A stretch of DNA of 64,000 nucleotides from Bugula neritina. Lineage: Eukaryota > Bryozoa > Gymnolaemata > Cheilostomatida > Bugulidae. The translations under genes and the position numbers were made by a program. Shown in pieces: positions 1-64,000 of the stretch. The notes under the pieces were generated by a model. The model was not told the DNA's origin, searched no databases, and was given only the letters and a program-made list of their open reading frames with translations. The stretch covers positions 9,140,751 to 9,204,750 of the forward strand of contig OZ037773.1 in the NCBI GenBank assembly GCA_964035545.1, in the 5' to 3' direction. The stretch's first letter is position 1, and each line of letters begins with the position of its first letter.

Positions 1-193
1 AAATTATCTATTTCATGTTTATTTGGTCATTGACATTGCCTCAATTATTATCTCAAGCTTTATAATACTCAGTTCAATTTGATAAAAAGTTTCAAGCTAA
101 AATTATTGAAATTGATTTTACTAACAATTGCAAGTTTATTAAAAGCATATATGCATATTGTAATTTAGCTGAAACTCGAAAATGTATTTTCAG

Positions 194-3100
194 AACCCCA
201 GTTTAATAACTGCCCTCTTCTAAACTCATTCAACTATAACTACAAGACGTGGGATGAACACATTTTTGAAACTGTGGATCTTCATGCCGAGAGTATTCTG
301 ATCAAGGTGCGTCACTTTGATGTGATGTCGTGTGTATAAAATGCATGAGAAAATATCTTTTCACCTAAACAGGAGTAAAAGCAAGAGCTGTCTACAATAA
401 TAAAAAAATGAGAAAGCCACACTATTTAAACTAACCGGTTCACAGGTTCTGGTCAAAAAACAAAGCAGCAAAAATGAGTAGGATGCAGTATTGAAAAGTC
501 TTATTAATTCAAAAGTTTACGATAAACATATTTGCTATTATAAAAAGAAATTCCAATTTCTTTCCTCTAATTAATAAAAAATTGTCTTTTGTAGGAAATG
601 GAATATGCAAAGCTGTCAGATGACACAAGTCTACGAATAAAGTACAGCGCTTTAACCGCAGTTTTTATTCAGAACTCAGGATTCAGCCATTGCGCTACAT
701 GGTATGTCTAAACTGTTTTCTATTTTAGTGACAACATTAAAGTAACAAAAGCTACACTGCCTTAGCTTAATGGTTATAAGAGAACTAGAATAGTTAGTGC
801 TAGATAATGTGGCAAAGTCTCAGTAGGGTCATTACTAATGACATATAAATAGCTTATAGTGACAATTGCTCTTGTGTTTAAAGCAGATTGAAGCCCCTTT
901 AACCATTTTAAGGTGAAAGGCACAGCTATTAGTTCTTTTAAAAATTTCTATTGTCATCCATTTGAATAACAAAATAAGCTAAAGTGACTTTATAGGAGAA
1001 CCAAATTATTTTAAAGTTAAGAAATAACTGTGGTTGACTATAATATATATAATTATATTATTAGAATAATATAATATATAACTATATATTAATATTTTGT
1101 TAGGGTTATTGTTAGAATTGTTTTTGAAGCTGCTTACAGATACAAGTAGAACTAATTGAATTGATTATTTGTCTTGCCACACTATTTGCAGTGTCTCAAT
1201 TTGTTTTGTCAATTAGATTTCTTGTTATATATACAAGTTGTAAACAGTTACATTTATGCATGGTTGCTTGTGCTAATGTATGCTAAATGTGTGGTGACTC
1301 TAAATATAAATAAGGTTCTTTTTGTGTCTTCATTAAGGTTTGTTGAAATAGACGGAAATAAGTGCAGCCCTACACTGGACTACGTGTTGCATGTCAACCC
1401 ACCCAACCACCAGACCTACTGGGAAGACCATGGGAGAGTGAGAACATGTGAGAATATATTTAATAGTAAAATTGAGTTTTTAATAGCAACACTGCAGTCA
1501 TATAAGTTTGTTAAATATATAAGTTTAGGTAAACCACATGTGTGCTTTTAACTTCATCTTATTTGATTAAAAATAAAAATTACAAATATTAAATAATGAA
1601 AAAAAAATTCACAATCAGAATATCAATTATATTATTAGTCAAGCAGCTACAATATATTTTAATTTTGACACAGATAACACCTTTTAAACTGATTTTAACT
1701 GAAGTATTACGAGTTTGTATGTTCATAAACACTTGAAGAGATATAGCTGTAGCGAAATAAGTTTATTCATTCACTACTATAGACCGTATATATAGCGTAA
1801 TACTTTTAGTTTAACTGCGCAAGTTATCCATGTACTCAGCATATATGTTACACAATATTGATGGTTCAAAACGCTTTTAATCAAGATCTTTTCACACAAT
1901 CACAAAGATTGAGTTTCATCAATATTTTTTTAAAAATCATCCTAAAAATCTAATAACAAACACAAAGCCTTACTAAAAGATTCGAAGCACTAAATTAATA
2001 TATTAACCTGTATGAAGCTAGTTTAATAGTTGACTGCTTAACTATACTTATACGCTACAATCCATACATACACTGTTTTATAATGTATATATTTCGTGAA
2101 TTTTACATCAAAAATAGCATCAAATAAATTAGATAAAAATATACTTAAGGGTATTTTACAAATTCAAAATAACATAATTCTATTGTAGAAATGTGCTTTT
2201 TTATAAATTGATTTGCTTATTTTGCTAGATAAGATCAAAACCTAAGCAGTGGTGGTTTAAAATATGCACAGAAATTTGAATTCTATATATAGCTTTTATG
2301 TTTATTACAATTTTGCTAATTAGCCGACAAAGATCTAAATTGTTATAATACTTGCCTGTAAATGCAATAGAGTACGTAAGATACAGATCCTAAAATGTAT
2401 AAGGAAATTTTGTCTCAATTTAGTGGAGGGTATATGTGACAACCCCTTATCAGCTGGAGAGCATGTGATAGCCCTGCGCATTGGCAGATGTGTGGATGAA
2501 TATGATCAGCCAACTCTTGTTGTCAGTGGAGGACTGAACACTTATTCACGTCTGCATGTAGAGGAAGTACGAAGAGGTCATGTGACTGACGCAGGTTCGT
2601 TATTTTTTGCAGTTGGCAGAAAATTATATATTTTTATACAGATTTTTGTCATCAAACCTTCCAAGAAATAGATGATTTACACAAACCAATTTCAAAGTTT
2701 TGGATAAAAATAGACAAAGAGCTGTAGTTATTACTCCATGTTATATTAATGAAGTTTAAACGCGGTTGATTTTTATAAAGTGTCAACATGCTTCTATGGC
2801 TATGTTAACTTCAGTTACTTAAAGTTTGACCTGATGACAACATGAGTAATAAACACTCTACGTATTATAAGGATGCCAGTAAGAGCTGATGCTGTTATAC
2901 TTAGCTGTGTCCTGCATGCTATATCAGTATAGGCTGTGTCTTTAACAATATTTTCAGTTAGTATATAATATATTTAGCTATACTATTGCAACTGGCACAA
3001 GTTGAATGCTATACATGAATAAACTCAAAATTTAGAGCATTGTTAGGCCTACTATTATCATTACTGTAAGCTTAGCATTTGACTTGCAGTGCTTTCAAGG

Positions 3101-4419
3101 AACAGAAAGATGTACAGAAACCTCGTAGGCAACCTGGAACGGATCCACTACTGGGGAGAGATCAAGGAGGATGACGAAGCAGATCTCTACTCTGTGACGT
3201 ACAAGAAACAGCTCTCTACAACCGGAGTTAGAGTGACCTCTAGTGGTGGACACCGTGTAAAGTTTAACTTCAACACTTCCGAGTGTAGCAGATGGTAAGT
3301 GATAAAGCAATAGGTGTACATAATAGATTTTATAAGTTTTATTAACCTAATGAGTGCCTGAATAAATTGTGCAAGATCAGCAAACTATAGTTTTTAATTT
3401 TATGAATTGTAGTTTGTCTGACGAGTGGCAAAAATAATCTTAAATTGTTTTAATATATTATTTATTCAACAAGACCTCTAAATCTTTTTAATTGGTTAAA
3501 AAGTAAATTTTTTGATTGCTTGTGCAGCAGTTTATTTTTAACACAAATTTAGTTATTTTACTTAAAGGTACTTTAAAATAGATGGTGCTGAATGTACAAA
3601 CCCGGGAGCTATAGAAGGGCTGTTCTATTACAACATGAATAGTGAGGTTTACTACCCCATGCAAGGTTTGATAACTCCAAGTTAGAAATTCTACAAATCG
3701 ACACCTTTATAACTTATATTTGCATAATTTCACTGATAATGAGCGTTAAAACTGAAATAATGTGTTTTCTATAGTTCAATGCAGTGTAAACCAGAAGTTT
3801 AGGTCTTAATTTCTTTTATAGTTTATAGTTATTTTATTTTTACTTTTTTTTAACTAAAGCAGAGTTAGTTAAATTTCAAATTTATTTATTAAATTTATTT
3901 ATAAAAGGAAAAATTTTGGCTTTCCAACTTTCCTAGTGAGTATTTTTAAATTCCAGCCAAAATTAGATGGAAATGCTTGTCATTAACCAATCACATCAAG
4001 TTTACTAGTCACTAATATATAATTAATACTATAAGCCTCACCATATTCTGATTAGTTTTAATATTGTAATTATCAAGAGGCAGCACGCAATTACACAGTT
4101 ACGTTGTTGATCTTAGTCTTACGAGAGGCATTTTTGTAATGCTGGATAACTAGAATGTGCATTAAATGTTTTATGTCTATAAATCACATTTGTTTGAAAA
4201 AATACAGTAGATTCTATTGTGACACAACTTTCAGTCAGTGGAGTTTGCCAAGGAGTATCAGCTGGAACTCATGCTATCACATACGCTGTTGGGGCGTGTC
4301 AAGACTACCCCAGTTCTGATGCTAGAACAGGATGGTCCTCATCTTTCAACATCTTCATAGAAGAGTTGAGAGTGGAATCTGTGACTACCTGCACTTCACT
4401 GCCAGCAAACTGTGACTAA
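194..4419 (+). CDS. CTHRC1-like extracellular protein with two tandem C-terminal domains (5' end outside window)
   Basis: Seven exons join in frame: 194-306, 595-701, 1338-1447, 2424-2594, 3090-3294, 3568-3665 and 4211-4419 (TAA). All have AG acceptors and GT donors, and the phases match (0, 2, 1, 1, 2, 1). The product resembles the C-terminal domain of collagen triple helix repeat-containing protein 1, a secreted glycoprotein: a Trp-(Tyr/Phe)-x-x-(Ile/Phe)-(Asp/Asn)-Gly core (WYFKIDGAEC in the second copy), then a (L/V)xG(I/V)C segment and a Cys-rich end with GACQDYPSSDARTGW and FIEEL. Exons 1-4 encode one copy (WFVEIDGNKC, LEGICDNP) and exons 5-7 a second. The collagen-like stalk and signal peptide are not seen and would lie before position 1. 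The domain assignment rests on remembered family motifs. The two-domain arrangement is inferred from the exon phases. Confidence 0.75.
752..910 (+). repeat. degenerate tRNA-derived SINE copy in intron
   Basis: An A-box-like TAGCTTAATGG and a middle part resembling the clearer copies near 9.8 and 25.5 kb (CAGTAGGGTCATTA, ACAATTGCTC) indicate an old SINE of the same family in intron 2 of the CTHRC1-like gene. The 3' tail is poorly preserved. Confidence 0.45.
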
Positions 4420-4600
4420 TCACCGTGACTAGTGACTGTGAATAATTACTGGAATATTATAGTGACCATGACTAGTGACTGGTCATTATTAAGTGTGACT
4501 ATTGACTGTGACTATTTACTGTGGATAATGACTGTGACTATAGTGACCACGATTAATGACTGGTCATTATTATAAATGTGACTATTGAGAGTGTTACTAT
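4407..4600. repeat. degenerate GTGACTA-type tandem repeat
   Basis: Variants of GTGACTATTGACT and GACTGGTCATTATT recur irregularly. The array begins at the last codons and stop of the CTHRC1-like gene (AACTGTGACTAA) and forms its 3' UTR. It may have grown from the coding end itself. Confidence 0.7.
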
Positions 4601-5294
4601 ATTAAGTGTGAATATAGTAATTATATATGGGTATTGCATATTTTGAGTGCCAGCAAACAAGACATATGATTTATTGGAATTTTTCAGCACAGTTTTATTT
4701 GAAGTTCATTCATATTAGGTGTTAATGTAATGCATATGAATAAATGTCAATATGTGTTTACAGCTATTATAATATATATAGCTATATAGCTATATGATAT
4801 CTGTTGTATTATTATAATAAAGTGATATGCTATAGTGTTGAATACTAGAAAATAAGCTTTTGGGTTTAGTTTAGAGCATACATGTTTAAATACATTACAA
4901 AAACACATAAAAACTCGTTTTTGAAGTTTGAGTTACAAAGGAAGGAAATAAAGTCTAGACAATTACAATCAAATATTGTATTAATGCTGCTAGCGTTATA
5001 TATCTGAGCAAATAAAATGATGCAGCAAATAATATGACGAAGTCAAGTAAAACTCTAAAACAGTAACCCTTACGGTTACCCTGTAGCTCTTTAGACAAAA
5101 AGTAAAACTATGAGGATTGTCTTTATTTTTTCAGTAAAATTGAAATTTTTGCATTTGATTTCTACTTCTCTATAATATACCAAAACAATTTTTAGTAAAG
5201 TAGATAAAAGTGTTACCAGATCTTACTTTGATAGTAAATTGCTGAAAGTCCAACATGCAGTTGGAATAACATGGAGTTGGATAAATTGTACACG
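4601..5294. other. intergenic, convergent 3' ends
   Basis: AT-rich spacer between the CTHRC1-like gene (+) and the first TRIM-like gene (-). It holds AATAAA-type signals (for example near 4738) and no supportable gene. Confidence 0.6.
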
Positions 5295-8200
5295 TTATAT
5301 TTCACGCTTTACAAGGTCAAACAAAGCTACGCCATTTTCGTAGCAAGCCACAGCCAACTGCGTACCATCAGCAGAAACTGCGATATCACATCTCGTTTGC
5401 GAAGAAGCTAACTTTTGGTGCTTCAGACTTTGGAGAAATTTACCTTGAAAAAAAAATTAACCTAAACAAAACTCTGTCATTTAATGAAAAATATTTATAA
5501 ACATATTGTTACTAATTCTATTGCTATCCATCTGATTAAATGCAGCTAATAAATTCAGGTCTTACCTTCCTCTGATATGATGTTTATAGCTGGAATCTGA
5601 GCACCTGTTGCAGTATCATTGATTAGAGTCAGACAGTAGATCCATCCTCTTAAATCAACACTCAAGGCTGTAGGATTTATCACTCCAAGACAAGTCCAGA
5701 CGTGCTCTAGCTTCTGATTGACTAATCTGAACTTACTAACACTCCCAATCTTACTATCAGAGATCAATACTGACTGACCTGGCAAAGCATGTATGGCAGT
5801 AGGGTTTTGGAGGCCAATCAGTTTTACTGTACAGATTAAACCTCCTCTACTGGAATATACTAGAACCTGTTTTGTGTTAGGGTTAAGTACAATGATGTCT
5901 GATGTACTTGGCATGACAGTAACCAGGTTGTTCATGTATGAAGAAGAAAAACTAAAACTAGCCACAGCATTTTGCAGTTTCAAGTCAGTAGAAAATAGCA
6001 TAAATACAGGACTTCCACCACCGAAATCATTGGTACTAGAAATTCCAGCAATGAAATTTTTACCAACAGCTACAGAGCCAATGTAGTTTGTCTGATCAAT
6101 TTGAGTTAGTATTGATCCAGATTTTGTGTCGTACTGATAAAGGTAGCTTTCACCACCAGAAAGCAGTGAGCCATTCTCCATCCAGCAGACGGTTGACGAA
6201 TAATGTCTAGAAGTCAGCTGCTTAACAAATCTCAATGCAGCAGAAGATGAACAATCTTGAATGAATATCATTGCATCTTTCTGAAATTTTCCTGAAAAAT
6301 ACAGTAAAATGGTGAAAAAGTGTAATTCTATCGCACCAAGCACAAAGTTTTTCGTTTTATCTATTTAATGTTTGGTCAGTTATCTGAACAAATATTCTGA
6401 AAGATTTTACATACTTCTTTTATTTTTATTATTACTGCTAATTTTAAATATAGCTGTTTCAACTATCTCAATTTTTAAAAGAAAATAGGCATATATTTTT
6501 AATTTTGTCACAAAGTTTTAAGGTTTTCAAGGTTAGCATATAATGTTAAAAGACAAACAAAAAGACGAAAATTCAACTTTTAACCAACCTTCAAAATTAC
6601 ACTCACCTTTGAAGAGTTGACATGGCTGAATAATCTTGTTCACCGCATCTTTCAGCTGTGAAATGCTGTCAATTCTTTTAGTCACAACTGCTACATGATT
6701 GCTGTGGGCTAAGAAACGGTTAGAAGTTCTCCACAAATTCTGAAATTCTTCCCGGATTTCAAAAACCATTGCAGAATATTTCTCAGCTTGAGCAACGTTA
6801 GAACTAAGATTTTTGTAAATTCCATCTTTGGCAGCTTCACGTTGCTTGTTTATATTTTCAATCTATACATATCAGAAACACAAGGTAATGAGATGGAACA
6901 GAAAGTACGTACTGAGATAGAACAGAAAGTATGTAATGAGATAGAACAGAAAGTACGTGGTTAAAAAACTATCAAAACTGCTGGTTTGATGCTTGAGTTG
7001 AACCAGCTTGATTTCATGTCAGCATTAACAATTATAAGTATACAAAAAACAAATCATTATCTTTTACAATTTAACCTAATCATTTTCAACATATTTTCCA
7101 ATATTTAAAAATTTGATATAGTTGCTTACCTGTTCCTCAGCCGAGATTTCAACTTCTTTAACCATTTCGAAGGCTCTATTCTCAATATCGGCAATGCCAA
7201 TCCAAGCTTCCTTTTCTTTTTTACTGATTTCAGAAAGTTTACAAGAAAGAGACATCATTGATGCTTTGATCTCTTCTCTTATATCATCAGCAAAACTTTC
7301 CAAGGAAACAATTGTGTGGGAAACATTAGCTGCTGTGGTCTCATCTACTTAAATCAAAAAGTTATTAAAAATGTAGATCCTGCATTGGCTTGTTATATTA
7401 TGTGCTAGAAAATTATCAATCATATAAAATATTTTTTAATTTGAAACTCTGTCAATACTAAAAAAACTAAGAAAACACAAAATTACCTCTTGTTTTACAA
7501 AGTCCACCTGTTTCACACTTGACACAGAATATCTGACAGCACTTTGCACATACTAGTTGGTGATACTCAGTCTCATGATCTTTACACTGCTCTCTCTGAT
7601 ACTTGGTGAAGTTTGCAGTGTACTCACTTATGGTCAGGGTTGAGTGAGGAGTAAAAGAAAAGGTTTTCTCAAACTCTTCATGGGTCTAAAAAACAATAGT
7701 AACTTCAAAGTGAAAGTGAAACTTTTAAGTGAAGAAAATACTAATCGCATACATGTATCTCTGATATTTAGTTTACAGTTAGGAGTTGTGCCCACTAGCA
7801 TGTGCTTCTATTAACCTAATTATCTTATAGAGAAGTCTTATAGAAATCTCAATTGACTCATTGCAGCATTGCAGTTATTAAATACTTTTTTTAAAGACAT
7901 GAAAATTACTGTAAAGCATTCACAGCTTTTTAACAAAGTAATGTAGCACAGACCTTCAAAGCATATAATTACTAGAATGTGCTAGTACAATCCTAAGCCA
8001 TTGTATTGTATATATTACATACATGCCCAGCAATTATGTGCTCTCACTATCGACCTTTTTATGCTGGCAAGACAATGCAGAACAATTATTTTCATCAACA
8101 TCAGCTGTAATCTTTTGTATTTCACCATTCTTATATATATTCTGGATTTATGTGAACTTTTTTTGAGAGAAACAACTTTTGCACAAATAAACACTTATAT

Positions 8201-9229
8201 ATATAGGAAATAATGGTCTTACACTAAATCTAAATTAGGTGAGCACCTATTCATCAAATGCAATGGAAATGCAGTGTATGACAAAAGTTCTTTTGGCTAC
8301 TCTTTGATACTATAAAAAGACATTTACTGTATAGTGACGACTAAATAACAAGTAAAACCCAAGATTGAGTAACTACAATGACATGTATAGGTGGTACAAA
8401 TTGATTAATAAACAGTTTATACAGAACCACTAGACAACAGAACTAGGCTACAAGTTAAGGATGAATGTGCATGACTGCATGTTTATATATATTCAAAGAT
8501 TTACAGCAGAAATTGTTGCTTTGTTGATCAAAAAAGGGTAAGTACTATTTTATTACCAGATCATCATTTATTGCAGTTATTAAATGGTTTAAAAGTGGTA
8601 TATAAAGGTGTTGCAATAATACAGACACTATATTTAGTAAAACTACAACCCAACAGGTTCCTCTATTCTTAAACGTAAAAGCAGGAGAACATGCGGGTCT
8701 AATTTATATATCATTGGTTTGATATACAACAAGAGTTAGTATAGCAAAAGCTATTGCATGCATGGTAATTTTATGGCTATGCATGGTAGGTGTTGAATAC
8801 CTTAAAATGCTCTGCACACATCTTCTTCATGCAGTCCTGACAGAACATCACAGCTTTTTGTTTATCTCCAGTGCAGACGTCGCATGGGATGGAGTCACTC
8901 TCCTCAGTTTTACCGACAGTCATCACTTTCACTTTACGCAGAGTCTCAAAGCTAGCTATTTCCTGTGCTTTTCTACAATTATTATTTAAGTAATAACATT
9001 GAGCTATGGTTATATGTTTAAAGTTGAACTTGCTTACATCTTCAAGCTAAGCTTATTGTACCTACCCACACACAGCACAGTCAACTCTGCCCAACTTCTC
9101 ATAGTCAGCTTGTATACAGGGTAGACAGAAGATATGAGAACATGGAAGTTCTCTTGGATCAGTCATATAAGTTAGTCTCTGTAGACAGTATCCACAGCTG
9201 TAGTCCTCAGTCAGTGCAGCAGACGCCAT
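5295..9229 (-). CDS. TRIM-like E3 ubiquitin ligase candidate, copy 1 (RING, two B-boxes, coiled coil, NHL-like)
   Basis: Seven exons on the minus strand, 9229-9066, 8972-8801, 7685-7487, 7347-7130, 6862-6607, 6291-5566 and 5443-5295, join to 1,884 bp (627 aa plus stop). All splice sites are canonical and all phases match. Residues 1-55 form a C3HC4 RING (C12, C15, C30, H32, C35, C38, C51, C54). A Cys-rich B-box-1-like segment follows (CDVC, CQDC, CAEH), then B-box 2 (CKDH, CAKC, CVKC), a helical coiled-coil region (about 180-335) and a C-terminal region of about 290 residues with repeated hydrophobic/Gly strands, like the NHL propellers of TRIM2/3/56-type proteins. Ubiquitin ligase activity is inferred from the RING and architecture. 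The start is the ATG just before the RING. A similar gene lies downstream at 11.9-16.3 kb. Confidence 0.85.
6881..6962. repeat. intronic tandem repeat, about three units
   Basis: GAGATAGAACAGAAAGTA recurs three times with small variants in the intron between exons 4 and 5 of TRIM-like copy 1. It is not coding. Confidence 0.75.
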
Positions 9230-9709
9230 CTTGAATCGAAGACTTGTATCACAACTACAGCATTCAGGGAGCTGTCGACTACCTGATAAACAGCAGTTAA
9301 TAATTAACAGCTTCAATAGGATATGAACTTTCAAGCTGATTTGGCTATATAGCACAGAAAAGGACTGTTCTATTGTAATGGAGAATCCCCTGTTTAACAA
9401 TCGCATTGTTGTCATAATCCGTTAAAGCTGAAATCAATATTGACTACTCCTTGATAACTTTGATCACAAATTGATTAGTTGTTGCAATACGTAATCTCAT
9501 TATATAACACACTGAGCAATGCAAAAGATGCTTTTTAGTTTAGTTGTATAGGGCAAAGAATTTGTAGCTAAGTAAAGTTTATAAATGTGGAAATGTGACA
9601 TCATGCACATGCAATTTTGGCACAACCACATACAGTACAATGTTTTTGAACTGCTTCTATTTTACTTGATATAACTCTGTCAATATTATGCACAATATAA
9701 GCTTTACCT

Positions 9710-9900
9710 GCAGGCAGTTGAGGTCTATTAGTTAGTAAACACCAGGTCAGTGGTTTGAATCTCAGTAAAGGCCAATGGTGATGCTATTGGAAGGTCATTC
9801 GGTCACAATTACTCTATTGTCACAACAGAAAGCAATTTCTTTGCATGCCAACTAAAAACCCTTTCCATCAGGGTTTCCACAGAGATGGTGACTATATAAA
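9710..9900 (+). repeat. tRNA-derived SINE copy
   Basis: B-box-like GGTTTGAATCTC at about 9752, a central TCACAATTACTC, and a conserved 3' part (CCCTTTCCATCAGGG ... GGTGACTATA) shared with copies at 16.9 and 25.5 kb. Confidence 0.65.
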
Positions 9901-10836
9901 GTATAAACCTACATACAGATTATACTCCTAAACTACTAGTTGTTTTTCGTTGCTGTTATAAATTGAACACAAGTGTTTGAAGGTAGAAATTTGTAAATAT
10001 TGGATGCAATAATATCTAATGATAAATAATACAATATAAGTCCCGTATATGAAACATGGTAAAAATTAAAGGAAAATTCACATGGCAGTTGATTTTTGAT
10101 TTAACATTAATAATGCTGCATAAAATTTCTTCAGATTAGCAATTGGATTCAGTCTGCACATGCACAAGATGTTTGTTTGTTTTACTATACAATGCCCAAC
10201 CCCTTGAATTGTTTATAGTTGCGTTTTGGAGGAAAGCTTGAGCAGTTCATTTCAACTGCACAGGTCGAGTTGTCAGATTTTTGCAATGTTGACATCGGAT
10301 TTGCTCAAGCATGTTGGTAATGAAAATATATGTGTTTAAACAAACCTAAACTTTAGTAGTTAAATGTATCTACATATTTTGAGTAACGACAAATAAAAAA
10401 AACACATACTTTAAAGTGTTTTATCTGAAGTTTATTTATGAGTGTAAATATTGTTATATTTTTCAGAATAACGCTATGGTGAGTTCTAAAGCATGCAATT
10501 ATTCCAGTGGTCAGTTACGTAAGTGAGTATGAATTACACTAGCTTTAATGTGGAAAAGATAGATATATATTTAAAGTATTCGTATAAAAAAAGGATTACA
10601 TTCAGCTGCCCTGAATTAACACAATAAAAGTAGCACTATACACATGTAACATCTAGACTCTAGCAAGCCTACTCTCTAACTCTCCATTCTGAAGCTTTCT
10701 GCTTCGCAGGGGGTAATCACGTGAATCATGTGATTGGATATTCTTGTCGTATGCCACGCCTACACATTTCTAACACGGAGGTATGCCCCGTGATTACACT
10801 TCCACTATCCATTACAATATTACACTTAAACCCCCT

Positions 10837-11507
10837 ATTCACACTTACCGTACCGTACGCCGTAACAGCAAATTTTAGCGATTTTTGTTAACATCCGGGC
10901 TAAATCGTACTCCGGTTTACGTTGCGGCGTTGATCAAGCAATGCTTGATTCAAAAAATCACGGCGGGCTCCTATTGGGTAGAGTTGATCTGGTACTAAAA
11001 TTTAAAGAACATTTTCGCTAGTTTATTTTAATCGCTTATTTTTGATTTAATTTAATCAATTCAAAAGTTTTAAAAGATTAAAAAATCTTTATCCGGCTTG
11101 TTTGAATTAAACTCAGCTTAAAAATCTAGCTTTCTATAATCACAAAATCAAGCAAACCAAAAACTTAAAAATGATTTGGACGGCTTAAATATTCATTATT
11201 TAAATTAGTTTGCACAATTATTTTAAAAACGAATATATTTAAAAAAAAGATTCATTTCATGTAATTGCTTTTATTTAGTAAATAGCATTTATATAACATC
11301 TTTTGATAAGAATGTTGCGAATAAGTTGTAAATAATATTCAAAGGCGTTCAAATCACCGCAGACAAGAGTTGGCTTTATTATGATTGGTCACAGCTCAAC
11401 GTCATGCATTGTACTTTTACGGCAATGTGTGAACACCCGTTGACAAAATGCAACAGCTTCGCCATTTTATTTTTGCTGTTACGGCGTACGATACGGTAAG
11501 TGTGAAT
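10837..11507. mobile_element. non-autonomous DNA transposon (MITE-like), 671 bp
   Basis: The ends form a 36-bp near-perfect inverted repeat: ATTCACACTTACCGTA at 10837 and its complement ending at 11507, including the palindromic CGTACGCCGTAACAGC. The interior is non-coding and AT-rich. No clear target duplication or transposase family could be assigned. Its base composition is more CpG-rich than the surroundings at the TIRs. Confidence 0.75.
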
Positions 11508-11881
11508 GATGGGAAAGGAATCATAAATATTAAAAATTCATATTAGTAAAATGGTGAACCTGCATAAAACTGCAGTCAAAGGAATTGTTGCTTCTAACAA
11601 AAATAAATATTTCCTTTTCTTATTATATGATATTTTTTTATTTTTTTTGTCTTTTTTGATAAACAAATGATGTAATTTTAAAAAACTCTAGTACTTCTAT
11701 TTAAATTGGCTAAGTGTTTCTACTCATTTAAACCCTTTGCTACAGGAGTTAAAAATTTTAATTCTACTACAACCCTAATAAATCGTGCATTATAAAATAT
11801 TGATTTTGTTAACAAAGTTCTTAGCAGCTAAAGTAGAGTCAAGGACAAAATGGGTCTGCTGTGAATGCTTAGCAGAGAAGC

Positions 11882-14800
11882 TCACACCGTTGCTATGTTG
11901 AATAGAGCCACTCCATGCTGGTAGCAAGAGAGAGCCAGCTGGCTACCATCAGGTGACACAGCAATGTCACACAGAGTCCAAGAGCTTTGTTTAGAGTACT
12001 TTAGGTGTTTAAGAAGTTTACCTAAAATTTAAGACGCATAATATAATGTAATTCAACAGCAGATGGGATTTTAAAATATTATAACACATGTTAGCATATG
12101 ATGTATGTATAATATATATAAGCAAATTTTTCAGCTTTGACTGTGTTATGTAGAAAATTTACAAAGGTTGTCGCATTAGGAAATTAAAAAGTTGCAAATA
12201 ATAAACAATTTTCAGCTATATTATAGATGTAGAGTGTGTGTTGCAGATCAATATAATTGAAAAATTCGAATTGATCACTTACAGTCACTAAGATTTAATT
12301 GGGCTATAAATAAACACATATGCATTTTAAAATCTATTTGATAAATCATCTTTTAATTATATACCATTAGGTCACATAGCTTATACTATACTTATATAAG
12401 CCAATTCACTTATTATTATATCAAGCATACTTATAATACTAAAAACAACTGTGATACCTTCCTTCGAGATGACGGATATAACGGAATTCTGCCCTCCAGA
12501 TTCAGGATTCAACTTCGCAGCTAGACAATAAATGAATCCTGCAGAATCAACACTTAGAGCTGTGGGACTGATTAGTCCAAGACAAGTCCAGACGTGTTCT
12601 AATTTTTGATTGTTCAGCCTAAACTTATTCACACTCCCGTTTTGGCAATCAGCAATGATTAAAGACTCATCCTTCAAAACCACTATAGCCGTTGGAGCTT
12701 GGAGGCCAAGCAGGTTCGTGGAGAAAAGAAGCTTGCTGCAGCTTGAATAAACTGAGAGAACTTTGTTGTTTGGATTGATTAGTACGACATCACAAGTTTT
12801 AGGATTGACAGTTATTAAGTTGTTACTGTAGCGGCTAGTAAATGGAAGATTTCCCACAGCTTTGGCTTCGGTCCAGTCTGGCAAAAGAAACATGAGAATA
12901 GGTGATCCTCCGCCGTCATCAGTGCTAGACAGTGCCACAATGCTTTTCTTGTAAATAGCCATTGAACCAATCCATCTGTTTTGTTTGACTCGCTTAACAA
13001 GTGATCCTGAATCTGCATCATATTGGTGAATGGTATTGTAGCCACCAGACATTAGTGCTCCATCCTCTGTCCAGCAGACGGCTGATGAATGAAGATTTCC
13101 AGATTGCAACTGTCTCACATATTTTAAAGAGGTGGGAAAAGAACAATCTTGAATAAAATCCATTTCTCCTGCACGAAACTCCCCTAAAAAATCCAGCAAC
13201 AATTTTATTGGCTGTTATTTTTCATAACATTCAATTTTCGTCATAACAGAACATATAATATAGCAATGGCAGGATTAAAGTTTCCAACATTTAGAAAATC
13301 TAATAAATAATAAAAAATTTAACTAAAAATATTATAATGTTATACAATTCAGTAAAGTTGAATGCAAATTGAAAAAGTTTCATGATAATAATTTTTCTCA
13401 ATACAAATGCTTAGCTACTGAATTAACAAATAAAATCGAGTTAGAAGGAAATCAACAGCAGACTGTGCATGATAAAAATAGAACAACTTGGATTAGCTGC
13501 ATACTTAAATTATAATAAATAAAGCTTAGTTTATATAAAAAATTACTTTATACCTTTAAAAAGCTGGCATGGCTGCACTTCAAGTTGAATTGCTCCATCA
13601 AGCTTTGAAATATATTCAGTTCTTCTAGTCATGACAGTTAAATCATCACTGTGAGTCAGATATCTATTGGATGTTTTCCATAAGTTTGCAAACTCATCTC
13701 TGAATCTCTGAGATGTGGCGGAATAGCTTTCAGCTTGCAGAGTGTTTGAAGTTAGGTTTCTGTAAACATCTACTTTGACTGCTTCACTTCGATCAGTCAT
13801 TTCCTTTACCTGCAGCATACAACTGATAAAGTTGAATAAAATAAAGTTGACCAAATAGCGCATTGCATCTGTTAGAGGGATTGTGTAATAAATAACAGAG
13901 TGAATAACTAAAAAGTTTAATGTATATTTGTTCCAATTGACCTTGTGAACATATTAACTTAGTTTATGATTCCTGAATGGATTGATGGCGGTGACAAACA
14001 TTATTTTCTTATTGAAAGTTATCTTATAGCTGAAGCAATAAACTAGGAAGGGCAAGTTTCTTGTTTTTATTGGTCACAAGCTTTAAATTATTAATGAAAC
14101 ATTAAATAGAGCACATTGCTTATATGACATAATAATTATACTTTGTCCCTATAAGAAATTATAGATACAGCAACAACATAGATTTTAGACTGTTTTTTGA
14201 TGCTGGGAAAATCATGAATTTGGAATTGTCTATTCTTATTATCTGTTGAGTTGGAGTTATCTTGCTTATAATTATGAATAGCTTTATAATATGCTAAGAG
14301 AATGTTAACCTATTCCAATGGGAATTATAAGTCATTTTACTAAAATAATAATTTTTAGTCATTGCATGCTATTTGTCCCAACTAAATGTGTTTTTTTCAA
14401 AATTATTTCTTTTAGAAGTTGAAATAGGCACCCAAAGTGCAGGCTTTTTCAAAAAACAATAACTTTATCAAAAGTTTATATAGCATGCAGAGTTTTATAT
14501 AGAAATAAAGAAAAAGCCTATTATAAAAAATAGAAGTAACGTACTTGTATTTCAAACTAAAAGCAAAATCAAAATTATAGGTCAAATAAAAATAAAAAAT
14601 TTGTTTTGGCTGCTAAAAATAAAAGTAATTCTATAATTACTTGTTTTTGAAGGGTTTGGTCCACATCTTTTATTGTCTCCACAGCTTTCATCTCCATCTC
14701 TCCAACACTGCGCCAAGCGTTCTTTTCCATCTTACTCATTTCAGAGAGTTTAAAGGAGAGCAACATCATTGACTCTTTTACTTCTTCTCTCACATTGGCA

Positions 14801-16281
14801 GCTATCTTTTCCAGAGATAGGATAGCATGAGGACCATTAGTAGCCACTTTCTCATTGGCTGAACCTGTTAAAACAATGCACTCAGTTACATGCAAAATGT
14901 TGTTAGAACAAACAGAAGAGTTTAAGCACTGAATACTAAAGTACAGTAGCTTATGTATAAAAAAATGGGCTTTTTAAAAGAACATTATAATTAGAAAAGC
15001 TATAATTCCATTAATATATAGTATGCATAACAGAGCAAGCCATAAGAGGCCTGTAGCCAAAAATAAGGCTTTGCTTACTTTTACTTGCTTCACAAGTTTC
15101 CTCTGTGTCACATCTAATGCAGAATGCCTGGTAACAGGTGGAGCAGCCCAAAGTATAGAATTCTGCCTCATGAGCCTTGCACCTCTCCCTGTGATATCTA
15201 CAGGAGTTGTTGGTGTACTCTTTGATGGTCAGAGTTGAGTGAGGCTTTTGGGTAAAATTGGCAATAAACTCTTCATGATTCTGCAGGGAAAAGTAGGAAA
15301 AAATTATGTTTCTAAACAATAAGATTTAAAATGAAAATATTTTGCTTTGTATACAAAACTTTAAATGGACTAATTATAGCTTAAAATAAATTTTCTAAAG
15401 TTTATTGCCGTATATACAGCAAAGATATCTCTAAGAAGTCAGCAAGACATTCTTCAATATTTTAGATGCAAAATTTTTTGCATAAATTGTGATCAAATTT
15501 AAAAGAAAGTATTATAATGTAAAGTTAATCTAAGTACACATGCACTGATAGCGGCTGTACTGCTGTGACCAAAGAGCTTAAATGAAACTGCTTGCTGTGC
15601 TACAAAAACCTATAAACATCATAAAGGACAATAAAACATAGCTGTGAAATTCGCTTGGACTCAATAAATTAAAATATTATTTACAGGGTATTGTATGATT
15701 ATAAAAATATTAAAATAAAAATTAAAACTATAATGCCGCCAAATGATAATTTTATTGGTTTGATAGAAGACAAAAAGAGGTAGTAGCAAAAGTTCTTGGT
15801 GGTTATTATAGTTATGGTATAAGTGTTGAATACCTTGAAATGCTCTGTACACATCTTCTTCATGCAGTCCTGACAGAACATCACGGCTCTTTGTTTATCT
15901 CCAGGGCAAACGTCACAGGAAGTGGGTGGATCTTCAGACTCACTCTCCTCCATCTTACCAACTGTCACCACTTTCACTTTGTGCAAAGTCTCAAAGCTAG
16001 CTATTTCCTGTGCTTTTCTACAATTAATATTTAAGTAATAACACTGTGTGTTATATAGTTATAATATGTTTGAAGATGAATTTGCTTACATCTTCAAGCT
16101 AACCTTATTGTACCTACCCACACACAGCACAGTCAACTCTCCCCAACTTTTCATAGTCAGCTTGTATACAGGGTAGACAGAAGATATGAGAACATGGAAG
16201 TTCTCTTGGATCAGTCATATAAGTTAGTCTCTGTAGACAGTATCCACAGCTGTAGTCCTCAGTCAGTGCAGCAGACGCCAT
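11882..16281 (-). CDS. TRIM-like E3 ubiquitin ligase candidate, copy 2
   Basis: Exons on the minus strand, 16281-16118, 16017-15834, 15280-15079, 14864-14641, 13809-13554, 13183-12458 and 12021-11882, join to 1,896 bp (631 aa plus stop). Phases are the same as in copy 1, and the large NHL-like exon has the same length (726 bp). The RING is identical in protein sequence to copy 1. The B-box 2 exon reads CKAH, CSTC, CIRC. The NHL-like exon is only about half identical to copy 1 but keeps blocks such as KLEHVWTCLG and PTALSVD. The last exon ends GVALFNIATV. Both copies are intact, so this looks like a functional tandem paralogue whose ligand-binding end has diverged. Confidence 0.85.
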
Positions 16282-16829
16282 CTTAGAGACTTGCATCACA
16301 ACTCTAACAGTCACGGAGCTGTAGACTACCTGATATAAAGGCTGTGTTACGTTGATGACGTGCAACTTCCGCAATATTGTGTTGAATGATAAACTGATTT
16401 GACTAGTGATAAGAATGATACTTTTGAAATAAGTGTATATTGTAAAAGTGAACCCACTTTTTAACCATATTGTCTGTAATCCATTGAAGCACTGTATAGC
16501 AAGTATTCCTTGCTAGCTTTGTTCTCAGAGTGAGTTATTAAGAAATATTCTTATGCTATACTAAAGCACTGTTTCAATACTGAGCAATAAAAAAGGTTTA
16601 TTTTAGTTTAGTTGTAAGGAATGTATCAAAGTAAAGTTCCTAAGTGTGGACACCTGACATTATATTCAGCTATCCATATTATATACGCATCAACTATAGC
16701 TATTATATTATATACACAGAGCATAGCGTTTTACAATATCTTTAAATATATTGCACCTCTTCCATTCCTCTCCATACAACTCTGTCTATATATTATATGC
16801 CCATTATATACTTCAACTGAGAGCAGGTG

Positions 16830-17005
16830 TAGCTATAAGTGGTTATGATGCCCAGTAAAGACATGTGCAGCATGGTGATATGCTATATAAGAAAAAGGAT
16901 TTACAATAGTCACATGCAGTTGCTTTTTGCTACAATAGAAAACAATTGTCCCTAGCTTGCAATAAAAGCTTTTTTAACAGGAGTTCTCACAGGGGTGGTG
17001 ACTAT
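16830..17005 (+). repeat. degenerate SINE copy upstream of TRIM-like copy 2
   Basis: Shares TTTTAACAGGAGTTCTCACA and GGTGGTGACTATA with the copies at 9.8 and 25.5 kb. It lies at the same relative place upstream of copy 2 as the 9.7-kb SINE does for copy 1, so it probably predates the duplication. Confidence 0.55.
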
Positions 17006-18361
17006 AGACTCACTCATATAAACTAGTAGTTACTTCAATTTGCTGTAAATGGAGAGCAGTTGTAAACCATGTGTTTGGCATAAGAAGGTATAAGTAAAAC
17101 TAGCATCTGATGATAAAAAAACATATATGTAACTCTCTCTTTATAATAAAGTATACTGCAAAGACTCACAATATGCAGGAAATAGATTTCTAGTTTTCAA
17201 TAATGTTGCTTAGAATATTTCAGATAATTATTTGATTTTAGAAATTGGCCTGTACACGTTATTTTTAAACATTACTTATATACAATGCAAATGAACACAA
17301 AGCCTATAATAAATTAATAATGAATTTTGAGATCTTATGCTAACAAAGTGGGTGAGACAAAAAACTAGAGCATTTATATAACTATCAAAAATAGTATATT
17401 TCAATTATTATAAGCCCTATATAATACAAATATAACAACTTCAAAGTTCTTTGACCCATTAAATTATACAATACTGTGCTATATATAGTAGATGATGATT
17501 TATTTTACATTCAATTGCAGAAACAAGCTTTGGGTTAACATTGAATAGACAGAAAATAAGTGTGATGATATTACCAGATGAGATTAAATTACCTCTGAAA
17601 AACTTTTTACTAAAATTTGAATATGCTTTACTATAGCAAGAAAATAACTTTGTCAACAGCACTACAACACTACAATTAAAGCAGAAAATAACTTTACGAA
17701 ATGACTTTTAATGTTGTTGTATGAGAGCAATGCAAAGCTAATTTTATTATTCAATAATTATTTTTGTTAGATTTATATGACTGCAGTGCAATGCATGGGT
17801 TTTGTGTATACATTTTTTTAACATATGCTATACTCTTACACACAAACTTCAAAACATCTGCTGCCATAAATAATAACAGCAAACAAAATAATACTGTAAT
17901 TGATGTAATGATTTGAAGTGATGACTTCCTAAGTCAGGTTGATTTGAAGCGACTTCTTAATCAGTTTGAATGCATACATATACATCTGTTTAAACTAAAA
18001 TAAATAAGTGTTGATAGATGATAATACTTAAACTTGTGCATTTATAGCCATGATGCTTGTCAAAATAAAATTCTACCAATTACATTACACTATATAAAAC
18101 AGCGAATCATGCGACAGGTTTCATTCTTGAAATTTCTTTAGTTTTGCTGACTTGGTAAAACATAAGTGACTTTATAACAAACACTTCATAAAACCTATTT
18201 TAAATAGCTTTTATTCACTGCAAGAACAACAAGTTTTTCATGATGATTTTATTAATTATTATAAATATAAAATTGTACTGCAGCTCAAAAAAATAAACAT
18301 TTTAGTTTAAGGATAATTTTGAGAGGGATTTTAAAAATAATATATCGAAAAGTTTCAACAG
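17006..18361. other. gene-free AT-rich spacer
   Basis: No exon, repeat array or RNA gene could be recognised on either strand. Confidence 0.5.
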
Positions 18362-18726
18362 TTATTTTTTTGACCCATGATTCTGACGAACTTGGAGTCT
18401 TCTATTGTTGATCACTGAGCTTTTCCCCCAAAACAAGAATCCGTGAGTTGTACCTTCAAAAGACAGTAACATTATTCAACATCCCCTAAACATAAACTGT
18501 ATAAAAGAAAGCAACCTATAATATATCTATTTTAATTATTAATATGGTATTTCAAGCGAAGTATATAATAGGATAAGAACGTCTATAACAATTATGTTAC
18601 ATTTCTGCAGTAAGCAACTATACAAGCACTGTTTGCTATTGGTAAATTGTAACAGTATAACTCACCGAGCATGTTCATAGACAGCATAACCATGACAACC
18701 ACCAGTAGGAAATGTAGAAACTTCAT
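18362..18726 (-). CDS. secreted peptide gene A (family with conserved signal exon)
   Basis: Two coding exons on the minus strand: 18726-18666 (61 bp, ATG, donor GTGAGT) and 18453-18362 (stop TAA), joined in phase 1 to 50 aa. Exon 1 encodes a signal peptide (MKFLHFLLVVVMVMLSMNML). Exon 2 encodes a 29-residue Lys/Arg-rich region beginning TTHGFLFWGK, with an RR pair and a GSKK end. A 5' UTR exon with a GTGAGT donor (ends 19032) lies downstream of a TATA box at 19100-19091, and the signal exon has an acceptor at 18749. Genes at 27, 38, 44 and 62 kb share the signal sequence, exon length and intron phase. The peptide could be antimicrobial, hormonal or a signalling ligand; the sequence does not say which. 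Confidence 0.65.
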
Positions 18727-19090
18727 AGCTGCAGTCTAAGTCTTGCTACTGTAATATACATTATTTGCTTGCATACATATAACTTTCTTTCAGATACTAT
18801 TGTTTATTGACAACCCTTGCATGTGTATAGAGATAGGTAAATATTTTACAGCGATTTTATTTAGATACAAACTCTAGATTAAAAGTTTTTGGGTTCAGTA
18901 TATGAAACAAATAAATGTTGTATGATCAACTTTTAAACAAATTTATAAAAAAGCTTAGCTATATTTTATTAAAAACACTAGTTTCTATATCAGCTTTAAC
19001 ATTTAAATAAAACATTTCATGAAATACTCACTAGTCTACAATGTGTGATATTTAGAAAAAGCACTCTGTTATAAACTGTGCAACCAGAAC

Positions 19091-19100
19091 TTTATATATA
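19091..19100 (-). promoter_or_regulatory. TATA box of peptide gene A
   Basis: TATATATAAA on the minus strand lies about 30 bases before a likely start and a short 5' UTR exon ending at a GTGAGT donor (19031-19026). Confidence 0.45.
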
Positions 19101-20490
19101 CTGTGAACTGAGTGTAATTGTATGTTAGTTTGTTGGACTTTCAGCCTTTATATACCATTTGTTTGATTAGATGACATAATACCAACACTTGAAGTGATTG
19201 GTTACAAAATACTCAGTTTGTATTTAATTGTTGCCAACTTGTTTTTGTCTTCAAAGTTTTCCTTCCTATAGCATGGAGTTTTCTCTTCAAGTTGCTCAAT
19301 AGTCAATTAATTATTTTTTTTGACATTGAAAAAGGGAATTCAATAAACCAGGTGATGCCAAACTAAAGGCAATTTCATGAAATTCATATACAGAAATGTA
19401 TAGCTCTATAATAGAATATTATATAAGATAAAATATAACAATGAGAGATTGTTAGATTGCTAAAAAATATTTCAAACTAGGGAAACCTTACCATTTATAT
19501 TGCTGTTTCTTTATGTGATAAAAGTTGGGTCACTGCCCTAATAATATACTAAGCCATGTCTACATCATTGTTTCAACAGTTTTGACAATACCTCAATAAA
19601 ACTATTTTGAACAAAAATTTGTGGGTTTAATAAAATTAATGTTTTAAGTGAAATGCCTAGCATCTTTTATTCAACAATAAATTACTTGTTGATTTACAAA
19701 TTGAATAACAGCTACTACATATTGCATACAAACCTATAATTACACTGTTTGTTTTTGAAGACGAAATTGTATTTGTTATCACAATGTTGTATATATAGTA
19801 GAAATATTCAGAAATATTGCTTTTTATGCTTTTAGTAAATTTTAAAAAAGGTGCTATACAATGTAAAACCTAAAGCTGTTTGTATACTATCACCAATAAC
19901 ATATGCTTTTACAAGCAGCACTATATGTCATTATAGTAGGATAGCAAACCTATATAATCATATAATTCTATAATGATAGTAATATAGTGTACACAATATA
20001 TTTATAGATTTATATATAAACATATTAAACTGTGAGGTAATGTTAACCAATTATTAGTAAAAACTAGAAAAAAGTGCTATAATTTTGTTAAATAAAATTA
20101 AACTTAAAACAACATATTGCTATAAATGACAATATGTTATACCAATTGCTGTTACAACAAGTGGTTAAATCATTTGGAGTAGACTTTATATAAATATACT
20201 TCAAACTTTTGAAATTAATGTTTGGGTTGTCTTTTGAATCAGCTAACAATTAACAATTACATCTGTATTACTTAAGATAAAGAGCTATAGAAGCTCTATA
20301 TACTGCCTGGTAACTTAGTTTTTTTACAATGGGGTCGATGACTTGAAAATATCCAACTGATTGCCAATTCAAAGAATTTAGACCAGGGCAGTTTTGCATC
20401 AAACAAAAAATACACCCATTGCTTACTTAATAAACTGTTTAAAATAGTGGTGATACTTTTACAAGGACTTTATTTTCCAGGGGTCAACAC

Positions 20491-20515
20491 CCTTGATTTA
20501 CATATTTAAATATAT
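20491..20515 (+). promoter_or_regulatory. octamer/TATA promoter-like module 1
   Basis: CCTTGATTTACATATTTAAA: a variant POU-type octamer followed at once by an AT-rich TATA-like element. A GTAAGT donor-like site lies at about 20553, as after a 5' UTR exon. Confidence 0.35.
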
Positions 20516-21128
20516 CACTTTGCTGGTTCGGTTCTTCATGCGGTTTGTTTACGTAAGTTTTATTTTATTTGTTTCCTAATTATATTCAACTTGTCAACAG
20601 TGTTTTTAACTGTGATGATTGATTACTTAATTTGCTTTTGTTGCAATGATATATTATTAGTCAACACTCACAGTGATACATATATGTACAGAGTTTTAAA
20701 GGTACTTGAGTATATAGATTAGTTCAAAAATACTTAAAACAATTTTTCTCACTTTTTTCTATACCTACCTTTTGTATTTTTCGATGGAATCTAATTATCC
20801 AACATATTCATAGCACTTTCTGTTCTGAATTCATGCAGTTACTTAGCTTATATAGCTTATACCAATTAAGATAATCACACCACACTATATTTAAATTATA
20901 TATATAGTGTGTTACCATACTGTATACAGCAGCTGATTATGTAGAAAGTTAAACACTCAACATTCTAATTAGCTCAGCTATTTTGCTAAAAGTATGTGAA
21001 TTTTATTTCTAGAAGATATTTCTTCTAGAAATAAAAGAAGCTAAAGTATTCAACCTATGTCATTGCAAGAAAAAAATCTTTTCATAATATTTTATTTACT
21101 GTAACTATAAAGCCGTATATCTTTATAC

Positions 21129-21258
21129 TGTCACACGCTGTCACACGCTGTCACACGCTGCCACACACTGTCACACGCTGTCACAGGCTGTCACACGCTG
21201 TCACACGCTGTCACATGCTGTCACACGCTGTCACATGCTGTCACACGCTGTCACACTG
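21129..21258. repeat. 10-bp minisatellite (TCACACGCTG)n
   Basis: Thirteen or so tandem copies of TCACACGCTG with single-base variants (CATG, CAGG, CCACACACTG). No ORF of note. Confidence 0.9.
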
Positions 21259-21920
21259 CTTATAATATATGCTCTGAGCAAAGATGCAGAACAATAACTC
21301 AATGTATTGCTTAAATTGCCAACAGTGTATCCTTCATATATAAAGCTGTAACAATTATTTTGTCAATAAAGTGAAAGTTATGTGCGTCGTTCAACAGAAG
21401 GAAAACTATGAGAGAAGTGAGTACAGCTAACTTTCCTCCTTTACATCTTTAGCTGCACTGACTCACACAAAAACAAAAGCAACTATAACATGCAGCTTCA
21501 AAAAGCTTTCCATTTTAAAAAAAAAATTTAAATGAAAATATTTCAAAAAGCTACTAGAAAATTGCCGCTGGAACAATAAGAGTTAACTTGATGCTGAAAC
21601 TCTTCCTGAGCTTGCATGGGCACAGATATAAGACTGGATTAGCTTTCATAGAAGATTTTATTTTTAGCAGATTGGATATGAGTCAAGTAAAAGGCTCGGG
21701 AGTAGATATAAATTGGCAATATGGTTTTATAATTGGGTCACTGAACTATAACAATAGCTTATTGAATGCCAAATATTAAAACGCAAACCAGGAAAATTTT
21801 GGTTGAATCTTATAAATCTATTGCACAATTAGCTAATCCTAGAACTCTATTATCTATTTTCTGGCAGTTGGTTATAAAACTTTTACATTAAGCTCAGTTG
21901 CTCTCTTGAAGGATATTGCC

Positions 21921-21950
21921 CTTGATTTGCATACATTATATATAATACAA
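21921..21950 (+). promoter_or_regulatory. octamer/TATA promoter-like module 2
   Basis: CTTGATTTGCATACATTATA: exact octamer ATTTGCAT at 21925-21932, followed by TATATATAATA. Matches modules 1 and 3. Confidence 0.4.
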
Positions 21951-22978
21951 TTCAAAGACACATCTTTGACATTTCTCTATTTGCCGTATCTCCTACTCAC
22001 TGAACTTTTAGTATTCAACATTCTAACTGCATTCTAGCTACATTTATCAATAGTTTTAAATTCTATTTTGTTTTAATAATTTGTTGTTGAACAGGTAAAG
22101 CAATATAGCAGAGTTATATACAGGTGGCAATATATCGCAACATATTCTTGTATCCCATATAATTGGACATAGCCCATTATATGTAATTATATCTGCACCA
22201 GACTAACTAAACGGAACTATAGTTTCTATAACTATTTACTGTACAGCAAGTGTCAGCTTTTGAGGCAAGTCCTATAGAATTATTGCTGCTGAAAAACTAT
22301 CTATAAAAAGGAAAACTCAGCCATTTCGAAAGAATACTGTAGGACTGTATGTATAAAGTGTGGCTTTAACTGTGTTTCTTATATTTACAAAGGAAACAAC
22401 TTTGTTATATTGTCAAAATACTTGACTTGCGGTGCACTATATAGGTGCTAGATGAGCATTCTTAACCATATAACAAGTCATTGGGGAGCATGAATCTATT
22501 ACTTATATGTAAACAATTTCAACTTGAGTTTCTTACAGTAAAAAATATATACCTATTAATTCAGTTTTTATGTTGTGAGTTTGTTTACATAGAGATATGG
22601 CATAATACTCAAATAAAACAATATAATATATAATTGATATTGCAATATTATGTTTGAGCGATTTTATATTTAGTATATTCTAACTTTACCAGCTTGCAGA
22701 TGATGTATGTAATGACTTAAGAGAGTAGCATATGAATGTCTAATTTGAAGAAAGTAATTAAGAATATTACCGGTTTGTCATATATCAATATTTTATCTGG
22801 AGTTTTCTTCTCTTGAAGTTTTCTATTTGTTTCAGAATACGTAGATAGTGGGCTGATAACTTACACATATATCAATAATAAAAGCCCATTTACTATATTA
22901 TGCAGTTCAGTTAGCTGGTTTCTCTGATTTTAAAAATATTTAGAAAAAACTTATTAACTTTGGGGTTAGCATTTGACT

Positions 22979-22980
<2 letters not shown>

Positions 22981-23013
<33 letters not shown>
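22981..23013. repeat. (TA)n microsatellite
   Basis: An uninterrupted AT dinucleotide run. Confidence 0.95.
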
Positions 23014-23016
<3 letters not shown>

Positions 23017-23604
23017 AATATAACAGAAAATATACATTCCCTGCATGTAAAGCAACTAAACAAACATCTTACAACTTAAAGCGCAATGAAGACAAAAAAC
23101 ACTACACATTTGCATAAAACTTACAGAAGCCTAATGAAAACAATGTCTGCAAACAAACTAAAGTTAGACTCAGTGTGAATACTTATATATGATGCAATGA
23201 GAATGAAAAATAGTATATATGCTATGGATACTAATAAATGTAATATTACGAACTCTTAAACAGTATTTTAAAGATATTAGTTGCTCCTTGAGGTCAATAC
23301 TTTAATATAGTTGACAACTGTTTCCGTACATCAACCTTTCTATTTAAATTTAATTGTATTCAATTGCATATTCAACTCCTTGCATGGATGTGAATCAAAC
23401 TGAATACAGCTAACGGCTCCATATTGCCTGGCACTACTGTTTTATAATTGGGTCAATGAACTATAAACAATAGCTGATTGAATGCCAAATATCAAAGCAT
23501 AGATCTTCGGAAAGTGTTAGCTGATGTTGAAACCAAGTTGGCAGTTGGCAGTTGGTGATACTTTTACTGAGTGCACTAGCACTGTTTGCATGCAAAAGTT
23601 ATAT

Positions 23605-23630
23605 CCTTGATTTGCATAAATTATACAATT
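23605..23630 (+). promoter_or_regulatory. octamer/TATA promoter-like module 3
   Basis: CCTTGATTTGCATAAATTAT: exact octamer ATTTGCAT at 23610-23617. The upstream 150 bp resembles modules 1 and 2 (GGTGATACTTTTAC). Confidence 0.4.
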
Positions 23631-25130
23631 ATAGAGAAAAAGATTCGCCTGTATAACTTCTCTCTTTTGATTGAATTATTCAACCTGCAAATTTGTTTTT
23701 AGCAGCAATGACTATAATGATAAAAAATTTTTGAAAATAAATTTTTTTTAGTGGAAGTACTTTAAGAAAACTGTTAGCCCATATATTCATAATATGAGAA
23801 AATTAGGTGTGTATATAATAGTGTATTTAAAATAAGTTTCAATAATTGAAAAACATGAAAAATTGATGCATTGATTACAATCAATCTGTTTTTCTGCATT
23901 AAGTCAAAATTGCATCTAGCTATTTTTTTAAATTTCAAAGGCTAGTTTTGTGCATATACCTGAAACGGAAGAAATACTTTATATACTTTGCCAGTACGTG
24001 TGTGATTTTATATTATATACAATATATTTTGATGCTGCAACATGCTTTCCTATACCTATACCTATATAAAAGTTGTAAAATACGTCCTAAACTTGTCGTA
24101 TCTTTCTATGTTGTATTACAGTACTAGCTGTATTATAGCTATATAGGCTATTAAATAAATACAATATATGAAAACCTTTTCTATAGCTAACTTTTTATGT
24201 ATATTACGCATGCTTTCACTTATAGCTATACTATATACTCTATTTTATAGTATCTTAGCTTCTTTATAAACATAAACGTACCTGAATGCGTAAAGCTGAT
24301 CAGAAAATGTGTGTCGGTTATTTATAAAGAGCAATTTAAATTGATAACTCATTGGCAAGCAGAAATTGGTTAAAAACTTAATTGGAGTTTATTAGAGTAC
24401 ATATAATATAGTCTAATCCATAAGGTGATACCGCTAAACCTTCTTACACGCAATAAAGCACACCCAAAAATAAAACCCCTGAGCTTCCAGTAGATACATC
24501 GACGAAATATACTCCAAAAGACAGGTTTAATATGCGTTAACCTAAAAGATGATTAAATGTAAAGCCAGACATTAGTACAACCAAACATAAAAGGTTACTT
24601 ATGGTGGTGTACAGTTTGCAAAACCTTATTGCATTGATGAATAACATGCAATAACGCTAGGTTTTTGACCAAAATGTGGATATATAGTACCTGTAGACCA
24701 CAGTGATAAATTTTCATTAGACTCTCCATAGACACCTGGTATACCGTTTCTTGAAAACCTTTCAATTTTTCTTCTGGATTTCTTGCTGGTTTTTTCCAAA
24801 TTCCATTGCTTATTGACAAAATGCAAGTCCACACAGCAAGATAGATTATAAGGGCAACCTTCTAACTGTCACTGCCTTGCTGAGGCCACATCATTGGTAT
24901 ATTATAAGAATTCAATCCCGCCAAATAAAACCTAACTTAATTGTGCTAGAATCAAAATTTAAAAAGCCATGTTTTAGATCTTCCTGTTCCTCAAAGGCAC
25001 CTGCTTTTTTGAGTTTTTAATATCTTTTTGCAAAGTTATAGACAAATGATGTATGTAATATTAACATTTTTTCACATTTAACAGTATTCTGTGTGAAGTT
25101 AGCTTTACTTGAAACTTTTTATTCATTAGG

Positions 25131-25420
25131 AATATGTACATAATGGGGTCGCAACTTCTAAATACCATAAAAATATATTATAAAAATTGTTTAAACTAAA
25201 TGTATTATGTAAAGAACTGCTTAAACTTAACATATAATGTTGTAAATTATGTTGTAAATTATTATTATTGTTGACTAAAATGATATGTAGGTAACAATAA
25301 TAATAATTGCCAACATATGTCAAGTTTAAGCAGTTCTTTACATAATACATTTAGTTTAAACAATTTTTATGATATATTTTATAATATTTAGAAGTTGTGA
25401 CCCCATTATTTACATATGTT
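25131..25420. mobile_element. foldback element with arms of about 125 bp
   Basis: The left arm (TAATGGGGTCGCAACTTCTA at 25141) and right arm (its near complement ending at about 25415) continue inward through matching blocks (AAACTAAATGTATTATGTAA, AGAACTGCTTAAACTT) to a short centre near 25260. No coding capacity. Probably a MITE. Confidence 0.75.
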
Positions 25421-25472
25421 CAATAAATGAAAAGATTCAAGAGAGGAAAACTTTGCTCAAATTTTTTTTTAG

Positions 25473-25680
25473 GAGCAGCCGTGATCTAGAGGTTGAAGTG
25501 TTTGCTTTGTGAACACGAAGGCATGGGTTTGAACCCAGACAAAGGTCATTAGTGATGTTAGGAAGAGCATCTAGTCATAATTGCTCCTGTGCATCATTTA
25601 AATAAGTGCTCAGCCCGATTTAACAAAAACTCTTTCTATCAGAGGTCTCTCACAGGGATAGTGACTACAAACTTGCGCGA
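25473..25680 (+). mobile_element. tRNA-derived SINE, best copy
   Basis: A pol III A box (GTGATCTAGAGG, about 25481) and B box (GGGTTTGAACCC, about 25525) are spaced as in a tRNA-derived head. They are followed by TAATTGCTCCTGTG and a tail containing CTTTCTATCAGAGG and ATAGTGACTACAAA. The tail is shared with three other copies in the window. Confidence 0.75.
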
Positions 25681-25689
25681 GTTTTGTTA

Positions 25690-27195
25690 CATTTAATTTT
25701 AGTTGGTAAAATATAACTATAAATAACAATAAACACTATTCATATTGTTTAAACCTGAGAAATTAATAAAGCTAATTTATAAATAGAAGTGGCATATGTG
25801 CACTCACTGCTGCACTTCACAGAGTATTGTAGACCCATTATATGCAATTAATCTAAGCACTCAAAACTTATGAGATCCATTTAGAGCAGCTGCTACCATT
25901 ATGTGAGACTCAAATGATTCAAACTTCTTCAAAGTATGGTCTACTGTGACACTTAGAGTTGCACGCAATTAATCAGCTAAAGTTATTTCACAGTGTCATA
26001 TATATGATGCAGCTTTAAGATTAAACATTACAATATACAACGCAACAATAATTTAGCAAACCTCCGTCTCCGCTAGCTAGTTTACTGTGGCAACGCACAG
26101 TGAGTTATAATTTGTCAGAGTGTTGCAGAGTCAGGAAATTGTATAACAGTTAAACAACTTAAATTGGTGTTCTGCAGATTATGCTAAATATGTAATTACT
26201 AAAACGAGCTGATGCTTATAGTAAGCTATTGCTTTTAGCATTACATACATGCTTATAGGAAGTGCTTAGCGTGACTTTAAATTTGTGTTAAAGAGGAAGA
26301 AAGTGCAGAACATTGACTTACTTAATAATTAAAATATTATTGTCTACCTTGACCAGAGTTATGACTATAACTGACCAAACAGATTATGGAAACTCTATCA
26401 CTACATCTCTATGCTTCACATAACTCAAAGCAACGAAAACATACATCACAGACGCCATTGCTATTCTATTTATTTTACAATGCTCTTTTCAAAACTAACT
26501 ATATAAATTAGATTAGAGATATTACTCATGAAACTCATCAAAATTACAACTATATATGCCAGTTACCTCCATGCAACGACATCTATATATGCAAACAGTG
26601 GGCAATAAAGCTTTCTTTTGTCTCTAATTGTTCAGACAGCTATGTTTGCTTATTGATTAAGTTGTATAGTGCTACTTAAGTCATTTCAATAATAATATTA
26701 TTATAAACTGTTATTGTTGCATGTGCTGTGTTTTACAATGTAAATAAAAGCTATTTAAAAAAACTATTGCAGTGCATGAAAACATTTACCGATGACAATT
26801 GATTATTGTTTACTATATGTATTTTAAATTTTATGTTGTGATATATTATAGCTTCACATATGGTTTTGTTCATTTTATATACAATAACTAAAAGTATATC
26901 CAACAAAGCTTATCAAAATTATATCCTGAAGACCTTGAAAATGCTTACAGTCATGATAGTTAAAAGCCTATACATGTATAACAATATTGATATTATGTTT
27001 TGTAAAAATGCCTTCTTCCCCAAATTAGGCAGCGATATGGCTGAGAAAAGCTAATACACATCTTGGCAACATTAAAATAATTACAATATGTATAGATTAT
27101 ACAAATTTATGGTAAACTTTAAGTGCAGTTCAATGCAAAATAGTTTCAGATTGTGGCTTCTTGTTTTATTGAAGACTTATAATTCTTCTTAATTT
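25690..27195. other. gene-free spacer
   Basis: AT-rich DNA. Short open frames (for example 26860-27054) show no recognisable protein or splice context. Confidence 0.45.
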
Positions 27196-27843
27196 CTAAA
27201 TCCGAACTACTCTCTCCTGCATCTTGTTCAGTCCATACACCACTGACCTCTTCTGGACCTTGTTCAGTCCATACACCACTGACCTCTTCTGGACCTTATT
27301 CAGTCCATACACCACTGACCTCTTCTGGACCTTGTTCAGTCCATACACCACTGACCTCTTTTGGACCTTGTTCAGTCCATACACCACTGACCTCTTCTGG
27401 ACCTTATTCAGTCCATACACCACTGACCCTGATGTCTCCTCTGTAAGTGTATAAGTAGTTCACATAAAAAGCAACATATCATATCTCATATATACACAAA
27501 ATATAAAATGCAAATCATCACATTACTTGTTATTGTTATGGTATGAGTCATGATTGCTTTTTTTTAACTGCACCTGATGACCTTAAAATAATAAATCAGT
27601 CAATACTTCTGCATGGCTTATATAATGAGCCATGCATATGCGTCTATATGGCTATATGTCAGATAAAACATATTTAAAAGCACTAAGATGTAATAGGTAA
27701 CCAAAGACAAAATCATGCTTAAACAAGCCCGATTTTGGTCTGTTTAATCATTTGTTTAGCCTAAAATTAAACTAAAACTTACCAAAAGAAAACAGACAAA
27801 AAAGTAGCATAATCATGAGCCAGCAAAAAACTTGAAGCTTCAT
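27196..27843 (-). CDS. secreted peptide gene B: multi-copy peptide precursor, six 12-residue units
   Basis: Minus-strand exon 1, 27843-27783 (61 bp, donor GTAAGT), and exon 2, 27440-27196 (acceptor ACTTACAG), join in phase 1 to 101 aa. Exon 1 is a signal peptide (MKLQVFCWLM, then a hydrophobic run). Exon 2 begins EETSG and then carries six head-to-tail units SVVYGLNKVQKR. The last unit reads KMQER and is followed by VVRI and the stop. The Lys-Arg at the end of five units is the classical prohormone-convertase site, so the precursor could release several copies of a decapeptide SVVYGLNKVQ. No C-terminal amidation Gly precedes KR. The KxQKRS core is also found in peptide D (KIQKRS). Neuropeptide, pheromone or defence peptide are all possible. 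Confidence 0.75.
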
Positions 27844-28084
27844 CTTTCTCAAAATGTTTCCTAAAGTTAGTCAACAATTAATAGTATTTGTTATAATAAT
27901 ATTAGATAACGCAAAACTTTGCTGAACTATAAGTATATTATATTCACACTTAAATTTTACTCTAAGTTTGAAAAATTCAGTCTATAATACAACACACATT
28001 AACTTTGCAAATTTTTAGTTGATAATCTGAATATGTAAGTATGGTAGGTTTGCTGAAAAACTGAGATCTCAGATCTGAAAATGG

Positions 28085-28094
28085 CTTTATATAT
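28085..28094 (-). promoter_or_regulatory. candidate TATA box upstream of peptide gene B
   Basis: ATATATAAAG on the minus strand about 240 bp upstream of the coding start, placed like the TATA box of gene A. The 5' UTR exon was not resolved. Confidence 0.35.
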
Positions 28095-28349
28095 GGCTGC
28101 CTGATGACAGTATAATATAAAGACTGTTGGGCATTGTTATATGACTACTATAGATCACGCTGTACATCTAATTACAGGTAGCCAATGAAATACTTAGAGC
28201 TCATGCTGTAAGGGTGACCCTAAGTACGCTATTGGTAGTTCCACTACAATTAGAAACAGTCTATAATATACATATATTATAGTTATTTCTGTACAAAAGC
28301 ATAATTGCCGTCATATATCTGCAGTATATATGAATGCACATAATAGTAT

Positions 28350-28620
28350 CTGTGTCAGCACTGATGCTGAGTGGCACAGATGCTGTATGCTGAATGCACA
28401 GATTCAGGCCAGAACTCTACTTTTTGTCTATTGCTAACAGTTTATATTTCTCACAAAACTCAAACTCAAACTGTAACCTTTATTGTCCAAATAATTGTTA
28501 CAGTTTTGTGGGAAATATAAACTGTTGGCATTAGGCAAAAGGTTGAGTTGTGGTCTGCATCTGTGCAAGCAGCATACAGCATCCTTGCTGACACAGTAAC
28601 AATTAATTGGACAATAAAGT
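28350..28620. repeat. imperfect inverted repeat (foldback) of about 270 bp
   Basis: CTGTGTCAGCA and GCACAGATGCTGTATGC in the left half are complemented by GCATACAGCATCC and TTGCTGACACAG in the right half. A nested pair (CAGTTTATATTTC...CAC with GGAAATATAAACTG) lies at the centre. Confidence 0.7.
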
Positions 28621-29819
28621 TTAAGTTGCCTGCATCTTTGACAAGAGGAAAATTGAGCTGCACTAATTCATTAATCCAAAAACTGCCAGTAAAAAGTTAT
28701 TGCTATAGTTTTCACAAACAGCTTTCATCACACACTATAGTTTTCTTAAAGCTACAAAAAAGTTCCTGCAACAACATCATTATATGCTTTTCTTTCATCT
28801 ATAAATGCGGGCTCATATTTGATGTTGATAAAATTATATTTTTCTACATCAATCATATACACAGCTCACAGTTGTATACTCAGTACTATACATATATTAT
28901 ATACTATGTATAGCAAAATGAGAAAAATTATTGTTATATTATATATAAGTCATTAGCCTTTACTAATTGTGTTTTTGGTTTCAAAGTTTAAATATGCATT
29001 CAGGCATAAAAAGTGATAAACACTATAATAATTGACATTGATGTTAGAGTATTAGATGTTTATAAAATTTCTGGGAAAATATTTTGGCACAAAAACATAT
29101 TATGATGCTTTTATAACACTAAAAAATATGTCCTACTATAAAAACAGAAAATATTTTGGCATAGCTATAGCTATCAGAGTTTTCATCAATATTCATATTG
29201 AAACTACAATTTATACACATTTATTATAGATTGTCATCTGCTTTGATATAAGCTCTGTAAGGTGCCTTATGTATAGGTTCCACTTTCTGAACAAAAGTTA
29301 GCCAGTTTTAGGTAATAACTGAGCTTTTCTTCAGTATTTTAAAGCTTTATTAATGTGTTCAAAACAATTAGATACCAAGTTGACTGCATGGGTTCACCAG
29401 CAATTATGAGCTTAATTTTTATTATGAAACTAAATTTTGACCAATAGGCATTATTTTTTATTATTATTACTACACAACTTTAAAATTGTTTTTTGCTATA
29501 AAATAATTTATATTATTTAGCTTCAGCTGTTTTAATTAACTGTGTTTTTAAAGTATAAACCATTTTTTTTGAGAAATTGCTGACAATTGCATGTTTTGGC
29601 AATATGTTATAATTTTGGATAATTATAATATAATAAGCAATTTATAGCAAAATTTGCTTCCAAAATATATTTAACTATACATTTCAAAAGTATTTTTCAA
29701 TTTACATTCAATTACTAGTGTATTAGGAGTTTGCACAGCATTTTTCTTTGCTTTTTAGCTAAATTAGTACTTGTATTTTATAGATTTGCCTAAGTAAAAA
29801 ATAGAAATGCTCTATAGTA

Positions 29820-29820
<1 letters not shown>

Positions 29821-29868
<48 letters not shown>
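29821..29868. repeat. (TA)n microsatellite
   Basis: Uninterrupted TA run followed by GTCTATGCC. Confidence 0.95.
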
Positions 29869-29871
<3 letters not shown>

Positions 29872-30534
29872 ATGCCAAACGAATTATTTTGCATAGTTTT
29901 AATTTTTTTAACTTATATAACTGATTTTTTTTATAATTCACAGACATTGCCAATTTTTTCATAATTATAGCTCTAATATGCATTAGCATATAATTTGCAT
30001 TTCAAATTTTCACAAATTGCCAAAAAATTAATTTTAAGCAGAATTTTTGACCTGCAATTTTATAACATTCAGTGCATGTATATAGCAAAACATGCAGCCA
30101 AACATTTCAAGCTCCGTGAATTGAAATCAAATTAATAGTGAAAATTTAACACACTTCAAAGAGAATTCATAATTTCAAGTTTAATTAATTATAAAATTTA
30201 AATTGGCTGGGTCAAAAATTAAGGATTAACTGATCATCTAATTAAAATTCTTTGTGAATAACAAAATAAAAAAATATTTTTTCAATCTTAATGCTAAATT
30301 TATTATTCACTATTGTTCTGTAAAATAAATGTGTGTGATAAAAAATAGACTAATATTATATTTTCTGATTACGTTGCAGATTACTACTCCATTAGCCTAA
30401 TATTTTTACATTATAAAGTTAATCTAAATGATTTTTGTTATCATGAACATACAATGCTGTAAGATTCTATGGAAGTCACTTTTCCAGCTACTTATAAGCA
30501 GTGGCACTTTTAAACAAGATTCATTCTTCCTGAG

Positions 30535-30770
30535 TCACATGACAAGTGTCTCAGTAAGTCACATGACAAGTGTCTCAGTAAGTCACATAACAAGTGTCTC
30601 AGTAAGTCACATAACAAGTGTCTCAGTAAGTCACATAACAAGTGTCATACTGGATCACATGACAAGTGTCTCAGTAAGTCACATAACAAGTGTCTCAGTA
30701 AGTCACATGACAAGTGTCTCAGTAAGTCACATAACAAGTGTCATACTGGATCACATGACAAGTGCATGGG
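30535..30770. repeat. 24-bp minisatellite, about 10 units
   Basis: Unit GTCACATGACAAGTGTCTCA plus GTAA, in two main variants (ACATGAC/ACATAAC). A rarer variant ending ATACTGG occurs twice at an interval of four units, so the array shows a higher-order pattern. The unit length is a multiple of three, so open frames run through it (SHMTSVSV on +), but no start, signal peptide or splice context was found. Confidence 0.85.
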
Positions 30771-32866
30771 TTCTCCAAATTGCTGAAAAGCTTTATTATT
30801 ATAGTGCCAAAAGTTTTTATATATATATAATATATATAGAAAGCCTACAAAACTTAATTGTATATACCAGACTGATATAATATATAACACGACTGAATGC
30901 TTTTTATAACTAATATTTTAAAGTTATTACTTTCCTTTACTTTTTTAGAGTAAATTTAATATCTGTGCAGCTAATCTAGCAAAAATGCCAGCATGCATGG
31001 AGGCTTTAGATTAATAGGTTTTTTTCTATATATTGAGCGGAAGTTTTCTAAGGAAACTTTCAAAGTCTCTTTATATATAACATACCATCAATTGATGATC
31101 GATATCATATTGCATAATAAAAACTAGAGGAGCAAACAAATCAATATACTAATTATTTTACAGCTATGACAGATGTCACACTGAAGTCTCCAAACAGGTG
31201 GTAGTCTTTCAGTCATTGAATTCTTCTTCACGTAATGTCACAACTTTGCATATTTATCACTTTGATGAAAATAAATTATTATTGGCTCAAATTCTAGTTT
31301 AACTCAGAAAAAGAATTTTCAACAACATATAATAATAATGAACTGTTACCAGGATATAAATGATTACTGAATATACCAGAAATTATTTGACACTAGAATA
31401 TTATAATATATATTGAGTGCCAAGAAAGTCAAAAGCTTATTAATTTGTAACACTGAAACTTACCAAAGTTGTTTATATAGACAAGACTATTATGATGATC
31501 ACTATAAAAACTGGAAGAAACTTTATAGCTGCAGTTTCGTTATATATGGAGTGTTGAATGAAAGAAAGTTTACTCTTTTATACTGCACTTCATATAATGC
31601 TCATACTAAAGCACTGATAGTCATCATTAAAAAAAATTGAGTAATTTTTTTGTCAAATATTCAGTATATTTGTAAAAAATAGTATAACTAACATCTCAGA
31701 GTTGCCTCTACTGTTAAGGTTTACTATTCAGAGATAGTATTTTTCACTTAAACTTAGCTTCAACTTTGCTCAATTTTTGTACATTATAAAGCTTGAAATA
31801 TACGCACAGCATATATACATGTATTTATATATATATACATGATTTTATGAGCGGTATAATTTATAATATTCAAGAGTAATATCTTAAAACAATGTGAATA
31901 AGCATTAAATTATTACATTTCAGAGTTATCTTCTTCTATTTATTTTTACTATTACAGTGTGACCACTGAGCGGACAACTCTCGAATATACTCTGCTTTAA
32001 AAAGTATAATAAAGATTATACCAATGTTTTGTTACGTTATTATTTAAATTCTTAAAACTTATTGTTGAAGCTATTATCTTACTTTTAACAAAATATTTTT
32101 TAATTGCATATGTAAATTATGAAACCACAAAAATGTCTTCTAATCTTTTACAACTTTTCAGTATTTTTCAATAGCAAATGCATATTCAACTAAGAGTAAA
32201 CCTTCTTTAACTAGGCTGTTCATCATTTATAGTTTGATCAAATTTCATAGCAAGACAAGTTAGTTTTGGTTTTGAAATTGACATGTTTTTTCAATGTATA
32301 TAGCATAGATTTAGTTTTATTATAGCTAGCCGATGACAATTAGTCTTTAAGTTTGATAACAAAGTTTAAAATTCAAATATGTTACTTAAACTGGATGATG
32401 CAACTTCAATTGCAAATGACATTTGGACCAAAACATTAATCTAAATTTATAAGTTTCTGATATTTCTCTAAATGCAATTTTTAGCTTAAATTTATTAAAT
32501 TACTATATATTATTTAGGCTAACATGGAATTATATATCAACAGCTTGCATGTATATATTTCTCCAAAACTTCTTTACTAAATGAAGATTATAAGAGAGGT
32601 TAAGATGTAGTTTTTGGAATGCCATAATTATGAAGTTTTGGAGTAAGTGATGTTTTGAAATGACTAAAGTAACTTTTGAGAATGGCTTAAAAGTTTTGTT
32701 TCATTTGTTTTAATAATAAAACTTGTTATTTAAGAATTTGCTAAAGTTGAGATATGAAAACATTAAGTTGTAATGTTAAGCTCTCACATAAATATACTGC
32801 AAGTTTTAATAAGCAGCATTATAAAAATTTATGCTAGTCTATAATTTGCGTGACATCTGTTTGCAG

Positions 32867-32955
32867 AAAGCGATTATAGAGAAGGGCGATTACGGAATGG
32901 ACTTCAGTTGGCTATATGGGAGGTACTCCACGAAAACTGCAATGAGCTCTTCTAG
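32867..32955 (+). other. possible mature-peptide exon of an orphan or decayed family member
   Basis: Behind a good acceptor (CTGTTTGCAG) the phase-1 frame reads ESDYREGRLRNGLQLAIWEV and on to a stop at 32953-32955, about 29 residues. That is the size and phase of the second exons of genes A-D. The expected 61-bp signal exon 200-400 bp upstream is absent. Only ATGAAGTTTTGGA before GTAAGT (32630-32642) is seen there, which could be a deleted relic or chance. Confidence 0.25.
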
Positions 32956-33131
32956 CAAAGTTCACTCTGTCACCAACATTTCAGTATTTGTTATGTCTTG
33001 TAAAATAATGAACTATAATATATAAAATGGTATATTTTGTTATAATACTCTTTAGCTTCTTGTGTAAAAATGATTACTTTAAACTCATTTCTCTAGAAAG
33101 TGAGTTTGTATATGGTAACGTAATTAGTAAA

Positions 33132-33133
<2 letters not shown>

Positions 33134-33169
<36 letters not shown>
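33134..33169. repeat. (TA)n at left edge of the Penelope-like element
   Basis: AT dinucleotide run directly joined to the element end (CTTTACGAGCTAGC). Confidence 0.95.
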
Positions 33170-33171
<2 letters not shown>

Positions 33172-33173
33172 TT

Positions 33174-33675
33174 ACGAGCTAGCAATTTAATTATAAATAG
33201 GTATACGAGAAACATTGTTGATTTATTACTTTATTATAGGTAAAATAATTCTACTAATATTTCGGGTACCACTGTACCCATCTTCAGAGTAGCAATGAAT
33301 GAAATTCAAAAATTATTATGTTACGTTAGACGTTATGCATGACACAAAGAATAGAGAGTGGCAGTTATTGTAAATTATTGAAACTTAGGGAGATAATCTT
33401 ATTTTATATATTACGCAGGTCAAAAATTAATTATACTGATTGTTTTGCATAAAAAATAAATTAGAGTTGACAAAAAAAAATATAGATATCCAAGTATAAA
33501 TAGCAAGAATTAGTGAAACTATGCGAGAGTTGAGTAGTGTGGAGCTATTGATATAGTTTTAGTGGTATGGAGTAATTTTGTTTATTAAGTTGCGGTTTTA
33601 TTTGTTTAATGTAGAGAGCTTCGGCTACTTTTCGATGGTGGATTCCTTTAAATGAATGATTTAAAACTGTTACAT
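33174..33675 (-). repeat. Penelope LTR-like repeat, copy 1
   Basis: Nearly identical to 35937-36437. A visible difference is one A in a poly-A run (33472-33480 against 36235-36242). Contains the 3' end of the coding region and a hammerhead-like motif. Confidence 0.9.
33251..33292 (-). ncRNA. hammerhead-ribozyme-like motif, copy 1
   Basis: On the minus strand: stem I CTACT, core CTGAAGA (fits CUGANGA), hairpin stem II GGGTAC/GTACCC with loop AGTG, then GAAA, a very short stem III (ATAT) with U before the cleavage point, and AGTAG closing stem I. Known Penelope-like elements carry hammerheads with minimal stem III. An extra U lies between the core and stem II, so activity is uncertain. Confidence 0.55.
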
Positions 33676-34909
33676 TGTCTATTGATATGTTTCCATGATT
33701 AGTGGTGGAAGAGTGTTGATAAATTTTGGAATTGATGTCATGGCAGTGTTCATGGATCCTGTGTGATAGGCGACGTCCGGTTTCGCCTACATATGTTTGT
33801 TGACAGGTAGCTTCAGGGCAGGTTATTTTGTAGACTAGGTTGTGAATGTGTTCTTTATTGGTTTTATCTTTGAGATTAAAATGTGAACTTAAGGGGGTTC
33901 CTTTAAATATAATCCGGGCATTGAGTTCATTTGAAAAAGAGTCTGTAATTAATTTATTGAGGGAGCGGATTAGTTTTTCTCCTGTTACTCCTTTATAAGG
34001 CAGCTGGAGTAAAATGTGTTTCCTGTTGTCTTTTTCACTAAGTAGTCCGTCACCAATGTTGTTAATAGTTTTCTCTATTACATATTTAGGGTAACCATTT
34101 TTATGTTCAAAAACATTTCGAATATAGTTAAGTTCTTGGGTCTTAAGTGCTGGAGTAGAACAGATTTTATTAGCCCTTAATACTAGTGACTTGAGTGTGC
34201 TTAGCTTCCACGTTTTTAGTGAGAAAGAGTTCCAATGTAAATATGTATCGTTATGTGTTGGTTTGCGGAATACTGTGGTTTCTACTGAGCTATTGTGTCG
34301 CAAAACTGTAACATCCAGAAAGGAAAGTGATTTATTGGTTTCTAGTTCGTGAGTAAATTTTATGTTAGGATGAAAATTATTAAGTGTGTTGAGTGTTGTG
34401 TTAATATAATCCGGGTCTATTGTTGCAAATGTGTCATCTATGTATCTCACCCAAGGTGACATTGAATTCAATTTTGGTAATACTTTCTGTTCTAGTTTTG
34501 TCATGAATATATTCGCAATTATTGGTCCTAGAGGAGATCCCATAGCAACACCATCCGTCTGTGTATAAATGATATCGTTGAAAGTAAAGTGAACTTGTTT
34601 TGTACAAAGGTTGAGTAAGTTTATCATTTTCTTCTTTGGTATAGTTGTTTGGATTCGTTGTTTCTCATAAATATCAGTTATGATTGCTGAAATCGTGTAG
34701 TCAAGTGGTACAGAAGTAAAGAGGGAAACAACATCAAATGATATCAGTTGATGGTTTGCTGGAATATGAAGTTGCCGTATATTATATGTAAGAAAACTAT
34801 CGGTTGATTCGATATTACTTTCAGATTCACTAAGTGGTTTTAGCATTTTGGCCAGGTATTTCGCAAGTTGGTATGATGCAGTGCCTATGTTAGAAATTAT
34901 TGGTCGCAT
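33545..34909 (-). CDS. Penelope-like reverse transcriptase with C-terminal GIY-YIG endonuclease
   Basis: 454 residues. Starts in the RT fingers (RPIISNIGTASYQLAKYL), with SFDVVSLFTSVP (RT motif A), GVAMGSPLGPIIANIFM (motif B) and the catalytic WVRYIDDTFA (motif C, YIDD). The C-terminal part has a GIY-YIG nuclease: VYKITC ... TYVGETGRRLSHRIHEH. The protein copies RNA from a nicked target end in known Penelope-like elements. The true start is in the upstream frame; the ATG here lies just after the frameshift. Confidence 0.9.
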   Translation of the reverse strand: MRPIISNIGTASYQLAKYLAKMLKPLSESESNIESTDSFLTYNIRQLHIPANHQLISFDVVSLFTSVPLDYTISAIITDIYEKQRIQTTIPKKKMINLLNLCTKQVHFTFNDIIYTQTDGVAMGSPLGPIIANIFMTKLEQKVLPKLNSMSPWVRYIDDTFATIDPDYINTTLNTLNNFHPNIKFTHELETNKSLSFLDVTVLRHNSSVETTVFRKPTHNDTYLHWNSFSLKTWKLSTLKSLVLRANKICSTPALKTQELNYIRNVFEHKNGYPKYVIEKTINNIGDGLLSEKDNRKHILLQLPYKGVTGEKLIRSLNKLITDSFSNELNARIIFKGTPLSSHFNLKDKTNKEHIHNLVYKITCPEATCQQTYVGETGRRLSHRIHEHCHDINSKIYQHSSTTNHGNISIDNVTVLNHSFKGIHHRKVAEALYIKQIKPQLNKQNYSIPLKLYQ

Positions 34910-34920
34910 TTGTAGCTTCT

Positions 34921-35979
34921 CTATATACCGTCTCCTTGTTTGAGTTTGTGTATTTTGGCCATCCCGTAAAATTTCCCAGGTGCTGAACCTGTTGGATATA
35001 TCCTTTTGTAGTCAGTGTCAGAAAAATGTTTTTTGATACTACGCAATTCTAATTGTATTCGATTTTCAATGGTTTTTGTTGGATCTGTGGAACATGTTGA
35101 AAATTTTGGTGTATTTAGTATTTTTAAACATTTGTTGATGTAATCCTTCTTATTCATGACAACAGTACCTTTTCCTTTGTCTTGTTTAATTAATGCAATA
35201 TCCTTATTATTTTTCAATTTCTTTAGAGCATCATCAAAATATTTTGGCATCTTAATCTTTATAAATTTGGAGTACGTATCTAAGAGTTTACCTTTAATTA
35301 CTTCAAGCTTATCTTCAGATACTTGATGTTGATTTGAGGAAATTTGTTGGTAGAAAGATTCGAGTTGTGATTTAATATGAATATTGTTGGTTTTTGTAGG
35401 AATGTGTACATCTAATCCTCTGGCAATAGCTTGTTGTTTTTGATTTGTAAGTTGAATTGAAGAGAAATTGTGTAGGCTTTTCATAGTGTCTAATTCTTGA
35501 GCTTTAGGGTCTTGAATGCAGTTTCGAAGTTGCTTAATTTTTCGGTCATGTTTGCAATGAATAAATTTGCGTTCCTTTAAAATACGAGAGGTTATTCTAC
35601 TTATAAGGACTAGATAAAAAAGCAAACTTAATTTCTTTTGAAGATATTGCTTGACTTCATTGATAGATTGTTGTGCCTTCTTTTCCTGGTAGTGTTTGTT
35701 CTTTAATTCCTGTTCCATAATTAGTTTCGAAATTTTAGTTTTTAATTTGTAGTTCTTACCAGGAATAGACAATTTCACTTGAGAAAATGTAGGAGATAAA
35801 GATTCTCTTTTGCAAATTAGAATGTAATTTATGTCAGCTTTGATCTTTGTTGATTTAATCTTGAGTGATTCGTAACGTCTTGCTGATAATCTCATTTGTC
35901 GCCCGTGTTTCTCTTCGATTAATTTAAATATATCGTTACGAGCTAGCAATTTAATTATAAATAGGTATACGAGAAACAT
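34921..35979 (-). CDS. N-terminal part of the Penelope-like polyprotein, separated by a frameshift
   Basis: 352 residues, Lys-rich and helical, ending FYGMAKIHKLKQGDGI and a stop. The FYGxxKIHK block is the standard segment just before the RPIISN block of Penelope RT, and that continues 11 bases further on in another frame. The original protein was therefore continuous and a small indel broke it. The start lies in the second LTR-like repeat. Confidence 0.8.
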   Translation of the reverse strand: MFLVYLFIIKLLARNDIFKLIEEKHGRQMRLSARRYESLKIKSTKIKADINYILICKRESLSPTFSQVKLSIPGKNYKLKTKISKLIMEQELKNKHYQEKKAQQSINEVKQYLQKKLSLLFYLVLISRITSRILKERKFIHCKHDRKIKQLRNCIQDPKAQELDTMKSLHNFSSIQLTNQKQQAIARGLDVHIPTKTNNIHIKSQLESFYQQISSNQHQVSEDKLEVIKGKLLDTYSKFIKIKMPKYFDDALKKLKNNKDIALIKQDKGKGTVVMNKKDYINKCLKILNTPKFSTCSTDPTKTIENRIQLELRSIKKHFSDTDYKRIYPTGSAPGKFYGMAKIHKLKQGDGI

Positions 35980-36437
35980 TGTTGATTTATTACTTTATTA
36001 TAGGTAAAATAATTCTACTAATATTTCGGGTACCACTGTACCCATCTTCAGAGTAGCAATGAATGAAATTCAAAAATTATTATGTTACGTTAGACGTTAT
36101 GCATGACACAAAGAATAGAGAGTGGCAGTTATTGTAAATTATTGAAACTTAGGGAGATAATCTTATTTTATATATTACGCAGGTCAAAAATTAATTATAC
36201 TGATTGTTTTGCATAAAAAATAAATTAGAGTTGACAAAAAAAATATAGATATCCAAGTATAAATAGCAAGAATTAGTGAAACTATGCGAGAGTTGAGTAG
36301 TGTGGAGCTATTGATATAGTTTTAGTGGTATGGAGTAATTTTGTTTATTAAGTTGCGGTTTTATTTGTTTAATGTAGAGAGCTTCGGCTACTTTTCGATG
36401 GTGGATTCCTTTAAATGAATGATTTAAAACTGTTACG
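35937..36437 (-). repeat. Penelope LTR-like repeat, copy 2
   Basis: Direct repeat of 33174-33675. Supplies the start of the N-terminal ORF. Confidence 0.9.
36015..36056 (-). ncRNA. hammerhead-ribozyme-like motif, copy 2
   Basis: Same sequence and fold as copy 1, in the second direct repeat. Confidence 0.55.
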
Positions 36438-37016
36438 GACGTCGCCTATCACACAGGATCCATGAACACTGCCATGACATCAATTCCAAAATTTATCAAC
36501 ACTCTTCCACCACTAATCATGGAAACATATCAATAGACAATGTAACAGTTTTAAATCATTCATTTAAAGGAATCCACCATCGAAAAGTAGCCGAAGCTCT
36601 CTACATTAAACAAATAAAACCGCAACTTAATAAACAAAATTACTCCATACCACTAAAACTATATCAATAGCTCCACACTACTCAACTCTCGCATAGTTTC
36701 ACTAATTCTTGCTATTTATACTTGGATATCTATATTTTTTTTTGTCAACTCTAATTTATTTTTTATGCAAAACAATCAGTATAATTAATTTTTGACCTGC
36801 GTAATATATAAAATAAGATTATCTCCCTAAGTTTCAATAATTTACAATAACTGCCACTCTCTATTCTTTGTGTCATGCATAACGTCTAACGTAACATAAT
36901 AATTTTTGAATTTCATTCATTGCTACTCTGAAGATGGGTACAGTGGTACCCGAAATATTAGTAGAATTATTTTACCTATATAATAAAGTAATAAATCAAC
37001 AATGTTTCTCGTATAC

Positions 37017-37020
<4 letters not shown>
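36438..37020 (+). repeat. inverted, truncated Penelope end
   Basis: Complement of about 33200-33780, beginning GGACGTCGCCTATCACAC and ending at the (TA)n run. Confidence 0.9.
36923..36964 (+). ncRNA. hammerhead-ribozyme-like motif, copy 3 (inverted repeat)
   Basis: Same motif on the plus strand. CTACT 36923-36927, CTGAAGA 36928-36934, stem II 36936-36941 with 36946-36951, GAAA 36952-36955, AGTAG 36960-36964. Confidence 0.55.

Positions 37021-37104
<84 letters not shown>
37021..37104. repeat. (TA)n at right edge of the Penelope-like element
   Basis: Uninterrupted TA run of about 84 bp directly after the element end. Confidence 0.95.
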
Positions 37105-37107
<3 letters not shown>

Positions 37108-38309
37108 ATTATAGTAATTCTATAAAGAGTCAATTTGAAAGAGTCTAACTATATGCAACACAAGTATAGAGTTGGTTATACATGTATTCTGTAATAAATC
37201 ACAGCTAGCATCATAGGATATCAACGTTTATATATAGAAAATTGCCATATTGCATAAACAGTTTTTTGCCTAATTGAAAATTATTTTAAATTTGTCAAGT
37301 TGGCAAAAACTTTTGAATAATGGCATTATTGAATGACGGGTGAAACTGTATTGCCTGCTGATGATTTGGCTGTTACAATAGTATTTATAGGTTCAATTTG
37401 TCAATCAAAAGTTTTAGGCGTATCATTGAGTTCTATAAAACAAAAAAGTTCATACTGGTTAGACAAACAAGATGGCAGTTCAAAATGTTCATACTGTAAG
37501 TTCAGCAGCTTGATGACACTTTTGAAAATACATTCTATATAGCTGCCATAGAAAAGCTATAGAAGGTGACAGTTTTATATCCATATGTAAACACAGCTAT
37601 ATATTTAGAAGATATCAAATTTGGTTTGTCTAGTATATATATATATAACAGTCTTTGGTATTTTACTGCTTCAAAAATCAGAAATATCATATAGCTAACT
37701 ATAGTTAGCTATATGATATTTTTGACTTATGAAGCAGTAAAATCAGATTTAAATCAGATTTCTATCCCACACTGTTTTTGAGATAAATGCAGGCTCGGTC
37801 AAACAATGGTGGCTAGTGCATTGCTAATATTTTTGCATAGAATATATGTCAGCTTTCTTAAACACCATCAAACACATTTGATAACATTATTGCTATCTTG
37901 CTCTGACTATACTCATTCATAATCTCTTGAAAAACCTATAATCACAACCTATATTGGCTGTGTGTTCTAAGCAAAGTTCGGTATTTACAATAAAATCAGC
38001 ATCAGAATGTATCGTGATATTAAAATTAATTTTTCCTGAACAATAATAATAATCTATAAGATAAACGTATTCTTATATACTACAAAATTTTTGCGTTATA
38101 TATATAAGTTTTGATTTTCTAAGTGTAAATATTTAATTTTTATTTTCAAAGCCAAGTCTGAGACTAACTAAATTTAAAATATTAAACATTAATAGCTTTT
38201 GAGTTTAAAAGTATTTATTTTTTATTAGTAAAAATAAATTGTTATAGCTACAAACACACCCCTGCAGATGTTGCAGAGAATGTTTAGGTTGCATCACCCT
38301 GTGTAGAGT
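37105..38309. other. gene-free spacer with a perfect-looking hairpin
   Basis: Apart from the palindrome at 37660-37743, no gene was recognised. Confidence 0.45.
37660..37743. repeat. 84-bp palindrome with arms of about 40 bp
   Basis: ATTTTACTGCTTC at the left is matched by GAAGCAGTAAAAT at the right. The inner arms (AATATCATATAGCTAACT) are exact complements around a centre near 37701. Confidence 0.85.
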
Positions 38310-38829
38310 TTATTTTCCTTTATTTGGAGTACGTCTCGACTTTCTAGAGGTAGATTTACCAGATTCTCCTGCAAACACAGTTTTTGATAGACTAGTGAAC
38401 ACAGTTTTATATATGCTTTACTCCTATTCCTTAACCATAGCAGCTATATATTCATTATGTTCACTTAACCTAATTTAAAACTGTCAGTTTTGGCTGTATA
38501 ATTTCAAGTTTAAACTTCAAAAGAAAAATTACCACTTGCAAAAGATGAGCATTTAGGTAATGTAATCTAATAGGATGTATATCTATGGTAAAATAATTCC
38601 CGGTACTCGCATACACATATAGATATAGGAATTCCACTTACATGCATCCAGTAATATATTTGAGATCAAGCAAACTAAATTAGTTATACATGTGTATCAT
38701 ACTATAATGTGTAAGACGTTATAATACACGGTAACAGAAATTGTAATTAACTTAAGACTTATACACACCAACAGCGAGAAGACAGAATGCTGCCACTAGC
38801 ATCAGCCAATAAGCAGAGAGAAGCTTCAT
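38310..38829 (-). CDS. secreted peptide gene C (short, strongly basic)
   Basis: Minus-strand exon 1, 38829-38769 (61 bp), and exon 2, 38368-38310 (acceptor TTTGCAG, stop TAA), join in phase 1 to 39 aa. Exon 1 gives a signal peptide (MKLLSAYWLMLVAAFCLLAV). Exon 2 gives GESGKSTSRKSRRTPNKGK, a highly basic, Ser/Thr-rich tail with RR and RK pairs. The donor (GTGTGT) is weaker than in the other members. An acceptor CTACAG lies upstream of the start, as expected for a separate 5' UTR exon. The family link rests on identical exon length and phase, the MKLL...WLM signal, and an ESG start of exon 2 resembling ETSG in gene B. Confidence 0.6.
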
Positions 38830-39501
38830 ACTGTAGTTTAGAAAATATACTTTCCTGTAGAATCAGTTAGCAGAATAAGTAGAGCAGAGAAGGTATATAA
38901 TTAATATATTAAGGTATTATATGTGATAATGTTTTAATAGATTATTATAACTCAACTGTTTATAATAGAGAGGCTTCATATTATAAATATTATGATGTAT
39001 CAGTTGAATACATTAGAACTCAGTAGTAAGTGTTACCAAGTTAATTACATCACTCTATAACTTGAACATTATATTCCAAGTATTATATAAATATACTCAC
39101 TGTAGAAATTTGCTATTGATAGTGAAAAGTTAACTCTTTGAATGAAGCATTTGGAATAAATCCTTCAGTTTTATTCATCTGGTTTGACAACAACAACAGG
39201 TGACAAAGCCCAATATTTTACAAACCTGAATACATTAGGACAGCTTTGACATATCAACTGCCAGTATAGTTACAGATTTGATGTCAGTATTTCAAAAGGC
39301 TTTGGAGGTTGGCCATGATCGTGGGTGTTTACAATTATCATATTACATACATTTCTTGACTTATTATTTTATCATATATAAAAATCATACAAAATATGTC
39401 AAGTGACAAATTTGTTTTATGTTTAGGATCATAAATTTGGTAATTCTCTATGACACGAACAAGTTATATGAAAGGCCATTAAAAATCAATAGCTTTTTAC
39501 T

Positions 39502-39507
<6 letters not shown>
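38830..39507. other. upstream region of peptide gene C
   Basis: AT-rich; contains a TATATAA-type sequence near 38890. Nothing else recognised. Confidence 0.4.

Positions 39508-39550
<43 letters not shown>
39508..39550. repeat. (TA)n microsatellite
   Basis: AT run to the left of the Penelope relic. Confidence 0.95.
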
Positions 39551-39840
<290 letters not shown>

Positions 39841-39844
39841 CTGC

Positions 39845-42800
39845 ATCATCGACAAGAATCTTATTGTCAATTATCATTATTTAGCTATATTTTGTTATAA
39901 CAAAAAAAGCAGCATATAACCAGAGTAGATCACAAAACAAAGCCTAAATGTATCTAATGTAATACCTGAAATTAAGGATTGTTCTAGAAAAAAACTCATA
40001 ATTATACGTACTTTAGATTGTTTATAATGATAATAAAATCACTGGATAAACTACAGGAGTACATAACTCTGAGTTATTGGACAACTGCAGCTAATAACTA
40101 ATGCATAAGAAAAGTGAGAGCACCATAAAAATATATCCAAATAATTATAGAAAAACGATGTTGCTTTTTTAATTTTTACTAATTTACAGTAAAACTCCCA
40201 ACATGATGGTTTGTTAGTAGAAATATGTAGTGGAATATAAAGCATACAAATTGAGATCTGCAATAAATAAACTCAGCTTCGAAGTATAAAACAAACAACC
40301 ATGAATATACAACATAAATTTAAAGTGAAATATAATATATACATGGTTTGTATAGCTAATTATTTACTTTTGATATCGCCGGTGTAAATGATTTTGTCAA
40401 TATATTATGGTTATTACTGATGCTGAAACTCTCTCTGCCCAATTCATTCAAATTATTTTAAATAAAGATATATATTATATATAATATATTCTTTTAAATG
40501 TTTCATTTTTACACAAAAAGTGGTCACAAAATTATGCTGTTTAAATTAGGACATCTCATATGATACTTTTTCTGCCTATTAACATTGTTTTTATAAGTAA
40601 TGGACAACTATATTGCCGGTTATTTACAAAACCAATCCTAATAGGCAGATGACATATTTGTTTTAGTTTCATAAACTTAACTGCTTTTAATTAGAAGCTA
40701 TGATCTACCTAGTTGAGTAAAATAAAAGCCCTTTGGTAATTCGATCTGATGGTTTTGATTTTTGAAGTAGCTATAAGTTGAATTGTGAATCCATGCATGC
40801 AACTACTATAACTAACTTAAATTAGGTAACTGAAATAAATGAAATCTAGAACTTTTAAACTTTTTAAATAACCCCTGGCTGTAACAGCTAGCAATTACTA
40901 AATACGTAGCAGGCTGGTCCAGGATTCTGGCTTTGTGCCAAGTATTCCAGGCAACCATGCAGCTATACTTCCTAGCAACCACACTGTGGTTTGCATCAAT
41001 GATGCTTACATGAGATGCTTTTTTATTAATTCATGCATATTAACAGTAGCAAACATCAACTTTTTTATTTTTGCCAAAAAATTCAAAGATATTTAAGTCT
41101 TAGAATTAAACTAAATTTGTCTGACAACAATCGTTAATAAAATTCCTTTGGCTTCCAAATGCAGTTTCGTGTTTCATTATATATCTATAATTGCTATAAC
41201 TGGTTGCAGTTAATGGAAGACTATAATGTTTTTATAATAAGTATATGTGAATGAAAAATATTTATGGTAGTCTGCATAATCTATTGCAATATGATATTAA
41301 CACCAAACTATAGCATAGCATTGTACCTTTTGGTGCGATGATATCTATATTTAGCATGTAATCTCACCATATTGCTCTTATATGTACAATGAATTTGTTT
41401 TCTAAATTTTCTAAATTTTACTGTAATAATATATACTTCTTTAAAGTCAGGTGCAGATGTGTGCCAATTGGTCAAGAGAAAAAGCCTTGGAGTATAATAT
41501 TCTAATGTTTAGTTATTTTTATTTACCATTCTTCACATTATTGTAGCTGAAAATATCAAAAAAACACATTGATAAAGTCATTTCTTTCACTGAATTATAT
41601 ATTATAGCAGGTGTTCTGCAACATCAAATATGTATTATATATACTGTATCATGTTGCAATGTTAGCACAAAAAGTAAAGTATAGTATGTAACGGCCAGCA
41701 TGGCCTTTTTGTAACTCATGTTAGTAAAAATAAATAGAAAACCAAGTATTGAAAATGGATTCATAAATTAGTTATATTTAGCTTGTCAAACCTATTGTCA
41801 TTAAACGTAAGCTACATGTATATCTTTGTTTTCCATAGAACTAGTGCAGCTGTCTTTAGCTGTCATGCATGTTAGCCAACACATCTTGTAAACTAGCTAG
41901 CTATATAAGGCTTTGTAGGCTACACATGTGTTTGTTCCAGAGTTGGCCTAGTCATGGCAGATCAAATGCTATAGAGCTATGACCAGTGCAGCCATTTTTA
42001 TAGAACTAGTAGAGCCAATTAGTTTTCACGTTGCCTTATGGCATCAGTCGAGACTTACGGCTCCAATAAAGTACCATCAACACCATAATACACAAACGGC
42101 CGCTACATATAGTATGTCTGTGTATGTGACTGTGTGTAAAATAACAGCTTGACACACAGCATAAACTTTATAGCTCTGTTTTGAATTTAGGATGGAAGCA
42201 TATAAAATTTGAAAATTTACTTCGTGCTTATAATTAATAATATTTACTGTTTCAATGATGTTTTCTGTAATAGGTCCTGCTAGTAATATAATATTTATTT
42301 TTACAGCACTGTGGTTTCTGTTTGGCACCATATGCCTTGACAAACTGTCACACTCGTGTGGTAGAAAGACAATCTTGTGTCCAAGCTGTGCCAGTAACGA
42401 GTTTGAAATGTTGGTTATATAGTGTCATGGAATTATTGATAAAGATCATCAAAATTCCACTGAGTTATTTACAAATGGATATATCCTATAAGTTCATAAC
42501 TATATACATATGTTATATTTTAATAGAACAGTGAAATACGCTACAATGTTAAAGGCTCAGTGAGTTTTCTGTAAGTAAAATGTAGTGTCTATAATGTACA
42601 ATCCCTTTTGCTTTTGTATTTTTATCAATGATATAGGCCTTGACTCTTTACTAAGTTTGTCATATAGTGAAAGAATTTAGACTGACATATTGAGAATTTA
42701 TAGTATTTAAATCATAAAGCAATACAAATGATATATTAATTTCACTGTTTCACCTGAGCTGGCCAATAGCCAACTATTGGACATGTTTTGTATCATCCAT

Positions 42801-44208
42801 TGCCCACGCTTTCATCATTTTTTAAATATTTATATGCTTGTCACATGACAATGAATTTCATAATTTTTTGTTTTAGGCTACCTACATGAATATTGGGAAT
42901 CTGGCAGTACTTAAAATTAATGTGTAAAATACGATAAGATGAAATATCATAAAAAATAGAAATATATATTGTATATTAAACATATTTTACATATTAAACA
43001 TATTAAACATATTAAACAAAGATAAGCATGGAATGTGCTACTGCTGATCACAAAAGAGGATTTTAAATTTAATATAAAATCATAAAAACTTTCTTTACTC
43101 TGAATTTTTTTTTCATTAAACATATTCTTGCTGAATGTCCATGCATGCAGTAGGACTTGTAAGCTAGATGGTTGAATAAAGCTATATAAAATGCATTATA
43201 GTTTGCCAACATTAGCTTACTTTGAAATACAGTAGATACTTCGTTTTTTCGAATAGGAGTAAAACTGCACGCAGCTGCAAAGATTTTAAGCAAATCAATA
43301 AGACCACCCACATTTTTGTTTATATAATAATGTTGCTATACAATTGCTGGTACAATGAACTTAGGATATGAGTTTAAAACTGTTTTGATTTATATATTCG
43401 GATATTGGCAGAGATTTTATAAAGATGCAAGGAAATTCACATTAGCCAACAGCAACAACGTTGTTATTTTTATCTACACTCTTCAGTTAACTTATTGCAG
43501 TAACTGTATTTACTCTAACCCTCTCCATATAAGAGATACTAGGTTATGCGTGTTCTCTCAAAGTTTCTAACAATCCTTCAAAAGAAGAATATTTTCAGCC
43601 AACTTAATTATTGTTTTGAAACTTCAAACTTACTCGTTTCCACTTTATGAATTTTGCCATCTACCAAACTCTTATGACAATTTTTTTTATTATTAATGAT
43701 GACAGTTAAGTAGAGTTGCGTGTGTTTTTTAATAACGGGCATATTGCCATATGCCCTTTAGGCTGAATAAGTTCAATTGTAGGTTGTTGAGTCTAACAGA
43801 AAATCTAATAGCAAACTGAAGGTCACTTGTATATGCACACGCGCAAGCATTTTATTTGTTACTATATATAATAATTTAGACATATAGTTTGGTTACGATG
43901 ACGTAGAAAATGATTATATTTATAAAGTTATGTTCAAACTCTGTTAGCTTACTTGTAGTTGCGCCAAGGTATGCAATTATTAGAGATGTGTGCTTAAAGC
44001 AAGTCTGCTGCTACATCTAGGATACTATTTCCAAAGCATAGCGAAGTGAGTCTATATACTAAAACAGGCTGAAAATGTTAATCTCAAATAGCAAAATTTA
44101 CCATGCAGTATAAACCATTTTGTCTGTTAGCATATATTTTGAGATTGAGGAAATACATTTTGCTCATGAGTATCAATAATACTTTTTAGGACTCATCACC
44201 ACAGAAAA
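39845..44208. other. gene-poor spacer before peptide gene D
   Basis: No gene could be supported. A Cys-containing open segment behind a TTTTTACAG acceptor at about 42306 was considered and left unannotated. TTATATTTATAAAG near 43915 could be the TATA box of gene D. Confidence 0.4.
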
Positions 44209-47200
44209 ATGAAGTTTCAGTTTTGCTGTTGGTTGATGCTGTTCACAGCCGTTTGTTTGGGTAATTTTGGTGAGTTCTTCTAATTTAAATGTAAAAAAAA
44301 TTGTATATCTTAACTGATGCATGCTGGCTGCTTTTTTATACAATTGTAATTTAAATTGCACAGAAATACTAAATATAGTAACATATACATGTATATGTCA
44401 GTAGTAGCAGGTGGATGGTCCTGGCTCACTCTTCTTCCACCGTCGAGTCTTTGACTCGACAGTGTCAGAAGAGCGATCCAGGACGCATCCACCTGCTACT
44501 ACTCTATTAGTAATATTATAAAAAGTAGTATAATATTATAAAAAGTAGTGTAATATTATTTAGAAAAATATTTTTTTTTTATTTAAAAAAATATTTTTAG
44601 GGTGGATGGTTTTAGCTCACTTTTTTCGAAGAGTAATATAAGAGTAATTTACCTTTTATTATTTTATTAGTAGTGTAAAATTATTTATTTTTTTAAGAAA
44701 AAATATTTTTAGTAGAAAAAAGTGATTACTCATTAATACTATTATAATAAAGTTTAAAATATACGTAATAAAAAGGTATTGCAACAGTAGGATATTCAAT
44801 ATTAGGAGTATCAGTTAAAATTATATTATCGGGTTTATGACTAGTATAATCACTCGAAAGAGCTATTGTAAATGAAAAATTATTATTAGCGTTAACGGTT
44901 TTATTAATATTTATTTTACTATACGGAACATTATGTTCGGCACCGCTAATAGTATAAAATAAATTTTCTTTAGATTCGTCAAACGGGTTTACGCTATTAC
45001 GAATATGCAAACCTAATTTTTTATCGGTCCAATATAACGCTTTAGTATTTTGGTGTGACATTTGTTCGCCATAAAATTGTATTAACGCGTGCGTTATTTT
45101 TATAGGTTTATCTACTAAATAATCGTTAATTAAATCTACCGTAAAGCTATTAATATTTTTGTAATAATAAAATTTACGTGCGTATATAAAATCTGAAATA
45201 AACGCTCTATTAGTCGTTATATCGACTTTACTAAATTTATAAATATTCATTTATAATTATAATAAAGTTTTATTAATACGTAATGAAAAGGTAACGCCGC
45301 AGTGGTTATTTCGCTAGCGGGAGTATCGGTTAAAATTACGTTGCTAGGTTTATGACTAGGAAAAGTTTTTGATAACGTTATTGATAATGTAAAATTTTTA
45401 TTAGCTTCAATAATTTTATTAGCGTTTATTTCGCTAAATGGAATATTGTGTTCGTTACCGCTTATATCATAAGAAGTATTTTTATCGGATGGTCCGAATA
45501 ATTCAGTACTATTTCGAATGGATATGGTTACTCGCTTATCAGTCCAATAAAGTTTTTTAGTATTATGAGCTTGTTCACCGTAAAATTGTACTAATATATT
45601 TGTTATTTCAATTGGTTCGTCGACTAAAAAATCTTTAATTAATTCTGTTGTAAAGCCAATATCATCGTAATATAAAAATTCTGATGGAATTATAATATTC
45701 GTAATATACGGTTTTTCATTTATTATAGTGGCTTTAGCCGAATTTCCAAAAATATATACCGAAGTCATTTATATAAGTAATTTATTTATAATTAATTGAG
45801 GTGATTCGTGTTTAGACATTTCTTTAAGCCAATATAAACACAAGTGTCCGCATATAACGGTACCGAATTCTTGTACTCTTTCGGTATTATAAAATATTGG
45901 TCCTTTTAAATATTTCATTATTTCTAAAGGAGGACGTAATCCAAAACTATCGAAATAATATTTTTTATTTCCGTTTTTATACCACGCTACCCAATGAGTA
46001 CCGTTACCCATTAAATCGTCTAAATTTAATATACCACACTCTTTTTTACGTGGTATATTGGGTAAATCGTTTCTTGAAAATACTCCTCTAAAAAATGGTA
46101 TTTTTAATTTTTTAATCGTGAACTCTAATTCGATATTCGAGAGAGCTTTATTTTGTAATTTTATATTTTTTATTTTAATCATTTATATAACCGTAAGGGA
46201 CTGTCATTATACCGTCTTCGAGTATAATTCTCTTATTGTCTTCGGATGATAACGCCACCTTATTTATAGTCTCAGCGTACATCGTATGCTTATGACTTCT
46301 TAAAACATTCATCATTCTAAGCTGATCTCGTCGCGTTAATAAACACTCTTTATAATCGTCAAACGTTATGCGATTATCGCGAGTTGTTTTATTAATACCC
46401 TTACATTTTTTCTCTTCTATATCATTCATTTTATAAGAATACAATTTAGCTCTTAGGCCTACAAACTCCGTAATTTGTTTGCCACCGGCTTCATCCTTAA
46501 ACTTTCCTATTATTTTTTTATTTTTACCGGTTGGTATACCCGATTTATGATTTTTAGGATAATTACTAGTATCGAATTTATTTTCAATGTCTGGTAATAT
46601 ATCCTTATAAAAGTTTTCAGTTTTTATGTGATACATTAAGCTATCGGTATCCGTAAATAGTAATTGAGCTTTATTATTATACTTATGTTTAATATACTCG
46701 TAATGAAAGTCGTACATAAGGATTTTACTAATATCCAAAATTGCGGCTCCCAAATATACGGGTTTATCAAACTTTAATTTAGTCACGTTCGTATGAACGG
46801 CTACTAAATTTTTAGAAAATATAGTGAAGCTTTTAAAGTTTGGTTGATTCGTTAACTTTTTAGCTTCACTTTCGCTAGTGACTAATTTAATATTAACCCT
46901 ATTACGAATATCTTCCATTGTTTTACCGAACACGGAATTATTCATTAGCTTAAAGAAATCTTTTTCAAAATCGCTTCGAGCTAAAGTTCTTAGTTCGGTA
47001 TTCAATTTTATATATTTTTCTAACTTATCCGATTCATTAAAGGTTATACCTCTATGAATCTTCGTTAATTTTAAGCCATACATAAGGCATTGTTTTAACG
47101 CTTTGTAATGTATAATATAATTCTTTTTATTATTTAAGTTTGGAATTAATTTTTCCACTTTATTAACCGTTAACCTTTCGGGACAGAATGGATAATCTTT

Positions 47201-50200
47201 ATGCGAATTGTGTAACTTATTAGAATATTCTAAATCTACTTCCAAAAAACTAGGCGGAAAATTTAAACTTTTTTCTAAACTTTTACACCGCTTTTCGGTT
47301 AGCCACTTAAAATTACCCGTGGGTAAATTTTTAGACATAGCCCAACCGTATAAATTATTAGCGTCTAAATATACGATATAACTACTAGGCTCTTCGGGAT
47401 TATAATTTTCCATATATTTATTATTGGCTTTAGCGTGCCTATGACTAATTACGCTTACACCACCCCTAATAGCCTTTTCAAAGAAGAGTAGTTGGTTAAC
47501 GTCGATAATTGGATCCAGCTCCAACTCGGTAGTTTTGAGCATAGCGTCCCACGATAAGCCGGGAGCCGTATAGTACCAAGCGGGATCTAACTTGTAATAT
47601 TTTAAACATACGTTTCTAAAGTTTTCAAAAACGTCGGCTAGATGTAATACATCAACTTTCATATATAAGTTATAATATTCTTTAAACGTTCTCATATTAA
47701 ATTTTTGCCAAACGTTTTGAGCGTGTATATAATCTTCTTCCGAAATATTTTGCTCGGTTAAGCTTGAATAAAACTTTTCTTTAGGTGGTAAAGACGTTTC
47801 ATCCAACACGCTTAGATTATTAAAATAATCGTACGGAAATACTCCTTTTCTTAATACCAAGTCTAATTGTTTTCCCTTACAATATTCACCTAAGTGTTTA
47901 AAGTCGTCGCGCTTTAAATTCGCTACTAAGCTCGCTAAGCTAGAACTCATAAACTTATACGAGTCTAAAAAGCGAATTTCACGCGTAACTTCAATATTTT
48001 TATTGTCTTTAGTAAATTCATCTACTATTAATTTTTTACTAAAGGATATATATTTTTCTTCGGTATTGGGTATGCAGGAAATTTTACCACCCAAGTTTTT
48101 AATAAACAAGTGGGCGTCATAACCCGACAAATTATGGATAAATACCGGATAAAATTTCGGAATCTTATAATTCAAGTTGCACTCTTTGTGCGCGGCTCCT
48201 CTATAATTACCGGTTAAGTGACAGTGATCTCTTACTTTTTTATCGCCCAATTTTTCTTCGCATATATAGCAAATTTTGGCCAACTCAAAAGAGTTTTGCT
48301 CGTCAGCCGAAATTCTCATTGGTTTAGAAAATTTATATTTTTTATAAATATTTTTAATGTCAAATTCCAATAGCCTTATAAACTGTTCGCCAATATTTTC
48401 GTCTTCGGTTTTTTTAGTGTAAGTTCTATAATTAGATTCACCGGTAACGCTTACTATATAATACCCAAAACCCGACGGTTTGTGCTGTTGATATTGATTA
48501 GTATAACTTTCTTTGAAATTAGGTTTACAGCCATGTATAGGCTTTGTAAAACATTCAAAGTTCGCGTATACTACGAATGGCACTCTCATACTACGACAAT
48601 GATGACTAGATTGAAATTTTATTTTATCTTCTAATTTTGGAAATGTCGTAGTCACGCTATCGTTTCTTAAGCACCAATCTTGATGCTTTTTTAATGATTC
48701 GTTAGATCGAAACGAATTCATACAATTTACGCAAATATGTTTAGCGTTAACGCGTTTATTTATTTGCGAACCGAGTAATTTATTTAAATTTTTAATATAC
48801 GTATAATGATTCTTTTCACCATCAGTTATATAAAGTAAATTTATAATTTTATTCTGACTGCTAGTTTTTCTCCATAAATTTATCGTACTATCATTCCACG
48901 TAAATACATTAATTCCTATTGAGGGATTAACCTTTTCGAAAGCGTCGATGGATTCTTTCGTAGCCGGAAATTCTACTCCTTCCCACGATAATTTATTAAC
49001 GTGCTCTTTATAATTACTAATTCTTTCAACATTTTTATTAACCGGATAAACTCCCATTAAAACGGCCCACATAAAGCATTTATCGTCTTTATTTTTTGGA
49101 TTTATTACGGCCTTTTTCGTTTTAATTTCTTTCGGAAGATCAATCCACGATGATCCGTTAAAAGGCTGATATTTATTAATATTAATTTCCATTTTTATAA
49201 CGGAATTAAACATCCAATTACTTCCTTTAGCGTTTAATGAAGCGAAATTTTCTTTTATACGTTCAATTATTTCATCGTATATTTCATCAACATTCGTAGA
49301 AGCTAATATAATTTCAACGTTTGATGTAAATGGCATAATTTCTATAATAGTTTCTCCGGTACTTATATTATGTTTTTTTATTTTGCAATATAAAAATATT
49401 TTAACTTTTATAGTAGGTTTTAATAACTCTAGTACGTTTAGTTTTACTAATTCGCAAAACGTATTAATATCGTATCCGGGTAAACCCTTAATTTCGTAAG
49501 TTTGAAACCAACCGTTAGCGGCTTCACTTTTTAATACGGGTGTAACGTCGTTATTAATTAATAGTTGAATAAGTTCAACTCTTTTTAAACGAGAATATCG
49601 TTTTAACCCTTTTTGTTTAGCTATAAGCTTCAAGTCTTTAACGGTTTTAAACTCGTCTTCGACTTTTAATAACCGCATAAAATCGGTTTTATTTAAACGG
49701 GAATATCGTTTTATTCCACGCTTTTTTGCTAACGCTGTTAAGCTTTTAATCGTAAGTTTCTCAGCGTAGTATTCCATTTATTATTGTTTTCTTTAATGGT
49801 AATCAATTTTTTATATATTATTACTTATTTATATATAAGTAAAAATATTAAAAAAATGAAATGAAATACTACGCTGAGAAATGAACGCGGGCTGCTAAAA
49901 TAGCGCGCAATAAACCGGTCGTGAGAGCGGATTGCGTGTGCCGTATCGCGCCATTTATTATAGTTCATTACCTCTAACTATATCTTTCATTTTTTTAACT
50001 AGTTGCGCTTTAAATTTAGACATATCGCGATAAGAATGATAATTTAAATTAAAATGTCTAGCTATAGCTAAATTAGCGTGAGTATTTCCGGTTCCACAAA
50101 CGTAATTATCGGGAAGAGGTAGTATATCTATATTCGTTAGTTTAGCGTATTTTTTTTGTTTAGATTGCGCGATTAGTTTATCGAGTAATTCAACGGTAAG

Positions 50201-53200
50201 ATCCATATTATAAAATAACGTAATAATAAAAATCATTTTTTTATATAAATGGACTTTCGACGAGAAAAATTAGAACTCTTAAATGATGAAATTATTAAAT
50301 TAGAAAACGAATACGAACAAAAACTTAATCGTTTTAATTGGTTATCGAAATCGTTAAAAATAATTTCTGGATTATGCGGTACAACTAATTTAATATGCGG
50401 TGTTATTATTACGGCGTTATTAAACGCTAACGTTACTAAACAAACGTTATTACCATTATCTATAATAGTAAGTATAATGAGCGTAATTACTACTTCTATT
50501 TCTTCTCAAGATACTAAATTAATTAAATCTACGTTAATGTATTTAGATATATATACCTTTATAAAAGATTCAAAATTAGAAATTAATTCTATGTTATCAA
50601 AATTTTTAAGCGACTCTCATATAGACGAACGAGAGTACGACGCTATAACCGAAAAATATAAAAATATTAATAGCGTAATATCGGATAAAAAAAGTGACAT
50701 AATAGTCGCTCGTAACAACGTTTGTTAATTAATTGCATTTTGCAAGTAATTAAAAAAGGGAGTTCAATACACCGTATAGGCTGCTAAATAGCGCGTAATA
50801 ATCGGTCCTGAGAGCGAATTACGTGTGCCGTATTATACGCACATTTATATATGTTTTCTTTAACTATAATATTTTTTATTTTAATGTAAAGCGTCATTTC
50901 TTCTTTTTTCTATTTCGTCTTCGGCGTATTTTAGTTTAGTAAAGAATGACGATATTCTAGCCGCCGCGTAATTCATTAAACCTACGTTAAGTTCTTGAAT
51001 TATTTCTTTAGTTTTGTAAATAGTTTTTATTTTTAATTTTTCATCATTTTCTTTATAAATAATTTCTCTTTTATTAGTATAAACGCGTTCTTCGAGTAAA
51101 CCACGTTTGTTAGACGGATTAGTCATTTCGTCTAATATATTAAAATTTTTATATATAATTATTTCTTTTAAATCACCGCTTTCGTACATTCGTTTTTCGT
51201 ATTCGGAAGTTTTATATATCGTTTCGGTAATCGGGGTGCCGTCGAGGCTTTTATAAGTAATTACTGTTGGATCAACCATTTATATATGTTTTCTTTAACT
51301 ATAACAGCATGCCTAAAAGAGGAATGTTTTTAAACGGACTATTCGGACCTAAAATTAAACCTTCGCCTTTTATATAGCTAGAACCTTGTTTTAAATATAA
51401 ACCGTTACCCTTCATTAAATTAGACGACGCGACTGGTTTTAAAGTAATAGAACCGTTTGAATTAGGTTCTACGGAACATACGCATCCGCCTCTTTTCAAA
51501 TAAAGACCTTTACCTTTAATAGCTCTTTCGACTCCCGCGCTAGCGGCTCCTGAAAGTACGCCGGGTATAATAGTTTTTAATAGCGTAGGTATTACTCTCG
51601 TGGCTATACCCAATAGAGCTCCTAAAAATCCTCTGCTCATTGACGCGTTAGTTTTTACTAATGACGGAGACATTTCGAGCGTTATATTTTTTTTATTCCC
51701 GTTTAACGCTTTTAAAATATTATCATTTTGCGTTTTCGTAACGAGTAGTTTATCGTTTCCGCTTTCGAGAGGCAGTTTAATAACGCAACCCTTACCGCTT
51801 CTATAAGCGTTCATTATTTTTTGTTTTTGCGCTTGTGGCACGTTTCCTATAATTTCGCAGTAACCCATTTATATAATACATTAAACTTCTCTTAAATGAA
51901 ATCTTATTGAAAGTTGTTCGCCGCTAAGATCTAATAAATTACCTTTTTGATCGGTTACCGTAACGGTTAACGTCTTAATATATTTAACGTGAACGGGTAA
52001 GTATATTAAATTATGAGGTTTTTCTATTATTTTATATCCAGGACTAACGCTCGGAAAAAATGAATAGATAACGGGTTTATAAGTACCATCGATATAACTT
52101 CCGTTAATACAATCAACTTGTACGTGTATAGCGTTTATATTTAAAATATTTACTATGTTCGTAGCTTCGATATATGGTTGATTATATATCGTCGCGTCAA
52201 AACCTAAAACGTCTCTTAAAGAATTTTCAACGTTAAAATCTATTTGATAATTTGGTTTTAATTTAAGTATGATTCTAAAAGTTACTTTATTAGCTTGCAA
52301 AGTAATACCGTTTCTATTACCCCCCTCTTTTACTATTTCGTCTTGAATAGCTTCTTCTAATTGATCTAATTCGTACACTCCAACTGGTAACAAAACTAAA
52401 TGCCGCGTAGTACCACCGTCTTTAGACCATCTATAGGAATTTCTATCGGTACTAATGTTTGGAAAAGAATAAAACGTATCCAAACTAATAAGACACATTT
52501 CGTATTTTTTATTTTTATTTAATTCTATAGGCGGATTAAGTTGAGTAATTATTCTCGTTTTAGTATCGATAACTCCTATAGTCATCGTTTGTTTAGAGGC
52601 CGTATTATCAGCAATTTCTCTTAATAATTTATTTTCCATTTATATAACTTTTAAATTATTTCCATCGGAACTGAGAGACATAGTTTTATCCGATAAAATT
52701 AACGCGTAAGCTTGAGTATTAGCCGGCACGTTTTGACTAAACTGAACTCTCAATTGAATATCGGCTACGCTACTTTTAAGAGCTTCGCTTTGCTTACTAA
52801 CGTCTATTACGAACAAAGCGTAAAGATCTTTATATTCCGAAGGTAATACGTTTGAATAAGCGATTAGCTCGTTTATACCGTAATATTCTCCGCAAAACTT
52901 AGAAGCGTCTCCGTACACTCTACTAAACTTCATTTTAGCGAAATCTATATCGTAATCAACCTCGGGATATCGCTCGCTATTTAGCATCGCGTATACGCTT
53001 TTAACGTTAACGTGATCGAATACTGCCGGATTAGTCGTTTGACTTTCAGTCTTATTCGTTTGAAAACCTACAATAATATATTTAGGTTTTTCCGTATCAC
53101 CTCTAGAACCCAAACGCCACGTAAAATTAGTAGTTTGCGGCACCGCGATACTATCACACCATCTAGATCTATAAATTAGGGGTAGTTGCGCCTTACTCTC

Positions 53201-56200
53201 TATAATTTTATAAAGCTTATGTTTCATTTCAAAACTAGGCGTTATATGTGGCATCCACCACGACACTTTATCCAACGTTATTTTTCCCGCGTCTACGCCG
53301 TTAGCTCTAAATATGGCATTATCATTAGTATCGCGTACTAGCGTTAGTTGATGTTTTATACCGTATAATACTTTTTCGTAGTCGTCGGCGAACCCGAACA
53401 AATGTCTGAGATCCACTTTAATACTAAAAGTACCTTTAGGGTCAGGCTTTTGTATAATATAAATTTGACGAGCGTTAAAACCTAAATTAGCGGCGGCAGC
53501 GGCTGCGGTAGTATCTTTTGACCACAACTGATTAAGACCTCTCGACTTGCCGTAATCGTCGGGATAAGGTAGTAAACCCATTATAGTCGAAGCGTGTCCG
53601 GGATTATTTATATATTCCAAATTGTGTCCGTCGAGTTGATATCTAATACTTTTAAACAAATAAGCCATACCGTTATTCGTTAACGTTACTAAGTCGGCGT
53701 CGGCGTATGCGGTTCCATCGGCTTTAGTTAAACGACCTTCAATAATTAAATAACTTTTACTCGGCTGAACGTACAAATCTTGCTGATTAATAACTATTCT
53801 AATTTCACCTGGGTTATCTAAATTTGTTCCCGTTACGGGTTCGTATTCGTGCACCTGATCGCGCTCTACGCTCGTATCGAGTACAATTTTTTGTGTAATG
53901 TTTAAAGAGTCCATTTATTATAGTAAAATAATTTCTTAATAAGCTATAGCTTGTCCGCTTCCTTCTAAAATATTACTTATATTACTATTATTTAATACAT
54001 CTTTAGCTAAACTAAGTTTTTGTAATATAGCTTGACTTTTAGCGTTTAACTTTTTTTGCCTTCTTTTCTTAATCGCGTTAACAATTTTTTCACCGGCCGC
54101 GGTACCCGCTTTAGCTATAGCCTTTTTACCTAATTCTCTTACGCTGGAATTACTAGCTATTTTAGTTACTACATTCCTAATGGTATCAAATATTCCACCA
54201 CCGGCGTAGTGTCTTTGTAATCGTTGTCTTTTATCGTAAACGTACATTTATTATACGAGAATACTTTTATAATAGTCACGAGTAATAATTTTCATTCTAA
54301 GTAATTCGTCTAATATAGACACAATTTCGTTTCGCACTCCCGTATTTCCGGCTTTAGCGCTAGAAATTAAAAGTTCGAGTCGTTCTACTAAAGCATTAGG
54401 ATCAGACGATAAATATACTACTCCATCACCGACTTGCCTTTTAGCTTTTTTACTATCAGCGAGTTTCGCTCTCTGAGGATATAATTGTTCCCAAATAGGT
54501 CTAACAATATTTTTCCATTTTTCACTATTTTTATCTATGGGACCGTGTTTACTTTGATATATAGCGCCGCTATTATCGAGTATATTAGCGTAATTCGCTA
54601 AATCATTATCATCGTATCCTATAGGCGTTTTACGCGTTAAAAGACTTAAAAGTCCTCTAGTCGCCGGATATTCTTCGTTTTCAAAAATTATTTTACCATC
54701 GTTAAAGCTTATAGGTTTTGTACCAATAACGTGTCTATTACCATCCCACTTTACGTTATAAGCGCCGGGTTCTAAGCCAGCTAAAGCGTTTTGAGTAAAT
54801 TCGTCTAAATTTATAACTCCATCCGTTATAGCCGGTTGAACATTATAATTGGGTAATGTAAGCAATTGTTTTAACGCGTCAGTCGTTTGAGCTTGCGAAG
54901 TCGTTACGGGTTCAAAATATTTTTCTTGAGCTATAACCGCATTTTTTTCTCGCTCGCGTTCTCGTTTAAAATTTTCTTTTATTTTATTCTTTTGAGAAAT
55001 AAAATCTTGTACGGTTTTATCTCTTTTTATAGGGTCGTAAATCTTTAAGTAACTCATTTATTATATATTAATTTGTGTCCACATTTGTGTCCACTTTTGT
55101 GTCTAGTGTCCACATTTGTGTCCACTTTTGTGTCTAGTGTTCACATTTGTGTCCACTTTTGTGTCTAGTGTCCACATTTGTGTCCACTTTTGTGTCCACT
55201 ATAATCGTTCTAAAACGTTTAAATTTACCCACGAGTTTTGAGAATCGGGATAACCCAACCATTTTACTAAAGCCTTTTTACCTTTCTTTTTAATTACGCG
55301 CTCTATTCTATACATTTCTTGACTCGTCTTTTGTAATTCCTGTTCGTAAAAAGATCCTTGAATTTCTTCCCCACCCGAGTCGGTTAATTTATAAGTAGTC
55401 GGATTCGTATATAATATTTTACTTATAGTAAACACCTCCTCCGTCCATCTAACTGTATAACCTTTTTCAAACGTTCGTTTCTTACGAGGTATACGCACTC
55501 TATCACCTATAGCGAATTTAGGTTTAGAAGGCGCTGGTAAGTTTGGATATAATTTCACGCGTACTTTATTTTCGTTAGAAGGATTACTAGCTTCAATCGG
55601 TGTCATTCCAATAGACGAATGTTTAGTCTCGTTATACCGTTTTACTAAATCTTTTAGTACGTCTATATATTTATAAGTATTATTAGCTGAAAAATATTTA
55701 AACATTCGCTCTTTCATTGTTCTATTCCACTTCTCTACTACGCTAGACTTTTCTTCATTTTCCGTAGAATATAAATCTATTAAAGACTTTACGTCTTTGT
55801 TATAAAACTCTTTTCCCTTGTCAACCCATAAATGTTGAGGTTTACGACGAGTTAAAATTGTTTTTAAAGCTAAAGCCGTCGCTTTACCGGTTTTATTTTT
55901 TAAAGGTATTATCCAACCGTATTTTGAAAACACGTCTATTACCGTTAGTAAATATTTATAACCGTTATTAAATTTAGCGAATTCAGTCATATCAACCAAG
56001 TCAGCCGCCCAAATATTATCGATACCCGATACCCAAACTCGTCTTTTACGAAATTTTTTTTGTACGGGTTTATGCAATTCTTCGGCTAACTCGTTCGTCC
56101 ATCCCCATCCTAAACGCTTTTTCGCTCCTATTATTGCTGAGGCGAAACGACTGTGTCGCTGTTCGGAGGGCGTAGGATTAGGTATAGCTTTTAGTTCGTC

Positions 56201-59155
56201 TAGCATATTTTTATCACATATTTCGTTTCTAGTTTTAGTATCTTTATTAAGCTCGTAACATACGTCGTGTCTCATGGCTATAGCGTCGTCTCGATCTACC
56301 GGTTTACTCCATTCTTTAGGAGTCATGTCGTCATTTAAACGCTTATTTAATTTAGTACCCGGTCCTAAAAAATTATGGCCTGGATAATTCAATTCAAAGG
56401 GTAAATTATTTATTAAATTATTAGCTAAACTCGACCCAACGAATGTAGTCTTTTTACATCCGCATTGACCGCAATTACCGTAACCCATTAGTCTATTATT
56501 TTTACTTACTCTCTTTTCGTAATTAAGAGTTTTCGTTTTAATTTTACACTTACAACAATACATTTATTATAATAAATGGAAATAGAAAATCTTTCGTGGA
56601 AAAACGAAATTAATCGTAATAATAATCCTTTACTTCCTAAAAGCATAAGAGGTCTTATCGTTGGAAAATCTGGATGCGGTAAAACTACGTTACTTTGTAA
56701 CTTACTATTACAACCTAATTGGCTCGATTACGATAAACTTATGATTTACGGTAAAAGTCTTTCTCAACCCGAATATATAAATATGAGAAAGGCTTTCGAA
56801 CGTAAATTAACTAAAGAAGAAATTTTAAATTTTTTTAAAAATAGTGACGCGATAATAAATTCGGGTATAAACGTAAATCGTGTTTTAAAAAATAGTAGGG
56901 GTAACGGTAATATAGACGCCGAATTAATCGAATCTAGTGACGACGTTTATGATCCTAGCGAATTAGACGCTAGTAATAAAAATTTAATAATATTCGATGA
57001 TTTAATGTTGGAAAAACAAAAAACTTGCGAAAGTTATTACGTAAGAGGACGACATAATAACGTCGATTGTTTTTATTTGTCGCAAAATTATTTTAAGCTG
57101 CCTAGAAATACTATTCGAGAAAACGCTAATTTTTTTTGCTTATTTCCTCAAGACGGAAAAAATTTAAATCATATATATCAAGATCACGTAACCGGAGATT
57201 TAACGTTAAACGAATTTAAAAACTTTTGTTATAAAGGATGGCAAAAACCTCACGGCTTTATTACTTTAGATCTTTCTTCCTCAAAAAATAATGGGAGATA
57301 TAGACACGGGTTAGACGAATTTTATATACCGTAATAAATGAGTGTTTATAAATTTGGAAAATCGTTAAAAAAAGATAATTTTATCGAAAGAGTTGTAACT
57401 AAGAATAATGAATTTCTTGTTCAATCTACTAATACAACTATTAATATAGCGATGTTATTGGGGTATATAGTGGATAAACCTATTGAACTAGCGTACGCTT
57501 TATTAGAGTTGCAACATTTACCGGTTAATGATAATAATTCTTTGTATTGGAAGGATAAGAAATTAACTTTAGTTATTGGAAATATTAACGGTCCTATTAG
57601 ACACGAAAGTAAGGAATATATAATTCGAGGAGGCGTCGCGAGTATAAAAATACCTATGCTGGAATATATCGAGAGTAATAAAAATATTGGATTAGTATTG
57701 GAGTGTTCGAGCGATTATACTAGTCGTAAACCTAACAATATTATAGTTAATGACGGCGCGCCTATTACTTTACCATTCGAATTAGCGTTGTTAAAACTTT
57801 ACTACGATTATAAATGAGTGTTTATAAATTCGGAGGAAGCGGAAAAACGGAAATAAATACAAAAAAATTCGTTTTAATAAACGGTAGTAGTACTCTTACG
57901 GGTACGTTAGATATGGGTGAAAATAAAATATCTAGAGTTATTAATCCGGTTGACGATCAAGACGTAGCCACAAAAAAATACGTTGACGATACGAGTATGC
58001 CTAAAATATTACATCCTATTAATCAGTTAACTATATCAACCGACGATGGACGCGTTATAGATAGCGATTTAAAAGTTGATGATGTCGTTACGAAAACTAA
58101 TGTATTTAATTACGCCGTACCTCTTATACGAGACTCGAGTGAAAAATTAACCGTATCAACTAATACGGGTAATATTGTAGATAGTAGCTTAAGCGTTAGC
58201 GATATCGTTACGACTAGTAATATAAATAATTTCGCTATAAATAAAATACAACCCGCGAATGAAAAATTAACCGTTTCAACTACTTCGGGTAATGTTGCGG
58301 ATAGTAGTTTAAGCGTTAGCGATGTTATTACGACTAGTAATATAAATAATTTCGCTATGAATAAAATACAACCAATAATCGGAGGTAAATTATTAATGCT
58401 TTCGAGCGATGGTAATATCGTAGAAACGGGTATAAATATTTCAGATCTTATTACAATAAATAATATAAATAATTACGCTATTCCTAAATTACAAGGAGCA
58501 GTTGGTAATAAATTAATTATATCAACGAATGATGGAGGTATAACCGAATCTACAGAATCTTTACCGACATTTCCAAGTTATGACGTTTAAACGCTATTAG
58601 TATCGTATTGTGAGCCAGAACCATCCACCCTAAAAATATTTTTTCTTATTTTTAAAAAAATATTTTTCTAAATAAAATTTATAATATTACACTACTTTTT
58701 ATAATATTACACTACTTTTTATAATATTACTAATAGAGTAGTAGCAGGTGGATGCGTCCTGGATCGCTCTTCTGACACTGTTGAGTCAAAGACTCGACGG
58801 TGGAAGAAGAGTGAGCCAGGACCATCCACCTGCTACTACTTATGTCAGATTATACCATAATTATATACTTCGAAATATAATGTGTTGTTGTTTTAGGCAT
58901 TTTTTAGATTCTAATATCTTGGGTTCATGCATTAAGATGTTGAAACATTACAACTGCAATGTCTTTTAGTTTTACAAATTATACTTATTATATATAGCTA
59001 TAGGTTCTCCGTTATATATATGTGTAATATTTACAGGGCAGATTTTCGGAGCAAGGCTTTTTAAATTCTATAAAATACAAAAGAGATCGATTTTCAATTT
59101 GCAAGAAGGAATAAGACGCCCTCCCCCACCCATTCGTGTCTGTGGGATTTGGTAA
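44209..59155 (+). CDS. secreted peptide gene D, intron occupied by the Polinton
   Basis: Exon 1, 44209-44269 (61 bp, donor GTGAGT), and exon 2, 59037-59155 (acceptor ATTTACAG, stop TAA), join in phase 1 to 59 aa. Exon 1 gives the family signal peptide (MKFQFCCWLMLFTAVCLGNF). Exon 2 gives GQIFGARLFKFYKIQKRS, then a segment with an internal RR, four prolines and a VCGIW end. The mature part has eight Arg/Lys and one acidic residue. KIQKRS matches the unit boundary of gene B (KVQKRS). The 14.77-kb intron contains a complete Polinton; without it and one target copy the intron would be about 320 bp. Whether splicing still works across the insertion is unknown. Confidence 0.65.
44394..44399. repeat. 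target-site duplication, left copy (TATGTC)
   Basis: Six bases directly before the Polinton end, repeated exactly after the right end. Six bases is the usual length for Polintons. Confidence 0.9.
44400..44620 (+). repeat. left terminal inverted repeat with foldback terminus
   Basis: The outer 104 bp (44400-44503) are an imperfect palindrome: AGTAGTAGCAGGTGGATG is complemented at the inner end, and the centre is GTCGAGTC-TTT-GACTCGAC. Further in are TAATATTATAAAAAGTAGT repeats and, at the inner edge, GGTGGATGGTTTTAGCTCAC, a diverged copy of the outer arm. Confidence 0.9.
44726..45250 (-). CDS. Polinton spike-like protein, left copy 2
   Basis: 174 aa, not known by name. Related to its neighbour (45247-45768) and to the plus-strand protein at 57338: shared N-terminal tag (IYKF), (V/I)D(K/E)PI, LYW(T/K)DK(K/R), a Ser-x-Pro/Tyr-Thr-Ser-x-Lys-Pro-(D/S/N)-Asn-(I/V)-Ile block near residue 140, and a KLYYN end. 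Regular alternation of polar and hydrophobic residues suggests a beta-rich domain. Its stop overlaps nothing downstream; its ATG overlaps the stop of the upstream gene (ATGA). No signal peptide. Position next to the TIR at both genome ends suggests a virion-surface or other accessory role. Function is inferred. Confidence 0.75.
   Translation of the reverse strand: MNIYKFSKVDITTNRAFISDFIYARKFYYYKNINSFTVDLINDYLVDKPIKITHALIQFYGEQMSHQNTKALYWTDKKLGLHIRNSVNPFDESKENLFYTISGAEHNVPYSKININKTVNANNNFSFTIALSSDYTSHKPDNIILTDTPNIEYPTVAIPFYYVYFKLYYNSINE
45247..45768 (-). CDS. Polinton spike-like protein, left copy 1
   Basis: 173 aa, paralogue of the next gene (FYGEQ, LYWTDKR, NI(R)NS, SHKPSNVILTDTP, KLYYNYK). 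Begins MTSVYIFGNSAKA, the variant form of the SVYKFG tag. Its ATG directly follows the protease stop (TAAATG), and its own stop overlaps the next start, so all three are probably read from one region. Confidence 0.75.
   Translation of the reverse strand: MTSVYIFGNSAKATIINEKPYITNIIIPSEFLYYDDIGFTTELIKDFLVDEPIEITNILVQFYGEQAHNTKKLYWTDKRVTISIRNSTELFGPSDKNTSYDISGNEHNIPFSEINANKIIEANKNFTLSITLSKTFPSHKPSNVILTDTPASEITTAALPFHYVLIKLYYNYK
45769..46182 (-). CDS. adenovirus-type cysteine protease (Ulp1-like)
   Basis: 137 aa. The catalytic set of the C5/C48 fold is visible: His63 in GTHWVAWY, Asp78 in YYFDSFG, Gln104 in VQEFGTVICG, Cys111 in ICGHLCLYWL. In Polintons and adenoviruses this enzyme cleaves precursors of capsid and core proteins during maturation. 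Possible (M/I/L)xGx-G sites occur in the 189-aa, 103-aa and 454-aa products of this element. The start overlaps the 3' end of the polymerase gene by eight bases. Confidence 0.9.
   Translation of the reverse strand: MIKIKNIKLQNKALSNIELEFTIKKLKIPFFRGVFSRNDLPNIPRKKECGILNLDDLMGNGTHWVAWYKNGNKKYYFDSFGLRPPLEIMKYLKGPIFYNTERVQEFGTVICGHLCLYWLKEMSKHESPQLIINKLLI
46175..49777 (-). CDS. protein-primed family-B DNA polymerase
   Basis: 1200 aa. Two SAP/Rho-N-like repeats at the N-terminus (about 8-37 and 46-72, each with KRYSRL), a C2H2-type finger (HICVNC ... HQDWC, about 345), exonuclease motifs I (YANFECF, about 407), II (HNLSGYDAHLF, about 549) and III (YMKVDVLHLADVF, about 707), an endonuclease-VII-like Cys/His cluster (CYICEEKL ... 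DHCHLTGNYRG, about 502), then polymerase motifs A (YLDANNLYGWAM, about 808), B (KLMNNSVFGKT, about 944) and C (LLFTDTDSL, about 1045) and FVGLRAKLY. Replicates the element from protein-primed ends. Exo motif I has Asn where Asp is expected, so proofreading may be weakened. Full length and uninterrupted. Confidence 0.95.
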   Translation of the reverse strand: MEYYAEKLTIKSLTALAKKRGIKRYSRLNKTDFMRLLKVEDEFKTVKDLKLIAKQKGLKRYSRLKRVELIQLLINNDVTPVLKSEAANGWFQTYEIKGLPGYDINTFCELVKLNVLELLKPTIKVKIFLYCKIKKHNISTGETIIEIMPFTSNVEIILASTNVDEIYDEIIERIKENFASLNAKGSNWMFNSVIKMEININKYQPFNGSSWIDLPKEIKTKKAVINPKNKDDKCFMWAVLMGVYPVNKNVERISNYKEHVNKLSWEGVEFPATKESIDAFEKVNPSIGINVFTWNDSTINLWRKTSSQNKIINLLYITDGEKNHYTYIKNLNKLLGSQINKRVNAKHICVNCMNSFRSNESLKKHQDWCLRNDSVTTTFPKLEDKIKFQSSHHCRSMRVPFVVYANFECFTKPIHGCKPNFKESYTNQYQQHKPSGFGYYIVSVTGESNYRTYTKKTEDENIGEQFIRLLEFDIKNIYKKYKFSKPMRISADEQNSFELAKICYICEEKLGDKKVRDHCHLTGNYRGAAHKECNLNYKIPKFYPVFIHNLSGYDAHLFIKNLGGKISCIPNTEEKYISFSKKLIVDEFTKDNKNIEVTREIRFLDSYKFMSSSLASLVANLKRDDFKHLGEYCKGKQLDLVLRKGVFPYDYFNNLSVLDETSLPPKEKFYSSLTEQNISEEDYIHAQNVWQKFNMRTFKEYYNLYMKVDVLHLADVFENFRNVCLKYYKLDPAWYYTAPGLSWDAMLKTTELELDPIIDVNQLLFFEKAIRGGVSVISHRHAKANNKYMENYNPEEPSSYIVYLDANNLYGWAMSKNLPTGNFKWLTEKRCKSLEKSLNFPPSFLEVDLEYSNKLHNSHKDYPFCPERLTVNKVEKLIPNLNNKKNYIIHYKALKQCLMYGLKLTKIHRGITFNESDKLEKYIKLNTELRTLARSDFEKDFFKLMNNSVFGKTMEDIRNRVNIKLVTSESEAKKLTNQPNFKSFTIFSKNLVAVHTNVTKLKFDKPVYLGAAILDISKILMYDFHYEYIKHKYNNKAQLLFTDTDSLMYHIKTENFYKDILPDIENKFDTSNYPKNHKSGIPTGKNKKIIGKFKDEAGGKQITEFVGLRAKLYSYKMNDIEEKKCKGINKTTRDNRITFDDYKECLLTRRDQLRMMNVLRSHKHTMYAETINKVALSSEDNKRIILEDGIMTVPYGYIND
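49890..49946. ncRNA. conserved intergenic hairpin element, copy 1
   Basis: Stem CGCGCAAT (49904-49911) pairs with ATTGCGTG (49931-49938); inner stem CCG (49915-49917) pairs with CGG (49928-49930), with GTGAGAG in the loop. Shares GGCTGCTAAA and GTGTGCCGTAT flanks with copy 2. Lies just past the stop of the minus-strand ORF ending at 49958. Could be a terminator or 3'-end structure, a small RNA, or a packaging or replication site. Confidence 0.6.
49958..50206 (-). CDS. small Polinton protein of unknown function
   Basis: 82 aa from the ATG at 50206, or 92 aa from the in-frame ATG at 50236. I prefer 50206 because TATAATATG there resembles the start motif of the other genes and the longer form runs into the opposite promoter. 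Basic, helical, with VCGTGNTHANLAIARHF near the centre. No family recognised. Confidence 0.6.
   Translation of the reverse strand: MDLTVELLDKLIAQSKQKKYAKLTNIDILPLPDNYVCGTGNTHANLAIARHFNLNYHSYRDMSKFKAQLVKKMKDIVRGNEL
50207..50248. promoter_or_regulatory. divergent promoter region
   Basis: A 42-bp gap between the 82-aa gene (-) and the 159-aa gene (+). The plus side has TTTTTTTATATAAATG with the ATG at 50249. The minus side has TTTTATAATATG. Confidence 0.5.
50249..50728 (+). CDS. Polinton membrane protein with coiled coil and two transmembrane segments
   Basis: 159 aa. Residues 1-30 are a charged amphipathic helix (REKLELLNDEIIKLENEYEQ). Two hydrophobic segments follow, at about 38-58 (IISGLCGTTNLICGVIITAL) and 66-88 (LLPLSIIVSIMSVITTSI), then a soluble helical tail rich in Lys/Glu/Asp. 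This is a two-helix hairpin topology. Function unknown; membrane remodelling or a holin-like role would be guesses. Confidence 0.75.
   Translation: MDFRREKLELLNDEIIKLENEYEQKLNRFNWLSKSLKIISGLCGTTNLICGVIITALLNANVTKQTLLPLSIIVSIMSVITTSISSQDTKLIKSTLMYLDIYTFIKDSKLEINSMLSKFLSDSHIDEREYDAITEKYKNINSVISDKKSDIIVARNNVC
50779..50833. ncRNA. conserved intergenic hairpin element, copy 2
   Basis: Stem CGCGTAAT (50792-50799) pairs with ATTACGTG (50818-50825); inner stem TCG (50802-50804) pairs with CGA (50815-50817). Two base pairs differ from copy 1 on both sides (C-G to T-A in each stem), which keeps the pairing. Lies just past the stop at 50881 of a minus-strand ORF, as copy 1 does. Confidence 0.6.
50881..51279 (-). 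CDS. Polinton protein of unknown function, 132 aa
   Basis: Charged, Lys/Glu-rich protein beginning MVDPTVITYKSLDG and ending with a helical KYAEDEIEKRRNDALH. No signal or membrane segment. No family recognised. Start supported by TATATAAATG. Confidence 0.7.
   Translation of the reverse strand: MVDPTVITYKSLDGTPITETIYKTSEYEKRMYESGDLKEIIIYKNFNILDEMTNPSNKRGLLEERVYTNKREIIYKENDEKLKIKTIYKTKEIIQELNVGLMNYAAARISSFFTKLKYAEDEIEKRRNDALH
51299..51868 (-). CDS. Polinton minor virion protein with Gly/hydrophobic segment (pX/pVI-like)
   Basis: 189 aa. A central hydrophobic Gly/Ala-rich stretch (FLGALLGIATRVIPTLLKTI, then IPGVLSGAAS) lies between a basic N-terminal part and a C-terminal part with three similar segments, IKGKGLYLKRGG, MKGNGLYLKQGS and IKGEGLILG. 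Each contains a match to the adenovirus-protease consensus (M/I/L)xGx-G. Comparable small membrane-active proteins occur in adenoviruses and adintoviruses. The comparison is by character, not by alignment. Confidence 0.7.
   Translation of the reverse strand: MGYCEIIGNVPQAQKQKIMNAYRSGKGCVIKLPLESGNDKLLVTKTQNDNILKALNGNKKNITLEMSPSLVKTNASMSRGFLGALLGIATRVIPTLLKTIIPGVLSGAASAGVERAIKGKGLYLKRGGCVCSVEPNSNGSITLKPVASSNLMKGNGLYLKQGSSYIKGEGLILGPNSPFKNIPLLGMLL
51881..52639 (-). CDS. minor capsid (penton-type, single jelly-roll) protein
   Basis: 252 aa. Position directly after the major capsid gene, size, and segments such as YEMCLISLDTFYSFPNI, GVYELDQLEEAI and LRDVLGFDATIY fit the Polinton minor capsid protein that forms the pentameric vertices. 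It would be the attachment point for spikes such as those encoded near the TIRs. Start supported by TATATAAATG. Confidence 0.85.
   Translation of the reverse strand: MENKLLREIADNTASKQTMTIGVIDTKTRIITQLNPPIELNKNKKYEMCLISLDTFYSFPNISTDRNSYRWSKDGGTTRHLVLLPVGVYELDQLEEAIQDEIVKEGGNRNGITLQANKVTFRIILKLKPNYQIDFNVENSLRDVLGFDATIYNQPYIEATNIVNILNINAIHVQVDCINGSYIDGTYKPVIYSFFPSVSPGYKIIEKPHNLIYLPVHVKYIKTLTVTVTDQKGNLLDLSGEQLSIRFHLREV
52640..53914 (-). CDS. major capsid protein (double jelly-roll)
   Basis: 424 aa. Typical Polinton MCP segments: PSKSYLIIEGRLTKADG, GMAYLFKSIRYQLDG, FNARQIYIIQKPDPKGTFS, DLRHLFGF, and W(R)LGSRGDTEKPKYIIVGFQT. Forms the hexameric capsomers in related viruses. Its stop directly abuts the minor capsid start (TAAATG). 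Full length. Confidence 0.9.
   Translation of the reverse strand: MDSLNITQKIVLDTSVERDQVHEYEPVTGTNLDNPGEIRIVINQQDLYVQPSKSYLIIEGRLTKADGTAYADADLVTLTNNGMAYLFKSIRYQLDGHNLEYINNPGHASTIMGLLPYPDDYGKSRGLNQLWSKDTTAAAAAANLGFNARQIYIIQKPDPKGTFSIKVDLRHLFGFADDYEKVLYGIKHQLTLVRDTNDNAIFRANGVDAGKITLDKVSWWMPHITPSFEMKHKLYKIIESKAQLPLIYRSRWCDSIAVPQTTNFTWRLGSRGDTEKPKYIIVGFQTNKTESQTTNPAVFDHVNVKSVYAMLNSERYPEVDYDIDFAKMKFSRVYGDASKFCGEYYGINELIAYSNVLPSEYKDLYALFVIDVSKQSEALKSSVADIQLRVQFSQNVPANTQAYALILSDKTMSLSSDGNNLKVI
53936..54247 (-). CDS. small basic virion-type protein with amphipathic helix
   Basis: 103 aa. After a short basic leader ending HYAGG come an amphipathic helix (GIFDTIRNVVTKIASN) and a Lys-rich segment (KKAIAKAG ... 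KKRRQKKL), and the end is ILEGSGQAIAY. LEGS-G fits the adenovirus-protease consensus. The make-up resembles pVI/pVII-type minor core proteins of adenoviruses. No direct homologue recognised. Confidence 0.7.
   Translation of the reverse strand: MYVYDKRQRLQRHYAGGGIFDTIRNVVTKIASNSSVRELGKKAIAKAGTAAGEKIVNAIKKRRQKKLNAKSQAILQKLSLAKDVLNNSNISNILEGSGQAIAY
54251..55057 (-). CDS. conserved Polinton protein of unknown function (DUF8207-like)
   Basis: 268 aa. A charged coiled-coil N-terminus (KENFKREREREKNAVIAQ) is followed by a domain with VIGTKPISFNDGKIIF, ATRGLLSLLTRKTP, GYDDNDLANYANIL and KWKNIVRPIWEQLYP. I recognise this pattern from many invertebrate Polinton-associated proteins, where it is annotated only as a domain of unknown function. 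It sits between integrase and capsid genes, so a virion role is likely. Confidence 0.7.
   Translation of the reverse strand: MSYLKIYDPIKRDKTVQDFISQKNKIKENFKREREREKNAVIAQEKYFEPVTTSQAQTTDALKQLLTLPNYNVQPAITDGVINLDEFTQNALAGLEPGAYNVKWDGNRHVIGTKPISFNDGKIIFENEEYPATRGLLSLLTRKTPIGYDDNDLANYANILDNSGAIYQSKHGPIDKNSEKWKNIVRPIWEQLYPQRAKLADSKKAKRQVGDGVVYLSSDPNALVERLELLISSAKAGNTGVRNEIVSILDELLRMKIITRDYYKSILV
55072..55198. repeat. 31-bp minisatellite inside the Polinton
   Basis: About four units built from GTGTCCACATTT, GTGTCCACTTTT and GTGTCTA, between the 3' end of the integrase gene and the start of the 268-aa gene. This is the longest non-coding spacer between these minus-strand genes. Confidence 0.9.
55199..56563 (-). 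CDS. PLA2-like / RVE integrase / chromodomain fusion
   Basis: 454 aa. Residues 1-36 form a zinc ribbon (C3, C6, C31, C34). Residues about 60-150 match the viral phospholipase A2 type known from parvovirus VP1 and Polinton proteins: Ca-loop FLGPG (65-69) and catalytic HDVCY (His99, Asp100, Tyr103). Residues about 180-325 are a retroviral-type integrase core with Asp188 (IWAADLVD), Asp248 (LWVDKGKEF) and Glu277 (SSVVEKWNRT). Residues about 415-454 are a chromodomain (YRIERVIKKKG, LVKWLGYP, SWVNLNVL). Integrase and PLA2 are usually separate proteins in such elements as I know them; here no stop separates them. LMGYG near residue 28 could be a protease site. Confidence 0.85.
   Translation of the reverse strand: MYCCKCKIKTKTLNYEKRVSKNNRLMGYGNCGQCGCKKTTFVGSSLANNLINNLPFELNYPGHNFLGPGTKLNKRLNDDMTPKEWSKPVDRDDAIAMRHDVCYELNKDTKTRNEICDKNMLDELKAIPNPTPSEQRHSRFASAIIGAKKRLGWGWTNELAEELHKPVQKKFRKRRVWVSGIDNIWAADLVDMTEFAKFNNGYKYLLTVIDVFSKYGWIIPLKNKTGKATALALKTILTRRKPQHLWVDKGKEFYNKDVKSLIDLYSTENEEKSSVVEKWNRTMKERMFKYFSANNTYKYIDVLKDLVKRYNETKHSSIGMTPIEASNPSNENKVRVKLYPNLPAPSKPKFAIGDRVRIPRKKRTFEKGYTVRWTEEVFTISKILYTNPTTYKLTDSGGEEIQGSFYEQELQKTSQEMYRIERVIKKKGKKALVKWLGYPDSQNSWVNLNVLERL
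56561..56578. promoter_or_regulatory. palindromic bidirectional start element
   Basis: CATTTATTATAATAAATG is an exact palindrome that contains the start codons of both the integrase fusion (-) and the ATPase (+), leaving only 12 bp between them. Each side is the TAATAAATG form of the start motif found at the other genes. Confidence 0.75.
56576..57334 (+). CDS. genome-packaging ATPase (FtsK/HerA, A32-like)
   Basis: 252 aa. Walker A GLIVGKSGCGKTTLL (about 26-40), Walker B NLIIFDDLML (about 136-145), then CESYYVRGRHNNVDCFYLSQ with the sensor-type Gln and arginines. This is the standard Polinton/adintovirus packaging ATPase, expected to pump the genome into capsids. Followed by the spike gene after a TAATAA. 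Confidence 0.92.
   Translation: MEIENLSWKNEINRNNNPLLPKSIRGLIVGKSGCGKTTLLCNLLLQPNWLDYDKLMIYGKSLSQPEYINMRKAFERKLTKEEILNFFKNSDAIINSGINVNRVLKNSRGNGNIDAELIESSDDVYDPSELDASNKNLIIFDDLMLEKQKTCESYYVRGRHNNVDCFYLSQNYFKLPRNTIRENANFFCLFPQDGKNLNHIYQDHVTGDLTLNEFKNFCYKGWQKPHGFITLDLSSSKNNGRYRHGLDEFYIP
57338..57817 (+). CDS. Polinton spike-like protein, right copy
   Basis: 159 aa. Begins MSVYKFGKSL. Paralogue of the two left-end proteins: VDKPIEL, LYWKDKKLTLVIGN, SDYTSRKPNNIIVND, LLKLYYDYK. Its stop overlaps the next ATG (ATGA). Function unknown. The shared SVYKFG tag with the fibre-like neighbour suggests docking to the same capsid site. Confidence 0.75.
   Translation: MSVYKFGKSLKKDNFIERVVTKNNEFLVQSTNTTINIAMLLGYIVDKPIELAYALLELQHLPVNDNNSLYWKDKKLTLVIGNINGPIRHESKEYIIRGGVASIKIPMLEYIESNKNIGLVLECSSDYTSRKPNNIIVNDGAPITLPFELALLKLYYDYK
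57814..58590 (+). CDS. fibre-like protein with tail-fibre repeat
   Basis: 258 aa. N-terminal tag MSVYKFGGSGKTE, then GTLDMGENKISRVINP and DDQDVATKKYVDD, the motif typical of phage tail fibres and short-tail-fibre shafts. Four repeats of about 40-45 residues follow: EKLTVST(N/T)(T/S)G(N), (D/E)SSLSVSD(I/V), (T)TSNINNFA(I/M)NK. Such repeats form trimeric beta shafts in fibres. Likely a vertex fibre anchored through its tag. The assignment is by motif, and the tip is short (PTFPSYDV). Confidence 0.75.
   Translation: MSVYKFGGSGKTEINTKKFVLINGSSTLTGTLDMGENKISRVINPVDDQDVATKKYVDDTSMPKILHPINQLTISTDDGRVIDSDLKVDDVVTKTNVFNYAVPLIRDSSEKLTVSTNTGNIVDSSLSVSDIVTTSNINNFAINKIQPANEKLTVSTTSGNVADSSLSVSDVITTSNINNFAMNKIQPIIGGKLLMLSSDGNIVETGINISDLITINNINNYAIPKLQGAVGNKLIISTNDGGITESTESLPTFPSYDV
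58610..58840 (-). repeat. right terminal inverted repeat with foldback terminus
   Basis: Inverted copy of 44400-44620, slightly longer by an extra copy of the TATAATATTACACTAC repeat. The outer 104 bp again form the palindrome, with one change in the central arm (TTGAGTC). Confidence 0.9.
58841..58846. repeat. target-site duplication, right copy (TATGTC)
   Basis: Exact match of 44394-44399. Confidence 0.9.
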
Positions 59156-61757
59156 AGTGGCTTATAGAGCCATGAATTCTAAAAAAAGAATAATGTTTTT
59201 TTTATAAGTATAAATTATTATAATGAAAAGTTTTCACTTGACTGATGAAATAAAAATAATATGTTTGAGAGCAAAATAAATGCAAACAGCTTTATTGATT
59301 ATTACAGTTACATAATAGCAATTAGATGTAATTAGAAAATTTGAAAAGGTCAAAAGAAACAAAATTGAAAGAAATTTTGATTCAAGTATAAGTTTACAAT
59401 TTAAAGGCAGTTTCAAAGCACGGTATGTAGAATAAAGCACTGAATTATTAATTAGTAAAACTGTACTTGCATAGCAGCAAAAGTTAATAAAACAAAATAA
59501 TTATTTTGATATTATTATTATTAATCACAAATATAGTTAATTTAAGAGCGTATACATATATGGACATAGGATAATTAAATTCTGTATATCTTTTTGCAAA
59601 GGATATTCTATCTTTAAGTTTTAAAACAATTTAACCTATAGTGCTTTAAATAGAATGGCTTTCAGCTTTTGTTAATTAAGATTTTTTTTAGTACCAGTAT
59701 TTGTTATTGTAAATTTGAAACTTTATAGGCCAAGCGTTTTAATACAATTTTATCAATTAATTCATTGGTTAATGTTTTCTCAAATTGATAATCTTTTATA
59801 AAATTTTAATTATTTATTCTGTTTTATTTTATGCTTTGTATGTTTCAAGTATTGATTTTAGGTTTCTTTGACACAAGAAATAAGTTTAGAAAAATCTATG
59901 CCTTGAAATGATCCCACAAAACATTGTTGCTTAAATTTCTAGAATAAATATTTTTACAACTTTTCAAACAGAAAGCTTTAGGTAAAAACCTATAGGTTGA
60001 AGCAGCTAAATAGCTAATTGTATTTCAATAATTTAAATTTTCAATGCAAAGTCTATAAGTATGCACAGATATAACAATACCAAACAATATAAAGTTTTAT
60101 AGCATTAATCAACAATAAATTAGTTTAGCATTATAATTCACCAACATGTATTTATATTAATTGCCATGAAATAATATAATATTACTTTGTAGTTTTAATT
60201 CACTGTACAATTACTGCATGTGTAAAAAGTGGTAAAATAAAATGGTATCATAAAAAAGTGCTTATTTCTGTAATTTTCACAAAGTTGTAAAAATGTTTGA
60301 TTATATGCTTAAATTTTTTATTTTTGACTGGTTTTGCTTGCTTTAAACTTTTTATTTTATAAAACTGGTCGATTCAGCCAGAACTTTTATTCCCCTATAA
60401 CTATTATTGTCATAATACTAGTATAAAGACAAGCTATCAACATAACAAATATTTCACATATTTTTAAGCCTGTCGCATATCAAAAAAATGGAAAGACATT
60501 TATATATTCAATCAAAAAACATATTTTACAAGTTTCTTTTTGATAGTTAACATTCTTTAACAATTATATATGGAAAAGAATAAAATTATTTTATCTTCCA
60601 AATAACAAAAAATGGTTAACATATTTAAATTTGACTATTTGAAGTAAATGTGAAAGTTGTGATGTTACTCATATATAATAACTACAAATAAAAGCAGCTT
60701 GCATGAATTCAAAGATACAATAAAAGTGTTTGTTTTTTTACTTTTTTGACCTGAAACAAAGGTGTTGTTCACTAAAAATTAAATCTCATGGTATGAGAAA
60801 GCTAAGGTGTCTCGTGCTTCTGTTTCAAATCACTATCTAATGCTTTAATTTGAAACATGTTGTATATCTACTTATATGCACAACATATTTTTAATATGTA
60901 AAACATTATGTTGATTTTGGTAAAACTAGGCTACAATTTACTGAGATATAAACATGTTGCAGTAGATCTGTGATTTGTGTGAAGTGAAAGCTTTCATGTT
61001 TTCTTTAGAGCTTTTGACGACAAGCTGTGCCTCGATCCTATACAGCCATTTGACAAGAGCATATGTTATATGAACAGGTTGTGTGATAGAGCAAAATAAT
61101 CTTGACTCTAGTGAATTATAGTGTCAGCTTGGTGTGCTGAAATGCAATTTATATAGAATCACAATAAAAAGATACACCAGTAAGGATTGAGAACTTTGCA
61201 GTGTTATAAGACTTTGATGTGCATTATAGCAGTCACCCTAAACCAAATAAGTAATATACTGGTACTAATTATTACTGGACATGAAAAGAACATGAAAAGA
61301 TCGATTAACTTACTTGATGTAGCAGAAATACGGGTGGACATTAGGCTATATACGAAAACATCAGAATGCATGAGCATATCTTTAATCAAACAGCACTATA
61401 TAGGAGGTTGTTTGGTTGCTAAAAGCTGCATCTCAAACCGAGTAAGATATCCTATATATATTTATACACACTATAATATATATTATAGCTAGCTGAGTAT
61501 CAAATCAGATATTTTAATAAGAAACAGAGAATTTTTTCATCACAGTATATTAATATTTGTACTAATTAACAGCATTTTTATTTAATAAGTATTTGTTTAC
61601 AATTAATGCAAAACTTTTGTTTATTTTGTATAAATATAATATAATATTATATTATTATATTACAATATTATAATATCATGTTATAATATATTTTTATATT
61701 GTTTCATATGTAATAATGACATGTTTGTTCCCAAAATGCTTTAGCAAATTCAGACTT
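59156..61757. other. gene-free spacer
   Basis: AT-rich, with poly-T/A runs. No supportable exon. Confidence 0.45.
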
Positions 61758-63052
61758 ATGAACATGAAGTTTCTACAATTTCTGCTGATACTCGTGATAG
61801 CCATGCTGTCCATGAACATGCTGCGGGTAAGCATAATACACATGCAGTATGTATTCTAACATTCTTTCATTTACTTATTATATAATTATTGCTAGTCTTA
61901 TGTTGCTAGTCTTATGGTTAGCAAAATATATATATTCTCAACTAGTCTCATCTATCTCTGCTTTGTTCTGTTTGAGTAGCGGGTGGCTGCCGGAGGCCTA
62001 GCTCAAGTAGGCTTCTCCATCTAGCCCTAGCTGTCCTGAGCGTCCTCTTTGTCAGGATTGGAGGTATTTTCTGATTGTATCCTGCCATCTATGCTTTGGG
62101 TGCCCCGGTTTCTCTTTCCTGCAACTTTCATCTCATGTTCTCTTGTGATATCATTCTCTTTCTCTCTCCTGCATAGATGTTCAAACCACTGTAGCCTTTT
62201 TCTTCTCATCACTTTTAACGCATTCGTTACTTTTGCTTCTTGCCTTATGCAGCAAAATATCTTTATATATGACATACAATCTATAAAATGGCAGGTAACT
62301 AACTAACTCTTTTACAACATACCCAAATATTTCAAGCAAAAGAATAATCAACTATAAGAAATACTTTTCAACACTTAATTCTACAATTTACAAAAGTTTA
62401 TAGCAATACATGCAGACGTTTTTTTCAAATTTAAGGTTGGCAACGCATTTCTTAATATAGTAAAGTCTTGTTATATAATTTCACAGTTGATTGGTATAAC
62501 TTATGGTAAAGTTAGAAGCTTGTAATATTCTGTATAATTGCAACTAAATTTTGAATACTAACCAAAGCACTTTGATCTAAAATTGAAATTTATAAATTTC
62601 ATACTCATTTTAAAAACAATAAAAATTGAAGTGGTCAGTATGTTTTGCAGCCTTTCATAACTTCCTTAAGTTATAAGTGCATGAGCGGCTTCAGATCCCT
62701 AGCAAATTTTTAAATAACTCCAATACTTCCAATTCTAACACTCATTACAATCATATATGAGCTATATGAGTTAGTTATGGTATGTATATTATATATTTAA
62801 ATCCATACAAAGCGTGCGTATATGTAGCCTACTTATTTCAATACTCGTTCAATGTAAAGATATCGGTATATTATGATTTCAAGCCGTAGCACAAAGATTC
62901 CAGCATTCTTGAGCAATATTATTTGATTCTACGTTGGCTAATTATGTTTTTTATATTCAATTAAAGGTACAAGTTCTGGGATGGCGGCGAAAAAGATGAG
63001 AAGAAGAGCAATAATACCAATGACCGGATTTAAGTCATTTCAAAGAGGCTGA
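61758..63052 (+). pseudogene. secreted peptide gene E, probably frameshifted
   Basis: Exon 1 (61758-61826, donor GTAAGC) encodes a signal peptide very close to gene A (FLQFLL ... AMLSMNML). Measured from the aligned ATG at 61764 it is 63 bp, two more than in the other four genes, so it ends in phase 0 instead of 1. Exon 2 (from 62967) has an open frame in the family phase that begins TSSGMAAKKMRRRA and ends FKSFQRG with a TGA at 63050-63052. Splicing at 61826 instead leads into another frame and a stop after VQVLGWRRKR. Either a fresh pseudogene or a member with a new short product; an alternative acceptor at 62973 is also possible. The 1.1-kb intron holds a LINE fragment. Confidence 0.5.
61950..62275 (-). 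pseudogene. LINE-type retrotransposon 3' fragment
   Basis: The minus-strand frame 62275-62027 contains RRKRLQWFEHLCRREKEND and KVAGKRNRGTQSIDGR, the typical end of non-LTR reverse transcriptases found in many animals (RLxWFGHxxR ... GKRxRGRP). Truncated and diverged, in the intron of peptide gene E. It is more GC-rich than its surroundings. Confidence 0.7.
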
Positions 63053-64000
63053 AAATTTACAAAAGCTCTACTAGCAAGAATCTAGCTCTTGTTCAATCTT
63101 TTGTGTCTGGAAAACAATAAATTTTACAAAACGATATACTTGGCTTTATTATTTATTGATTTTTTCTGGTATAAATGTAGAGATATTTTTTTAAAATCAT
63201 TTAACAGTAGCGCAATATCAAAAGAGTGCATATATTATATATATACACACAATTTGTATATAAACATCAATGTATTTGCGAAATAGTGTACATATTAGTT
63301 GGCATAGATTTGTTAATTATTTCCTTAAAAATTCAAAACTCTATAAACATTAAAATGACATATCAAACAAACTATAGCTAATATAGGTGCGTAGAAAATT
63401 TTTTTTATTGTATTTAAATTTATTATTCCTTGCATTTATATTTGCAGTTCTCCAAATAAAATACCATTACTGGTGTAAGAACGTAATATTTTAAGAGCAA
63501 TTTTAAAAAAGAGAATAAAAATAGACATAATAGGCCTAAATTTTATAAGATGCTAAGATGATTAAAACATATTTAAAAATTATAAATTCAATGGTTTCAA
63601 TTTTAATTTGGTTATATTCAACTACAAAACGTAGAGTTGTCTTTTTTTTGACAGCATTTCTGATTTGTGCAGCTTACAATCTTTAACATTTGAGATTACC
63701 TATGAAAGACCTTTAGTTTTTTTTTCGATTATTTCAAATATATTTGTGTCAACAGACTTTTTTTCTCCAAATATTATGACACAGTTATATATAGAGCATT
63801 TTATTAAAAAACTACAATTCACAGTTTGACAAAGATCATCAAATATATGTGTCATATCTTATAAGTATGTGTCATCATCAATTATATGTGTCGTATCTTA
63901 TATTCAATTGTCATCATATAGATGTCATCATCTTTTATGTTTCATCATCTCATATGTGTCATATCTTATATGTTTCATCATGATATATGTTTCAGATACA
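63053..64000. other. gene-free end of window
   Basis: AT-rich; AATAAA at about 63116 could serve peptide gene E. No further gene. Confidence 0.45.
63845..64000. repeat. degenerate TATGTGTCATCATCTTA-type tandem repeat
   Basis: TATGTGTCAT, TGTCATCAT and TATCTTATAT recur irregularly to the end of the window. Confidence 0.7.

Follow-up and report, generated by a model that had tools for sequence, protein, structure and literature searches.

A cluster of predicted secreted-peptide genes with similar signal exons and highly variable second exons on chromosome 9 of Bugula neritina

On chromosome 9 of Bugula neritina, we found at least 14 small genes clustered over 106 kb, which have a similar secretion signal and very different short peptides. 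Their plan consists of a signal exon, an intron and a single exon with a propeptide, KR/RR sites and the mature peptide. We are highly confident in this predicted gene and family architecture. With more reserve, we consider that the whole is best explained as a hypervariable prepropeptide cluster with secreted host-defence peptides; taken by itself, a defence function of the predicted peptides is plausible and is proposed tentatively. Peptide signalling is the main rival.

Gene architecture in the window

A preliminary description of the window (the whole stretch of 64,000 nucleotides analysed here) reported five signal exons beginning with ATGAAG or an alternative sequence, 61 bp long in four of them and ending one base into a codon, each followed by a second exon behind a clean AG acceptor in matching phase. 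All five signal exons are present, and four of them do have the stated 61 bp and a GT donor in phase 1, but the one at 61.8 kb (A5) measures 63 bp from ATGAAG (61764) or 69 bp from ATGAAC (61758) and has a phase-0 donor (CTGCGG/GTAAGC). The features are as follows:

18666..18726, minus strand: A1 signal exon, coding part, 61 bp, phase-1 donor GTGAGT, MKFLHFLLVVVMVMLSMNML
18362..18453, minus strand: A1 second exon, GTTHGFLFWGKSSVINNRRLQVRQNHGSKK, then stop
27783..27843, minus strand: B2 signal exon, coding part, 61 bp, phase 1, MKLQVFCWLMIMLLFCLFSF
27196..27440, minus strand: B2 second exon, EETSG and six near-identical 12-residue units
38769..38829, minus strand: B3 signal exon, coding part, 61 bp, phase 1, MKLLSAYWLMLVAAFCLLAV
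38310..38368, minus strand: B3 second exon, GESGKSTSRKSRRTPNKGK, then stop
44209..44269, plus strand: B4 signal exon, coding part, 61 bp, phase 1, MKFQFCCWLMLFTAVCLGNF
44400..58840, no strand assigned: Polinton-type element in the B4 intron, 14.4 kb, with TIRs and a 6-bp TSD, TATGTC
59037..59155, plus strand: B4 second exon, past the Polinton-type element, GQIFGARLFKFYKIQKRSIFNLQEGIRRPPPPIRVCGIW, then stop
61758..61826, plus strand: A5 signal exon, coding part, M(NM)KFLQFLLILVIAMLSMNML, phase-0 donor, phase-broken
62967..63052, plus strand: A5 second exon, 28 residues, phase-1 reading (G/R)TSSGMAAKKMRRRAIIPMTGFKSFQRG

Since the A5 donor is in phase 0 and its second exon is read in phase 1, the A5 exons are out of phase, whereas those of the other loci are in phase. 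The second-exon acceptors of A1 and A5 end in AAG and are thus not the cleanest. The second exons of these five loci were picked by eye or from the earlier description, on phase and motif; when candidates were ranked on acceptors only, the chosen exon came top only for A11. In B2, the repeat is SVVYGLNKVQKR five times with SVVYGLNKMQER as the last unit, and its DNA is a 36-bp minisatellite.

The B4 second exon lies 14.8 kb from its signal exon because of the Polinton-type element in the intron. This element encodes a double-jelly-roll capsid, an A32-like ATPase and an rve integrase. A type B DNA polymerase is an expected Polinton gene; the 1200-residue ORF of the element had no polymerase match at E≤0.001 and matches Rho_N and Endonuclease_7.

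An acceptor-like site is found 11-33 bp upstream of the ATG in signal exons. Counted in 13 genes that include duplicates and are therefore non-independent, at least 5/10 pyrimidines occur there in 13/13 genes (36.7% of 5000 random ATGs), at least 6/10 in 9/13 (24.8%), at least 7/10 in 6/13 (11.8%) and at least 8/10 in 4/13 (3.9%). These figures hint at a 5'UTR intron before the ATG, in which case 61 bp would be the coding part only; trans-splicing was considered as an alternative.

Extent and turnover of the cluster

By scanning 264 kb (window extension included) with BLOSUM62 and the five signal exons as seeds, we obtained 10 non-seed rows scoring at least 34, nine of which were accepted, several being mutual copies. 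The remaining row (window-extended 68278, minus strand, score 38), which lacks a donor, was discarded. When the 264 kb were resampled six times with an order-2 Markov model, two rows reached a score of 34 and no row exceeded it. The nine additional signal exons all lie within 61 kb rightward. Across the family, the coding part of the signal exon is 55-64 bp, the donor is in phase 1 in 13/14, and 13/14 genes run in matched phase through to the stop, phase being partly a selection criterion. A (T/A)(S/T)FG motif is common to the second exons of C6, C9, D7, D8, D10, A11 and A12, and a G-F/L-Q core is found in the A, C and D peptides; this core would fit a receptor ligand too.

We then compared nine precursors with the genome. 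For eight of them the matches listed were confined to the cluster, except for an F14 row on chr2 (E 0.17). The B2 query gave at least 144 rows, two within B2 itself and others elsewhere with E down to 1.1e-6 (37% identity); those outside the B2 gene align to the 12-residue repeat. No convincing family member was found outside the cluster among the matches listed; the further paralogues, whose absence was to count against the family, are the nine in the cluster. The A12 query also gave a weak row with stops inside the cluster (E 0.54, window-extended 85112).

The family had been described as expanding, and the nine further signal exons together with recent duplications agree with this; gene death is seen as well. 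The cluster contains two segmental duplications, a copy without signal exon (D'), the phase-broken A5 and a decayed second exon at window-extended 126770-126874 (minus strand).

Other B. neritina records bear on one gene type, E13. The NCBI protein EB796_005589 (E 3.7e-7) joins E13-type exons at SLTG/ASG, which is the predicted junction; its signal and propeptide are identical to those of this genome and its mature tail is almost entirely different. For the exon before its signal exon, the 20 kb upstream of E13 offered no acceptable position (top score 21 out of a possible 43). In keeping with the expectation that single-exon ORF calling would miss the family, two E13-type database ORFs with an identical signal, P0002 and P0003 (profile E 4.1 and 5.8), are a signal exon read into the intron. 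A profile of 11 precursors gave three matches among 7985 candidate proteins scored, all E13-type, a profile of B2, B3, B4 and A1 had no match among 6521, and the D10 precursor had none at E≤10 among 201. With nine precursors, no Pfam family was above cut-off (best sub-threshold E 0.0055, for B2), and no PDB match was below E 1.1. A sub-threshold Pfam match of D7 to the DIM signal (E 0.23) was rejected.

Upstream, none of five promoter motif patterns was found, two of them being expected just 0.6 and 1.6 times and the kB-like ones hardly ever. The lack of NF-kB-like sites in the 400 bp upstream of 10 genes, like that of the other patterns, is thus uninformative either way.

Divergence of the second exon

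At the sequence level, the cluster fits the conserved-signal, hypervariable-mature kind of family: similar signal exons are clustered and the mature exon is the faster one. By comparing recent duplicates, we found that exon 2 is 1.6-4.9x as divergent as the non-coding flanks, significantly so in 3/4 pairs (2.3-4.9x). Exon 2 has 8/80 differences in A11/A12 (non-coding 42/2036, p=0.0004), 25/170 in D7/D8 (178/2760, p=0.0002) and 11/155 in D10/D' (63/2828, p=0.001). For C6/C9 (9/87) the excess is not significant (p=0.18). Together with the conspecific record that has an identical signal and another tail, these data support the earlier view of a hypervariable second exon, which, judged by divergence between duplicates, very probably evolves fast.

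Selection on the two exons compares as follows. First, the signal exon is constrained, with 1/144 non-synonymous versus 4/42 synonymous sites changed in the pooled data (p=0.01); it is not faster than the non-coding flanks, and its total divergence (0/61, 2/64, 4/64) is not significantly below them. Second, exon-2 pN/pS in the four pairs is 1.3, 0.64, 0.65 and 0.2 (D10/D'), which is not clearly above 1. Third, in A11/A12, C6/C9 and D7/D8 taken together, both kinds of change exceed what is expected from local non-coding DNA (synonymous 12.5 vs 3.9, non-synonymous 30.5 vs 13.9). For D10/D', most of the excess falls on synonymous sites (7.5 vs 0.8 expected; non-synonymous 4.5 vs 2.5); in this comparison D' lacks one 16-residue unit, and the way in which repeat units were paired may inflate the differences. 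Since synonymous sites are raised too, this is not a simple case of dN/dS>1, and adaptive diversification of exon 2 is not shown. Focal hypermutation or ectopic conversion acting on the mature-peptide exon, beyond selection alone, seems improbable to us.

Predicted peptides and their possible functions

KR/RR occurs in 14/14 second exons. In the test set it was found in 13/13 against 94/1054 null ORFs (8.9%), F14 being added later; second exons were chosen partly by phase and common motifs, so that the 13/13 figures are not blind. [QN]KRS is present in 6/14 (B2, B4, C6, C9, E13, F14) versus 5/1054 null ORFs. Signal peptides were called from hydrophobicity only. The second exon had been called basic, and as a whole it is (net +5 to +15 in 13 genes), but a good part of this charge comes from the KR/RR sites, and the predicted mature pieces, at net 0 to +7, are often weakly cationic (many +1, often 0 to +2; P0001 tail net 0). 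Cysteine is absent from 12/14 second exons (one in B4, two in F14). Proline in the predicted mature peptides reaches 22% in C6, 18% in B4, 17% in B3 and 15% in C9 and D7, and is at most 14% in the rest. Predicted mature peptides include SVVYGLNKVQ (B2 units), YRPVGGVGFQ, ELRPPSHGLQMRLT (units of this type in D10) and SLQNRGRTRGGKLWR.

The sequence supports splicing of the signal exon in phase 1 onto one exon holding a short propeptide, which reads G/R-T/A-S/T-F-G... in seven genes, a KR/RR convertase-type site and a predicted mature peptide. The latter is linear and short, mostly of 10-26 residues, with several KR-separated units in B2, D8 and D10. In the mechanism that we propose, the signal peptide would be cleaved off in the ER and a furin/PC-type enzyme would cut after KR, and the peptides would be secreted as host-defence effectors. 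Genes would arise by duplication and die by exon loss or decay, and the surplus of changes concentrated on the mature-peptide exon would continually provide new peptides with a constant secretion module.

A signal, a propeptide, KR and repeated short peptides are classic prohormone anatomy. The genes could accordingly be a neuropeptide or peptide-hormone family, with KR sites freeing short ligands and paralogues diversifying ligand-receptor pairs, a reading that we regard as rather unlikely. Signal peptide and dibasic sites, both neuropeptide-precursor hallmarks, are present, and the six near-identical units of B2 (SVVYGLNKVQ), the ELRPPSHGLQMRLT-type units of D10, the G-F/L-Q core and the low net charge predicted for much of the mature peptide set would suit it. 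However, an amidation-type signal (G and two basic residues) occurs in just 1/14 second exons (GRR in F14), and a second exon faster than neutral with a mature tail replaced in a conspecific would be unusual for a receptor-held ligand. Moreover, similarity to a known neuropeptide family was found neither above the Pfam cut-off (nine precursors) nor in Table 2 of a B. neritina neuropeptide survey (PMC4990251), which lists none of the peptides. The BnFDSIG-like and BnPep-like neuropeptides of that table, from the same animal, are likewise multi-copy and end in KR but differ in the sequences given there. BnPRP1 was rejected as a bryozoan peptide, its source being Brassica.

It is quite improbable that the peptides, once secreted, serve recognition or reproduction as cues for gametes, allorecognition or larval settlement, with a variability that marks individuals or lineages. 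B. neritina is colonial, and an E13-type gene has the same signal and propeptide and an almost wholly different mature tail in two B. neritina genomes; yet these are two sequences only, possibly paralogues or from different lineages. Least probable of all is a once functional family now adrift as decaying relics with an unconstrained exon 2, as A5, D' and the decayed second exon might suggest, since relaxation predicts divergence equal to local non-coding DNA and three pairs exceed it, while 13/14 genes keep a matched phase (partly selected for) and signal exons favour synonymous change.

We also compared the cluster with known systems. In sequence, the peptides appear unrelated to those known families that were tested. 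Frog skin dermaseptin-type precursors have a conserved signal, an acidic propeptide and hypervariable secreted peptides that are amphipathic helical AMPs; the likeness, drawn by description only, is in the conserved signal and the hypervariable secreted peptide. Conotoxin mature peptides carry a cysteine framework, are disulfide-bonded and act in venom; here 12/14 second exons are without Cys, and bryozoans are not known to have a venom organ. As in the cluster, conotoxin superfamilies are reported to have a conserved signal, a fast mature exon (about 3x as divergent as non-coding flanks) and mobile elements in introns near it (PMC10561478). Myticalins and modiocalins (Mytilus, Modiolus; PMC5577615) are also a spiralian multigene family, in which a conserved signal goes with a linear mature peptide that is hypervariable; they too have dibasic processing, pseudogenes, a phase-1 intron and an intron just ahead of the ATG. 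In myticalins, however, a single exon carries the signal together with the mature peptide, and the phase-1 intron comes before the remainder of a conserved C-terminal extension, whereas in Bugula, compared by description, the intron parts the signal from a mature peptide that lies C-terminal to KR. Apidaecin-type insect PrAMP polyproteins (PMC11549390) resemble D10 in having several short Pro/Arg-containing peptides per precursor with processing sites between; the spacer RREAEPEAEP and the C-terminal PRPPHPRL given there are absent from the Bugula precursors by inspection, and proline is lower. The cut-off of at least 25% proline in a cationic mature peptide, as given for proline-rich antimicrobial peptides in PMC7736402, is above the highest predicted value, that of C6.

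Among the titles and abstract openings of the literature matches listed, there was no bryozoan ribosomal antimicrobial or hypervariable secreted peptide family. The cluster illustrates how short exons linked only through splicing can escape annotation. It also touches the old question of whether hypervariable peptide families arise by selection alone or by locally raised mutation or conversion too: as these young duplicates have built-in neutral controls (introns and flanks) in a 216-Mb genome, selection versus local mutation or conversion is directly testable. Bryozoans are best known for symbiont-made bryostatins. If focal hypermutation or conversion were true, the host would possess a generator of secreted-peptide diversity confined to this locus, which might serve to police microbes, including the bryostatin-producing symbiont Candidatus Endobugula sertula.

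Composition and surroundings of the cluster

The window occupies C9:9,140,751-9,204,750 in a genome that measures 215.8 Mb and whose chromosome 9 contig (C9) measures 10,879,868 bp, chromosome 9 of the Bugula neritina (ruby bryozoan) assembly GCA_964035545.1 being reported as 10.88 Mb (PMC11480708). The five signal exons of the preliminary description are all present, in the genes A1, B2, B3, B4 and A5 (18.4, 27.2, 38.3, 44.2 and 61.8 kb; letters denote groups, numbers the order). Four of them have the claimed 61-bp coding part and phase-1 GT donor. A5 differs: its signal exon, of 63 or 69 bp, ends in phase 0 and is mismatched in frame to its own second exon (exon 2).

By using these five signal exons as queries, we scanned the window plus 100 kb on each side (264 kb) with a cut-off of 34, the top score in six order-2 resamplings. 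Ten non-seed rows scored at least 34, none of them in the left 100 kb; nine were accepted and one, without a donor, was discarded.

Signal exons accepted in the 264-kb scan (window-extended coordinates: the window's numbering run past its end)
64718, + strand, C6
66451, + strand, D7
70339, - strand, D8
72064, - strand, C9
79530, + strand, D10
82541, + strand, A11
91822, + strand, A12
100921, - strand, E13
124623, - strand, F14

Further paralogues were thus confined to the cluster among the best candidates scored: whole-genome searches with nine precursors (D10, B4, A12, B2, E13, A1, B3, C6 and F14) gave none that we counted elsewhere. We did not count 142 of the 144 genome rows for B2, which lie elsewhere in the genome and match its 12-residue repeat (best E 1.1e-6), nor a chromosome-2 row for F14 (E 0.17). 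Long open frames at contig C4:212801-226649 match the B2 repeat at about 33-38% identity and are possibly other repeat-peptide precursors.

The intron of B4 houses a mobile element, and exon 2 of this gene lies beyond its 14.4 kb, at 59037-59155.

Element in the B4 intron
44400-58840, Polinton-type element with a 6-bp target-site duplication, TATGTC

Its terminal inverted repeats (231 bp) are 91.8% identical, and its frames for a double-jelly-roll capsid, an A32-like ATPase and an rve integrase are open. The integrase frame also matches a PLA2-like domain, with a chromodomain match below cut-off. A 1200-residue frame matches Rho_N and Endonuclease_7, with no polymerase match at E<=0.001. Elsewhere in the window, two tandem TRIM-like gene copies, recognized by eye (5558-16512, - strand; RING and B-box matches weak, under Pfam cut-offs), lie immediately left of the cluster. 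We also noted about 13 copies of a 10-bp tandem repeat, CTGTCACACG (21128-21256), a long but imperfect inverted repeat spotted by eye (25150-25410), which may be a small inverted-repeat transposon, and the reverse-transcriptase frame of a retroelement (RVT_1 match; Penelope-like by eye; 33548-35994, - strand).

Precursor anatomy and an independent protein record

Exon 2 of C6, C9, D7, D8, D10, A11 and A12 opens in phase 1 with (G/R)-(T/A)-(S/T)-F-G-(L/F), as in C6 (GTSFGLTLKRQKRSPVTPPPGFQSLEKKFQS) and A12 (GTSFGLKERQLKRIKRYRPVGGVGFQ). D10 carries three EL(R/G)PP-type units with TKR between them. The second exons of E13 and F14 include GASGLKLSKVLKVNKRSLQNRGRTRGGKLWR and VAESQTNRFKLKDLLIQKRSLRQRGGGGGRRGNCPPNCTDG, respectively. 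KR or RR occurs in 13/13 second exons, and in F14 too, compared to 94 of 1054 null ORFs (ORFs downstream of acceptor-like sites), the choice of exons not being blind. A Q/N-K-R-S site is common to E13, F14, B2, B4, C6 and C9 (6/14 genes vs 5/1054 null ORFs). Since the coding repeat of B2 is a 36-bp minisatellite (27212-27428), its peptide copy number could shift via repeat slippage.

A profile of 11 precursors retrieved EB796_005589, a B. neritina NCBI protein of 69 aa (E 3.7e-7), and two metagenome ORFs (E 4.1 and 5.8) in which an E13-type signal exon continues into the intron. EB796_005589 equals E13 throughout the signal exon and propeptide GASGLKLSKVLKVNKRSLQ, with the exons joined at the predicted junction; the tails that follow are GGPRDNEGCHGKLWC and NRGRTRGGKLWR, respectively. 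With a single protein compared, it may be either an orthologue or a paralogue of E13. EB796 probably denotes the gene set of the draft genome published in 2020, which was annotated on Virginia colonies by AUGUSTUS with transcriptome hints (PMC7576161), the present genome being of Plymouth origin (PMC11480708). Searches with D10, with the 11-precursor profile and with a profile of B2, B3, B4 and A1 matched no database protein to the other genes.

An acceptor-like site lies 11-33 bp upstream of the ATG in 13/13 genes tested, a modest excess over random ATGs. It is followed by CAA(A/G) in A5, A11, A12, C6, C9 and D10, and at this position the EB796_005589 model diverges from one metagenome ORF, which keeps to the genomic reading. 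Together, these features suggest a 5'UTR intron ahead of the signal exon.

Duplication, divergence and gene death

The C, D and A genes on the right lie within an inverted duplication (64282-67461 vs 72500-69297, 90.5% identity) and a tandem one (77.6-86.4 vs 87.2-95.7 kb, pieces at 89.5-96.5%). The former adjoins, at the outer end of its second arm, a run of exactly 2500 N (72501-75000), either a gap or withheld sequence, that may conceal additional members.

We compared exon-2 divergence with that of non-coding positions in the same alignment. Exon 2 was significantly more divergent in three of four pairs: A11/A12 (8/80 vs 42/2036), D7/D8 (25/170 vs 178/2760) and D10/D' (11/155 vs 63/2828), D' being a D10-like copy without signal exon; C6/C9 was not significant (9/87 vs 178/2760). 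The pairs are not all independent, since one duplication holds both C6/C9 and D7/D8, and the other both A11/A12 and D10/D'. A similar three-fold excess is reported for conotoxin mature exons (PMC10561478). Signal exons (0/61, 2/64 and 4/64) did not differ significantly from non-coding sequence; their changes favoured synonymous positions (4/42 sites, against 1/144 non-synonymous ones; p=0.01). A11 and A12 show no difference over the 400 bp that precede them.

The claimed fast evolution of exon 2 holds against non-coding sequence in these three pairs; pN/pS is 0.2 to 1.3, synonymous and non-synonymous changes both exceeding neutral expectation: 12.5 vs 3.9 and 30.5 vs 13.9 in A, C and D7/D8 pooled, 7.5 vs 0.8 and 4.5 vs 2.5 in D10/D'. 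Selection alone does not account for the synonymous excess; possible sources are a local rise in mutation, conversion events in which diverged paralogues served as donors, flanks that were homogenised and mispaired repeat units.

Genes also die. D' (89497) keeps a complete exon 2 and lacks about 300 bp including the signal exon; an F14-like exon 2 (126770-126874, - strand) has a stop inside and no signal exon found within 2.7 kb upstream; A5 is phase-broken.

Defence or signalling as possible functions

Sequence architecture and evolutionary pattern are observed directly, and function is inferred from them. The precursors would be secreted via the putative signal peptide and cleaved at KR sites. 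Because their anatomy is prohormone-like, peptide signalling stays the main rival to a role in defence. Against signalling, an amidation-type site occurs in only one of 14 second exons (GRR in F14), and the peptides are absent from Table 2 of a B. neritina neuropeptide survey (PMC4990251).

In favour of defence, several predicted peptides are cationic (E13 +5; F14 and the final units of D8 and D10 +3 each). Counting against it, many carry just +1 and the EB796_005589 tail 0. Upstream of 10 genes, 400 bp each, there was no NF-kB-like site, where hardly any would be expected; exon 2 is basic, as first described, but partly due to its processing sites. In logic the cluster resembles conotoxins, myticalins and frog skin peptides, yet by the features tested it is neither conotoxin nor myticalin and falls outside the formal definition of proline-rich AMPs. 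By analogy with AMP and venom families, turnover and hypervariability of short linear peptides favour defence, in which the predicted mature peptides would act.
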